From Macrocystis pyrifera (Eukaryota > Sar > Phaeophyceae > Laminariales > Laminariaceae): 64,000 nt of DNA. Positions 1 through 64,000 of the stretch are shown here, piece after piece (position 1 is the first letter of the stretch; every line of letters starts with the position of its first letter). Position numbers and translations under genes: made by a program. The notes under the pieces are model-generated. The model saw only the letters and a list, made by a program, of their open reading frames with translations, did not search any database and was not told the origin of the DNA. The stretch is taken from positions 4,079,783 to 4,143,782 of the forward strand of contig JASSKH010000031.1 in assembly GCA_031763025.1 (NCBI GenBank), written 5' to 3'.

Positions 1-199
1 CGTTGAGACCGGTGCATGCATCACATTCGCACCAACACATGTCATTTATGAAACAGGGTTTAAATCCTCCCACGACTCGAAATGCGCTATCCTGAATTTT
101 GCACAATCAAAAACGATACATCTGTTGTTGCGTTAATACCAGTTGCCAACTACCAGTTAGACCACAATTTGACACATCATGCCTACGTCGTAGATTACC
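1..199 (+). repeat. Left flank of satellite, copy I of tandem duplication
   Basis: Unique-looking, non-coding sequence that is repeated at about 23055-23285 (shared words include GCGTTAATACCAG and CACAATTTGAC). In both copies it leads directly into the C-tract satellite. The match fixes the left end of an old ~23 kb tandem duplication, whose first unit may begin before the window. Confidence 0.7.
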
Positions 200-662
200 A
201 TTCCTGAATATAGATTTTAGTTGCGCCCCTCCCCTCCTTTTACCCCTTGTGAGCCCTTTTTCAGATGTTCTTTACTGAAGGGTTTGAGCACTAACTACTG
301 CTGTAGCGATTAGACTAGAGTCGTGCCCCCCTCCTCTTAAACCTTAGCTCGTTTACAGCTGCCTTGAACCAAGTTTTTGAAGACAAACTACTTGGAACAT
401 GACTTTTTATAGGGTGGTACCCGCCCCGAATGGCCCTCGAGCCACATGGACCTTCTTTACAAGCACGGTTCAGGGACGAACTACTTGAAATTAGACTAGG
501 ACCTTGCCTCCCTCCCTGAGCTCTTTCAGATGGTTCAATTGCCTACGTTTTGGGCACTACTATACCTTCTAGCAACTCGACTACAATGATCGTGATCTTC
601 CCACCTCTTAACTCTTCAACCTTTTTAGAGCACTATTCAACCAACTTTCGGAGACAAACTAC

Positions 663-769
663 TACGGGGGGCCATAGTAAATAAGACTAAATATTTTAGA
701 TTAAAAGTAGGTAAATATATAGGTTTTTGTGTATACCGTAGGTTCTATTTACTATAGTCCCCCGTAATA
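663..769 (-). mobile_element. MITE-1 copy 1 (foldback, TA target)
   Basis: Small foldback element with terminal inverted repeats of ~25 bp (CGGGGGGCCATAGTAAAT at the left, ATTTACTATAGTCCCCCG at the right) around an A/T-rich core. Core orientation is reverse relative to copy 4. It sits inside a satellite C monomer after ACAAACTAC. No coding capacity. Confidence 0.85.
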
Positions 770-1251
770 CATACTCGGACTTAGACTAGGATGCCCCCCC
801 CCCCCCCCCCCCCCCCCCCGAATAACCGATAAGCCACATGGAGCTGCTTTCCAATCAATTTTCGGGAACAACCTACTCTCACTACTGCAGACAGGGGTCG
901 TGTCGCTTCCCCCCCTCATAACCCTTAGCCCTTTCAGAGGCGTTTTTCAAGTACCTTTTGGGCACTAACTACCATTGGTAGTAATGAGACTCGAATCGTG
1001 CCTCCTCCCCCTCATAACCTTTCTTCCCTTAAGACTTGCCTTCGCCGTAATTTTCGGAGAATACACGCACGGAACCCTGTAGACTCGGATGGTGATGACC
1101 CTCAGTCTACGTGGAGCTACCTTGCAACCACATGTTGGGAACAAACTACTTATTAGAGTTTCTTTGCATAGGGTCTCTCCCTCCGGTCTAACCCTTCGCC
1201 CCTCTAGAGGTCGTTTTTTACCCAGTTTCAAGCACAACCTACTAGGAACTA

Positions 1252-1358
1252 GTACGGGGGGCTATAGTAAATGGGACCAAAATTTGTTGATGAAAAAAGT
1301 GAAATATAGAGGTTTTTGTGGGTACCGCAGGTCCTACTTACTATGGCCCTCCGTAATA
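1252..1358 (-). mobile_element. MITE-1 copy 2
   Basis: Same foldback element: left end TACGGGGGGCTATAGTAAAT, right end CTTACTATGGCCCTCCGTAA, reverse core orientation. It splits a satellite monomer at GGAACTAG / GACTAGA, so the empty site can be read from neighbouring monomers. Confidence 0.85.
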
Positions 1359-2286
1359 GACTAGACGCGGAATCCCCCTTCCTCTTGACCGCTAACGCCT
1401 GCAAGACCTGCCTTGAAGCAAGTTTATAGAAAATATCTACACGGAATTATACTACTGCGGGATGATGCCCGCAGCCCAATGGCTCTCAGCTCGCATGGAG
1501 GTGCTTTCCAACCACATTTTGAGGACAAACTACTTGAAATTGGAGAAGGATAGTGCCCCCCCCCCCCCCCCCTTAACTCTCGGCCTTTTTAGAGGTTTCG
1601 TTCACCCACGTTTGGGACACTGACTACTATTGACAGGAACGAAACTATTAATAGAATAACCGTGTTCCTCCTGACCCTTCACCCTTATAGAGCCGCCTTG
1701 GACCAACTTTTCGGACGTCAATTACTTGGAATTAGAGTACCATATCACACTAGGGTGATAAGATCACACCCCCTCGGACGATTCTCAAAGCTGGGTTTCT
1801 GCACAACGGAGAGGGCGTACCGAGTACGGCGGGCGATGAGTCTAAAGATGCAACCTTCGCGACGAAATATTTCTAGAGGTACCATTTTCGTTGTGTGCGC
1901 CCCCGATGTTTTTGAGGAAACCGGGTCCGAAATTCGTCCCAGGGGGTGTGATATGTTATCACCCAGTGTGATACGGTAAGATAGCGCCCCTGACGACCCT
2001 CAAAGTCACGCGGAGCTGATTTTCCAACGATGTGTCGGGCACAAACTACTTTGGGAATATGGCAGGATCGTGATTCCCCCTGCTCCTAACCCCTAACCCC
2101 GTTTTAGCGCTGCCTTGAACCAAGGTTTCGGAAATAAAGTTCTTGGAATCGCTGTAGACTAGGATGGTACCCGCCTCCCAATAAACCTCAATCCACATGG
2201 CGCGGCTTTGCTACCGCTTCTCAGGGACAGCATGCTTGAAATTAGTCTACTATTAATACTGGGATATCCCCCCCCCCCCCCCTCTA

Positions 2287-2812
2287 TTATCTACCTGGTA
2301 CATGTATAGGTTGGGTTGGCGTCGGTTGGCGACGACGCTGTAAAACACGCCTCTCACTGCGTGAGCTAGACCGCCAGGGTACCGTTTTTTTCAACTTTAT
2401 TTTCGGCGGTTACCACGGCTGGCGGTCGAGCTAGATCATTTTCGTGCGGGGATAACCTTTGCTCCGCACAAGGGGGATGATCGTATCACGTACTAATAGT
2501 GTGTATATGCTAAGACACCCACGCGGCAGCTATAGATAGTAAACCCATTGCTGCCTCCGCAAGTGGCCACACCAGAAATTAAATCAATTCATTGATGCTG
2601 TCCTCCATATGCAAGAAAATCCGTCTCTAAAGCGGTTCTTAGTAGGATGCAACTCACCCTTCATGCGACTCGCCCAACACCTCACGGCGCTTCTCGCTTG
2701 GTGCAAGCAATGTCTGCCTGATCGGTGAAAACCCGACGGGCTCCGTACCTGCATTGTAGGGATGCGAAGGTCTATGGTCATACGACTACGGCCATGCATG
2801 ATAATGAGTACC
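2287..2812 (+). repeat. ~500 bp dispersed repeat (R500), full-length copy
   Basis: Best full-length copy of a ~500 bp repeat that recurs in whole or part about 14 times in the window. Landmarks in order: GGTTGGGTTGGCGTCGGTTG, a hairpin CTCACTGCGTGAG, a GTGCGG/CCGCAC inverted pair, GGATGATCGTATCACGTA, and a 3' part with AAACCCGACG, GCATTGTAGGGATGCGA and ACGGCCATGCATGATAAT. No protein similarity or pol III box set that I trust. It interrupts the satellite array. Its class is undetermined: non-autonomous transposon, SINE or fragment of a larger element. Confidence 0.75.
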
Positions 2813-3429
2813 CCCGCCCTCCCCCCCCTCGTAACCCTTACCTGGTAGTCCTTTTGGAGGTGTTTTCGCTCACGTTTGAAGCACTACGTACTCATAATTA
2901 GACAACAATCGTAACCCCCTCTCTCCATAACCCCTACCCCTGTTCGAGCTGCCTCAACTTGCGAAGATCAACCATTTTGAATTAGATTAGGATGGTGCCA
3001 GTCCAATAACAATCAAGCCGCATGAAGCTGCTTTGCGACCACTTTTTCGGGTACAAAATGCTCGAAATTAGACTAGGATAGTGTCCGTCCCCACCCTCTT
3101 AACGCTTAGCCCTTTCAGAGGTGCTTCTCACCCACGTTGGAGCTTTAATTACTCAGAACCAGAACAGAATCGTGATGCCCAGTCCTCTTAACCCGTAACC
3201 ATTTGAAAGTCACCTTGCACCAACTTCCACGAGGTAAAACGCTTAGAATTAGACTAGGATGGTGCCCCCCCCTCCCCCTAGTGACCCTCGCGCCACAAAG
3301 AGTTGCTTTGCAAACTCTTTTCTGGGACAAACTCTTCTTGGAAGTACGACTATTAATAGGGCGGTGTCTCTTTTTTTCCCCTCCCCTTTCACCCTTGGCC
3401 TTTTTAGAGGTGTTTTTTACCCACGTACC

Positions 3430-3537
3430 ATTACGGGGGTCCATAGTAAACAGGACCAAATACTGTGAGTAAAAATAAGTATATATATAGGATTTTGTGC
3501 GGACCGCAGGTCCTATTTACTATGGCCCCCCGTAATG
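3430..3537 (-). mobile_element. MITE-1 copy 3
   Basis: Foldback element, left end TTACGGGGGTCCATAGTAAA, right end TTTACTATGGCCCCCCGTAA, reverse core orientation. It replaces part of a B monomer and is followed by CTAGGAATTACACTAG, the normal monomer tail. Confidence 0.85.
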
Positions 3538-4048
3538 CTAGGAATTACACTAGAGCCGTGCTCTGCCCCTCCTCTTAATCCCTACCCCCTTGGAGACCCG
3601 CCGAGAACCAAGTTTTGGGGAACTAACCGCGAGGAATTCGCTTAGGATGCCCCCACCCTAGTTAATGACCCTCATCCTACATGGAGCTCTGCTTTGCTGC
3701 CAATTTCCGGTGACAATCTACTAGAAGTTCGACCAGGACATTATCCGTAACCACTTCGTTGACACAAACTACTACTGCTGTAGGAAGTATAATACAATCG
3801 TGCTCCCCCCCTCCTGTTAACCCCCGATCTCTTTAAAGGCTTCCTTTCACCAACTTTTGGAGAAACAGCTACTTGGAAATAGGCCAAGATGGTGCCCCCC
3901 CCCGCTAATGATTTTCAAAGTACACAGACCTGCTCGGCAACCGCATTTCGGTGACAAACTACTTAAAAATCAGACTAGAATTGTCCCCGCCTCCCCGCCC
4001 TTAGCCCGTTTGGGGATGTTTTTCGCCCACTTTCTTGGCATAAACTAG

Positions 4049-4162
4049 TATTACGGGGGACCATAGTAAATAGGACCTACGGTACACACAAAAAAAAAAC
4101 TATAAATTTACCTATTTTTCCTATCAATATTTGGTCCTATTTACTGTGGCCCCCCGTAATAC
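4049..4162 (+). mobile_element. MITE-1 copy 4, reference orientation
   Basis: Cleanest TA-bounded copy: TA | TTACGGGGGACC ... CCCCCGTAA | TA, inserted in the B-monomer sequence AACTACTAGGAATT at the TA. Immediately right of it are TACCAGGTA and TACAGTA, both TA-bounded microinsertions at the same spot, which suggests repeated insertion and excision at one target. Confidence 0.9.
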
Positions 4163-4614
4163 CAGGTACTACAGTAGGCAGGAATTAGGCTAGAATCGTG
4201 CTCTCCCCCCCTCTCAGCCTCTAATCCCTTTTAGAGCTTGCCTTCAACCGAGTGTTGCGGAAACTGACTAGGAATTAGACTAGGATGGTGCCCCCACGCT
4301 GATGACCCTCAACGTTTCGGAGACAGAGTACTTGAGATTAGACTAGAACAATGTCCCTCCCCTCCCTCCTAACCCTGAGCCCATTTAGAGATGTTTTTTT
4401 GCTCACATTGTTTGCACGAACTACTTGGAATTATAGTAGAATCGTGCTCCCCCCTGAGCTTGACCCCTACTCCCTTTAATGGCTGCCTTGAACCAAGTTT
4501 TGGAAACTTAACTACCTGGAACTAGACTAGGACGGTGCTCCCCCCCAAAGGCACTGTTGTCACATGGAGGTAGGTGCTCCACAACCATCGGGGACAAAAT
4601 ACCTGTGAGGCGTT

Positions 4615-4845
4615 TTACGCTAGAATCACGCTAATTTTCCTGAGGCTCCTCACTTGACCTTAAGGAGCTCCATACCTCACCCGAAAACTGACTTCAGCAA
4701 AAATCAAATCGCTTCCCGATGAATAATCCCCCGGCCCAAATAGAATAATTTTTTTGAAACAAGATTTTCATTCGGACGATTTCGCGTTAAGGAGCCCCGT
4801 CATTCAGAAAACGTCTCGGCGGAAATGTGCTACCTATATCGTCCT
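4615..4845 (+). mobile_element. MITE-2 copy 1 (~230 bp)
   Basis: Member of a second small non-coding family (also at 37763-38010 and 59111-59336). Shared internal words are GAGGCTCCTCACTT, AATACCTCACCCGAAAACTGA-like text and GAAACAAGATT; the ends are imperfect inverted repeats around CTAC.ATAAAGGTTCACGC. It interrupts the satellite array. Ends are approximate. Confidence 0.65.
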
Positions 4846-5219
4846 GCAATTAGGCCAGAATCGTCCCGACTTCCCCTCCCTTAGCCCTTCCAGAGCTAGT
4901 CTTTCCCGCGTTTCGGGTAGACAGTAATCGGAATCAGACAAGATTTGTGACTTGCCCTCCCCTACCCCTTCTGGAGCGTCCTCGAAGCCACCTTCTGGGA
5001 ATGCATCACTTGGAATTGCCGTAAACTAGTGTATGATGGTGCCCACCCCACAAATACACTCAAGTCACATGGAGCTGCTCTGCAACCACCGTTCGGGGGT
5101 TAGCTGCTTGGAGTTAGGATAGACAGTGCCCCACTCTACCGGACAGGACCCTTGAGCTAGACAGAGCTGCTTTGTAACCACATTTCCAGGACGAGGTACT
5201 TCGAATTACATGAGCATCG

Positions 5220-5250
<31 letters not shown>

Positions 5251-5429
5251 AGCCCTTGCACTTTCACTGGTAGCGCTTTTAGAGTTGTTTTACACTCACG
5301 TTTCGAGCTGTAACAGCTTGAAACTAGAACAGAATCGCGATTCTCCGTCGTCTTAACCCGTCGCCATTTAAAAGCTGCCTTGCTCCAAATTTTCTGACCT
5401 GACATCAAGTATTTGGGATCAGACCAGGA

Positions 5430-5469
<40 letters not shown>

Positions 5470-5702
5470 CCAAATGACCCTCAAGCCACACAGAGCTGCT
5501 CTGCAAACATTTTTCGGGGACAAATTTCTTGAAATCAGACTAAGACAGCGCCCTTCCCCCCTATTAACCCTTGGCTCTTAAAGAGGTGTGGGCACTAACT
5601 ACTACCTGGTATGAAATATACTATTAATATATTCGTGCCCCCCCTCCTCTTAATTCTTGTAGGGTGGCTTCGATCAACGTTTACATTTACTGTAACTACT
5701 TA

Positions 5703-5765
5703 AACATATATATATATATATACAATACAATACAATATGCACACACATGTATGTATATACGTATT
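5703..5765. repeat. AT-rich microsatellite
   Basis: A TA dinucleotide run followed by imperfect ATACA and ATGTATATAC repeats inside the satellite array. Confidence 0.8.
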
Positions 5766-6601
5766 TTTTTGCACCCTCCGGCGGATTAGTGAAAATAAGA
5801 CTCATACAGGGATGGTGCCCCCCCCCCCCCCCCAGGGCCCCTCAAGCCACATGGAACTCCTTCGTAACCACTTTTTGGGGACAACTTACTTGGAAATAGA
5901 CTAGAATCGTGCCCCCCCCCCGCCCTTAACCCCTAGCAGGTATCCCCTTTCGTAGTGTTTGTTTGTCAACCCACGTTTTGGGAACCACAGCAAGCACTAG
6001 AGATTCGGCAAGATTCGGGCTCCCCTCTCCTCTTAACCTTCGTCTCTGTTCGAATTGCGTTGACCCATCTTTTCAGAGATTTCGTGCTTGGAATTACACT
6101 AAAGTAGTGCCCCCCCCAAAATATACTCTCGAAGAGCGTAGAGATGCTTTGCAACCACCTTTCGGCGACAAAATACGTGAATCTGGACTGAGATCGTGCT
6201 CCCCCCTCTCCTGAACCCCCAGCTGCCTTCAGAGCTGCTTTGAACCTGCTTTGGGAATTTAATTGCTTGCAGATATACTACTTGGGGATGGTGCTCCCTC
6301 CCTGAAATGACCCTCGAGCCACGTTGAAACGTCTTTGCTAACACTTTTCGTGACGAGCTAATTGAAATTAGAATAGAGTCGTGTCTCCCCGCTCCCCCCT
6401 TGGGAACTCGCGCAGAAGATTATTTGTGACTGCCGTCAACTTGTGTGCGTAGGTGAACGGTATACGTCGGACTTGAGAAAACTTGGAAGCAAATCCTTCT
6501 TGTTTTGGTGCCATTGGAATTTGAAGCTAGCGCAATACTAATTATAAGTCTATTTCGCTTTTTCACCCCATCATGACCCCCTGTATGCGCAATTCCTGGC
6601 C

Positions 6602-6745
6602 CAATTCCCCGCTGCTGCCACCGCCGCCACTGCCGCTGCTGCTGATGCTGCCTGCTGGTGCTGTTTGCTGCTTGCTGCTTGCTGCTGCTGCTGCTGCTGC
6701 TGCTTGCTGCGGCTGCTTTGCTGCAACTGCTTTGCTTTGATGCTT
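6602..6745. repeat. (GCT)n triplet tract abutting a 3' splice site
   Basis: Interrupted GCT/CTG triplet run. Frames across it read as poly-Q, poly-A or poly-C, which I treat as artefacts. It ends about 20 bp before the CATAG acceptor of the exon at 6766. The paralogous exon at 28771 is preceded by a shorter GCT run, so the association is old. Confidence 0.8.
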
Positions 6746-6765
6746 TGCTGCTGTTTGTTCCATAG

Positions 6766-6852
6766 GAGTCGGAGCTGCCTCTGCTCAAGACCTCCGGAAA
6801 GGTCAAGTTCGATGTCAAAGGATGGCATGAAGCTTACACCGATGGCGGCATC
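6766..6852 (+). CDS. Modular exon a, copy I (unrecognised protein)
   Basis: An 87 bp, 29-codon exon bounded by CCATAG and GTAAGTG, phase 0 at both ends. It reads ESELPLLKTSGKV then KFDVKGWHEAYTDGGI. The copy at 28771-28857 differs at only five residues and has the same borders, which supports real coding. Together with exon b (7506) it forms the tail or middle of a gene whose 5' exons lie left of the window. By comparison with the second unit, the missing 5' part may be the secreted-protein first exon seen at 18725 and 57035; that link is inferred from order and phase only. I recognise no domain. The pattern of short phase-0 exons with GG-S/D-L motifs suggests a repeat protein. Confidence 0.65.
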
Positions 6853-7027
6853 GTAAGTGTTCCGATGTTTGTCGGTGCTGGTTCGGCGCTGTCTACTTAA
6901 GGCTGCCGTGAAAATTTGCACCTGGTACCATACTATGTACCGACGGAGCGAGTCATTACTTCAAACGGCCGCCTCCAAATATGGGGCATGTCTCACTCTG
7001 TTGAGCGGGGTGAGGCAGAGTACCGCC

Positions 7028-7137
7028 TATTACTGGGGTCCATAGTTAATAGGACCTATGGCATAAATAAAAAACCTGTATGTTTAACTATTTTTACTAA
7101 CAATATTTGGTCCCGTTAACTATGGTCCCCCGTAATA
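7028..7137 (+). mobile_element. MITE-1 copy 5
   Basis: TATTACTGGGGTCCATAGTT at the left and AACTATGGTCCCCCGTAATA at the right, forward core. It lies in the intron between exons a and b; the second unit has an independent MITE-1 copy in the same intron (28892). Confidence 0.9.
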
Positions 7138-7505
7138 GCAAATATGACGCTGGAGATTCGTGCCGTCCTATGCATACCCGAATTTTCCTCATATTTTTAT
7201 TTTTAGGTTTTTGTGCCATCTACCAGCGCATCCAGTTGACGAAGTTAATTTAATGCTTACCACCACGAGATCGTAACAATGGCGAGTTAACCTTATCGAC
7301 GAATTATTGTGTTGACAATACATCATTTTCCATCCGCAACGTCTAGCTCAACCCTCGATCGCCCGGAGCCAGCAGGAAGAAGAAGCCGCGAACGGAAATG
7401 GAACGAGGGGGTTGTTTTCCTGCATGTTTACGTTGACTTAATTTATGTTGACTCCGTACCCTCCCTGTGCATGCCGCACTGCATGAACACACGACACGCG
7501 TGCAG

Positions 7506-7607
7506 GAGGATAAAGAAGGTGTTGTCCAAGTCTTGGAGGGCGGCAGCTTAGACTCCGTACAGGCTGTTCACTACGCGCCCAGCATCATGGTAGTCGCCGA
7601 CCAGGAG
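7506..7607 (+). CDS. Modular exon b, copy I (unrecognised protein)
   Basis: A 102 bp, 34-codon exon bounded by GTGCAG and GTAAGA, phase 0 at both ends. It reads EDKEGVVQVLEGGSLDSV then QAVHYAPSIMVVADQE. The paralogue at 29189-29290 keeps length, borders and phase, with EDKE, VQVL, GG.L and VVAD conserved. The exon is followed directly by a TA microsatellite at the 5' end of the next intron. No further downstream exon of this copy could be found before 11 kb. Function unknown. Confidence 0.65.
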
Positions 7608-7611
7608 GTAA

Positions 7612-7612
7612 G

Positions 7613-7648
<36 letters not shown>

Positions 7649-7655
7649 TTATATG
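7612..7655. repeat. (TA)n microsatellite in intron
   Basis: TA run with a GTATATATTTATA tail, starting four bases inside the intron donor after exon b. It is absent from the paralogous intron at 29291. Confidence 0.85.
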
Positions 7656-7659
7656 CCAT

Positions 7660-8094
7660 ACATGATCTCCTTAATTCGTTTCCACTTCTGTAACTTGGGA
7701 GTAGCTGCCAGTCCGTATATTGCAGCAGTGTGTATGTGATCTACAGCAGTGCCCGTCCTCTGACACAGGAATTTTCCTTACCCAGGCTACACAGTTTTTG
7801 GCAGTTAATACAATGTTTGCCACCCAACAATCAGACAAACATCGATATACCGTTAACATACATGCCTACCATGGAGAAAGGGTGTGCTCAACGCGGACGA
7901 AAGTCTTCAGTATTAACCGCTACATAATTTATTTTTTCCCCCTCCGGAATCTAACTTTTATATATTCCAGGTATATTTTATTTTCCCGGAAATCTAATAA
8001 TATATATTTTTTCAAAACGCGCACCCGACGTTATGACATCGCGCCGCCCCACAAAGTTGAGAATCGACCACTCGATCGGTTGGAGTTACGGATG
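7660..8094. other. Non-coding; partial match to 29480-29600
   Basis: The 7790-7890 part (GCCACCC...CAA, GAGAAAGGGTGTGCTC) matches 29500-29580, continuing the unit I / unit II alignment past exon b. No coding exon is recognised. Confidence 0.5.
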
Positions 8095-8300
8095 GCATGC
8101 TCGTATTACAGTAACAATTTTGTACAGTTCCAGGCTTGGTCTCTTGTGAGACTTTTTGTTGAGGAGAAGGCCGGCGATTTGTTCACCGATAGGAGAAGGC
8201 ATGCTCGTATTACAGTAACAAATTTGTACAATTTCAGGCTTGGTTTCTTATGAGACTTTTTGTTTAGGAGAAGGCCGGCGATTTGTCTACCGATCTGGCC
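8095..8300. repeat. Direct tandem duplication, 2 x 104 bp
   Basis: GCATGCTCGTATTACAGTAA begins at 8095 and again at 8199; each copy carries CCAGGCTTGGT or TCAGGCTTGGT and AGGAGAAGGCCGGCGATTTG. The few differences suggest recent duplication. Each unit contains a TTTCAGG-like acceptor, so duplicated 3' splice sites are possible. Confidence 0.85.
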
Positions 8301-9200
8301 TGTCTTTATACGTTTGAACGTGGGAGAAAGGAAGTACGAGAGTTGTGTCGTCCTTCAAGCATGACACGAGAGTATGTTAGTCCCGGAAGAACCGCACGGA
8401 GACACGCCGCAACACTGCCAGGTAAAGGCGTTCGTTCCGGGTGCCTCACACCGCAATCGCATACCTCAGCGCCGTATCACCATCGGAGGGGTACGGAATA
8501 TCGTACACGACGTTCCCACGGGACAACCAACGGTGGCAGAACCCCTAATCAACTAGCCTACAAGTTTGGGGACAACAAGGAATGGAAGGAACTCGCCAAA
8601 AGGATACGAATCAAACGAGCGACGACATTGACATCAGAGAAGGGTCAACGAGCATGGGTGTGATATCATGCCGCAGCAGAGAGAGACCCCATTGATCACT
8701 AACTCTATACGAAATAACCTCCGACGCGATGTTACGACAGTAATCTGCAACAGAAAATAGGGGACGCCAGCAGGGTGGATCCCTTTACGGGAAAGCCTCA
8801 TTGTTGTGTGGGGAGACGGTGATTGAGTATCACTCCGTGAGCGATATCGCAGCTCTACAACAGCACGACAAAGTAGAAATAGGCTCGGAAAAAACAGACC
8901 ATCCCGGCCGCCCATCGTTGGTAGCGAGGTGTACCGTCGACAACGGCATCAGTTTTGTCAGCGTTTATTTTACCGGGGTAGCTACTCTCTGCGACGAGAT
9001 GCCGCGTTGATTGTCAGGCAATTAACTCGGGGGTAGTTCTTTGCCCTTAGTCTCGTTTCGGGGACAAAGCACTCAATTTCTGAAGTGGTTTGTCCCCAAC
9101 ACGGGATGCAGTCCTAAATCCCTTTAGGAGCGATGCTACAATTGTGGTAGCAGCTTAAGGCCATTTTTGTTCAGACTGTCGATGCATGCTAAGGCAGTAG
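8301..9200. other. Unassigned stretch, no recognised gene
   Basis: A 126-codon plus-strand frame (8283-8663) and a basic second frame (8374-8556) exist, but neither has a family motif, paralogue in the window or convincing splice context. The stretch is not part of the satellite. It could be a decayed gene or element; I cannot tell which. Confidence 0.4.
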
Positions 9201-9204
9201 CTGC

Positions 9205-9400
9205 TGCACCATTTTCTTACTATATAATTCTTCTGAGGCTCCTTTCTCACTTGAGGAGTTCTGAATACCACCTAAAGAAAAAAACGCCCCCAAGAAAAAA
9301 TAATTGCCCTAAACCCGACAAGCAAATCGATCCCATGACCTTTTCGGTCCGTGTCGATATTTTTGGTTGAAAAACGAAACGGTATTCCCATTGACGTTAG
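9205..9400 (+). mobile_element. Possible diverged MITE-2
   Basis: CTTCTGAGGCTCC, TCACTTGAGGAGTTCTGAAT and CCTAAACCCGAC resemble the internal order of MITE-2, but the ends are not resolved. Confidence 0.3.
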
Positions 9401-9589
9401 GCAGTAGTTCATCTGTTGAGAAGCCCCATCAGTCCTGTGCATATATATAGAAACAGTTTGGCCCATAAAGTGCTACGAGCCTATCGTACAATGCATGCGA
9501 CCGACCGACGGCTCCATAACCAAAAACAAGTGTTTTCACGGTACTGTTCGTGGTATACTTACGATTAGTAGGCTTCGACATCGGTCATC

Positions 9590-10790
9590 GGGTTTTGGGC
9601 TTTTTTAAAAACTTTTTTTTTTCTTCGTTCGACCCTTTTAGGGCAAACTTCAGTCGCGTTTTGGGGACAACATACTTAATAAACGAGAAACAGGGAACAT
9701 AAAAAAAAATAAAAAGTTGACTGCAAAACCAGATGCCTCCCGGGTGGGGATGGCTCACATGATCGCGAGAAGATCTAGAAGAAACGCTGCGGCAGTCCCA
9801 AGCTGGGCCAGAATATTCGTTGGATGCGATTACGTCAGATGTGACGCGGTGACCGAGGCAGGGCAAGGGCAAGGGACAAAGGTGTTGAAAATTGAGGGGT
9901 TTTGGATAAAGGTGCAGAGCTCCTGAAGAGCGCGACTTAATCCTTGCAGAACTGCAGTCGGTCCCGTTCTGGTGATAAGCCAGTCTAATTCTGAGTAGTT
10001 TGTCACCGAAACGGGACTGCGGTTCTAATAAGGGAAAATAACCTTCAGGTGCTATGTATACTCGTAGCACGCGTCCGTGATGGTAGAAATGTTCTTGAAT
10101 CGAATCTCTAACCTTAACAGCCAACCGCCTTGTTTTTTGTTTTTTTTTTTTCCCCCCCAGGAATGAATATGTCGTGTGATGAGTTGCTACAGCAGCAGTT
10201 GTTGTACAGCAGTGCTAATTGAGTGGGTTGTAGTTTTTTTTGTTTGTTAGCTGGGTCAGTGCTATTGAGTGTTGTAGTTTTTTTGTTTGTTTGCTGGGTC
10301 AAGCCGTGAGCACTGCTTGGGAGTAACTACGGTGCGTCCTGCAGTGCTTATTTTGGCTCATGTGCAATTGTGCGGGCGAGGCGGGGTGCATCCTGCACTG
10401 AGTTTAGTTTTGTGTTCGTCGTGACGTTTCAATGCTTCGAGCAAGAAAAGTCGACTTAGATTGTCTAACTTTCAGTGGTTTTGAAGTTTTGTCGGGCATT
10501 GTTTAACAACGAGGTTACCACAATACGGGAGTTCGACTGTTTTTTACGCAGCCCTAGAGCCCATCTTCACGGGGAACACTAAATTTCGTTCAATCAGATG
10601 TAAATTAAGTTAGAAAAAAAAAACCTAGTCAAATTGAAAGAACAGAAAGTCCTCGATATGATAAGATGAGCACTTGAATTAAATTAGAAAAAAATCAAGT
10701 CAAATTGAAAGAGACGAAAGTCCTCGTTAAGATGGGCCCTTAAGCTACGAAACTATTACCACTCGAGTTCCAAGTCTGTCTTCCCCAAAC
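9590..10790. repeat. Non-coding stretch with small tandem repeats and a decayed satellite piece
   Basis: 9620-9680 has a fragment resembling the satellite (CCCTTTTAGGGCAAACTTCA, GGGGACAACATACTT). 10211-10301 is a two-copy ~47 bp repeat ending GCTGGGTCA. 10590-10730 is a two-copy ~75 bp repeat (AGTCAAATTGAAAGA.., GAAAGTCCTCG). No exon is recognised. Confidence 0.6.
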
Positions 10791-11441
10791 TTGGATACAG
10801 TTATATCGAGGTTGAGCGTGGCAGCACCAACCAAAAATGTCAGCAAAAAACGCCTTCTTAGCAGATCACGGGGTCACGAGAGACCAATAGCAGCAGATCA
10901 CTCATCGCGAGCTAGTTTGGTGATCCTGAAAAACAACACGCAGTTTTCGGAAACCTTTGATGTTCGTAGCCTTTCCTCTTTCTGTGCACCAGGCCATGTA
11001 ACACACGTGGGTCACTTTCAGGAAGGGGGAGGAAAATACGAAAAACGTCCTGAGGGTGAAATTGTGTCAAAAACCAAAGAATCGCGATTGAACCGTATCA
11101 TACGTTTCCCGCCCCCGGACGTTTTACGCTTTTTTTTTTTCTCTGCCTGATAGTGGTTTAACGTTGAATGGCAAACACACGTGATCAGGTTTAGAGAGTC
11201 CTAGGGGGAGAACGGGAGCACACACTACGATTCCTCCGTACGTACGTTTCCCGCACTGAACGTTTTGTTTTTTTTTTCTTCGATGACCGTACCTAGTCTG
11301 TTGTCGGAGGGCAAACGTGACAAAAAACTCATATACGCCCCCTTCTTCATCTTTGGAACAATCTGCCCGCCCCCACCTCACCCATCGTCGATATTTTTGC
11401 CACGCCAAACCATGTGTGTGCGCGCTTGGTGTGGGCCACAG

Positions 11442-12280
11442 GCTCGCAACGATAAGGAAGAAACGTTCAAGCTGAGCCCGCTCTACGAGACCATGCTGAA
11501 GGATTTCCATGAGGGAAAAAGGTCGCCTCAACGCGACCCTGCCGACACCATTACCACCAGCGATGGTAGCAGCAACCCCGTGGGGAAAACGTCGCACAGC
11601 GTTGGGGTTGTCGCTGCGCGCAAGGTTTCGCGGGAAAACGCAGCTTCCTCCGAACTGACTGCGGAGTACAAAGCGTCGAGCCGAGTCACCCACGCGCTTA
11701 ACCAGGTGATGGCTAAACGCAAAGCCAGCACAGACAACAACGCTGCCGCCGCCGCCGCCACCACCACCACCGATGTCAAGCCGGGCGTATCCCCAGCCCC
11801 GAAGCTACCTGCCCCCCCCTCCCCTGCCTCCGACAAGCCTTCTTCTCCGTCTTCTTCCCGCAAATACCACTGGGTGAAGAAGCCCGCCCCTTCGCTGCAG
11901 GTGGGCGAGAAGCTCACCGGATTCCTGAAATCCGAGGATGGGAGTTCGGCCTTCTGGCCGGGGGTTGACGGCTCCCTCCGGTTCGGGAAGTTCGCGACGC
12001 CGGTATCCGACCCTGAGTACGGCGTGGGGTACGGAGTTATTCGAGCGACCAACCTCCTGGGCTCCGAGAACGAGAAGGCGCGTGAGGCGTTGCTTATGCG
12101 AAGGGAACTGCGGGAGGAAGGGGGGGGAGGAGGTGGAGACGGGGGGGGGGTAACAAGAAGGAGGTAAAGGTTGGGGGCAGCTGGTGGTCCTGGCGGGGAC
12201 CGTCCAAGCGGCGCCAGCGAGAGATAGCTACCGAGAACGCCGGGGAGGTCTGCGTTAGCGTGACCAACAAGGGTTGCGTG
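11442..12280 (+). CDS. PGVDG-family gene A, exon 1
   Basis: Long exon ending at NKGCV | GTGAGT. I place its start at the acceptor GGCCACAG | GCTCGC because this CAG-GCT is kept in all copies, while upstream spacing varies by non-multiples of three and copy B has an in-frame stop just before it. A Met at 11412 is the alternative start. Order: FKLSPLYETMLKDF (residues ~9-22), then a ~110-residue Ser/Thr/Ala/Pro linker with tandem Ala and Thr runs, then the conserved core KLTGFLKSED, FWPGVDGSLRFGKF, YGVGYGVIRATNLLGS (~155-220), a basic-acidic helix, a Gly run, and WWSWRGPS. A run of ten G at ~12140-12149 puts the core and the WWSW tail in different frames; copy B is in frame across the same run, so this is a one-base slip or an assembly error. 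No known domain recognised. Confidence 0.65.
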
Positions 12281-12479
12281 GTGAGTCAGCCATCATACCT
12301 GGCAGTTTCGAACATAGCAGTCCGTCGATAAACGGTGTAGTTTGTTTCATTTTGGAATTTTGGCTCTATTCTATCTGCTGTCCGCGCGTACGAGGGATCG
12401 GGATTTGAGCTGAATATCGCTGCAGGAGGGAAAATCCAATATTATCATACAAGCTATTACTGTGTCTATCTTTTTTCCA

Positions 12480-12790
12480 TCTCCCATTTATTACTATTAG
12501 GCTTGCCATCCGACAATGTGCAGCATGATCTTCATCGTTGATCAATCAAAACATTCCTCAACGAAGAAATACCCGGATACAAAGGAAACCTATGCACGAG
12601 GTCTGTCTATCTTCCCATTTATTGTGTCCGTCACTCTTTTCTCCCTCCTTTCTAGTCGCACCTCAGATCCGGGGGTCATATGGCAGGCTTCCCCCCCCCC
12701 CCCCCGTCCCAATGAGGTTCGTGCCTTCGTGCTTATCGCAGGAAGACTTCATCCATTTCTTCCCTCGTCGACTCGCGTCGAATTGCGCCT
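12480..12790. repeat. Dispersed repeat in intron of gene A
   Basis: 12495-12610 (GGCTTGCCATCCGACAATGT, GTTGATCAATCAAAACATT) recurs at 19815-19920. 12655-12790 (CTCAGATCCGGGGGTCA, TTCTTCCCTCGTCGACT) recurs at 61528-61645. It is non-coding and looks like a short interspersed repeat of unknown class. Confidence 0.6.
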
Positions 12791-12851
12791 ATCCACGCTA
12801 CGCGCTCTCCGCACTTGATTCCTGTATATATTTTTGAAAATGGGATTTTTT

Positions 12852-12921
12852 TGCCACGGTGGGATTTGAACTCGCGGAATCAACTCCAGCAGCATTCGAG
12901 GGTACCACTGACCCACCAGGG
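12852..12921 (-). other. tRNA-like sequence (pol III A and B boxes), probably SINE head
   Basis: On the minus strand TGGGTCAGTGGTA (A-box-like) is followed ~40 bp later by GAGTTCAAATCCCACC (B-box-like). No acceptor stem can be paired (5' ACCCTGG against 3' CGTGGCA), so it is not a working tRNA. It lies in the intron of gene A. Confidence 0.4.
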
Positions 12922-13276
12922 TTACCGGTATACTCTGTTATTAACTCTGGTTTTGGAATTTGAGAAGGAACAAATGAACACAACAAGTAGCAAGTACAGT
13001 CCCTCTCCATGTCCCGCCTTCACCGAACCGCAGGCTTGATTTTTGTTTGCAAAAAGTAACCGAGGATGGTGCCGACCTCCTCTCGAAGTCCGAGCCATTG
13101 CGCACACAAACTCATACAGCAAAAACAATTGACTACTCACGGCCTGTATTGGACCCCGATAGAAGTATTGCACAATATTTAAACATTAATGCCGCCCCCA
13201 CACACCACACACCTTGCCCCATCTCCTCGTCTCCATGGCCATGCACGGCACCGTCCATTCCGACTGTTTTGTGCAG

Positions 13277-13465
13277 CAAGCTACGGTGGATGGGACAATG
13301 GTTCTCTCCAAGTCCGGACGGTTCGCTTGGGACTGGGTGAACCGCATGCCGTGGAACCGCCGTAAGGACGAGGGCTACGAAGTTCACGTGACCGGCGCTG
13401 GCATCGAAGTTCGACTCGAAGAGCGGGTCGTTTGGGGCATCACCGCCGACGAGTGGCTGGGTTAA
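13277..13465 (+). CDS. PGVDG-family gene A, exon 2 (C-terminus)
   Basis: A 63-codon final exon after TTGTGCAG, phase 0. It joins exon 1 so that NKGCV continues into QATVDGTMVLSKSGRFAWDW, then GYEVHVTGAGIEVRLEER and WGITADEWLG, stop TAA. The same phase-0 junction works in copies B and C, the strongest evidence that the two-exon model is right. The small C-terminal module is rich in Trp and alternates hydrophobic and polar residues like a beta-sheet domain. Predicted protein ~340 residues, soluble, no signal peptide or membrane segment in the visible part. Function unknown; I recognise no family. Confidence 0.7.
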   Translation, partial: QATVDGTMVLSKSGRFAWDWVNRMPWNRRKDEGYEVHVTGAGIEVRLEERVVWGITADEWLG

Positions 13466-15770
13466 CCAGTCTACTGCTGGCACTGCGAAACGCATAAGGC
13501 TTACACTTGTTCCAGGTAGTTTGACCGGGTGCAGTTCTATCTAAAGGGGGTGACCCATTCACGCCTGTACCCGTATTTTCGGGGAAACAGTACATACAAC
13601 AGGAATTGGATGAAGTTTTCAGTGGTACAAGAGATACGGCCCGTCCTCGATGACCTCCCCGGCTGCTGCGAATGGGTACAGAGTTGCTCCTCGTTTGATC
13701 AATGACGGAGTACTTTTGCAGTAGTACGTAAAAAGGTTGAATCCTGTCCTCGGTGGTCTCTGTGGTCGCCGCGAACGATCTTGCTTAGTTGCCCCAAACC
13801 TTTGTTTTGACCAGAGATTTATTTTGGTGTGGTGTAGAGTTTGGGAGGGGGGGGGGGGCATTTCCGCTGTGGTGCTGTGTGGCGTGTGGTAAGGTGTAGT
13901 GGGACAATTCGCATATTGATTTATTTTGGAAGGTGTAATGAGCGAGTTGCCGGTGCGGTTGTCGCTGTGCCCTATAGTACTGAAGTCTCGACAATGTTGT
14001 CGTTCACCCTTTTACCTCACGCGTATGGCTGCAAATATTGTTTTACTCCGGATTCAAGTCGGTTTCCCCTGAAGCGTGCGTGCCGTCACTCCTATCATAG
14101 TCGTACGTGCTCAAGATGGTTGAGTGCACCGTTCTGAGAGTTGTTACGGTAATGTTGGCATGTTCCGCCGTATCGAGGCAACACCATCAGTGAGTGCCGC
14201 AAACAAAACCTAACCCGGCGGGCTTTAGAAAGCCGCCACGAGTATCGAGCAGGCTTATGTCTTGAGAGGCAGCGCGCTCAGTGACTGACATAGACATAAA
14301 AACCGGCGTTATCACGAAAAGCAGTTTTTGGTTTTCAATATACCTGGTAGCAATGTATGAAAAATACCGGGTATTTACACTTGAGCTGTGAGATCGATTT
14401 CATGATCGAAACTCATTTTTGCAATCGAGAACTCACCCGAAATTGTATATCTAAGCAGTGTGTGGTAATTCGGTCACACAAAACGTCAGATGCTATTTTA
14501 TTTGCACGCTTTAGCTAGCTGTGAGGCCTCGGGGAGTTTTTTTTTTTTTTTTCCGAGAATGCAGAAACACCGGAGCGGATTGGGCGAAAGCACGCGCTTG
14601 GAAGGGGTGAACCGCCCGTTGTTTCCCCCAGCAAGTTTGTTTACCTGCTAGCAACGTTGTGGAGGTGCTGCTGTTCGTTGTTATTTCGGTTGTGTTTAGC
14701 GTTTTTTAAAACCCAATATGAGAAGCCTTAACCATCCTCGGCTGTGAGGTCGAGAATTTCGTGGATACTCGGTTTTGCAAGCTGGATTTTCTCGCACGTT
14801 CGCGCGTTTTTTCGGTTGTGTTGTGTTGTGTTCGCTTTGGTTTGAATTATGTTTTGCAGTCTACCTTGATTTGGCTTTGCTTGGTTTTAGTTTGTAGTCT
14901 TTACTTTTTCATGTTTCAGTCCAACTCGGTAAGAGATTTTACGCTCGGCGTCCCCCACTAAACGCCTTTGTTTGTCCCTTCGCGCATAGCGATGCTTGGC
15001 ATCTTCTCAGCTCCTTGATTTTTATCGAATTTTCCTGGCTCACGCAGATGTACGCAGTTAATGTAACATGCCTGGCGATCATGACAACCTGGTGCGTCAG
15101 AAAATAAGTACTTTGTATGTGCTGGTTGTAGGTTTTTAGGCGCTGAGACCATTGGAATACGGAGCCCGAAAGTCCTAAACAATACAGTTGATATGCGCCC
15201 ACTGTGTAGATCGAACATTGGGGCTCGTTACCTGTTGGCATGTTGCGTGTGGAGGTTCTGACTCTGTACATCTGATCGACTAGAAGCCATTAACAATGAA
15301 TCTAGGAGACTCGCCTTTTTGCGTGTGTCAAAGCCTCTGTTGTCCTTAGTATACTAGTTTTAGTATTGGTGGGCGGCCAGTGAAAGGGTCAACCCGCGGT
15401 CTCCCGGCATCTCTGATCAGTCCGCAGCAGGTGAAATGGTGAGGCTCGTGACCTGTTCGAATGTTTCTCGTCGAAGCTCCTGTCTCTTCTAGCGGATACA
15501 AACGCCTAGGCAAGACTGCATGATTTCAACAGTCGCTCATCCCCTGTGCCGTGATACCGACTAATTGTAGTGTGCTCCGTACTCAGTATCAGGCTGTTTT
15601 TTCTGCTGTAGAGCATATTAGACTCCTCGTGGTGTCGCGGTGTGTCGTACACAATTTGTGGAGGTGGCAAGGCGGCCAATGCATTAACCCGAAGAACCAC
15701 TCGGATGATTTTAGAAAGAGGGAGAAGATAAAGTGAGGAGGGTGACGTGGGTAGGGGGAGGGAAAAGACT
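13466..15770. other. Conserved non-coding downstream of gene A
   Basis: Aligns with 34034-36300 (B) and 39250-41400 (C): shared blocks include TTTCCCCTGAAGCGTGCGTG, ATGTTGGCATGTTCCGCC, AGGCAACACCATCAGTGA, CGAGAATTTCGT and GTCAACCCGCGGTCT. Open frames are not conserved between copies, so I call no gene. The conservation probably reflects shared duplication history. Confidence 0.6.
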
Positions 15771-15836
15771 ATACGGGAAGGGGAGGGAAGGGAAGGGAAG
15801 GGAAGGGAAGGGAAGGGAAGGGGAGGGAAGGGCGCG
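15771..15836. repeat. (GGGAA)n pentanucleotide tract
   Basis: Near-perfect GGGAA repeat. The equivalent tract is present but degenerate in blocks B (~36310-36362) and C (~41430-41505), and inverted (CCCTT) in block D (42060-42120). Confidence 0.9.
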
Positions 15837-16120
15837 CGGAGAGCTGCGTAGTGAGTCTGCTACATAACAGCTGTTGCTGTCGGTTAGGGTCTTGACCTTG
15901 ATGACGCGAAGGACGCCACTTGCCGTCTTGCCAGATTGCTCCACGATGGCTGTTGTGCCATTAACGTCGTTCAGTGCGCAGCCTTTGCTGTGATCAGGCT
16001 CAGTCAGTAAGACCGGTTTAATTGGCTGTGCTATCGTAGACCTCTTCGCGATGGTTGCAGTGGGAGGGTACTAACGAAGGCCATCACATCTCGGGAAGAA
16101 GGGCTTGTACAACGCACAAT

Positions 16121-17995
16121 ACACAATAACACCAGTTTACCGACTCTCTCTATATGTATTTTGCACCAATCGCTGCCGGAAGGGGTGGTACCCGTGGTTG
16201 TCTGCAAAACACGTCCGGCTTAAACAATGTCGAGGGTAAGCGGCAAAGGAAGAACACGACCCGACATTTTAAAAAAACGTTCAGAATGAAAACCAAACCA
16301 GAGGGCCGGGATTTCTGTTCGGATAATGAAACACATACCTGGTACGTTTTCATAACCGTTTAACTTGGTTTTAGCATGACCCATCACCCCTTGTCTGTCT
16401 ATGCCTCGGGAATAGGGGGTCCAGTGTCGGACATTGTTTTTTTCGGCCCCGTTTTTTTATTTACACGGTAGCTGAGGCCGCCGCGGATCGCTCTGGAACC
16501 TACCGTCGAGTACGCGCGTAGGCGCGTCGGCCGAAGTCACTAAAGTCTCGGAGACAGAGCAAGGGCTTTGCTTGACAAAATATGTATTTCCAACTTCCAG
16601 AAGAATAATCTCAAATCGTCACGAACCCTGGGTACTTTTGCCGTATTTCGGGCCTAAATGGTTACTTGCCGCCTCTCGTGGGCACATAACGTCGATTAAA
16701 ATCGTCGCCGTCGAACGTCTCCGCTTGTTGCACACGCGGCTTACACCATGATCGGAGAGGACAGAGCGGTACTATATATAGTAGATGTATATTGGAGTAC
16801 ACCATCCCCAAACACGCACAGATGGGCCAGTACCTGTCGTCAAAGGCCCTGCCACGGTATCCATACAGGAGAAAGCCGCAGCAACATTGTCACCGGCTGC
16901 ACTCACACAGATGTATGAGTCGATCCCTACACTGCTGTCACAGACCCTTGTTACGCATCGTAATGCCACGTACCCAGGCCGTACCATCCCATTCGTCAGA
17001 CCGCCTTGAAAGGGGCAGGCCATCTAGGCTCAGGGGTTTCCAGGAGTATAGATGATGAAGTGCAAAACCGAAACATCCGCCGACCAGTATCGATCAACAG
17101 CGCCTCCGCTAGGTGGGAGATACGACAGGTAGGTCCCGAATAGTCTATCATAAACTGCCAGGAAAAACAGCACATACATCCTAAATTCCATCATAAATTA
17201 ATGCCAAGGTACACTGGCAATCCCAAACTTTACGATGAATCACTGACAAGGTAAAACGGCAATATGTATTTATACTTTCCAGCCTAACTCGTAGGAGGTT
17301 TTATCCTCAGCGATCTCCTGGACAAGCCGTGGTCACAGAGGTGTCGTCCCTTCTCCCCCGCGGTAGGTGCCTAAATTTTTCTGTCGCGCATAATAGTAAG
17401 GTTCAGCAATCCCGCACTGCTCGTCGATTAGTAGCTAACTCACGCTCTCGCGCGTTCCGCTAATGATTTTTAACGCAAGAAAAGTCCCTACGAGCATGCA
17501 CTCGGTGAAACTCGAACCCACGAAATTGATCTTGGTAGGCACGCGGACCACCCTACCAAGGCCACCGGGGACGCATAGCCCAAATTCCATAATAAATCAT
17601 TCATAAGATAAAAAGGCAATCCCGAATTCCACCATTAATTATTAGGAATCGTTCAGGTAGAACAGAACAGAAGCAGCAGTGCTCGAACCAGGGGTACCGC
17701 ACGACTGGGAATGTGGGAGGGAGGCGCGGCTCCGCTTTATATGTTGACCTCGGCAGTGGAAATTAATGCATGACGAGCGAATGTGAAACATTCACATACT
17801 TCACCAGCAAGCACACTAACACAAATTACTACTAGTAACTGTTCTCCCGAGGCAAGTGCAACTTGTGTCCCAACCAGCTCGTTGGGGACAGACCGCTTAC
17901 TTGGGATTATACCTATATCATACTGTATGCCCCAACCAACTCGTTGGGGGCAAACCACTTGGAAATAGAAAAAAAAAACACTCAGGACGAGAGTA
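16121..17995. other. Unique stretch, no recognised gene
   Basis: A frame at 16785-17009 (QEKAAATLSPAALTQMYES) looks faintly protein-like but has no paralogue or splice support. 17810-17970 has satellite-like words (CTCGTTGGGGACAGACCGC, GGCAAACCACTTGGAAAT). Confidence 0.4.
17500..17572 (-). other. tRNA-like sequence with good A and B boxes
   Basis: Minus strand: CTTGGTAGGGTGGTCC as an A-box-like region, then GTGGGTTCGAGTTTCAC, which folds as a T-arm (5 bp with wobble, loop TTCGAGT). The acceptor stem is not intact. Most likely a tRNA-derived SINE head or tRNA pseudogene rather than a functional tRNA. Confidence 0.45.
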
Positions 17996-18008
17996 GTAAA
18001 ACGGCGTA

Positions 18009-18124
18009 CTATTACAGGGGTCCATAGTTAACGGGACCAAATTTTGTTGGTAAAAATAGGTAAATATATACCAGTAGGTTTTTATGTATACCATAGGTCC
18101 TATTAACTATGTACCCCCGTAGTA
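18009..18124 (-). mobile_element. MITE-1 copy 6
   Basis: TATTACAGGGGTCCATAGTT ... AACTATGTACCCCCGTAGTA, reverse core. TACTATTAATACTACTGTA lies ~25 bp to the right. Confidence 0.85.
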
Positions 18125-18449
18125 GACGTCAAGTATTATATAATTGTACTATTAATACTACTGTATGTACAACACAACAGTAGGTTTTACAGTAGTAGGT
18201 TCTACTGTACGGATTCCTATAAAAAATCTTCGTGCACAGTAGTAGTTGTAGTTCACACAGTACCCTATTAAATATAAAAGTCCCCCATGCCTGGTAAAGT
18301 TGTTTAACGCTCTGAACGGAAATGTACATACCGTTTGATATTGATTTTTGTACCAAAGCTGTCCTTTACCTTTATTTCCGTCCAGAGCGGTATCTATCAT
18401 GTCGCCGGATCCTGCTCTATGATGTAATCCGACCGTTTGACATTTTTGG

Positions 18450-18461
18450 ATCCAATCAGAT
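18450..18461 (+). promoter_or_regulatory. Conserved CCAAT-type box upstream of secreted gene I
   Basis: GGATCCAATCAGAT lies 273 bp before the chosen ATG. The paralogue at 56755 keeps the same word 280 bp before its ATG. Conservation against a drifting background suggests a promoter element; the factor is not known. Confidence 0.4.
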
Positions 18462-18724
18462 GCCTTGGTATCTTCGTTTTACCGATCTTGTGCAACTCTA
18501 TTATCAAATCAATATGATACCACTGCACCACTGCAGCCCAGCCTATGCCTCCCTGTCATGCTGTCCGTCGGTACCTCTCTCACATATCGACTTCCACCGC
18601 CCGTAGGCCACAAACACTTCTTCTGCTCGCTTCTGGTACCCATCTGCAAGAGCTCTCCTTCTTCTGCCCTTGCGATTTATCGCACCCCACCGGCAGTGAC
18701 AGCAGCAGCAGCAGACAGAAGAAC

Positions 18725-18931
18725 ATGAAATATTTTTCCTTCTCACGTTTTTTTTTCCTCGGAGTCTCCGCCCTCCTCCTGGTTCAGAACCAGGTTTCCG
18801 CCACGCCCAGGAGCTACTGGGATGGGTTCAGGGGGATAGTCAAGGCCTGTGACGATTTCGACGGAGAGGGGGAGATCGTGGCGAGCGGGACGATCACCTT
18901 CCTGCGTCCCCTAAAATGCAAGGCCCCCATG
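18725..18931 (+). CDS. Secreted-protein gene I, exon 1 (signal peptide exon)
   Basis: 69-codon first exon ending ATG | GTAAGA, phase 0. Residues 1-26 form a textbook signal peptide: MKYFSFSR, hydrophobic FFFLGVSALLLV, then QNQVSA with likely cleavage before TPRSYW. The mature part (SYWDGF..VKACDDFD..IVASGT.TFLRPLK) is conserved in the copy at 57035, and conservation in protein frame starts at this Met, which is why I chose it over upstream Mets. Later exons probably include 22609-22740 and the pair 28771 and 29189: all are phase 0-0 and in the right order, but this linkage is inferred. No family recognised; possibly an extracellular or wall-associated repeat protein. Confidence 0.7.
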
Positions 18932-21900
18932 GTAAGAGAGAGACCACACACAGCACAGCCGAGACAACAGTATCATCGTAGCAAGCAACCCACCGTATCA
19001 CGGATCAGAGCCAGCCGCTTGTTTTAACAAGTATCTCTGTGGCGTAGCTTTGTGACCACAGAACTTGTTTCCCTTCTAGGATTGAAGAACCGGCACGGAC
19101 ACTGGTTGAGTTGCATGTCGACGGGTAGAAAGAACGGCAGAACACACACACAAGGGTCTGGGGCATTTTGGGATGTTGGGATGAGGATATAATCGTCGGT
19201 GAATTATGTCTCTGTGCCCCTCCAAACCAAAGGGAATGCCACATTTCACTCGTGAGCGTGTGTGTGTGCTCTTCACGTGGAACCGTTCTTTCCGGCCTTC
19301 GATACAACAGGCACAGCTACTCAGTCAGTCTCCGTGCCGATCCTTCACCGTAGAGAGATACCGGCTCTCTCTCTGTGAACGTGAACTACGAAACAGAAGT
19401 ATAGCACTCTGACACTCTGTTCTTGTGCATCCGCGTACATTGCAGGATACGATGCGCCGGAATTTTCGATAGCTGTTTGGGTATGGTACCACATCATGAT
19501 CGTCTTCTTTAGTGCATCCAGTGCTTTTCAATCAGGCAACACTACCACTCACACACCACCACCCACCCCTCACGCGCCCTGTGGCCACGCGCAACCCTCT
19601 AGGAAGACGCGTGTACAATAAGCAGCAGCAGCAGGTAGGAGTAGGAGAAAAAATAGTGTATTCGGCTCCTATGACCGGTCTTGTAATCACTTCGTGTATG
19701 AATGTTACCTGCCCTTCGCTTGCCTTGCTTTTCGGTTTGCCGTGACTGCCTGCTGTATGGCTGTTGGTATTGACATATAGGGAACACACAACAACAGTTT
19801 TTATTATTATTAGGCTTGCCATCCGACAGTGTCCGGCATGAGCTGCACCGTTGATCAATCAAAACATTTCTGAAATAAGAAATACCTGGATACAAAGGAA
19901 ACCTATGCACAAGGTCTATCTATCGTCTGTGTCTACTTCCTTTTATGCTCTATCTACGATACTCTATGTGTTGTCTTTACTCCTTCCTATATCTTACTAT
20001 GAACTCGCCACTTTCTATTGTACAGTAGTAGTAGTTATTTACCCACATCGTGTGTTCTCTTCCGAACGGCTTGCCCCCATCAAGATCAACTGCATTACAA
20101 AGCAGCTACTCGTAGCGCAGAGAGAAAAAGAGAGAGGGCTGCCCTAGCTCGCGAGAGGTCCGGTCGATGTCGTCGTCGGCACTTTTCACGGCGGTTCATG
20201 ACCTTCTTGTTGGTGTTGCATCGCCTCTACTTCTTACGAGTGTGAGTACATACATGCTGTTTCTGAGAGTCGTCCACGGTACAACGATTTTTTTTCAAAT
20301 TTTCCAAAAAATGTACAAAAATTCCCCCGTGGTAGGGGGGTCAAACTCCAACTTTTTAATTCGTATAGAGTTCCTACTATTAATATACCCCCCGGGTTTG
20401 CTTTTCATCCCCTGACGTTTTAGGAGTGTGGTGCAGTGATGGACATCGGGGTCGAGATCGCCAATTTTTATCGCGATTTTCCCCTTTTTAATTCGGGAAT
20501 CGCAGATTAGGAATTCGACGTGCCGATCCCGATCCTACATCGAGATCTTGCGATATTTATATTTTCCTCCTTCCCTCGAGAACGCTCACAGCACACGTTT
20601 GTCTGTACACGTAGCTGTATAGTGGCGTGAGTGTGCGGGGTCGTTTGATAATGTTTTTTTTGTTGTGTACCCTCGGAGTCGCATGCAGGTAGTATTGTAA
20701 ATATTTAGATTACACCCGTGTCTGCTGGGTACCTGCTGCTCATGCTCGTCTGTCGTTTTGTTAACAATAATTGTGCATGTTTGGTATCTACCCCCTGTTC
20801 GGAAATATTGAGCGCGTTCATGGCTTGGGGTGGATGTCACAACGCACTCTACATTTCCGAACAGAGTGGGATACTCTTTTTTCGTATTGCCTCGCCGTCC
20901 TTCCCCTCTCTCTTGAGGTACTACGTACTGTATACTGCTGTGCGAGTGCCAGGTAGTGGTATACCATACTGCCTGGACGGGACTGTAATCCCCACTTTAT
21001 AATGACACCACAAGATACCAAACGGGCCAAAGATTCTCGACCAGATTGCCACTGCTGTACGTCTACATTGACATCCCAATTTTTAGTTGAAAAATATGTA
21101 CAAGGCGACAAAAACAAAAGCACAAAAAAAAACTGATTGACGGCACTCTTGCCGTTATCCTTGACGGACAGTCGTCATGATCAGATCCTTGACGGACAGC
21201 TGGCCAGGGCATCTCTGCACTAAAACGGATATATTTAGAGTAAAGCGGCCTTGACGGGCCAAAAACATCCCGGCATCTTGTCATCTTTGAGAAGACGCGT
21301 CAAGTTGCATCACTTCTTTAGACCGTTTGGGGACGGACCCAGTTGCCACTTGCTGCTGCCGTGCGCACGGCGACAATGCATAATACGGGTGCGATCTATT
21401 CGGGCGTGTGGTTTGAGCGTGCAGCACAGCCCAGTACGTCTAGCACCCTGCTGCGCTTGTGTGGTACTTTGTACCAGTAGTAGAGCACGGAGCTGCTCCG
21501 TGCATTGCGCATGGCGCAGGCTGTTGTTGCAGTCTGGGCGCATCCGTTTCCCCTCCAGTAGGCCGGACTGCTACAGCTACTAGCAGCAGTATGAATTAAA
21601 TAGTACTGACTTGCAAGTCTTGTAATCTATACAACAGACAGCAGTCCTGGTGCTCCGTCATATTTCCAACCATTTCTGCCTCTGAGAAGCCCGAGAAAGA
21701 TTCAACCATTTTTGCCTCTGAAGCCCGAAAAGAGGATGTCGAACAAACGGAACAAAAAAATTACCTGCTTGTGCTGTACTGTACTGTGCTGTACCTGGTA
21801 TATACGACGCTGCGTAGATATCGGTCGGTGCGTATCTCGCCCCCAAGGGCCATAATCGACAACATATCCGAGGAAAGGGTTATTCTGCGGGAGCGATACG

Positions 21901-22496
21901 CGAGTATTTGCTTTGTTTTACTTGGTTTTAGAGTACCCTCCCTGTGCCTAGGTCTCGGAAAATGTTTACGTAGGGGGTGCGAGGGTATGATACACAAATA
22001 TGTCAGGAAGCGACACCATTCCCCGCCCCCGTTCTCCTTTGTCCACCCCGAACAAAACGAAAACCGAGTGTAAGGGCGGGGAGAAATTGTGCACGACTGA
22101 CTGCTGTAATCAAAAATAAAAACCAAAGTACGTACGTAACGCACGCACGTCAAGTCCAGTTGAACGATTTTTTTTTCAGGTGTTTTGTCTTTGGTTTTAG
22201 TATGCCACCGGTCTAGGTCTGGGAAAGTTGGGAAATGATAGGAGATGCCTTCGTACGGGGATACCAGGTACGGTGAATTATACGTAATTTGTTCCCGGGT
22301 GGCCTCGCAGGGTGTCGTTTTTTTTTTCGTGTGCTCGAGTGTATTTGGCCTTTATTTTGTGTTTTTGTGTTACTTATGCACCCAAAACCTGGTACCAGTT
22401 ATTGTTTTTACTGAGAAAAAAACACGATGTCCATTTTCGATTTCCTCCTCTCATTTTTCCGTCCGCGCGCTCTCTCTTCCCTCCACGCCTGTTCGC
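18932..22496. other. Long intron or intergenic region after secreted exon I
   Basis: 18932-21280 aligns to 57245-59095 and has no conserved open frame. 19815-19920 holds a copy of the interspersed repeat also at 12495. 21300-22480 is unique with no exon recognised; TACCWGGTA words lie at 21792 and 22262. Confidence 0.5.
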
Positions 22497-22505
22497 CATC
22501 ATCAC

Positions 22506-22549
<44 letters not shown>

Positions 22550-22600
22550 CATCACCATCATCATCACTATCATCATCATGATCATCATCATCACCACCAT
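22497..22600. repeat. (CAT)n microsatellite abutting exon c
   Basis: Long ATC/CAT run with a few interruptions, ending eight bases before the exon at 22609. Frames through it read as poly-His, poly-Ser, poly-Ile or poly-Met and are not genes. Confidence 0.9.
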
Positions 22601-22608
22601 GTGCGAAG

Positions 22609-22740
22609 ATCTTCAACATGTACAACGCAACGGTCGTCCGCTCGCATGACGCGGTGAGCACGAAAAATGTGCACTTCATCGTTCACCCTGGGGGCAGCCT
22701 GGCCTTCGACGCCAAGGCCGTCGTCCTGACGCGGGATGAG
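22609..22740 (+). CDS. Modular exon c (unrecognised secreted protein?)
   Basis: 132 bp, 44 codons, read from GCGAAG to GTATGT, phase 0 at both ends. It reads IFNMYNATVVRSHDAV, STKNVHFIVHPGGSLAFDA, KAVVLTRDE. The acceptor is unusual because a CAT microsatellite occupies the usual pyrimidine tract. The GGSLAFDAKAVV segment resembles GG.L..........VVAD of exon b in spacing, suggesting repeats of one structural module, perhaps strands of a beta-helix. It would fit between the signal-peptide exon (18725) and exon a (28771). No paralogous exon c is visible after 57244. Confidence 0.55.
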
Positions 22741-22811
22741 GTATGTTGCTGTTCGGAATAGATGGATAGGTGAATATTCTCCCGCTGATCCTGTATACAG
22801 AATAGTACCAA

Positions 22812-22927
22812 CTATTGCGGGGGACCATAGTAAATAGGACCTATGGTACACACAAAAACCTACCAGTATATATTTACCTAGCTTTAGCAACAATATTTGG
22901 TCCTATTTACTAGGGTCCCCCGGAACA
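22812..22927 (+). mobile_element. MITE-1 copy 7
   Basis: TATTGCGGGGGACCATAGTA ... ACTAGGGTCCCCCGGAACAC, forward core, slightly decayed right end. In the intron after exon c. Confidence 0.85.
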
Positions 22928-23054
22928 CCAATCTGTCCCAAAATTTAAGGTCCGCTTGCGTCTTGTCACGAAAACCGAAAATCACCTCATATTTATGGAC
23001 AGAGTTGCTCGTTTGTAGGGGCATCTTGTAATCCTGTGCGCGTAGGGAGTTCAT

Positions 23055-23285
23055 GACGTCGAGACCGGCGTGCCACATTCATCCCAATATGCTTGCTACA
23101 GTTGTATATATCATACAAGTGAAACACGGTTTCCATATTTCTACGGCGTGAAAATGCGCAATCTTGAATTTTACACAGTCACAAACGGCACATCTGTTGG
23201 TGTCGTTGTTGCGTTAATACCAGGTACAACCCATCAGTTAGACCACAATTTGACGCATCATGCCTACATCGTACCTATCCATTCC
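23055..23285 (+). repeat. Left flank of satellite, copy II
   Basis: Paralogue of positions 1-199; marks the start of the second unit of the ~23 kb tandem duplication. Contains TACCAGGTA at 23218 where copy I reads TACCAGTTG. Confidence 0.7.
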
Positions 23286-23939
23286 CGAAATTAGTTAGGC
23301 TATCCTTGCGCACCCCCCCCCCTCTTTCCACCCCTCTTGAGCCCTTTTAGAGGCGTTTTTCACTCACAATTTGGGCACTAACTACAAGCAAATAGATAGA
23401 GTAGGGTCGTGCCTCCTCCCTCCTATCAACTCTTCGCCTTTTTTTACGGCTGCCTTGAACCAAGTTTTCGAAGACAGACTGCGTGGAATGTGACCAGTGG
23501 TAGGATGATGCCCGCCCCGAATCGCCCTCGAGCCACATGGAGCTTCTTTACAAGCACGTTTCAGGGACAAACAACTTGAATTTAGACTAGGACAGCAGTG
23601 CCCCCCTCGCTGTTAGTCCTGAGCCTTTTTTAGATGTTTCAATTGCCCACGTTTGGCCACTACCGCTGTAACTGCTAGCAATTCGACTAAAATAATCGTG
23701 ATCCTCCCATTCCTCGCCCTTTTTTAGAGCACCCTCGAGCCAACTTCTCGGAGACAAACTAGGTACTCGGGATTAAACTAGGATAGTGTCCCCAATGACA
23801 CTCAAGTTACGTGGAGGCTGCTTTGCAACCTCTTTTCGAGGGCAGAGTATTTGGAATTAGACCGGAATTGTGCTCCCCCCTCCTCTTAATCCGTACCCCT
23901 GTTAGAGCTGCCTTGAAGCAAGTTATTGGGAACTAACTA

Positions 23940-24050
23940 CTATCACGGGGGGCCATAGTAAATAAGACCTACGGTACACACAAAAACCTGCCTGGTATAA
24001 CACCTATTTTTACTAACAATACTTGGTCCTATCTACTATGGTTCCCCTTG
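23940..24050 (+). mobile_element. MITE-1 copy 8
   Basis: TATCACGGGGGGCCATAGTA ... CTACTATGGTTCCCCTTG; right end eroded. Inserted at the TA of AACTACTA in a satellite monomer, the same target as copy 4. Confidence 0.8.
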
Positions 24051-24114
24051 CTAGGAACTAACGTAAGATGGTGCCCCTACCCTAATGACCTCCAACCCAC
24101 AAGGAGCTTCTTTG

Positions 24115-24231
24115 CTACTGCAGGGGACCACAATAAATGGGACCTGCGATACACGCACACAAAAACTATATATTTTTCTTATTTTTACCAGATATATTTG
24201 GTCTTATTTACTATGGTCCACCGTGATACCA
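24115..24231 (+). mobile_element. MITE-1 copy 9
   Basis: TACTGCAGGGGACCACAATA ... TTTACTATGGTCCACCGTGA, forward core, inside a satellite A monomer that resumes with CCACTTTTCGAGGACAAAAT. Confidence 0.8.
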
Positions 24232-24389
24232 CTTTTCGAGGACAAAATACTTGGAGTTAGAGTACAATCGCGCTTCCTCCCCGTCATAACCCCTAACCCC
24301 TTTTAGCGTTGTACCAGGTTTTTGGTACATACCTGGTGACTACTTGGAACTAGAATACGATGGTGCCCCCCCCCCCCCCAATATTAAAT

Positions 24390-24884
24390 ACCTGGTAGAT
24401 AGATAGGTTGGGTTGACGTCGGTTGGCGACGACGCTGTAAAACACGTCTCTCACTGCGTGAGCTAGACAACCAGGGTGCCGTTTTTTGTTTTTTTTTGGC
24501 GGTCACCAAGGCTGGCGGTCGAGTTAGGTCAATTTTGTGCGGGGAATACCTTAACTCCGCACAAGGGAGATGATCGTATCACGTAGGTGTGTATATGGTA
24601 AGGCACCCAAGAGGCAGTTGCATAGTATGCTCGTTGCTGTCTCTGGAAGTGGCCGCACCAGAAAATAAATTAATTCACTAACACCGTCATCCATAAGCAA
24701 GAAAATCCACCTCGGAAGCGGTTCTTAGTAGGATGCAGCTCACCCTTGATGCGACTCGCCCAACACCTCACGGCGCTTCGCGCGTAGCGCAAGCAATGTC
24801 TGTCTGGTCGGTGAAAACCCGATATGCTCCGTCCCGGCATTGTAGGGATGCAACAGTAGGGCCGACTACGGCCATGTATCACCC
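24390..24884 (+). repeat. R500 repeat, full-length copy
   Basis: Near full-length, beginning right after TACCTGGTA at 24390 as the 2287 copy begins right after the same word at 2292. Same landmark order; ends ACTACGGCCATGTATCA and resumes satellite. Confidence 0.75.
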
Positions 24885-24885
24885 T

Positions 24886-25070
24886 GACATCACATAGAGT
24901 TAATTTGCAAACATTTTCTGGGACAAATTACGTGAAATTAGATTAATAGTGCCCCTCCCTCCCTTTTGTAACCTCTCGGCCCTTTACGAGATGCTTTACA
25001 CTTACGTTTGGGGTACAAACTACTCGGAATTACTCTCGACTTTTGCTCCCCCCTCTTCATAGCCCTCCTG
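24886..25070. repeat. Satellite array 2, part 2
   Basis: A and B monomer remnants between two R500 copies (AGTTAATTTGCAAACATTTT, GTTTGGGGTACAAACTACTC). Confidence 0.7.
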
Positions 25071-25550
25071 TATTGTATACTTGGTATATATATGTTGGTT
25101 TGGTGTCGGTTGGCGATGACACCGTAAAACACGCACATTACTGCGTGACCTAGGCAGCCAGGGTACCGTTTTTTTTCTCTTTTTTTTTTGGGGCGGTCAC
25201 CACCGCTGGCAGTCGAGGTAGGTCATTATTGTGTGGGGAGAACCTCAACTCCGCACACGGGGGATAATCCTATCACGTAAGGTGTGTATATGGTGAGGTA
25301 CCCACGAGGAAGTTACATGGCAAACCCATTGCTGTCTCTTGGAAGTGGCTGCACCAAAAAATGAATTAATTCATTGACGCTGTCATTCATACGCAAGACA
25401 ATCCGCCTCAACAGCGGTTCCTGATGGGATGTAGCATATCCTTCTTGCGACTCGTCCAACACCTCACGGCGCTTCGTGCGTGGTGCAAGCAATATCTGCC
25501 TGGTCGGTGAAAACCCGACGTGGTCCGTCTCGGTATTACAGATACGCGAG
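25071..25550 (+). repeat. R500 repeat, first of a tandem pair
   Basis: Starts near ACTTGGTATATATATGTTGG and ends CGGTATTACAGATACGCGAG, where the next copy begins without spacer. Confidence 0.7.
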
Positions 25551-26045
25551 GGTTGGGTAGGCGTCGGTTGATGACGACGCTGTAGAACACGCCTCTCACT
25601 GCATGAGCTAGACAATCAGGGTACTGTTTTTTTTTTGGTGGTTACCACGCCTGGCGGTAGAGTTAGGCCATTTTTGTGCGGGGAGAACCTCAACTCTGCA
25701 CAAGGGGGATGATCCTATCACGTAAGGTGTGTACCAGGGGTATGGTAAGGCACCCACGAGGCAGTTACATACCTGGTAGAAAATTCCATTGCTGTCTCTG
25801 GAAGTAGTCACATCAGAAAAAAACCAATTCATTCACGCTGTCATCCACATGCAAGAAAAACGGCCTCAAAAGCGGTTCTTAGTAGGATGTAGCTCACCCT
25901 TCATGCGACTCGCCCAACACCTTACGGCGCTTCGCGCTTGGTGCAAGAAATGTCTGTCTAGTCGGTGAAAACCCGACGTGCTCCGTCCCGGCATTGTAGG
26001 GATGCGAGGGTCTATGATCTTACGACTACGACTATGGATGAGATC
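25551..26045 (+). repeat. R500 repeat, second of a tandem pair
   Basis: Directly follows the previous copy; the head GGTTGGGTAGGCGTCGGTTG is fused to the preceding copy's tail. TACCTGGTA occurs inside at 25770. Confidence 0.7.
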
Positions 26046-26417
26046 GAGTACAACCCCCCCCTGCCTCCCGACGGACCCTCACGTGACACGTAGTTGATTT
26101 GCAAACATTTTCTGGATCAAATTACTCGAAATTAGACGACGATAGTTTCCCCCCCCCCCCCCCCCCCCCACATTTGACGTCTTGGCCCTTGAAGAGGTGT
26201 ATACACATACGTTTTGGGCACAATCCACTCGGAATTACGCTCGAATTTTGCCCCCCCCATTTGTTTAGTCCGTAACGCTGTTAGAGACGCCTTATCCCAC
26301 ATTTTCGGAAATTACCTACCTGGAACTAGATTAGAATAGTGTCCCTCCCCCCCCTCTTAGCCCTCAGCCCTTCTGAGGTGTTTCTCACCAGTGGTTTGGG
26401 CACCATTTGCTCGGAAT
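26045..26417. repeat. Satellite array 2, part 3
   Basis: A, B and C monomers with a C-run of ~23 at 26147-26169. Confidence 0.75.
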
Positions 26418-27335
26418 TAGCTGTGTTGCACTCACTGCCCATAAAACACAAAAATAAAATCCCGACAACACAGACACTGGAACCACATATGCTCCCGTTC
26501 TTTTTCCTGCAGGACGTTTCGTTTTTCTGCCCTACCTCCGAGCGTTCTATTGAAGGTACTGTTTGTCAGAGCAGATATGAGCTCTTTGGTGCACTGCCGT
26601 GAGTTCGCCAAAACGACAGCCTTTTCTGTTTTCTCATCCCAGGCGGACCTCGTCGCCGAAGCTTGAAAACATGGTTCCAGGCGCTTGAATGCTCGGTACC
26701 TCGCACTGTGGCCAACCTTTTTTTTTTTTTTCCTGCTGTAGAACGAGCAGGAGGAACGCAGGAGGAGCTACTGCTGTATGTACTCGTACAACACCAGTGT
26801 AGAACATTTGCTCCGTTGTTCTCTCGCTGCTCTGTCAAAGGACACAGCCAGTCTACAATGTCAACGCCAGCGCACTGCGTATTGTCTGTGTGTGCCATCG
26901 GGAGAGAAAACTGAGTTCTTTGGCATGTTTCTACAGGCGCAAGCGAGATCACGCAAGCCGAATTGTGTGTGTACGGCATGTTGTGAGCGGCTTCCGCGTT
27001 CCTCCTTTTCGCTATCAAGCTGAAAACGTATATACTTGGCTACAGTATGAGAAACTGAATAATCGAGCGCCTGGAATCACATGTTCAAACCTCAGCGACG
27101 AGGTCCGCCTCGAAGGAAACGGAAAGTGCTGTCAATTCGGCGCCCTCACGGGAGTGCACCAAGGAGCTCACATCTCCCCCGCCAATGTTTGGCTTCACTA
27201 GAGCGTCCGGAACTACTATTATTAGTAGGGCAGAAAAACGAAATATCCTCCAGAAAAAATATCGGGGGCAGACGTGGTCCCAGTGTCTTTGCTGACGGGA
27301 GATTTGGCGATGTATGTGTTTGTGAGCAGTGCAGC
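26418..27335. repeat. Inverted repeat, ~280 bp arms, ~355 bp loop
   Basis: Left arm 26418-26700 and right arm 27055-27335 are reverse complements at roughly three-quarters identity (shared: TTTCGTTTTTCTGCCCTAC, GGCGGACCTCGTCGC, TTCCAGGCGCT). It sits within satellite. A frame reading RRGPP..HGSAP.SS is open in both arms, on opposite strands, so a duplicated exon fragment cannot be excluded. I do not recognise it. Confidence 0.7.
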
Positions 27336-28470
27336 ACAGCTGATATTAGACTAGAATCATGCTCCCTCCTCTTGATCCTTGACCCCTTCCAGACCTGCCT
27401 TCAACCAAGTTCCTTGTGCGTTAAGTACTTGGAATGAGACTGGGGCGCCCCCACCCTGATTGGCGACTCTCAACCCACATGGAGCTGCTTTGCAACCTCG
27501 TTTTTGGGCACTAACTACTGGCTAGCAGTTAGGCTCGAATCATGCTCCCCCCTCCCCTTAACCATCGATTCCTGTTGGAGCTGCCTTGAATCAAGCGTTT
27601 GGGAAATTGACCACCTGGCACCTGCAATTATGCTAGGAGGGCGCCTCCACCCTGAAGACTTTCAACCCACATGGAGCTGCTTTGCAAGCACGTTGCGGGG
27701 ACCGACCGCTTGGATTTAGACTACTACGGGGGACCACAATAAATAGGACCTACGGTACACACGAAAACCTACGTGCTTACCTACTTTTACTAGGAACCTA
27801 CAGGTTTACCTACTTTTGCTGGCACTATTTGATCCTGTTTACTATGGTCCCCCGTAATAGGAGAGAGTAGCGCTGCTAGAGGGGTTATACACCAACGTCC
27901 TTGGCAAAGACTACTACCACTCTGACCCAATACATAAGGATCGTTTGGACCGAATATTTATGTGCGAACTGCGCCTATATTTCGAGTCAGACTGGTAGGA
28001 ATTACGCTGGGATCGTGCTGTCCCCTCCTCTTGACCTCTCACCCTGTTGGGGCTGCCTTCAACCCACTGCTAGGACACTACCTACATGGAATTACACGTG
28101 GACGGTGCCCCTCCTCTAACTCTAAAGGCTAATGGCCCTCAAACAATAAAGTTACGGTGATGCTTTGGAACCTCTTTTTGGGGACACACTTCTTGATATT
28201 AGACTAAGATAGCGTTCCCCCCCTCCTCTTAGCCCCCAGGCCTTTTATAAAAGTGTTTCTCATACACGGTTTGGGCACTAACTACTAGGAATTAGACTAG
28301 AATTGTGCTTCCCCCTCCTCGTAACTCGGTCTTTTCGAGCTGCTTCGAACCCACCTTTCAGGGACTAACTACTTGGAATTAGAATAGAATAGTGCCCCAC
28401 TCCAATCCTCAAGCCACATAGAGCTCCTGTCCAACCCTTTTTCACGGACAAACCGCTTTACTTTGTTCTG
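27330..28470. repeat. Satellite array 2, part 4
   Basis: Ordered A-B-C monomers up to 28470, holding MITE-1 copy 10. The array ends ~300 bp before exon a of unit II, as in unit I. Confidence 0.8.
27722..27860 (+). mobile_element. MITE-1 copy 10, longer variant
   Basis: TACTACGGGGGACCACAATA ... TTTACTATGGTCCCCCGTAA. About 25 bp longer than other copies through an internal duplication of the ACCTAC.TTTACCTACTTTT segment. Confidence 0.85.
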
Positions 28471-28770
28471 GGTGTTGTTGCTCCCCTCCTCTCACTGACG
28501 AAGCAGAATACTTGTAGCTCTCGTCGATGATTGGGCGTTGCTGGACGGCGTACGGCATACGGCATACGTGGGGCTTCAGGCAACTCGCAAGGGGGTCGTT
28601 CGGTTTTTGGGCGCCGCACAAAGTTTAAACTCGCACATTGTTTATATTACTTATATATATAGCTGTATTACCCCTTCATCACCCTTTAGGCGCATATGAT
28701 GGCCCAATCCCTCGCTGCTGCTGCTGTTGCTTTACTGCGGCGTACCGCTATGCTGCTGTCCTTTCCCAAG

Positions 28771-28857
28771 GAGTCGAAGCTGCCTCTGGTCAAGACCTCC
28801 GGAAAAGTCGACTTCAACATCAAAGGCTGGAATGCTGCTTATACCGATGGCGGCATC
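28771..28857 (+). CDS. Modular exon a, copy II
   Basis: 29 codons between TTTCCCAAG and GTGAGTG, phase 0-0: ESKLPLVKTSGKV then DFNIKGWNAAYTDGGI. Paralogue of 6766-6852; most differences are conservative. Preceded by a GCT run (28718-28765), as in copy I. Probable continuation of the gene beginning at 18725, which would make the satellite at 23.3-28.5 kb intronic. That is an inference from phase and order. Confidence 0.65.
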
Positions 28858-28891
28858 GTGAGTGCTCTGGTAGTTGTGGGTGTAGGTTAGG

Positions 28892-29000
28892 TATTACGGG
28901 GGTCCACAGTTAATAGGACCTATGGTATGCATAAAAACCTACATATTTGCCTATTTTCACTAACAATATTTGGTCCTATTTACTATGGTCCCCCGAAATA
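28892..29000 (+). mobile_element. MITE-1 copy 11
   Basis: TATTACGGGGGTCCACAGTT ... TTTACTATGGTCCCCCGAAATA, forward core. In the a-b intron but at a different point from copy 5, so an independent insertion. Confidence 0.9.
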
Positions 29001-29188
29001 GCTTCTTGATCAGGCTGCCGTGCGGAATGCATCGTATTGTTACGGGCGGAGCGAATTGCCGATGCGCGCGGCCGCTAATAAACGGGGATGGAACGAGAAG
29101 GCTAGTATGTCGTACGCTTACGCTAACCTGCTGAATATCCGCGCTCTCCTTGCCTGTGACTGTACCGCTTGCGTATATTGACATGCAG

Positions 29189-29290
29189 GAAGACAAGGAA
29201 AAGCTCGTCCAAGTGCTGACGGGCGGCGACTTAAGCTCCAAGAACATGTTGCACTACACAACGAACAGTTTGGTCGTCGCCGACGAGGAG
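29189..29290 (+). CDS. Modular exon b, copy II
   Basis: 34 codons between ACATGCAG and GTACGC, phase 0-0: EDKEKLVQVLTGGDLSSK then NMLHYTTNSLVVADEE. Same length and phase as 7506-7607. After it no further coding exon is recognised before block B, so the 3' end of this gene is either short, lost or not recognisable. Confidence 0.65.
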
Positions 29291-29604
29291 GTACGCACAA
29301 TCGTACGGTTTGGTTTCGCCATTGATCCTCCTGGAACTTCCGAAAATACGTGAGTTCGTATACGTGCGACGTATTTGGTCTATTACTTACTGTACAAGCC
29401 CTCTACAACAGTACAAAACACTGCATTGTCCTGGTCCAGGCTAGTTTTTTTTTATTAAATCCCGGCTCACGCCAGATTGTTTTTTTTAATCCTTTGTTCG
29501 CCATCCGCCAAAGTGTAGCGTGAGCTTCAACGTTGATCACCGAAAAACATAAATTTCGTTCGAGAAAGGGTGTGCTCCTCACGAAGGGGCTCATAGTATT
29601 AATA

Positions 29605-29712
29605 TAACGGGGAACGATAGTAAATAGGACAAAATATTGTGAGTAAAAATAGGTAAATATATAGGTTTTTATGAATACCATAGGTCCTGTTAACTACGGA
29701 CCCGCGTAGTAG
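29605..29712 (-). mobile_element. MITE-1 copy 12
   Basis: TAACGGGGAACGATAGTAAA ... TAACTACGGACCCGCGTAGTA, reverse core, decayed. TATTAATA occurs immediately left at 29597-29604. Confidence 0.75.
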
Positions 29713-30210
29713 TATGACCACGCCCGAATTTCGTACCCCGCCCGGAAATCTCAGGCTTGGTTTTCATGTGGGGCGGTTCGTTGTTAGAGCCGAGCCGGGT
29801 AGTTCCCGACACCGATACCTTAATATTCCTCCCCCTACTTTGTGGGACAGATGAAGTATAAGGGTTGTATGTAGGACAGCCAAAACACCTCCAGTAGGCC
29901 TGGCTTCACCAAAAAACGATGAAAATTTCGCTTGAGTGGAAACCCTAACCTCAACCCTAACCCCGACCGCCTGGAATTTTTCTAGGGCTGAAGATGTCAT
30001 GGGAAGTTCCTGCAACAGTGCCAAGTGTGAACTTTTTGTTTCGGTTTTGGGGTCGAGCCGTAAACACTACTGAGAAGAAATTTCAGCACGGCAGCGCTTG
30101 TTTTGGTCAGGCTCAATGTTTGGGTGATGCAGGAGGATGCATCCTATATACACTAACGTTTAGTGTGGAATCGCTGGTTTGCAACGTTTCGACCAAAAGT
30201 TCGACCAAAC
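29713..30210. other. Unassigned stretch with telomere-like motif
   Basis: No exon recognised. 29941-29970 reads AACCCTAACCTCAACCCTAA, a short telomere-like run in the C-rich orientation. Confidence 0.4.
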
Positions 30211-30545
30211 GGTCCTATTTTTCGTTTCCATAAAGTGCTGTCGCGCACTGCTGCGTAACAATCAGGCCACCCCCACCACAGCTTGTTCGATGTTTGTGTC
30301 TCCCTTAAGCTATAATAATATCCCCACTCTAGCTCAAGTGTTTGTTTGCCAAAAACATGGACAAACGTAGTTCTGAAGGTCCTAATTTTCGTTTTTTTAA
30401 AGTGCTATCGCGCACTGCTGTGGAACAATCAGGCCACCCCCACAACCAGCGTGTTTTGGTATTTACGTCTCCCTTAAGCTACAAAAATATCCCACTCTGT
30501 TCATAGTTCTAGTATTTGTTCACCAAACACATGGGTACAAGTAGT
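30211..30545. repeat. Direct tandem duplication, 2 x 167 bp
   Basis: CGCGCACTGCTG, ACAATCAGGCCACCCCCAC and TCTCCCTTAAGCTA each occur twice 167 bp apart. A single related copy lies upstream of block A. Confidence 0.8.
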
Positions 30546-31531
30546 TCTAAAAAGGATAAGCGTGGCAGCGTCAACGGAAAAAAAAATGAACGACAAGGCC
30601 TCCTTCTCAGATCGCGTAGTCGAAATTGGCCAGCAGCTGTAGATCACTCGTCGTGAGTTAAGCCGGTTGGTGCTGCTAAATAAAACAGTACAGGCTTCGG
30701 GGACCTTGTAGTCTGTTCTCGAAGGAACCAATACGAAGTGTACGCAGCACATGTACGCCAAGTTTAGTAAGGGGGATCAACCACGAAACACGGCCTGAGG
30801 GGAAAACGGGTGTAGAATAGAAAAAAAATCGCGAATTCTCCATACTTCCCGCCCCCCCGCGACGGACGTTCTTTTGTTTTGTTTTCACGGGCTGATTGTG
30901 GTTGACTGTTGGACGGGAAACAAAGGCGATCAGGGCTTGGGTGGCCGACACGGAAGACAGGGAAACAAAACGTGATTCCCCCCATACGTTTCATCTCCCG
31001 GGTGGTAAAGTGTTTTTTTTTGCGTCGCTGATTGTTGTCAATGGTGGGGTGGTAAACGTGCTATTATTTATGCAAGGTTCCCCTTCAGGATTGTGGCTAG
31101 ACTCTCCCAGGTGCCCACTAAGTAAACCATAGTTAGTTTGATGACGGCACGGCAAGAGAGTCAGAGACAGCCCCGACTATGGTGGAAGAAGCGAACCGGG
31201 TTCGAACCGGTACACGAAAACTTGAGAAAGAAGTGTGGACAGGGGTTTCCTCTCGCTCTCCGGGGCGCTAAAAAAACACCAAAAAAAGAAAAACCAAAAA
31301 AAGATTGTGGGTGACTTGAAATCTCGGAGGTGTCGCACGCGGAAAAGGGGGGGGGGGGGGGTGACACACCGCGCGTTCGTTCCTCGTATCAGCTACTCGT
31401 GCGTAGCCGCCGGGCAAGAACGAAGCGCATGAATAGCTCACGAAAGCTAAAAGAAAAATGAAGTAGCCACTGGGAAAGTATCCGGGCAAGAAACACCGAC
31501 CAGCCGAAATGAGGGAATATTAATAGTGCAC

Positions 31532-31630
31532 ACTATTACGGGGGTCCGTAGTTAACGGAAAAAAATAGGTAAATATATATATTTTTTTTATGTACATCAT
31601 AGGTCCTACTAACTATGTACCCCCGTGATA
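31532..31630 (-). mobile_element. MITE-1 copy 13, shortened
   Basis: TATTACGGGGGTCCGTAGTT ... AACTATGTACCCCCGTGATA; lacks ~12 bp next to the left TIR. TATTAATA is just left at 31518. Confidence 0.85.
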
Positions 31631-31954
31631 TATTTGTCAGGATGTGTTGGAGGCATTTATTCGTTGAAAGATGACTGCCTGAATACAAGGTTTCCTGGGA
31701 CTTGGGGGTGTTGCGCGGCACGTGCCCGTTCGTGGAGTTGTGTTGATCAGTTTTGCGCTCGCCAGCGCGTGTCACCTGAACTTCCGAAACTTGGCCGATC
31801 CGTAGTCCTAGCAAGGCGGGAAAAACAAGAAAGCGGTGGGTACTTCACTCCAATGGCTGTACCGCGTTTCAGCGCTCGAATCTCGCGTGTATCTCTGACA
31901 TTTAAATTTAGAAATGAAGCATTCACTATGGACCTATGCCCCCTCTCCCCTGGT

Positions 31955-32350
31955 CAGTGAAAACCCGACATGCTTCGTCTCAGCATTGTTGAGATGCGAG
32001 GGTCTATGATCGTACGACTACGGCTATGCATGAGATCGGGTTCATCTATCCTATCGTGCACCCCCCCCCGCTACCCTTCATTCAACACGCCAAACACCCC
32101 ACGGTGTTTCGCGCGGAGTACAAGCAGCAAATGTCTGCCTGGTTGGTTATAACTCGACGTGCTAAGCCCCGGCATTGTCGGGATGCGAGGGTCTACGGCG
32201 ATACGACCATGTCCGTGCATGACAATGATCCCCCCTCCCCGCCCCTCATCAGATAAGTCTTCCTGGTAGGGGAAAACCCGACGTGCTCCGTCCCGGCATT
32301 GTAGCGATGCCAAGATCTATGGTCATACCACTACGGTCTGCATGATATCG
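31955..32350 (+). repeat. Three R500 3'-end fragments upstream of gene B
   Basis: 31957-32037, 32085-32230 and 32258-32345 are successive 3' portions of R500 (AAACCCGACG, GCATTGT..GATGCGAGG, ACGACTACGG). They end ~110 bp before exon 1 of gene B. Related fragments lie upstream of copies C and D. Confidence 0.7.
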
Positions 32351-32456
32351 AGTACAACCCCCCCCGCATACCCGTCTTCGCCTTTTTCCATACCCTTAAC
32401 GCCCCCACTTCACTCATGTAACGCCGAACCACGTGTGTGCTTGATGTGAACCACAG

Positions 32457-33287
32457 GCTCGCGGCGCTAAGGAAGAAGTATTCAAGCTGAGCCCGCTGTA
32501 CGAGGCCATGCTGAACGATTTCCACGCAGGAAGACGATCTCCTCAACGTGACCCTGCCGACACCACCACCACCAACACCGATGGTAGCAGCGACCCTGCG
32601 GACGGTACATCGCAGAGCGTTGGGGTTATCGCTGCGCGCAAGGCGTCGCGCGAATACGCTGCCTCACCCGAGCTAACCGCTGAGCACAAGGCATCCAGCC
32701 GCGTGATCCACGCGCTCAGCCAGGTCAAAGCCAGGCATAAGGCCGACACCGGGAACAATGCTGCCGCCGCAGCAGCCGCCACCACCGCTGACGTCAAGCC
32801 TGGCGTATCCGCTGGTTCGACGCCACCCGCCCCCCCCTCCCCCGACTCCGACATGCCTTCTTCTCCGTCGTCGTCCAGCAAATGTCACTGGGTGAAGAAG
32901 CCCGCTTGTTCGCTGCAGGTGGGCGAGAAGCTCACTGGATTCCTGAAATCCGAGGACGGGAGGTCGGCCTTTTGGCCTGGGGTTGACGGCTCCCTCCGGT
33001 TCGGGAAGTTCGAGACGCCGGCATCCGACCCTAAGTACGGCGTGGGATGCGGAATAATTCTAGCGACCAACCTTCTGGGCTCAGACAACGAGAAGGCGCG
33101 TGAGGCGTTGCTCATGCGGAGGGAACTGCGGGAGGAAGAAGAAGGAGGAAGTGGTGGAGGGGGGGTCAAGAGTAAGGAGGTGAAGGTTGGGGGCAGCTGG
33201 TGGTCCTGGCGGGGACCGTCTAGGCGAGAGATAGCTACGGAGAACATTGGAGAGGTCTGCGTGAGCGTGACCAACAAGGGTTGCTTG
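32457..33287 (+). CDS. PGVDG-family gene B, exon 1
   Basis: 277 codons, open throughout from CCACAG | GCTCGC to TGCTTG | GTGAGT, phase 0. Order: FKLSPLYEAMLNDF, Ser/Thr/Ala/Pro linker with Ala and Thr runs, then KKPACSLQVGEKLTGFLKS, FWPGVDGSLRFGKF, NLLGSDN, an acidic EEEE-Gly stretch, KEVKVGGSWWSWRGPS and EVCVSVTNKGCL. Unlike copy A the Gly-rich tract does not break the frame. An in-frame TGA lies at 32442, so coding cannot extend upstream of the acceptor; the first in-frame Met is 32508. This is the best-preserved copy. Function unknown. Confidence 0.75.
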
Positions 33288-33829
33288 GTGAGTCAACCAT
33301 AGTTGGTCGTGGTTTCCAACAGGGCAGTCAGTTAATATACTGTTCATTTGCTTCCTTTCGGTTTATTTATGTTTTTATTGTTTCTGCTTTCTACGATTCT
33401 GAGGGACCGGGATTTGAGCTGGACATAATTGGAGGATAGAAAACACGATACAATCATGTGTACAATATTTGGTGTACCTATACGGCATTACATATTCTGG
33501 TTTGGAGCCTGAGAGGTAACTAGTGACCACATCTAATGGCACCTGCAGCCTCTCTCCTCGTGACGGCTTCACCGTGCCGCTTGCTTTACTTATGTATGCA
33601 GGAATGACTGAGGCCGGTACTACCGTTCACTCCAAGTCCGGGCCATTGCACACTAAAGCACACACAACACAACACTAAATTAACCACGCCCTTCGGTAAT
33701 GGAGCATGTCCAGAAAAAATATACAACATAAAACAACAACCATCGCTGAGCCGCACGAACACCCATTGCCCCATCCCCTGATCCCCATTTCGCCACACGG
33801 CATGACGTACTGTGACTGGTGTTTCGAAG

Positions 33830-34033
33830 CAAGCTACGGTGGATGGGACCTTGGTTCTCTCCAAGTCCGGACGGTTCGCATGGGACTGGATGAACTGCTT
33901 GCCGTGGAAGCGCCCGAGGGACGAGGGTTACCAAGTGCACGTCACCGACGCTGGCATCGAAGTTCGACTCGAAGAGCGGGCCGTTTGGGGCATCACCGCC
34001 GACGAGTGGCTGGACCTACCCGTTCAATACTAG
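33830..34033 (+). CDS. PGVDG-family gene B, exon 2
   Basis: 68 codons after TTTCGAAG, phase 0, reading QATVDGTLVLSKSGRFAWDW, MNCLPWKRPRDEGYQVHV, EVRLEERAVWGITADEWL, then DLPVQY and TAG, five residues longer than copies A and C because the usual stop has been lost. The acceptor is GAAG where A and C have TGCAG, so splicing may be weaker. With exon 1 the protein is ~345 residues. Confidence 0.7.
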   Translation, partial: QATVDGTLVLSKSGRFAWDWMNCLPWKRPRDEGYQVHVTDAGIEVRLEERAVWGITADEWLDLPVQY

Positions 34034-36660
34034 CACTGCGAAGCACCTGAGTCTTGTATCGATTCCAAGTAGTTTGGCCGGAAAAGCGCGAGAGCAGTTC
34101 GATCAAAAAGGGTTGACTCATTCATACCTGCACCCGTATTTTCGCAGAAACAGTACATAGACTAAAGTTGGGATGAATTTTTGCAGTGGTAAAAGAGGTA
34201 CGGCCCGTCCTCGACGGCCTGTCTGGGTCGCTGCGAACGAGTTCAGCTTTAGTCCTCGGCTGATTTATGACGGCGCGCGAAATCTGCAGAAGCACGTAAA
34301 AAGGTTGAACCCTGTGCTCGGTGGTCTCTCTGGTCGCTGCGAACGATCTTGCTTATTTGCCCCAAACCTTCATTTTGATCAGAGATTTATTGTGGTGTGG
34401 TGTAGAGTTGGGAGGGGGGGCTGGTACATTCCGGTGTGGTGTTGTGTGGCGTGTGGTAAATGTGGTGGGATGGTTGGAATACTTTTTTTTGTCTCAAGCT
34501 TTTTAAGAGGGAGTTAACGGTGCGGTTATGGTTGTGCCCTACAGTACCGAAGTCCCGACAGTGTTGGCATCCAACCTTTTTACGTCACGCGTATAGCTGC
34601 AAATATTGTGTTACTCTGAATTCAGCTCGGTTCTCCCTGAAGCGTGCATGCTGCCACTCTTATGATAGTTGTACGTGCGCGAGTGGGGTTGAGTGCACCG
34701 TTCTGAGAGTCGTTACGGCAATGTTGGCATGTTCCGCCGTATCGAGGCAACACCATCAGTGAATGCCGCGAAACGAAAACTAACCGGCCGGCTTTAGAAT
34801 GCCGCCGCAAGCACCATGCAGTCCTTTGCCTTAGAGGCAGCACCTTCAGTGACTGCCATTTTAAAGGAAAACCAACCCCATTTTTTGTTTTCGAAATAGG
34901 TCACGCATGAAAAATAACAGGTACATACACTTTAGCCGTGAGATCGATTTCATCTTCGAAAATCATCTTTGCAATCGAGTAACTCTAAGCTGTGTGTGGT
35001 AATTCGGACACACAAAACTGCGGATGCCATTGTGAATGCACGGTGTTGCTAGCTGTGGGGCTTCCAGGCGCCGGGGGGGGCGGGGGTTCTTTGAGCATGC
35101 AGAAACACCGGAGCGGATTTCGCTCAGCCATATGTGTTGAAGGATTGAACCGCTCGTTGTTTCCTGCAGTAAGTTGGTTTACCTGCTAGCAACGTTGGGA
35201 GGTGCTGCCGTTTTTTGTTGTTAGGGCTATGTTTCGCGTTTTTTTTATTAACTACTATGAGAGGCCTTAGCCAGCCTCGGCTGTGAGGTCGACAATTTCG
35301 TCGAAACTCAGCTATGCAAGTTGGGCTATGTCGTACATATAATCGCGTGTTTTGCTGCTGGTTTCATGTTTAGTGTGGTATTGATTTACTATTTTGGTAT
35401 GGCTTGACTTGGCTTGGTTTGGTTTCAGTTTGATGTCTTAACATTGTCGTGTTCTAGTCCGACTTAGCAGGAGGTTTTACGCTCGGCGATTCCGCATTAA
35501 ACGCCTATCTTTGGCCTTCGCGTGACGAGATACTTTGCATTTTCTCAGCTCCTCGATTCGTATCGAATTTTCCTATTAATAGCCCACCCAGACGTACGCT
35601 TTTATTATGACATATGTCTGGCCATCATGCCTACCTGGTGCGTCAGAAAATATGTACTTCGTGCGTGCTGGTTGTAGCTTGTTGCGCACTGAGGTTGTTG
35701 GAATACTGAGCCTAGAAATCCTTAACAGCACAGTTGATGCGGGGCCACTGTGTAGATCGTATATCAAGGCTCTTAATTAACAACGTGTTGGGATATTGTG
35801 CGTGAATTCCCTGGCTCCATGCATCTGATCGATGTGCAGCCGCTAACAAATGACGCTGGAACACCCGCCTTTTTTCGTGTGTCAAGGCCTCTGTTGGCCT
35901 TCGTGTGCTGGTTTTAGTATAGGTCGGCGGTCAGGAAAAGGGTCAACCCGCGGTCTTCCGGCAGCTTCGATCACTCCTCAGCAGATCAACGGCGAAGCTT
36001 GGAATCTGGTAGAATGTTGCTCGTCGGAGCTCTTGATGTTAACGCCTCGAAGCGACTGCATGATTTCAACTACTGTATTTCTCACTCCCTGTGTCGTGAT
36101 ATCGACCAACTCCAGAGTGCGCACTGATCAGTATCAGGCTGTTTGTCTAGATTCAATTAAACTCCTCGTGGTGTCGCGATGTACCGTACACAATTGCTGG
36201 AGGTGGAAAGGCAGCCTAAGCATTAACACGAGGAACTACTCGGACGACTTTGAGAAGGGGGATGAGAAAAAGGGAGGGTGGTGAGGGGGGTGAGGGGGGG
36301 GGTAGGGTAAAGGGAGAGGGAAGGGAAGAGACGGAGGGAGAAGGGAAGCCAAGGGAAGGGCGCGCGGAGAAATGCGCAGCGAGGCCCTTACATACCAGCT
36401 ATTGCTGTCGTTTTGTGCCTTGACCCTTGACCTTTGTTCGTGACGCGAAGGACGCAGATGGCATTTTGCCATATCGCCCCACAATGGCTGTTGTGTCACT
36501 AAAGTCGTCCAGTGCAGGGAGTTTGCTGTGGTGATGCTCAACTCTATGAGTCTGGGTTAATTGGCTGTGCTAGACCGCTCCGCGATGGTTGCAGTGGGAG
36601 GGTATGATAGAAGCGAAGGGCATCACATCTCGGGAAGGAGGGGGTATGCAACGCACAGCC
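34034..36660. other. Conserved non-coding downstream of gene B
   Basis: Aligned to 13466-16120. No conserved open frame. Contains the degenerate GGGAA tract near 36310-36362 and a T-rich block near 35230. Confidence 0.55.
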
Positions 36661-36699
36661 CTCTTTTTTCGACTCTATATATGAATTTCGTACCAATCC

Positions 36700-37243
36700 C
36701 TTCGTGCTTGGCGCAAGTAATAACTGCCTTGTTGGTCAAAACCCGACGTGCTCCGTCCCGACATTGTTGTGATGCGAGGGTCTATGGCTACACGACCATG
36801 GTCACGAATGGTAACGACCATACCCCCTCCTCTATTTTGTTTTAGCGGTTACCACGGCTGGTGGTCGAGTTAGATCATTTTTGTGGGGGAGAGAACCTCA
36901 ATTCCGCACTAGGGGGATGATCGTATCACGTAGTGTGTATATGGCAAGGCACCCTCAAGGCAGTTACATAGTAAACCCTACGCTGTCTCTGGAAGTGGCC
37001 ACACCAGAAGAAAAATGCATTCACGCTGTCATCCATATGCAACAAAATCCACTCCACCATCGGTTCTTCGTAGGTTGCAGCTCACCCTTCATGCGACTCG
37101 CCTAACACCTCACGACGCTTCGCACTTGGTACAGAAATGTCTGCCTGGTCGGTGAAGCCCGACGTGCTCCGTCCCGGCATTGTAAAGAAATGAGAGGGTC
37201 TATGATCACACGACTACGGTTATGCATGGTAATGAGTACACCC
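36700..37243 (+). repeat. R500: 3' fragment plus 5'-truncated copy upstream of copy C
   Basis: 36700-36828 is a 3' fragment; 36832-37243 begins at TTTTAGCGGTTACCACGGCT and runs to the normal 3' end ATGCATGGTAATGAGTACAC. Confidence 0.7.
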
Positions 37244-37762
37244 GCCCGATTTTACACCCGGCGTCGCCTTTTTTCATACTCTCCCCGCCCCCACATATCA
37301 CCCATTGTCGACATTTTGTAACGCCAAACCATGTGTGTGCGCTTGGTGTGGGCCACAGGCTCGCGACGCTAAGGAAGACGCATTCAAGTTGAGCCAGCTC
37401 TACGAGACTATGCTGAAGGATTTCCGAGTGGGAAAAGGGTCCCCTCAGGACGACCCTGTCGACACCACTATCCACCACCACCCCCACCATTACCACCGAC
37501 GGTAGCAGCCATCCCGTGAAAAATCACGTTGCAGATCGTTGAAATCATTGCCGTGCGCAAGGCTAGACGGGAAAACGCAGCTTCCCCCCACCCGACTGCG
37601 GAGTATAAGGCATCAAGTCGCGTCACCCACGCGCGCAGCCAAGTCATCGCCAGGCACAATGCCAACAACGCTGCCACTGCCGCTACCGCCATCACCGCCG
37701 ACGTCAAGCCGGGCATATCCCCAGCTTCGACGCCACCCGTTTCCCCCTCCCCCGCCTCCGAC

Positions 37763-38010
37763 GCATGCTACAGTAAAGGTGCACCATTGTTCTTCTGAGG
37801 CTCTTCAGTTCGGGATCTCCATACCCTACCCAAAACACTGGCTTCAGCAACAATCAAATTGCATTCCGATGAATAGTCCCATGGATCAAGTATACACAAA
37901 ACAATATTTTCCGAAACAAGGCTGGCATTCCGACGATTTTGAGTTAAGGAGCCCCGTCATTCAGAAAAAGAATGAGCGGAAACACGCAACCTCTATATTA
38001 TAGGACGCGT
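37763..38010 (+). mobile_element. MITE-2 copy in pseudogene C, with 8-bp target duplication
   Basis: Inserted in the linker codons of copy C. CCTCCGAC is present on both sides (37755-37762 and 38011-38018), and once in intact copies. Ends are imperfect inverted repeats (CTACAGTAAAGGTGCACC against CTATAATATAGAGGTTGCG). An 8-bp duplication is typical of hAT-type elements; assignment is tentative. Confidence 0.75.
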
Positions 38011-38459
38011 CCTCCGACAAGCCTTCTTATCCTTCTTCCGCCAAAATATCACTGAACGAAGAAGCCCGCCCATTCGCAGCAGATGTGCGATAAGCTCACC
38101 GCATTTCTGAAGTCCGAGGAAGGCAGTTAGGCCTTTTAACCGGGGGTTGACGGCTTCCTCCGGTTCGGGAAGTTCGAGACGCCGGCGTCCAACCCTACGT
38201 CTGTTGTGGGGTACGGAGTTATTCGAGCGACCGATCTTCTGGGTTTCGAGATCGAGAAGGCGCGTGAGGCTTTGCTCACGCAGAGGGAGTTGCGGGAGGA
38301 AGGGGGGGGGGGGGGGGGGGGGGGGGGTGGAGGGAAAAGGAGGTGAAGGTTGGAGGCAGCTGGTGGTCCTGACAGGGATCGTCTAAACGGCACCAGCGAG
38401 AGATATCTACGGGGAACGTCGGGGAGGTCTGCGCGTAGGTGACCAACAAGGGTTGCGTG

Positions 38460-39060
38460 GTGAGTCAACCATAGCTGGTAGTGTTTTCAACATGGCAGTC
38501 AGTTCATATACTGTAACTTGATTTTCGTATTTCGTTTCGTTTTTCTTCTCCCTGTTGTCGACGAGTCTAAGGGATCGGGATATGAGCTGGGCATTGTTGG
38601 ACGAGGGAAACGACTACACAATCATACGTGCTGTTATTATGTGTACCTGTACAATATTATTTTCTCTGCTTTCGAACAGGAGAGGGAACAAGCGATGACA
38701 ACCAATGGCAACAGCTGCACCGGCCACTTTTAGGTTGACTGCGGATCATTTCAGTTGCTCGTCCCGCCTTCACACCGCACCATTCAGCTGACTTATTTAT
38801 GCAGAAAGTGACTCAGGTCGGTACTGCCGTCCTCTCCAAGTCTGGGCCATAGCACACTAAACCCCATATAGCTGAGCCATGAACTTCTCATAGCCTTCTC
38901 TCTTGGACCATGACCAGGAAGAACGAAAAACTCACGTACTCTAACAAACTCAATCGTTGTTGGCTATTTGCATTGCCATCCCTAAGCCACACACCCCTTG
39001 CCCGATCTCCTCGTTCCCATTGCGCCGCACGGTATCCCTTTTCTTGGCGAATGTTTGCAG
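38460..39060. other. Intron of pseudogene C
   Basis: Aligns with introns of A and B from GTGAGTCAACCATAGCTGGT onward. No other feature. Confidence 0.6.
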
Positions 39061-39249
39061 CAAGTTACGGTGGATAGAACAATGGTTCTCTCGAAGTCCG
39101 GACAATTGGCGTGGGATTGGATGAACCGCTTGCTGTGGAAGCTCCCGAGGGACGAGGTCTACCAAGCGTGCGTGACCGACGCTGGCATCCAAGTTGGACT
39201 TGAAGAACGGGCCGTCTGGGACATCGCAGCCGACGAGTGGCTGGGTTAA

Positions 39250-41560
39250 CCCGTTCACTACTCGCACGGCGCACATCATGTTTACACTACTGCCAAGCAG
39301 TTCGGCCCGAAAAGCGCGTGTGCAGTTCGATCAAAAGGCGTTGGTCCATCTATAACTACTGCCGTGCCTTTGAGGACACACTGCTTAGAAATAAAGATTG
39401 GTGAATTTTGCAAGAATACGTGAAATGGTTGCATCCTATCCTCGACGGTTTCTCTGATCCCTGCGAACGAACATCTAGTTGATCATCCGATGGATTATGA
39501 TGCGTTTAATATCTACTCTGGTGTGGTGTGGTTTTGAGAGGGCTGGGAGTTGTGTGGTACGCAGTCGAGTGTAAGTACGAGAGGTGATGGGGATACTGAG
39601 ATGTTTTTCAAGGTTTTCGGAGTAAGTTGCCTGTACGGTCATGGCTGTGCCCTATAATACCGAAGTCCCGACAGTGTTGGCGTGCACCCTTTTACTATAT
39701 GCGTATAGCTGTAAATGTTGATTTACTCTGAGTTCAAACGGACTTTCCCTGATATGTGCATGTTGTATTTTAATTATGGTTGTACGCACATGAGGGGGTT
39801 GAGTGCATCGTTCAGAGAGGCTTTGGGCCAATGTTGGCATGTTTCGCCATATCTAGGCAACGCCTTCAGCGAATTCCGCAAACAAAATCAAACCAGTCGG
39901 TATTAGAACGCCGCCACGACCGTCTACTTTTAGAGGCAACACATTCAGCGAGTGTCATAGGCAGAACAATCGGCCCTATAGTATATATAAACCACAAGTT
40001 TTGTCAAAATGAACAATTGTGTTAAAATACCAGGTGTATACGTATACATGGTATACCCATCAGCTGTGAGAGTGGATTTGGGTTCGGAACTAATCTTTGC
40101 GATCGAGAGTTCGTCCGAGAATCACATTTGCAATCTACATTTGGTATTTCGGTCGCTAGAAACTCTGGGTAACATACCTTTATACACGGTTTACCTAGCT
40201 GTGACGTCTTGGCGAGGGGTCGTCCTTGAGCATGCAGACATAGCTGAGCGGATTGCGCGGAGCCAAACGTTTTGAAGGATTGAATCGCCTGTTGTTTCCC
40301 GCGGCGAATCAATTCGCCTGATAGCAAAGTTGTGGCGGTGCTACCGCTCGTTGTTGCTTCTGTTGTGCGTCACTTTTTTCATAACACTAACTCGCACCTT
40401 AGCCGACCTCAGGGGTGAGGTCGAGAATTTCGTCGAAACTCGTCCTTTAGGCTGATTGATATTGTTGGACCACGCGTTGTGCGAAAAGGTTTTGTGGTTT
40501 GTGTTTAGCTTGATTTGGTTTGAATTTGGTTTGTGGTCTTGACCTTTCCTCTTTCCAGCCCAACTCCGTACGTAGAAGGATTTACGCTCGACGATCCCTG
40601 GCTGAACGCCTACGTTAAGTCTTTGCGTATAAGGACATCGGATTTCCACAGTCCCTCGATTTCGCTCGATTATGTTCAACTAACGCAAATGTAAGCGGCC
40701 GATGAAACATGCCTCAGCATCAAGCCTACCTGTTACGTGAGAAAATAAATACTTCGTACGTGCGGGTTGTCGGCTTTTATCGATGTGGCTGTTGGAATAC
40801 GGAGTCTGAAAGTCCACAAAAATGTAGTCGATGTGCGGCCACTGTACAGGTCGAAGGTCGAGGCTCGTAACCTGTTGGAATTTTGTGTATGGAGGCTCTT
40901 CGCATATGGTTGATGTGCAGTCACTGCCAACGATGAAAATTTATAGGAGACCGGTCTGCTTGCATGTATCAAGGCCTCCGTTGGCAGCAGCATACTCCTT
41001 TTGGCGTAGATGCGCGGTTAGTTAAGGGCTCAAACCGCATACTCCTTTTGGCGTAGATGGGCAGTTTGTTAAGGGCTCAAACCGCGGTCTCCTGGCATCT
41101 TTGATAATTCGCAGGAGATGAGATGGTGAGGCTGGCAACCTGATAGAATGGTGCTCGTCGACGTTCTTCGATCTTAACTGACACACAAGCCTTTACAACA
41201 CGGCATGCTTTCACCTGCCACTCATTCCCTGTGGCGTGATATCGACTGGCCTGAAGTGTGCGCAGTAATCCGTCTCAGGCTATTTGTCTACACTAAATGA
41301 GACTCCTCGTGGTACCCTACACAATTTTCTGGAGGTGGAAAGGCGGCCAATGCTTCAAAACGATGAACCACTCCGACGAGTTTGAGAAGGGAGAGAAGAG
41401 AAAGGGGGGTGGGTGAAGGGGGTAGGATGAAGGGAGACGGGGAGAGAGGGGAGGGAAGGGAAGGAGAAGGGAGGGAAGGGAAGGGGCGGGTAGGGAAGGG
41501 AAGCGAATGACGCGCGAATTGAGGTGCAGAACATCTACTACGTACCAATACAAATCATGT
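39250..41560. other. Conserved non-coding downstream of copy C
   Basis: Aligned to the A and B downstream regions, with a 2 x 47 bp tandem repeat at 40991-41084 (CATACTCCTTTTGGCGTAGA) and a degenerate GGGAA tract at 41430-41505. Confidence 0.55.
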
Positions 41561-42059
41561 CATACATGTCTGATAAAATAGTGTTTTACGTCATTCGAAC
41601 ACAAACACAATCCTCTCGCCTCGTTTTCATTATGCATATTTAAGAGTGATGTAAAATTCTATCTTTTTCGCGTACCTGCTTCAACGTTTTAGGTCAGAAA
41701 TGTATAGCAGAAGCCACAGGTACTGCCCCTTCCTGCAGTGATCGATGTAAAAGACATCGATATGGAGCCGGTAAAAGCGTAAGGTGCGTTTCACACCCCC
41801 TTAGCCCCGAACGGTGTTATTGTTCGTTAGTACCCTCCCACTGCAACCATCGCGGAGCGATCTAGCGCAACCAAATAACTTGGGTTTACTGACTTGAGCA
41901 TCACCAGAGCAAAGCTTCTGCACTGAACAACTTCAATAGCACAGAACTCAAAGTGGATCAACCTGGCACAATGCCAACTGAGTCCCTAGCATCCCCAACA
42001 AGGGCGAACGCCTAAACGGCAGTAGTACCCGGTATTTGCAGGTGAAATGTACCTCCCTC

Positions 42060-42122
42060 CGCGCGCCCCCTTCCCTTCCCTTCCCTTCCCTTCCCTTCCC
42101 TTCCCTTCCCTTCCCTTTCTTG
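42060..42122. repeat. (CCCTT)n pentanucleotide tract
   Basis: Reverse-complement counterpart of the GGGAA tract of block A; confirms that this part of D is inverted. Confidence 0.9.
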
Positions 42123-42739
42123 CTCTTCCGTTCCCTTCCGTTCTTTTCCCTTCCGTTCTTTTCTTCTCTCTCCCTCTTCCTTCCCCCTGTCCCCTTTGCC
42201 CACCTCCTTTTGTCTGCCCCCCCTTCTCAAATCGTCGGAGCGGTTCATCGTTTTGAAGCACTGACCGCCTTGCCAACTCTAGAAATTGTGTACGGTATCA
42301 CGAGGAGTCTCATTTAATGTAGAAAAATAGCGTGATACGGATTCCTGCGCACCCTATAGGCAGTCGATATCACGCCACAGGGAATGAGTGCCAGGTGAAA
42401 GCATGCCGTCTTGCAAAGGCTTCTGTGTCAGTTAAAAGGGATCGAAGAACCTCGACGAGCAACATTCTACCAGGTTGTCAACCCCGCCATCTCATCTGCT
42501 ACGAAATTATCAAATATACTAGGACACCACGATTTGAGCCCTGAACTGACCACCCATCTAGACCAAAAGGAGTATGATACGCCTTGACACGCGCAAGCAG
42601 ACCGGTCTCCTGTTACCAGCATCGTTGGTATGAGCTACACACCAATCACATATGCGAAGCTTCTCCATGCACGACATTCCAACAGGTCACGAACCTCGAC
42701 TTTCGACCTGCACAGTGACCGCAAACTCGTTCCGATTTT

Positions 42740-43610
42740 GTCTCATGGGTATAGGGATGTCAGGTAGTACGTGTAAATAATTTCCGTTCTAAAGATCTGT
42801 GCCTGATTCCTGACTGCCTGTGGTTTGCGGAGCCAGTGTTGTCTGGAAATATCGGAGGTAGTGTAGCTTCCTTTTCGGGGGCCTTGCTCGTTTGCTTCGC
42901 TTTTTTATTACTATTTTGTTTCGTTTGTCTTCTTCCCTCTTACATTTGTTCGTGACTATTCGGTTTTCTCGGGTATCTCGCTCAGTTGTGACAGCTTTTC
43001 GATTCTGAGTCGAGTTTCGGAAATCCTTTTTCATTATTTCCGTTGACGCTTTGTTTTTCGATTTTGTTTTCACCTTGACGTTAGTGTGGGAGCGAGCGAC
43101 CGAGCGGGCGACGGCGGACGATCGACAACTAGTTCGTTAATTCGCTGCCTCGACCGTCGACCGTCTTGGTCGATCGCCCGCCATCGCTCTTGCTACCACT
43201 ACTGCTGTTGTACTGGTTGTGCACAGCTGTACTGTGCTGCTGTTTTGTGCACTGGTTTTAGACTGCTGTCCTGTCGTTCGGTCGCCGCCGGCCGTTGCTC
43301 GGTCGCTCCATCGATCGCGCAGACCCTTGACCTCGTCGCCCCGCAGTTTGGTGGGCGGCCTTGGGCCGCCGTCATCACTCCACGTTGCTTGGTCGCCCGC
43401 CGCCGTTCTCGTACCTACTGTGATACAAGTATCAGCAAGTACCTGGTACGCTTCAGGGGAAACCTACTTGAATTTAGAGGAAAAAAAAACTTTGTTGGCG
43501 GAGATGTCTGCATGCAACAGTGGGGTGGGTGTGCTAGTCCAGAGGCTTGGTGCAAGCCGCTGAGGCATGCTCTCGTCATCCTCGATCCGAACAAACGCAT
43601 GGTATATCTG
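42740..43610. other. GC-rich insert in block D, no recognised gene
   Basis: Replaces ~1.5 kb of block sequence. 43086-43400 is rich in CGATCG, GGTCG and GCCGCC words. A 192-codon frame (43086-43664) reads through but has Cys/Arg-biased composition, crosses into block D sequence and lacks any motif, so I do not call a gene. Confidence 0.45.
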
Positions 43611-43767
43611 ACTCTAGTTCAAGGCACTTGTAGTGTGTCTCCAAACATACGGGTGCAGTTGTAAACGGGCCAACGCCTTTTGATTGAACTGCACCCGCGC
43701 TTTTCGGGTCAAACTGATAGGAATGGATGTACGGTATATGTGCTTTGCAGTGCCAGCAGTGAACGGG

Positions 43768-43956
43768 TCAACCCAGCCACTCGTCGGACGTGATGCTTCA
43801 AACGGCCCGCGCTTCGAGTCGAATTTCGATGCCAATCTCAGTGAAGCGCACTTGTTAGCCCTCGTCCCTCGAACGCTTCCACGGCAAACGGTTTATCCAG
43901 CCCCATGCGAACCGTCCGGACTTGGAGAGAACCGTTGTCCCATCCACCACAGATTT
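43768..43956 (-). pseudogene. PGVDG pseudogene D, exon 2
   Basis: Minus strand after GTGCAG: KSVVDGTTVLSKSGRFAWGW.., with TAA after DEG and TGA after RAV where other copies have Tyr/Cys and Trp. 63 codons to the usual stop position (here TGA). Confidence 0.8.
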
Positions 43957-44744
43957 CTGCACTAAACAGTCAAAATAGACGGTGCCGTGTGGCCCAAGGG
44001 GGACGATGAAAAGGGGGCAAGGTGTGTGTGGTATAGGGGTGATGATACCTGAGTTAGTTCAAACATGGTTTTATATTTCTATGATGGTCCAATACCAACG
44101 ACCGTGAGTGGTCAATTGTTTTACAGCATGAGTTTTATATATAGTGTACAGAAACCCGGACTTGGAAAGATCGGTAGCATCACCCGCGGTTACTTTCTGC
44201 AAAAATATGTCAAGGAAGTGGTGCGGTGAAGCCGTGACGTGGAGAAGTACTGTAGCTGCTGTTGGTTGTGGTCATTTATTCCCTTTCGAGTTCCAAAAAA
44301 TAATTTATAATATCGTACGAGGTTCCCCTTCGGGATTGTGGTTGACTTGGAAGCCCGGGGGTGATGCAAGCTGGGGAGAGAGAGCCCAGCATGCGTCTGT
44401 TCCTCGTACCAGCTACTCGATAGGTACGTAGCCAACTGGCAAGAACAAAATAACATAAAACATTTTTGACAGCTGATAAATAAATATGCATGCAGTCACC
44501 GGTGAATTCCAGGAAGTAGCACTGACCAGCTCAACCGAATGCATAGTTTATTCTGCGGATTCACAAAAAAGGACCAGTTAGTATGATAATATCGAATTTT
44601 CCCTCCGACAATGTTTAGCTCAAATCCCGATCTCTGATACACGCAGACACCAGGAAGAATAAATCCAGAGCCCAAAAAGAAACAACGCACAATATATCGA
44701 CAGGTTGCCTTGTTGGAAAACACTACGAGGTATCATCGACTCAC

Positions 44745-45200
44745 CACGCCGCCCTTGTTGGTCCCGCTCACGCCGACGTCCCCAACGTTCTCCGTAGCTA
44801 TCCCTCGCTGCCGCCGCTTGGACGGTCTCCGTCAGGACCACCATCTTCCCCCAACATTAAACCTGCTCCTTCTCCCCCCCCAAAAACACCCCGACGCGCA
44901 CCGTCCCGGCATTGTAGGGATGTGAGGGTGTATGGTCATACGACTACGGCCATGCATGATAAGCAGTACCCCCCCCCCCCCCCCCTCCTCTTGCAGTTCC
45001 CTCAGCATGACCAACGCCTCACGCACCTTCTCGCTGTCAGAACCCAGGAGATTGGTCGCTCGAAAAATTCCGTGCCCCACCCGGACTTAGGGTCTGATGC
45101 CGGCGTCACGAACTTGCCGAGCCGGAGGAAGCCGTCAACTCTCGACCAAAAGGCCGACCTCCCGTCCCCGGATTTCAGGAATCCGTTAATTAAACGGCGA
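44745..45200 (-). pseudogene. PGVDG pseudogene D, 3' part of exon 1
   Basis: Minus strand from FLKSGDGRSAFW.. to TNKGGV | GTGAGTC. A one-base deletion after PKS shifts the frame, the Gly tract is extended, and a 3' piece of R500 (44880-44965) lies between the RELQEE helix and the GG.WW segment. Position of the donor is exactly conserved. Confidence 0.75.
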
Positions 45201-46541
45201 TGATGGGCGAGGTGGGGACGAGGAGAGTGTAAAATAAAGCAAAGACGGGTGTAGGCTAGAGGGAGGGAGGGGGCGGGGGGGGGTAGGCGTGCTCATTTGT
45301 TGGTTGCTTTAGTCATTTGACCATTGACCACGCATCCCTTTCGACACGGAGCACCGTTCCTATTCCTAAAAGAGACACCTCCAACATTTGGAATTTGGGC
45401 GCTCAATACGTTGTTTCCACATATTACATAGAGACGTCGTGCAAATCTTGTCCCCTGCCTGCTTCGAAGCCCTGAGGGGGGGTGAGGTGTAGTCATTGTC
45501 ATGCATGCCCGTAAGAGTATGGCTGTAGACCCTCGTATCACGACAATACCGGGGCGGAGCACGTCGTCTATTTACACACCAGGCAGACATTGTTAGCATT
45601 AGGGAGACTGGAATCGCGGCATACACACGCACATAAGCGGAAGCACGGCCCGGCACCCACACCAAGGGAAGAGCTTGATGCGAGACTGCTGTTGTACCGT
45701 GGCTACCGCGATGTACAACGATTGAGAGCTGGAAAAAACGGCAGTGTGATACCACTAAACAGCAGCACATAATTGTTTAAGAAATATCGAATTATGGGGG
45801 TCGGAGGCGGATGGCGTTGGGGCTAGGAATACGCCCGGAATGGCGTCGACGGTGGCGGCGGCGGCGGCGGCTGGGGCAGCGTTGTTGTTGGTGAAGGTAC
45901 TGCGCTCGGCGATGACGTGGCTAAGCGCGTGGGTGACGCGGCTCCATGCCTTGTACTCCGAGGTCAGCTCGGAGGAAGCAGCATTGTCACGCGAAGCCTT
46001 GCGCGCGGCACTGATTCCAACGCGCTGCGATGTGTCTTCCGAGAGGTCACTGCTACCGTTGGTGGTGGTGGTGGTGGTGTCGGAAAAGTTCCTTCCGACA
46101 CCAGCACCGCCACCGCCGACGGTAGCAGCCACCCCGTGGAAGAAACGACGCAGAGCGTTGGCGTCATTGCCACCCGCAAGGCTTCGCGCCAAAACGTTGC
46201 TTTCCCCCAGCTAACCGTGGATGTCAAGGCAGCGAGCTGCGTCATCCACGCGCTTATCCAGGTCATCGTCAAACATAATACCAACACCGACAATAACGCT
46301 GCCTCCGCCGCCGCCACCACCAATGCCGCTGACGTCAAGCCGGGCTTACCCCCAGCCCCGACGCCACCCGCCCCCCTTTCCCCCGCTACCGACAAGCCTT
46401 CTTCTACTTCTTACCACAAAGGAGATATTGTACCCTCGTGGAAATCCTTCAGCATGGCCTCGTAGAGCGGGCTCAACTTGAAGGCTTCTTTCTTGGCGCC
46501 GCGAGCCTGTGGTGCACACCAAGCGTGCACATGAGTTCGCG
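45185..46541 (-). repeat. 1.36 kb tandem unit 1 with palindromic core
   Basis: Unit starts GTTAATTAAACGGCGATGAT and repeats at 46542 and (partly) 47897. It contains an R500-derived piece (45470-45600) and the PGVDG linker twice, head to head: minus strand 46085-45790 and plus strand 46095-46430, meeting at the hairpin GTCGGAAAAGTTCCTTCCGAC (46079-46099). The true 5' end of exon 1 (FKLSPLYEAMLKDF) follows on the minus strand at 46506-46430. Long overlapping frames on both strands here are copies of the same linker. Confidence 0.8.
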
Positions 46542-47896
46542 TTAATTAAACGGCGATGATGGGCGAGGTGGGGACGAGGAGAGTGTAAAATAAAGCGAAG
46601 ACGGGTGTAGGCTAGAGGGAAGGAGGGGGTGGGGGGGGGTAGGCGTGCTCATTTGTTGGTTGCTTTAGTCATTTGACCATTGACCACGCATCCCTTTCGA
46701 GACGGAGCACCGTTCCTATTCCTAAAAGAGACACCTCCAACATTTGGAATTTGGGCGCTCAATACGTTGTTTCCACATATTACATAGAGACGTCGTGCAA
46801 ATCGTATCCCCTTCCTGTTTCGAAGCCCTGAGGGGGGGAGAGGTGTAGTCATTGTCATGCATGCCCGTAAGAGTATGGCTGTAGACCCTCGCATCACGAC
46901 AATACCGGGGCGGAGCACGTCGTCTATTTACACACCAGGCAGACATTGTTAGCATTAGGGAGACAGGAATCGCGGCATACACACGCACATAGGCGGAAGC
47001 ACGGCCCGGCACCCACACCAAGGGAAGAGCTTGATGCGAGACTGCTGTTGTACCGTGGCTACCGCGATGTACAACGATTGAGAGCTGGAAAAAACGGCAG
47101 TGTGATACCACTAAACAGCAGCACATAATTGTTTAAGAAATATCGAATTGTGGAGGTCGGAGGCGGATGGCGTTGGGGCTAGGAATACGCCCGGAATGGC
47201 GTCGACGGTGGTGGCGGCGGCGGCGGCGGCTGGGGCAGCGTTGTTGTTGGTGAAGGTACTGCGCTCGGCGATGACGTGGCTAAGCGCGTGGGTGACGCGG
47301 CTCCTTGACTTGTACTCCGAGGTCAACTCAGGGGAAGCAGCATTGTCACGCGAAGCCTTGCGCGCGGCACTGATTCCAACGCTCTGCGATGTGTCTTCCG
47401 AGAGGTCACTGCTACCGTTGGTGGTGGTGGTGGTGGTGTCGGAAAAGTCCCTTCCGACACCAGCACCGCCACCGCCAACAGTAGCAGCCACCCCGTGGAA
47501 GAAACGACGCAGAGCGTTGGCGTCATTGCCACCCGCAAGGCTTCGCGCCAAAACGTTGCTTTCCCCCAGCTAACCGCGGAGGTCAAGGCAGCGAGCTGCG
47601 TCATCCACGCGCTTATCCAGGTCATCGTCAAACACAGTACCAACACCGACAATAACGCTGCCGCCGCCGCCACCACCAATGCCGCTGACGTCAAGCCGGG
47701 CTTACCCCCAGCCCCGACGCCACCCGCCCCCCGTTCCCCCGCTACCGACAAGTCTTCTTCTACTTCTTACCACAAAGGAGATATTGTACCCTCGTGGAAA
47801 TCCTTCAGCATGGTCTCGTAGAGCGGGCTCAACTTGAAGGCTTCTTTCTTAGCGTCGCGAGCCTGTGGTGCACATCAAGCTCGCACATGAGTTTGC
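46542..47896 (-). repeat. 1.36 kb tandem unit 2
   Basis: Near-identical copy of unit 1 (few substitutions, a GCC repeat-length change near 47215), hence a recent duplication. Same head-to-head linker core centred near 47450 and the same 5' exon fragment at ~47863-47790 minus. Confidence 0.85.
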
Positions 47897-48355
47897 GTTA
47901 AAACCACGGCGATGATGGGCGAGGTGGGGACGAGGATAGTGTAAAATAAAGCGAAGACGGGTGTAGGCTAGAGGAAGGGGGGGAGTGGGGAGGCGTGCTC
48001 ATTTGTCGGTTGCTTTAGTCATTTGACCATTGACCACGAATCCCTTTCGAGATGGAGCACCGTCCCTACTCCTAAAAGAGACACCTCCAACATTTGGGAT
48101 CTGGGCGCTCATTACGTTGTTGCCACATATTACATAGAGACGTTTGGCAAATCGTATCCCCTTCCTGTTTCGAAGCCTTGGCGGGGGGGAGGTGTAGTCA
48201 TTGTCATGCATGCCCGTGAGAATATGGCGGTAGACCCTCGTATCATGAGAATATCGGGGCGGAGCACGTCGTCTACTTTACACACCAGGCAGACATTGCT
48301 AGCATTACGCGCGAAGCGCCGCGAGGTGTTCGGCGTGTTGCATAAATGGTGGGGG
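47897..48355 (-). repeat. 1.36 kb tandem unit 3, partial
   Basis: Starts GTTAAAACCACGGCGATGAT and matches units 1 and 2 until the R500-derived piece (48185-48350), then runs into block D upstream sequence. It shows where the unit was born: the R500 piece next to the gene. Confidence 0.75.
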
Positions 48356-48710
48356 GGTATGGATCTATAGTGGAAATATTGTTTCTAAGATTCAATGCCA
48401 GAGGTACACGCAGGATTCGAGACATGAAAAGCGGTACAGAAGTTGGAGCGAAGTATACACCGCACTTGATCACCTCGCTTTCGCGTGTTTATCTCACTTA
48501 ATTAAGGCTTTTGATTGATCGATTTGTGGACGTTCAGGTAGCACGTGCTGGTGAGCGCAAAAATGACGAAACCAATTACGAAAATAGACACGTGCTGCAG
48601 TCACAAGAGGCCCAGGAGTCGTTTCACGCAAGATATCGTTTTCAACGGGTATATGTCACCAACAGCCTGATAGACATGCATTATTACCACGTTCGCCATC
48701 CCACAATAGA

Positions 48711-49022
48711 CTAAGTACGATCAGTGAAGAGTAGAACAACATATCGTTCGGGGAGGGGGGGGGGGCGTACAGAGGAATGACTTTATTTCTGCCGTTTTCC
48801 ACGTAAGCCATCGTGAACCTGATCACGTTTGTTTGTGATCTGACAGTAGACCACAAGCAGCTACAACAGGCTAAGTACAATCAGTGAAGAGTAGAATATC
48901 ATATCGTTTGGGGAGGGGGGGGGCGTACAGAGGAATGACATCATTTCTGCCGTTTTCCACGTAAGCCATTGTGACCCTGACCACGTTTGTTTGTCATCCG
49001 ACAATATACCACAAGCAGCTAT
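48711..49022. repeat. Direct tandem duplication, 2 x ~160 bp
   Basis: CTAAGTAC.ATCAGTGAAGAGT, CGTACAGAGGAATGAC and CTGCCGTTTTCCACGTAAGC occur twice 160 bp apart. It sits in the upstream part of block D. Confidence 0.85.
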
Positions 49023-49034
49023 GGGGTGTTCTCG

Positions 49035-49130
49035 ATATTTTGCACGGCCGTAGTCATATGACCATTGACCCTCGCATCCCTACAATGCCGGGACGGAGTA
49101 CGTCGGGTTTTCACCGACCAGGCAAACGTA
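49035..49130 (-). repeat. R500 3' fragment
   Basis: Minus-strand 3' end of R500 (CGGCCGTAGTCATATGACCA as read on plus, then CTCGCATCCCTACAATGCCG). Counterpart of the fragment at 31957 in block B. Confidence 0.75.
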
Positions 49131-49450
49131 GGGGAGGGGGGAGGGCTCATGGAGAAATCGTGATTTATATATTATACCTGTTTCCCCCGTCAGGACGTTG
49201 TTCGTGGTTGCTCTCTTTCACTGAAAGTGACCTGCATGTGCTCCAACGATATTCCGTCGAACACAGGTATAGACAGAAGGGAAAAAAACTACCATGTCCT
49301 CGAAATCTGCATTGTTTTATTTTCCAGGGCCACCGAACTAATTCACGACGAATGATCTACTGCTGTTGGTTCAGCCCGGGATCTGCGAAGGAAGCGTAGA
49401 AAATTTGTTCTTGTCGTTGGTGCTGCCGCGCTCAACCTCTTCAGAAATAT

Positions 49451-50599
49451 AGTCACGTGTTTGATGAAATATTACTTGGAACTGAGTAAGAATACCTTTG
49501 CAGATAATGGCGACGAAAGCTAAGAGCAAGCGGTTGTTGTTGCCAAAATCATTATACAACGCGCGACAGTACTTAAAAACAAACGGAAGTTTGGATGCTT
49601 TGGTTGAATTTTGCTCGAACCATTGAAAAATCGTTGCACAACACTAAAATTAGTGTAGAACACACCTTGTCTCGCATGATTTTTGTCGAGACGAAAACCC
49701 AGCAACATGATCACGTCAAGATCTCTTGACAGGAAAAACCGATGACGTATTCAGAACTGCTGCCGAGAGTAATTGAAGAGTAGGTGCACCCGCTGCGTGT
49801 GTTAAGAGTATACGTTCTGCAAAGGAAAATAAAAAACGCAAATTATATCCACTTTGTTTCACTGGCTAGTACTGCTGCTGTACCGTAACTCTTTAGAAGG
49901 AGAGCGGCCTTCTGGGCAAGCCACAGACACAGTACAGTAAGCAGGAGTCACCCTTTCTCGCTGGTTTGGCCTCAAACGGTTCTCGTCTGCTGAGGTAACT
50001 GGTGTACCCGAGCTACAAGCAAGAGCGAGCCGTGAATCAGCCAGGAGAGGAACCAAAATAAAAAACTATAATTTTTGCGTCCCTGTAACGTCAGAGCCAT
50101 GAAGGTTAATGCGCCTCCGACTGAAGATCACTGACAACAGATGAAAGTCCGTACGTGTTGGTGAGGTGAAGAACGATGGTCAATTGGATGCACGTTTGCT
50201 TCGGTGTGTGTGTGTGGACGCATAATCTCGATAGACAAAAATTCGAGGGAGTGCCACTCTTCTGGGTATGAAAGCACGCACGAACGCACGCACGTGTTCT
50301 CGAAAATTGGCTCGTGAATTCCTTTCTAGAGCTACAGTCGGTATAGCTTTCATCGGAATTAATTGCTGTTCTTCGGGGGTTCCGTAACCTTATTTGCTTT
50401 AAAGGGCTTCCACCTTGAAGTCGCGCAAAATGGTTTCTAGAGGCCTGACCTCGACCATTTGCTATCAGTTGAATCGCAGTTCATAACGACAGCGCAAACA
50501 CGCGCGCTATACCACAACAACGCACTTTTTACAGCAATACTACTGTAGTTGCGCGTATATTCTACAAAGCGTGGTCAGAGACCGAGATATGTTATACTC
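49451..50599. other. Unique stretch, no recognised gene
   Basis: Short frames only, none with motifs or paralogues. No MITE or satellite. Confidence 0.4.
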
Positions 50600-52038
50600 T
50601 TACACCTCACGTTTGTTTCAACATCGAGTGCAAAGTTGCTTGCACTTTCTTGTGAGTGCTGAAGCTCTCCGAAGCTATGGAGCTACTTTTAAGTTTCATC
50701 CTGTCCGTACCAACACACATTGGGCGAGTCACCTATAGACCGGGCCAGATGTAGTCTTGAAGGTACACGTTGAACCTGCGATTCAGCTGTCCTCGATAAA
50801 ACTCAGCTGTGGTCGTCATCGGCACTAATTGACCGACGACGGAATCTTCAATCTCAGATATTTTGACAACCTGTTTTTTTATTGCACAGGGGGTTACGAG
50901 AAAAGCAGCAGGTCGGGGACGCAAAGTGTAGGGTGAGGGTCACGAGGGGGACGTAGCAACCCACGTCGTGATCATCAAACGTAACGCAAAGCTCTACATC
51001 ATAGAAATGGTGTTTAATCGGTTCTACAGCCGTACCTCGATCTACCACGCGCCCCTCCCTGAGAACTGAATTGGTTGCCACACGATGTACTACATAACAA
51101 ACATCTCCCCTGACTACGCACAACACCACCACGTACGTTGCAAGCTAAACGCGCGAGGCATGTCATTTCGACAAACATACACACAATCCATGGACGTCGT
51201 TGCCCGGTCATCAAGCTAGGGAAATACGAAGTGCCTAGCACGTATGCCCACATACACCCGCGATCCTCGGCCCTACCCTACACGTCTTTGAATTCCGTTG
51301 CCGAAGCTCGTCTGGGAGGTCGCGGGTACGTTTATAGTATTATGTGGAATTCGTTTGGGCTCACCTATTTTCAGAATGGGGTACCGCTCTTCCCTTGATG
51401 AATTGTCGCCCTGACCTTGGTCAACCCACGCCCAGCCTTTTGGTGAACTGGACAGTTTGTTGAGAACGCAAGGGTGCTGCCGGCGGCGAGTTCCCTTAAT
51501 CGAGGAGTCGCCGTTTAGGCAGCCCTGTTTGCAGTCGGCCTGTTGTGCGATAAGTCACGATTGGGTACGATCGGAGATGCGTTGCTCTGAGTTGTGGGCG
51601 CCGCGACCGTATGCACTAGCTTTGAAATCTGATAATAGAAGGCCTTAAGACCACTAGGGGATGGGCTCTAGATCACCCCTTACGGCAGGAGAGGAATTTT
51701 GTTTTCAATAGCGGCGCATATAGATAAACTATCATATAAAAATAAAGATATCGAAGTAAGTTCCCAGCGTTTTCGATGTGGGTGGCTACAGCTATCGAAT
51801 TTTTCGCATTGTTTCCCCTAGAGGTGCCTTTTCCAACGTTGGTCACCACGAGCGCTGCAGTTAAATCTCCGCCATGGAGATAGACGCATTCTAATGGAAT
51901 GGTCGTTGGCTGTCCATGGTATATTTCAGCTCAGCTCACCTCATCGGAGTATGCGTCATGTCAAGTAAAGGGCACAAATAGGGCGTCTGCGTTGCGGCTG
52001 AACGCATCACGAATATATACTAGCACCATACTACTGTA

Positions 52039-52147
52039 TATTACGGGGTTACATAGTTAATAGGACCTATGTTATACATAAAAACTATATATTTACCTAT
52101 TTTTACTAACAATATTTGGTCCTATTTACTGTGGTCTCCCGTAATAG
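52039..52147 (+). mobile_element. MITE-1 copy 14
   Basis: TATTACGGGGTTACATAGTT ... ATTTACTGTGGTCTCCCGTAATA, forward core. In the loop of the inverted duplication. Confidence 0.9.
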
Positions 52148-52533
52148 TACTACTTTGGATCTAGAACAATAACTCGATCTGGCAGTGTCCACGACGCCGA
52201 GCTATATACTTATCCTGCATAAGTGTTTGTATTCCCCTTGCTTCTCAGGTGCTTCCTTCTCGGCGCCATTTGCCGCTCCAATGATCGTTGGGAGGGCGCT
52301 CTCGCTCCCACAACAACGGCAGCAGCAGTCTCAACCCCAACAGAGGTTTTGCCCTTGTCGTCGTCACTGTTAGCCCCGTCAGGCTTGCCTGTAGTTTTGC
52401 GATGTTTATGATGATGATGTTACACAGTAGTATCAATAGTCTTAATGTACCCCGGGGTCACGAGCTATCTGCCACACAGCCGCTGCGCTTTCTAACTATG
52501 GTGTAAATTGCAATCCCTCGTTATACTGTTCAG

Positions 52534-52659
52534 CTGCTTGAGCTTGGTCAGCACAAGGGGCTGACTCCAGTTGATGTTGCTGCGCGTGGACACTGCTGTG
52601 AGCGACTGGTGGCGCCCAGCACCTCCAAAATAAATCACATACCGACAAACCTCGTGTGA
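52534..52659 (+). CDS. Ankyrin-repeat-like last exon
   Basis: After CTGTTCAG the frame reads LLELGQHKGLTPVDVAARGH then CCERLVAPST and stops at TGA. GLTPVDVAARGHCCERLVA fits the ankyrin consensus (G.TPL..AA..GH.E.V..LL), with LLELG as the end of the preceding repeat. Only one repeat is visible; 5' exons are not identified (a weak candidate is 52249-52370). The stop follows directly, so this is a last exon or a decayed fragment caught between the inverted arms. Ankyrin repeats mediate protein-protein binding; no partner can be inferred. Confidence 0.5.
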   Translation: MLELGQHKGLTPVDVAARGHCCERLVAPSTSKINHIPTNLV

Positions 52660-53767
52660 CACCCCCTGTTCTCTGTCCGTTGGCTATCCAGGCGTTGGGG
52701 AAATGCTGTAGTTTTTGTCGAACTACATGCGGTTCGAACAGACGGCGGGTAAAAAATACTGCGACACGTGCGACGGTCGTGCTCCGACGTTAAACAAAAA
52801 ATGGATGGTCCAGACCCCATCCCCTAATGGTACTGAAGCCTTCCACGGTCAGGTTTCAAACCTGGTGCACATTACTATCGCGGCGCTCACAACTCAGAGC
52901 AAAGCAACTGGAATTGTACCCAATCGTGACTTTCCGCCCAGCAGGCCGAGTTCGAACAGGGCTGACTAAAACATGACCCCTCGAACAAGGGAATTCGCGA
53001 CCACCAGCACCCTTGGGCTTTCAACGTGTTGTCCGGTTCACCAAAAGGCTGGGCGTGGGTTGGCTGAGATCCGGGTGACAATTCCCCAAGGGAAGCGTGC
53101 TTGTGAGGGGCGTTACCCATCCCAAAAGAATTCGTGAACACAGGCGAATTCAGCAGAAAACCCTACGCGTAGCCGCAACCTCCCAGACGGGCTTAGGCAA
53201 CGGATTCACAGGCAAGGTGTGTAGGGTAGGGTCGATGGTCGCGGATTTGTGCGAGCGTACGTGGTAGGCTTGCATTTCCCTTGTATGGTGGCCGAGGAAA
53301 GACGCTGATGGGTTGTGCGTATCTGCGTTTAAATGTTCTCGCTTAGAGACTGCAACGTACCTGGTGCTGAGTTTGTCACGGGGGAAGATTTTTATGTCAC
53401 ACATTTGGTGGCCAGCGATCCAGTTCTCAAGGGAGGGGCGATTGATAAACCGAAGTACCACATAATCGACTAAACTAGAACCCTATAGAATTGCGTTTTG
53501 CCAAGTATCCCGTCGTGGATTGCGGTGTCTCACTCGTGAACCTCGCACTTTGTCTTGCTGCTGTTTTGTAGCCTCTTCTACTCCGGATGTAGAACATCGA
53601 AGATTGGAGACTCTATCGTCGGGGAACTACTACCACGGAACATTTCGTCGAGGACAGTTGAATTGCAGGTTCAACATGCAACCTTCGGGACATCATCTGG
53701 CCCGGTCTACAGGTGACTCGCAAAGTGTGTACCAGGTATTGATACGAACAGGGTGAATACTAAAGTG

Positions 53768-53880
53768 ATTCAATAGCTGCGGAGCACTCTGGCAAGAAAG
53801 TGCAAGCGACGTTTGCCCTCGATGTCGGCAAATACACAAGGCGTGTGCGGACCTCTTTCTGTCTCAACAATGCTAAAAAA
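53768..53880 (-). CDS. Possible short terminal exon
   Basis: Minus strand after GACTGTTTTTTTAG, reading IVETERGPHTPCVFAD then IEGKRRLHFLARVLRSY, TGA. The 3' half is duplicated in the left arm near 50622 (ATCGAGTGCAAAGTTGCTTG). Weak: one copy only is open. Confidence 0.2.
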
Positions 53881-54629
53881 ACAGTCAAGTGAGTCTCCTT
53901 TTCTTCCTCTGCTCATAGCCGCCGCGTCTGCCCACCCTCTCCAACAACCAACCCCCGACCCCCCTCCCAAAAGCTGTTTATGTATGCACATGGAACTCCC
54001 GTGCATAGTTCTTCGCGTTCCTATACGAGCTGCTGCCATCATCTTTTAATATAGAAAGTGCATTTTCAAGCCCATCCGCCTTGACATAACAACAAGGAGC
54101 CAGCGATCACGGCAGCGGCAACTTTCCAGACGAACGATGTCCTTGCCGTATGGTAAGAAGAAGCCTAGATATTTCCCTATCCCCCCCCCCCCCCCCTAAC
54201 CGACCCGGGTTTCACACCCAAAATAAGTACTCCTTCAAATTCTCGTTTGTCGACATTTTGCATCCCCGCACACCCCCGAAGCAAACTTGTACCGTAATGA
54301 CCAACGTTCATCACCTCACCGACCCTCACGAACTTTCGGCTGCACCTAGTTGTTTTCAGTCAGAAGCGCGTTAGCATTTCGGGTGCCAAAGGCCCAGGGA
54401 TATGAACCAAGGAGTTTGTTTTCTTTTATTTTCCTCATGGCTCGTTCACAGCTCTTACAAACAATATTTGGTTTAATGCTCGGGCGCACCTGTTACCTCC
54501 GCAGACGATACACGATGAGACCAGAGCAAAATAGAAGGGATGGTACCTACTATTAATACTGCTGTTTATGTGTGGCTTGTCCAGAGGACCGCTGAGGGTC
54601 AACCTTCCTTCGACAGAGTTACAGCAGGG
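53881..54629. other. No recognised gene
   Basis: Contains a C-run at 54181-54196 and TATTAATA at 54551. Nothing else. Confidence 0.4.
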
Positions 54630-56170
54630 GAGCATTATTCGCGGTGGCAAGAGGTGGTTGATCGTGAGATCGAGTTTGAACGGATGCGTGTTCAAGATTT
54701 TGTGGTAGAACTCCGACCATCGTTTACGAATTCGTACCCTACCCCGCAGAAGCGTACCACTCTCGTCCCAAATGAACAGCACCCTAGTCCCTTTCAATCC
54801 CACCGTACTCTTCAGGTGCTTGTAAAAACTCTGTGGTCGTTATTCACTAGGAGTCGTTTGGTTTCGGCGAGGTACTCTTTAAAATATGCTGTGCTCCTGT
54901 GGCAATCATCTCCTGCAGGTCGTTACACGCAGATCTCAGTGTCTTCCAGGCGGTTCTATCTCGGGGGTGGACACGCAAGAATTGTCGCGCAACCTCCCTC
55001 GCTGTCCATGGTATTTTGAATGTGGCCAACGTTTCGGCAGACGCACACCATTCATGCCAGCGGTGGCGAGGTGGAGAGAGTGGTAGCTCTTTTCCGACCG
55101 CACCAATAATAGTCGAGGTGAAAAATTCAAACATTCCAGACATACTACGGGGCTGGGTAAGTTAGCTGAGAGTGGAAACGGCTCTCGCGACTACTCGTTG
55201 ACGACATTTTCCATCGGATGTAAACCTCTGCCTGTCGAACTCTCGGTGTTGTCGGTGTTTTCGTATTGATCTGTTGGGTGGAAAGGGACCGCTGAATCGG
55301 ACTTTGATGTTCTAAATTCTGTGGTCGAAGTCGGCCCTAGCGGGGGGCGGAGGATGCCAGCGTTAATATCATGTACTCTAGGTCGATAGACTTGACGGGT
55401 TAGGATGTAGTCGATTCGCTCACGGTCATTCGGGCGGGTGCCGTTATATGTTTCGATATTCCGCCCTTGCGTGTACTGAAAACGTGTTGGTGAGGGCTCA
55501 CTTGCGATTGGTGGCGAACGGTAGAATCCGTTTGCCATTATCGTCACCGCACCCTTCCATCCTCTGCCCATTTCGCGCGTTTGCATCCATCAGCACAAAC
55601 ACTCTTTCGTTGGAATCTACTGCGCCAAGTCCTCCAGCGTCTGCCAGAAAATACGTTTTTGTTCGGCGTTCTTGGTCCAATCAGTTGGAGCATACGCAAC
55701 GACAAAACTGACTGCCTCGCATTTACCTGTCAGCTTAAAATGCATAGACATAAGCCGCTCGTCAATGAACTGGTGAGTGTACACATACTTACTGCATAAC
55801 GATTCCTTGACAGCTACAGTAGACCTAATCCGTATAGCTCTTGCCTGGCAGCTGTTTGTTTCTGACCTGGGCAGAAAATGCGATACCCTGCTACACAGAA
55901 CGTCGTGCTGCCGGGCCTCCGAGTTTCCTGCAGGCGAATGAGGTCACAGCCGAGGTGCTGGCCCTTCACCAGTTACTAGTACACGCTCGTCACGTCCGTA
56001 CCTATTCTTCCTCTTTACAGCCACGGTATTCACATTGTAGGTCGCTACCGCCACAAGTGCCTCCTTATGTCTTGTACGAGCCTCACGTGCTGCTTTCTTT
56101 GTCAGCCGACGCGAGCCTCGTCCCCGCCTCCTTTTTGGTTTCTTTTGTTTTTGCTGTATGGCGAATGTGA
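54630..56170 (-). mobile_element. LINE remnant: AP-endonuclease domain and linker, no reverse transcriptase
   Basis: Minus strand. Basic leader RRLTKKAAREART (~56120), then endonuclease motifs in order: VATYNVNT (~56050), DERLMSMHFKL (~55765), VVAYAPT (~55715), VLMDANARNGQRMEGC (~55600), RERIDYILTRQ (~55425), and DFDHR-type end (~55310). The linker to the reverse transcriptase follows: AREVARQFLRVHPRDRTAW (~55000) and GTLLRGRVRIRKRWSEFYHK to LLPPR (~54755-54640). Similarity stops there. The reading frame changes at least three times and has internal stops, so it is dead. LINEs usually lose their 5' end; here the 5' part is kept and the polymerase is missing, pointing to a later deletion. Confidence 0.8.
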
Positions 56171-56640
56171 CTTTCCGTGGCCCGGTACGCGCCTTGGTTT
56201 CCGTTGACTGGGTGCAGCCGTCCCGGCCAACGCCGACACTCCCCTGTCCCATCCTTCGTTTCGTGCATGCGTACCCACGATGTGGCAAGCCTCTCCACTC
56301 CCCCGCCTGCCCATGTAGCGTTCTCTGCTGTGGCGATGTACCTGGGATGATTTCCTTGGCGTCGGGGACAAGAGAAACAAACATTACCACCACCCACACG
56401 GTACTTACAGTGAGCAGGCCACCAGCCGGGCCTCGCAAGGTTCCCTCTTTACCCAGCGCGAAGCTCGATGCCCGTGTTACTGTCGTTAGACTGTTGCAGG
56501 TCCTGGCGGCCTTCCTCGGCCCACCCCAAGGACGGAGCGGGCCGAAGGAAAGTTCTAGCCCCCCCGGCCGAAGGAAAGGTTTAGCCCCCCGTGGCTGGTA
56601 GATATACTTACTGCTCTGGTCGGAAATGCAAAGACCGTTT
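56171..56640. other. LINE leader or flank, no gene called
   Basis: A minus-strand frame continues upstream of the LINE leader to 56438 and may be its 5' region. CCCCGGCCGAAGGAAAG is repeated at 56536-56580. Confidence 0.4.
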
Positions 56641-56753
56641 TATATCGATGTTTATACCCCATCGGTCCTTATATTTCCACCAATATTGATAGATGATATT
56701 TATCATATTACCGGACCCTGTAGGATGGAAGCCGACCCTTTGGTATTTTCGGA

Positions 56754-56765
56754 TCCAATCAGATA
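56754..56765 (+). promoter_or_regulatory. Conserved CCAAT-type box upstream of secreted gene II
   Basis: GGATCCAATCAGAT, 280 bp before the ATG; counterpart of 18450. Confidence 0.4.
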
Positions 56766-57034
56766 CTATCTGGTATCTTCGTTGTAACGATCTTGCGCAA
56801 CTCTATTTTCAAATCAATATGATACCACTGCACCACTGCAGCCCAGCGTGCCTGCCTGTCAAGCTGTCCGTCGGTACCGATGAGCCGATAGTCCCATCTT
56901 ATCACACATGTCCACAACCATCGCCCATAGGCCACAAATACATCGGCTCGCTGCTGGCACCCGCGAGAGCTCTCCTTGCCCTTGCGATTTATCTCACCAC
57001 CAGCAGTGACAACAGTAGTAGCAGCAGGCAAAAC

Positions 57035-57244
57035 ATGAAGGCTTCGTATTGTTTCCCACGGGGCTTTTTCCCCGGAGCCGCGGCCCTACTTCTGGTTCGG
57101 AGTCAGGTCTCCGCCAAACCCAGGAGCTATTGGGATGGGTGGAGGGGCATGGTCAAGGCCTGTGACTATTTCGACAGAGAGAGGAAGATCGTGGCGAGCG
57201 GGACGACCACTTTCCTGCGCCCGCTGAAATACGAGGCCCCCATG
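57035..57244 (+). CDS. Secreted-protein gene II, exon 1
   Basis: 70 codons ending ATG | GTGAGA, phase 0. Signal peptide MKASYCFPRG, hydrophobic FFPGAAALLLV, then RSQVSA, followed by KPRSYWDGWRGMVKACDYFD, IVASGTTTFLRPLK and YEAPM. About two-thirds identical to gene I over 69 residues; the mature half is better conserved than the signal peptide, consistent with protein-level constraint. The frame is open upstream to 56693, but conservation in frame begins at this Met. No counterpart of exons a, b or c was found before the translocator exon at 62799, so this copy may be truncated or have different downstream exons. Confidence 0.7.
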
Positions 57245-59095
57245 GTGAGAGAGAGCCTCACATCTCACACCGCATACCCGGGGGAACAGTACCGCAGAGA
57301 GCAGCCCACCGTATCACGGACCAGAGCCAGCTTTTTATTTTCACAAGGATTTGGGGATTAGGGACTTTGGAATGCCGAGAATCGTCTGTGAATTCTTTCT
57401 CTGTGCCCCTTCAAACCAAAGAACATTCCATGTTTCACTCGTTGGTGTGTGTGTTCTTCAGGTGGAACCGTTCTCTCCAGCCACAGACACAATTGTTAGC
57501 ACACACCCAATCAGTGCCCTTGCTGATTCTTCAATCCTAGAGGAACACCGGCTCTCTCTCTGTGATCATGAACTACGAAACAGAGATGATCTCTGACACC
57601 CTGTGCTTGTGTAACAGCGTACAACAGAACAGTACAGGAAACGAGGCGGGGGAAAAAACGATACCTGGTAGCTGTTTGGGTGTGGTATCAACATCGTGGT
57701 TGTCTTGTTCAGCTAATGTTGTGGTTTCCAATCATGCAGCACAACCACCACACCACCACCCACCCCCCCACGCAATTCTCGAGGAATACGCGCGCACAAG
57801 ATGAAGGAGCAGAAGCAGCAACAGAAAGAGGGGCAAAAGCCGTATCGCGTCGCCTCCAGAGATCGGCCCCGTAGTTATCACTTTACGTATGGCTGTGCCC
57901 TGTCCTTCGCCTGCTTTGCCTTTTTTTTCGCCGTGCCTGCCTGACTGCTGCGTGGGATTTTGATAACGACCTCGGAAGCATCAGCCACCCACTTTTGGTT
58001 GCTCGTTGAATCGGCATACTCCCATCAACAGACATGTAAAGTAGCTACTCTCGTAGCGTAGAGAGAAAGGGCTGCTTTCGCTCGCGAAATATCTCCTCGG
58101 CACTATTCTCACGCATGGTCTTGCTGATGTTGCATTGAATATATAAAAGTATATTGAGAGTTGCGTAGGATTAACGAACTTTTCAAACATTCCTAAAAAC
58201 GAACAACACCTGGGGGGCCAAACTCCTATTGAGTTCAATATTTTTTTCAAAAAGTGCATTTTTTTTAATTCGTCCAGAATTCTTTCCCCACGGGTTTGCT
58301 GTTTGTCCTCTGACCTTTTAGGAGTGTGGTGCAGTGATGGACGTCGGGATCGAGATTGTCAATTTTTTTCGCAACCTCCCCTCCATTTTGGAAATGGAAG
58401 ATAGGGGGATTCTCAGTGCCGATCCCGATCTAAATCGAGACCGATCACGAAGAATCGGTTTTTCTCCCTTGCCTCGAGAGCGCTCACAGCAAACGTTTCT
58501 TTGATATACGTCGCTGTACAGCAATGGCCTAAATATGTGGCGTTGGTTGTTTCTTTGTTGTGTATATGACCTCAGAGTCGAGTACAGTATGCCAGTACCA
58601 GGTACCGGTACCTCATACTGCTGTACCAGGTGCGGCATGTCACTCTGGGCGGGAACGTAATCCCCATGGTACATTGATGTCGGATACTGAAAGGGTCCAA
58701 TATGCTCGGCCAGGAGTACTACATGTCATTCCAGTAGACAATACAATGAAAATATGAGAAGCCAAACAAATGGTTGACGGCACTCTTGCGTCGTGAGTCG
58801 TGAGGGACAGTCGTCATGACCCTTGACGCACAGCCGGCAAGGACCTCTCCAGGCTAAATACAAACAGTACATTATTACGAATGAAGAGAGACCTTGACGG
58901 GCCAAAAATAGTCCGACAACGGTCGACGTTGAGAAGAAGCCTGCTCTGCTGTGCACAAACGAAGCAACAGCCAAAGAGAAATAAAAATCGGGAGAAGAAC
59001 ACAAGAAGAAAACATACTGTACATAGAAACAAAGAGAGAAATTAGGCCAACCAAAAACAACACCACGTAATGGACGAGCAACATTAACAGTATAT
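57245..59095. other. Intron 1 or downstream of secreted gene II
   Basis: Alignable with 18932-21270; no exon recognised. TACCTGGTA at 57662 and TACCAGGTA at 58596 are not at the paralogous positions in copy I, so these words were gained or lost after duplication. Confidence 0.5.
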
Positions 59096-59110
59096 TAGAG
59101 ATGGAGGCGT

Positions 59111-59336
59111 TCTACGATAAAGGTTCACGCAAACTTTTTTGAGGCTCCTCACTTAGGGAGCTCAATACCTCACCCGAAAACTGACTCCAGCTAAAACAAA
59201 AAACTGCATCCCGATGGATAATCCCATGGCCCAATTATACAAAAACGTCATTTTTTCGAAACAAGATTGGCATTCCGACGATGAACCTCGTCGTTCAGAA
59301 AGCATTTTGGCGGAAATGTGTTATCTCTAACGTAGA
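59111..59336 (+). mobile_element. MITE-2 copy, best ends
   Basis: Ends CTACGATAAAGGTTCACGCA and (reverse complement of right end) CTACGTTAGAGATAACACA form a ~19 bp imperfect TIR. GTTCTACG / CGTAGAAC flank it as an extended palindrome. Internal GAGGCTCCTCACTTAGGGAG as in the other copies. Non-coding. Confidence 0.7.
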
Positions 59337-59339
59337 ACT

Positions 59340-60017
59340 CGTCGATGGCGCTTATTTACTATCATCATCTTCTCGTGTATGATGTTGAATTTCCCGAACG
59401 AGTGCACTGAAGTGCGTCTCAGTGTTTAGCCTCTCAGTACCGTTTTGTAGACGACGCCTTCAGAGGTTGTCGGCAAGCGAGTCTAAGCGTGCCTATCAGC
59501 TACGAGCTTATACACACCTGAACGTCCCTAACTACGACTGTATATCTTCAGCTGTACACTGGGCCCTGTGCGTAAGCTCGACTGTTGAATCGATCAGTGG
59601 AGCGAAGGAGAGTGTACGCATTAGCTGAGGTTGGGGAAACGGAAACGGATCAAAATAACTGAGATAAAGCACGTACACGATGCCCGTTCGGGCACCAGGT
59701 ACCCGGTTACTTTCGTAGCGAGTTGCCAGCATTGCGGTCGTCCTTGACGTTTCAAACAGTGGCGGATCCGTCATCGATCGCATCGACTTGCCAGTAGATC
59801 ACATTTTCAGCATACCGAGATTGCATTCAGCGCCCCGATGGCAGAACGAGTTTGCGTCTTGGGCATGCCTGCATCTGCAGCACACACGTGCCTTCAACAC
59901 ATGTATTGCTCAAGTGATAATATGTACAGAATTATCTTGCAGCCATCCTACAGTAGAATACGACAGAAAGTTACTGCCGCGAGGATCTCTATGAAGCCCC
60001 TTCCTCGAGCACTCGAT
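59340..60017. other. No recognised gene
   Basis: Short frames on both strands without motifs. Confidence 0.4.
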
Positions 60018-60335
60018 CTATGTGCAGCTACATCCTGCACAAAAAACGGTGCAAAATGCAGGTTTTATTGGTCAAGGAGGGTCCTTCGGCCGCCCAGCTT
60101 GTTTTGGAAAAACGCCACCAAAACACGCGGCGGAGCCGCGTGACTGCCCCTGCCGACCTCGAACCCCCCAAAGGGTTGGGGTTCGGGTTCGGGTTCGGGT
60201 TCGGGTCAGGTTTAGGGTTTGGGTTACGGCTAGGGTCAGGCCTGGGGTCAGGTTGGTGTGGGTCCACGTGTAAGGTTGAAATTGACGACGCAGGTCCACC
60301 TGCACAACATTTTGTGCAGGATGCAGCTGCACATA
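60018..60335. mobile_element. Inverted-repeat element with telomere-like G-rich core
   Basis: Terminal 25-bp inverted repeats differing at one base: ATGTGCAGCTACATCCTGCA at 60019 and its complement TGCAGGATGCAGCTGCACAT ending 60334. Inside, 60177-60255 is a run of GGGTTC hexamers grading into TTTAGGG, TTTGGG, TTACGG and TAGGGTCAGG. No target duplication is clear and there is no coding capacity. It could be a small DNA transposon that captured telomeric repeats, or a telomere-repair scar. Confidence 0.65.
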
Positions 60336-62282
60336 GCGCACGCCCATCCTCGAGTTTCCGGGTGACACTACGAGTAGTCTCTAGACTTTTTATCGTTTAA
60401 TCGGAGCAAAAAAATCAGTAGCCATTTCAAAACGCCGTGTTTGGACCTTCGGCTGGTTCGTGCCCTAGCAGAGCGCGAGTGACACAGCTTACAGTAGTAT
60501 CTCGTCTACAGCAGCTTATGATTCTCTTCGGATTTGCCGTCTGTGCTTTCTCAACAAAGGCCTACAAGTCGACTTTGAGGCGATTGAGTGGTCGAGATTT
60601 GTCGAGATATGGGGGATACAAAAGGAGAAAAAAACTGAGGCGCACCTGTTTGCACTTCACCTGAGGACTCCTACAGCTCCTCACAAGCAACCACAGCCCG
60701 CAGAATGAGCCACTCCCTTTATGGGGTATGTGAGGGTGTCTGGAGCGCCAGGAAGCAGTTGTAGGGGACCAGGAGCGACTCACGAGATGTTTCGTGAAGT
60801 CCAGGTTGCAAGTCAACATCACAAAAACTTGAAAAGTCGCTAAATATGTTGTTCTCACGCTCGGGTGCATATGAATAGTGTAATGGCTACTGCTGTACAT
60901 CACCGATGAAAAGCTGGCTCTCACTAAAAGTTGGCTGGTCTCCTGGCGGGTATTTTGAACGTACGACGTATCCGAAAAAAGTGCGGACAATTACGTTGCC
61001 GTTTAACGTTAGGTGCTTGAAGGTTGCAGGCCCAAAATAGTGAAACAAAACTGCCGAAAAGCTCTGGATTCTTGTTTAATTGCAGCGCTTTTTCTGAAAT
61101 TACGAAATACGTTTCATTAAAGTAAAATATATACCCCACTATTTCTAAGTCGTTTGCACTTCCTGACGAAACGCCTACACGCGCCAACTCTACAACACAT
61201 TCCTGAGATATCCTCCGTCCCCTTAACACCGCTCGCTCGACTGCTCCAACGCACATGGCTTACCGAACACACCGATGACCTATCCTCGACCTGTTCACCC
61301 CACCACATGATCACAGCACCCTAACCCTTCTTGCGCATGGCATATGCTTCGTCGTGGATCAAATCATCCAATCCAAAGGGTACGGATCCCAACATCAACG
61401 GGAAAACGATTCAAACTACAGCAGTACTACTGCCGCATTATATGTCATACGACGGGTATATTTTCATTATTTTTTCCGCTTCATTTGTCGTCTTCGCCTT
61501 TTGTTTTTTCTCTCCTGTTAACAGTAGCAGCTCAGATCCGGGGTCACATAGCAGGCTCTTATCCTCCCTCCCCACCAAGGTTTGTGCCCTGAATTTTTAT
61601 CGCGGGAAGACTGCAGCGCTTTCTTCCCTCGTCGACTTGCATGGGTGGTACATATATTCGGGGATCAGTATTGTGCTCATGATACGGGGATATCACACGA
61701 GAGTACAACGTCGAAGCCCTGAAGGCTTCGATCTACACGTGATCCGCTGCCCTGCCGTGTTTTGGCGCCGTTGACCAGGCGCACCGCCCGTTTGGTGACA
61801 CGTTCGATCACTTCTGTATCCGTGATCAAACTGTGCCCATTTGGTTCCCGCTGGGTTTGGTAGTTTTTTTTGTTTGTTTTTCCTCCGGCGGATTATCGGT
61901 ACGAGAATTGACCTCCGTCGTTGTTCCACTGCAACCACGATATCCTTGTGTACTCCTTGCGTCTTCTTGCCAACGCCGTACTGCCTGTGCGCCACATGCT
62001 GTGCGATCCGTGTGGCCGCCACGTGCACACAATCGCTCTGGGCCTTGACCTACGAGAAGGATTCAAGCGCCAACCAGATTGCCATTGTGAATTGCGACGA
62101 GCCTCTACGCCTAAAAGGGTATTCTCATTGGGCAGATACTTCTATTACGATATTACAGCGATCTGATTGGCTAATTCCAATATTTGTTAGGAGGTTGCGT
62201 TGCCTCGGTAAGAATGTCACCGAGCCATAAATATATGCACAAACCCCTCATCTTCTCTCGTTTTTCAATTTTCAATTTCCAG
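60336..62282. other. Unassigned stretch; piece of interspersed repeat at 61528-61645
   Basis: 61528-61645 matches 12655-12790. A minus-strand frame at 61693-62028 is basic and continuous (HVAHRQYGVGKKTQGVHKD), with a second open frame beside it; I recognise no family and call no gene. Confidence 0.4.
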
Positions 62283-62337
62283 GACAAAGCCACTGCTCTT
62301 GCTCGCGGCGGCCACCTCTCCTTCGAAAACTTGACAG
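62283..62337 (+). CDS. Possible short exon upstream of translocator
   Basis: 55 bp between a good pyrimidine tract plus TTTCCAG and GTGAGA. One frame reads DKATALARGGHLSFENLT. Length is not a multiple of three. It may be a 5' exon of the translocator gene or the last trace of another gene. No paralogue in the window. Confidence 0.35.
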
Positions 62338-62798
62338 GTGAGAATGCCGAAACTCTCGGCAGTGTATGCTAGTTAGTGGGCACCGACTTGCGAAACGAGT
62401 TCTTCCCCAGCTGCATAGGGCGTGCGCTGTGGTCTCCATTGAAGTCTGGTTCAACACCTAGATATGGTGCCGCCGCGTCAAGCTATATTTTGGGCAGCAG
62501 CGAATAGAGCCCAGATCGCGACAGACACCGTAAGCATCCTCATATCCTTCGTTGCCTCTGGGTGATGACATCATGTTGCATCGCTGACTCTAGCTTGTGT
62601 TGGTGCGCCTGCTGAATCGTGGAGCAAGATCCTTGCGCCAAATCGTTGGCGGGCTGCCCGTTTCGTTACCCTCTAATTCCGATTGTGGCTGAAAAATCGC
62701 GCTTTTTTCATACCATCCCGCCCGACATGGATACTTCTCGTTGCACGAATTCGCCAGGCACCGACCGATCTACAGCAGTATCTGCTCAAGCATCCAAC

Positions 62799-62951
62799 AT
62801 GGTCGGCTCAAGCACCTCCACGCCCGCGAAGGGCATGGGCAGTCTGGCGATTCTGTTCGCGATGTGGTACGCCTTCAACGCGTACTACAACGTCAGTAAC
62901 AAGATGGTGGTGCGCACGTGGTTCGTCCCCTACACGTGTGCTTCCCTGCAG
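62799..62951 (+). CDS. Triose-phosphate / sugar-phosphate translocator, first recognisable exon (partial)
   Basis: 51 codons from ATG to CTGCAG | GTAATA, phase 0. After a short Ser/Thr lead (VGSSTSTPAKGMG) comes SLAILFAMWYAFNAYYNVSN, KMVVRTWFVPYTCASLQ: the first transmembrane helix and signature WY.FN..YN..NK of the TPT/nucleotide-sugar transporter branch of the DMT superfamily. Members exchange phosphate for triose phosphates, PEP or other sugar phosphates across plastid or Golgi membranes. The frame is open upstream to 62619 and could add residues, but no clear plastid leader is seen, so targeting may come from other exons. The remaining ~250 residues lie beyond the window or in unrecognised exons; nothing between 62952 and 64000 looks like the next helix. 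Confidence 0.75.
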
Positions 62952-63429
62952 GTAATATCGCATGTGCTCAAAACTGCGCTCACGTTTTCATGTTTCGTGA
63001 CTGAAACGTCTGTTGTTATATACACCCAGGCAACACAATACAGAACAGACGGCAGACCAAGAGCAGTGCTTTTCTTACGCGCGGCTACAGCTGCTACTAC
63101 TGTTGCTGATATATGTCTGCAGCCTGCAGCAGTTCGTTGAGGTTCATTACCAGAAGGTATATAAATACATGTACGATATTGTTCGTGCTTCGTTGTGAGA
63201 GCTTCTCGAATTTTCCTACACGTAGTTTGGAGTCGTTTTTGTGATACTCGCGACGAGGGGCACCTGGCGGCGCGCTACTTTCTCATCGTGCTCACCGACC
63301 CCTACTCTACCTACGCTGCCAGGGGCGGCCAGGGCCGTACTCTAGTTGTGTCTCACGGGCGTGTGTTTGTTTTAGGATTTCAGATAGAAGCTGCAATTTT
63401 CATGGTGTTCCTCATTATTGGGTGAATGA
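62952..63429. other. Intron of translocator gene, no exon recognised
   Basis: A frame at 63195-63425 (RDEGHLAARYFLIVLTDPYS) was examined but lacks TPT motifs and good splice sites. Confidence 0.4.
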
Positions 63430-64000
63430 GTGAAACCTTCCACTCGACTTCTAAAACTTCCATTTGTGAGTAAAATTTTTCCAAAACTTCCACTTTGACT
63501 TTAAAAAGGAAGTTGTGGAAGTAAAAGTGGAAGTTGTGGAAGTCAAAATGGAAGGTTTGGAGGCTTTGGAAGTTCTTTACTTCCAAATGAGAGTTTTGGA
63601 TAAGTCGAGTGGAAACTTCCATTTAGTCCATGAAAGTTTCCATTTTGGAAACTAGTGCAAGCCACTGGAAGTTTCCGAAGTGGAAGCAAGTGGAAGCAAA
63701 GTGGAAGCTTCCACGGCCATGCCCGGTAGAAGCTTCGTCCAGCTTCCACTAGGCTTCCATACACTTTGATATACTTCCACCTACTGTTCCTCACTTCCAC
63801 TTCACGTCTGGAAGTTCCATTTGACTTCTACCTTCAAGGAAACTTCCATCCGCATCCGCAGAATCTTCTGTCCACTTCCATACTCAACCGTAACTTCCAC
63901 TTACTTCCACCCACTCGCATCCGCTTCCATTCAACTTCCTCAGCTTACGCTTGGCTTCCAAAACTTCCATGTTACTTTCAAGTTTAACGAAACTCGCATC
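63430..64000. repeat. CTTCCA-rich imperfect minisatellite with strand switches
   Basis: Dense array of CTTCCAC/CTTCCAT words: C-rich strand on top at 63436-63500, complement (GTGGAAG) at 63505-63720, then C-rich again from 63740 to the window edge. No regular period; spacing mostly 6-15 bp. Low coding potential. It lies in or after the translocator intron and runs off the window. Confidence 0.8.

Follow-up and report, generated by a model that had tools for sequence, protein, structure and literature searches.

Putative excision scars of TA-inserting elements in the genome of the kelp Macrocystis pyrifera

Of the two steps of cut-and-paste transposition, excision is the harder one to count in retrospect. 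In Tc1/mariner transposition, a cut inside the element gives 3′ overhangs, and the scar of Sleeping Beauty is CAG, as described in excerpts of PMC8151067. Excerpts of three further sources describe related cases. The Stowaway elements in intron 4 of the Triticeae beta-amylase gene are TA-flanked MITEs whose scars keep 1–4 end bases between two TAs; a single site can carry differing scars, and the TA next to an old scar can have received a new element (PMC1925063). Footprints are also left in yeast, where the element-derived overhangs of the Stowaway-type 14T32 are end-joined upon excision (PMC4561436). At the genome scale, a comparison of Asian and African rice catalogued 94 putative excisions from orthologous sites, most of them with deletions or filler and 8 of the 94 “perfect” (PMC4423477).

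The kelp case shares several of these properties, namely the TA target, putative end-joined scars of element tips, differing scars at one site, an element at a TA beside a scar, and, as in rice, a set of excision sites of genome scale. It differs from the Triticeae Stowaway case, which concerns one intron across species in the part of PMC1925063 used here, in that three words recur in one genome, one of them (TATTAATA) at 94,130 sites. Unlike Sleeping Beauty as portrayed in the excerpts of PMC8151067, the kelp elements end in TTA and CCA, and no transposase was seen. The 14T32 work excerpted from PMC4561436 is experimental, whereas kelp excision is deduced from sequence alone. The rice events in the consulted portion of PMC4423477 were obtained by orthologous comparison, whereas the kelp offers one recurrent exact word within a single genome.

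MITE-1 and the satellite arrays

The window (the whole 64-kb stretch analysed) contains a non-autonomous element of roughly 106 bp, MITE-1, with the structure TA|TTACGGGG...CCCCGTAA|TA and terminal inverted repeats (TTACGGGGG..CCCCCGTAA). The window and further loci hold 29 non-overlapping matches, a count from which locus L003 was dropped and in which fragments of one copy may count twice. The eight classes listed comprise 52 MITE-1 ends, of which 45 have a TA, and the consensus satellite sites of MITE-1 insertion hold a single TA. The window has 100 TA-flanked inverted pairs, a large share of which are AT repeats or ends of MITE-1; three Markov controls have 0. The arrays and main copies are as follows.

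200–6420: divergent satellite array of A-B-C monomers, ~88 bp each, the putative recorder of excisions; aligned columns 79% identical to the 265-base trimer consensus
22800–28480: second stretch of the same satellite, interrupted by inserts; aligned columns 75% identical
1252–1356: MITE-1 in satellite; consensus site GGAATTAGACTAG with one TA and no TTAATA
3431–3535: MITE-1 in satellite, TTACGGGGG..CCCCCCGTAA; flanks CA and TG instead of TA
4051–4159: MITE-1 in satellite; both flanks TA, the right TA starting a TACCAGGTA
7030–7135: MITE-1 outside the satellite; both flanks TA
18012–18122: MITE-1 with an inner TACCAGTA
28894–28998: MITE-1; both flanks TA
29605–29709: MITE-1 adjoining TATTAATA
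52041–52144: MITE-1; both flanks TA

The TA duplication, the terminal inverted repeats, and the short, probably element-derived footprint between two TAs seen in the kelp are features of Tc1/mariner elements of the Stowaway-like MITE type. Stowaway proper was rejected because the ends read TTACGGGG and not the CTCCCTC type given for rice mariner elements in the part of PMC4423477 consulted. piggyBac was also rejected; TA is duplicated rather than TTAA, and comparison with empty copies shows TTAATA to be an insertion, not a scarless site. A Pfam search of 10 of the 24 stop-to-stop open reading frames of at least 150 aa identified one triose-phosphate transporter and nothing else at E 0.1. Rfam at gathering thresholds gave 0 matches, as did a search for the MITE-1 end in viral contigs.

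The word TATTAATA and its empty counterparts

TATTAATA occurs ten times in the window, where 0.5 copies are expected. The preliminary description had reported ten exact copies, far above chance; all ten coordinates are correct, and the excess persists against dinucleotide shuffles (n = 100; mean 0.54, maximum 3) and Markov models of order 2 (0.43 expected) and order 3 (1.06 expected). Among 43 strand-paired A4T4 words it ranks third, below the simple repeats TATATATA and ATATATAT. The whole genome (537 Mb) contains 94,130 sites, compared with 7,522 for the reversed word. In 20 unselected fresh 10-kb stretches, TATTAATA was found 27 times and its reverse 3 times; two other words, TACCWGGTA (25 versus 1 reversed) and TACTRCTGTA (20 versus 0 reversed), behaved similarly. 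The top words of an unbiased scan of fresh DNA were fragments of TACCWGGTA and TATTAATA. The wider flanks of the words are mostly unrelated to one another. The ten copies in the window are listed below.

1646–1653: B-type monomer; 6-base insert relative to consensus GACTAGAAT
2251–2258: compound insertion in satellite; 12-base insertion, not clean
3351–3358: A-type monomer; 6-base insert TTAATA at GACTA|GG
5622–5629: monomer also carrying TACCTGGTA at 5603; 6-base and 7-base inserts, each at TA
18150–18157: one TA common with a TACTACTGTA word; MITE-1 copy ~30 bp away
20378–20385: flank CCTAC|TA; no comparable copy
29597–29604: followed by a MITE-1 copy that has the second TA as its left flank
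31518–31525: MITE-1 copy 10 bp away
35574–35581: in a duplicated segment; the copy at 12946–16118 (74% identical) lacks 6 bases and has TG in place of the TA
54551–54558: flank CCTAC|TA; no comparable copy

At six TATTAATA sites, TTAATA is inserted at a TA relative to an empty counterpart. These are the satellite sites 1646, 3351, and 5622, the window site 35574, position 941 of locus L001, and one multi-copy repeat site, clean only on realignment, at which two copies are empty, one carries TTAATA, and one carries TTTAATA. Loci L001–L004 were chosen because they contain TATTAATA. Four satellite copies had been proposed as scars; three of them stand, but the fourth, at 2251, belongs to the 12-base insertion. 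The proposed empty site, GACTAGAAT, is correct for 1646. The consensus monomer is free of TTAATA, and in the two arrays of the window exact TTAATA is the commonest of the exact short insertions apart from C runs (3 cases), always at a TA, the pattern for which the preliminary description had suggested a genome-wide test. The word is indeed common across the genome, the circumstance named there as unfavourable if it lay away from TA, but all six sites with an empty counterpart are insertions at TA.

Most TATTAATA sites (32 of 41) are without any aligned copy for comparison. The nine others, which include the multi-copy repeat site, comprise two with an exactly empty copy, one with a nearly empty copy, one with another gap, two shared between the near-identical loci L002 and L003, and three without gaps. 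Exactly empty copies were thus found for 2 of 41 TATTAATA sites, together with 3 of 42 for TACCWGGTA and 1 of 20 for TACTGCTGTA; five control words gave 0 of 127, with two near cases at ATGWCAT. Comparison of copies gave 536 short insertions, of which only 19 have TA boundaries, fewer than the 28 with TT boundaries. Under a filter of 60% identity on both sides, the TTAATA insertions at 1646, 3351, and 5622 and the insertion at 5603 all drop out; 49 insertions survive, four of them TA-bounded (CCTGG, CTGCTG, CCGCTG, and AAGT). Irregular scars were left out of all scar counts.

The flanks also connect the word with MITE-1. C precedes TA at 31 of 45 MITE-1 ends and 39 of 80 TATTAATA ends, against 6,105 of 27,738 in the background, and this TAC|TA preference is not shared by TACCWGGTA (13 of 84 ends). 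It is weaker in the scars than in the MITE-1 flanks (P 0.04). Three MITE-1 matches abut TATTAATA, where 0.17 are expected. The empty counterparts at TA and the MITE-1-like flank preference support the original reading of TATTAATA as a MITE-1 excision footprint, and the TTAATA insertions probably derive from this element.

Further words and candidate sources

Two other words also appear as TA-bounded insertions; the window has 15 copies of TACCWGGTA and 13 of TACTRCTGTA. Since at least two further words behave like TATTAATA, MITE-1 would not be the only source. The relevant features are as follows.

2839–2847: TACCTGGTA in satellite; 7-base insert, consensus CCCTTA|GCCC
5603–5611: TACCTGGTA in satellite; 7-base insert, consensus ACTACTA|GGAA
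25770–25778: TACCTGGTA; gaps of differing length in four window copies
53730–53738: TACCAGGTA; the copy at 50621–51681 lacks 7 bases and has TG in place of the TA
57662–57670: TACCTGGTA; exactly TA in the copy at 19149–19752
3773–3782: TACTGCTGTA, the third word, in satellite; 8-base insert
1740–1976: MITE-2, 237 bp, within a satellite monomer; TA|CCATATCACACTAGG..CCAGTGTGATACGG|TA
27917–27995: MITE-3, 79 bp, within a satellite monomer; TA|CCACTCTGACC..GTCAGACTGG|TA

Empty copies for CCWGG plus TA exist at 2839, 5603, and 57662, and also at 53730 with its altered TA. The central base of TACCNGGTA is T in 10 cases, A in 5, G in 1, and C in 1. The TA-flanked, CCA-ended elements in the window are candidate sources of TACCWGGTA.

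For CTGCTG plus TA, empty copies were found at 3773 in the satellite and at position 8135 of locus L012. No simple pairing rule fits TACTRCTGTA, and a search for a TA-flanked source with CAG or CTG ends gave none that was convincing. A pair in locus L010 that starts within a simple repeat of CTA was rejected as its source; inspection by eye revealed no transposase among the open reading frames there. TACWGTA is over-represented in the window (26 versus 7.7 expected), and a CAG- or CTG-ended family, for which no source was found, may be its origin. Over all loci, 22 of 83 TACWGTA sites can be compared with a copy; the copy is exactly empty at 1 site and nearly empty at 2, and the word is shared at 10. 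Because empty copies are few among these 22 comparable sites, we do not claim TACWGTA as a further scar.

Possible excision and repair route

Taken together, TATTAATA is very probably the usual repair scar of MITE-1, most likely after a 3-base stagger, with CCA-ended elements as the presumed source of the CCWGG words. A transposase encoded elsewhere, presumably of the Tc1/mariner type, would excise MITE-1 with a short stagger. On one strand, the cut at either end would most likely fall 3 bases into the element, so that single-stranded TTA is left on both sides. The two tails could anneal through their self-complementary TA, and fill-in and joining would yield TA-TTAA-TA. After excision of a CCA-ended element (MITE-2, MITE-3, or their kin), the tails would be unable to pair, and the A:A mismatch between them would settle as A or T to give TACCAGGTA or TACCTGGTA. 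In multi-copy repeats, including the satellite, such scars would appear as 6- or 7-base insertions next to copies that were never hit.

Tc1 and Tc3 cuts leave 2 bases per end. The preliminary description proposed the same for MITE-1, with TT/TT tails filled and joined; we regard this as possible though doubtful. It produces TTAA exactly, and a 2-base overhang of mariner-like elements has been deduced from their 2-base target duplication (excerpts of PMC4561436). However, it is only one option, because TTA/TTA tails pairing through TA yield the same word. Moreover, it leaves TTTAA unexplained, a single case that may stem from slippage within a run of Ts. For CC ends it predicts CCGG, which was seen 2 times against 0.5 expected, and not CCWGG, which was seen 15 times against 0.5 expected. 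The 3-base tails would also explain TTTAA and CCWGG; the 3-base stagger is favoured.

TATTAATA could instead be the preferred pre-insertion target of a TA-duplicating CGGGG..CCCCG element, the words being unused targets, TATTA|..|TAATA. Both readings offer a valid division of an occupied TATTACGGGG..CCCCGTAATA, and the TAC|TA flank preference is compatible with each of them. Nevertheless, the consensus at the satellite MITE-1 copies at 1252, 23943, and 27724 has one TA and no TTAATA, and TATTAATA itself is an insertion relative to copies, once beside TTTAATA at the same site. This explanation is strongly disfavoured and highly improbable. Selected regulatory or structural motifs, or micro-insertions by polymerase slippage, with no transposon tie, are just as implausible: palindromes often serve as binding sites and the TA-bounded share of short insertions is small, but neither origin would predict an insertion with an extra TA, mostly unrelated wider flanks, presence in the satellite, or a MITE-1-like target preference.

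If words such as TATTAATA are excision scars, ordinary repeats hold a base-by-base record of past jumps. In the sequence examined, the most strongly over-represented words include putative scars from two or three families, so that departures, and not resident elements alone, could become countable, placeable, and roughly datable. There is about an even chance that the kelp genome is a dense archive of this kind, with tens of thousands of scars from several TA-inserting families, a single joining rule (tails of 3 bases meeting in whichever register pairs best), ages rankable by mutated neighbours, and repeat visits to the same TA. Such an archive would provide naturally occurring data on the joining, in a brown alga, of short DNA ends that do not match. 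Single-base variants number 92 against 82 expected for TATTAATA and 98 against 41.5 for TACCAGGTA, a rough comparison on a noisy AT-rich background that suggests that the TATTAATA scars are younger than the TACCAGGTA scars.

Abundance of TATTAATA and its insertion at TA

The preliminary description listed ten copies of TATTAATA (TTAA between two TAs) in the window, which has a GC content of 49.7%; all ten are present at their positions, where 0.4 to 1 would be expected. Across the assembly (537,376,219 bases, 223 contigs), TATTAATA occurs at 94,130 sites vs 7,522 for the reversed word. The word is palindromic, so that both strand counts are the same sites, and the figure gives sites rather than events, with duplication-spread copies included (cf. 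the near-identical comparison loci L002 and L003). The giant-kelp genome is given as 537 Mb in 223 contigs with 50.37% GC in the part of its report consulted (PMC10498591). Over 198,218 readable bases from the window's contig (20 stretches of 10 kb, unselected), TATTAATA was counted 27 times and the reversed word 3 times.

Four satellite copies had been described as insertions. Read against the 265-base satellite consensus, 1646, 3351, and 5622 are indeed TTAATA inserted at TA, but 2251 is a longer, unclear insertion. These three sites fail a stricter filter (60% identity on each side), probably because of other nearby differences. Outside the satellite, the copy matching 35574 (74% identity) lacks 6 bases at this point and has TG for the TA, and the counterpart of L001:941 holds exactly TA. 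Within the fetched DNA, an aligned copy is absent for 32 of 41 TATTAATA sites.

A dispersed repeat provides the strongest case for insertion. Its empty copies read TTAC-TAGTCG (L017:4630) and TTAC-TCGTCG (L010), and its filled copies read CTACTATTAATAGTCG (L013) and TTACTATTTAATAGTCG (L017:340) at the same site. The two putative scars differ, as would follow if a shared insertion had been excised independently in each copy; a duller alternative is slippage within the run of Ts.

Other putative scar words and candidate sources

Pieces of TACCWGGTA, TATTAATA, and TACTRCTGTA lead the excesses among window words of 8 to 11 bases whose flanks are unrelated; other words rank lower. In a fresh 200 kb with 29,857 (8 bases), 84,546 (9), and 132,569 (10) words, scored with the exclusion of simple-repeat words and of those found <5 times or <2.5 times expectation, pieces of TACCWGGTA and TATTAATA hold the top three ranks for all three lengths. 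TACAGCAGTA, the complement of TACTGCTGTA, ranks fourth among the 10-base words.

TACCWGGTA (TACCTGGTA or TACCAGGTA) is a second scar word. It has 15 window sites from 2292 to 58596 (0.5 expected; 2292 and 24389 belong to two copies of a single repeat), mostly with unrelated flanks. Empty counterparts exist for 2839, 5603, and 57662, and also for 53730, where the TA of the counterpart reads TG; at the 25770 site the gaps vary among copies. TACTGCTGTA is a clean 8-base insert at 3773 and L012:8135. The third word and the candidate sources of the second are as follows.

296, 3773, 18156, 18188, 20021, 26769, 50538, 52029, 58616, 60490, 60888, 61417, 62771: TACTRCTGTA, either strand (13 sites)
1740-1976: MITE-2, TA-flanked, CCA-type ends, the right end reading CCG
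27917-27995: MITE-3, TA-flanked, CCA ends

MITE-3 has six near full-length matches across all loci, with TA at 9 of 12 ends; the tips vary, and the left end is CCA in 3 of 6. A source element was sought for TACTRCTGTA and none was found, nor does any pairing rule match it. TACWGTA, which resembles the CAG scar of Sleeping Beauty, occurs 26 times in the window (7.7 expected), with an exactly empty copy for one site only across all loci.

Relation to MITE-1 and a possible mechanism

A profile of MITE-1, a non-autonomous element of roughly 106 bp, was built on eight window copies and run over the fetched DNA. It gave 29 non-overlapping matches once L003, nearly identical to L002, had been excluded; one copy or more enters this figure as two pieces. 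The MITE-1 flanks favour TAC|TA, with C preceding TA at 31 of 45 ends. The corresponding values are 39/80 for TATTAATA flanks, 13/84 for TACCWGGTA flanks, and 6,105/27,738 for the background, the preference being partly driven by satellite sites with common sequence. It is common to TATTAATA and MITE-1 and absent for TACCWGGTA. Three MITE-1 matches (window 29607, L008, L013), against an expectation of 0.17, have as a flank a TA that is also part of a TATTAATA. Judged from these sequences, the putative TATTAATA scars are attributable to MITE-1. The leading TTA is the element's and not the target's, because the satellite insertion sites hold one TA in the consensus.

We propose that each cut end would retain a 3-base tail, the element tip. 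Two TTA tails would pair across two bases to give TTAA, and two CCA tails would meet at a single A mismatch yielding either CCAGG or CCTGG. Of 17 TACCNGGTA sites, 15 have T or A in the middle. TTAA alone is clearly enriched (10 vs 1.06 expected; TTWAA, 2 vs 0.6) among the four possible registers of TTA tips, and CCWGG (15 vs 0.48) among those of CCA tips. The 2-base tail suggested earlier accounts for TTAA equally well but fails for CCWGG and TTTAA; TACTRCTGTA fits neither rule. As far as the consulted portions of the reports go, 3-prime overhangs and tip-derived scars are established for Tc1/mariner enzymes (PMC8151067, PMC4561436), scars differ by element and host (0-3 bp for ZB in zebrafish; PMC7913693), and those of Hsmar2 are non-canonical (PMC3770610). 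A Tc1/mariner-type enzyme may be at work in kelp.

Revisited sites, precedents and neighbouring features

The satellite can serve as a recorder of past transposition, as had been proposed, and so can other repeat families. Scars have a TA in common at six places, two within one cluster in L024, where about two would be expected; therefore, one TA seems to be visited more than once. An excess of single-base variants is seen for TACCAGGTA and scarcely for TATTAATA, which roughly suggests that the MITE-1 scars are the younger. Two MITE-1 copies (18069 and 22861) share an inner TA position that holds TACCAGTA or its complement, and a third, near 23990, has a CCTGG-like insert there; all may be scars of a shorter kind at a preferred position.

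Excerpts from studies of Stowaway in wheat relatives describe MITE scars of the same form, multiple scars per site, and reinsertion beside a scar (PMC1925063), and those from a rice genome comparison catalogue excision sites, most with deletions or filler (PMC4423477). Among the literature matches listed, with subscription journals mostly outside, none concerned kelp scars or scars as over-represented genome words. The kelp scars are of an already known type, on an unusual scale.

Further features of the window are as follows.

26410-27340: satellite insertion of about 0.9 kb; inverted ends long but imperfect (CTGTGTTGCACT..), with an ATTAG repeat possibly at its flanks; by eye not a TA element
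40993-42574: TA-flanked inverted-repeat element, about 1.6 kb, ends CTCCTTTTGG
60019-60335: TA-flanked inverted-repeat element, 313 bp, ends TGTGCAGCTRCATCCTG
62616-63137: ORF, triose-phosphate transporter family (E 1.8e-8)

In the satellite at 200-6420, several monomers carry long C runs at one monomer position, the longest of about 40 bases (94% pure).
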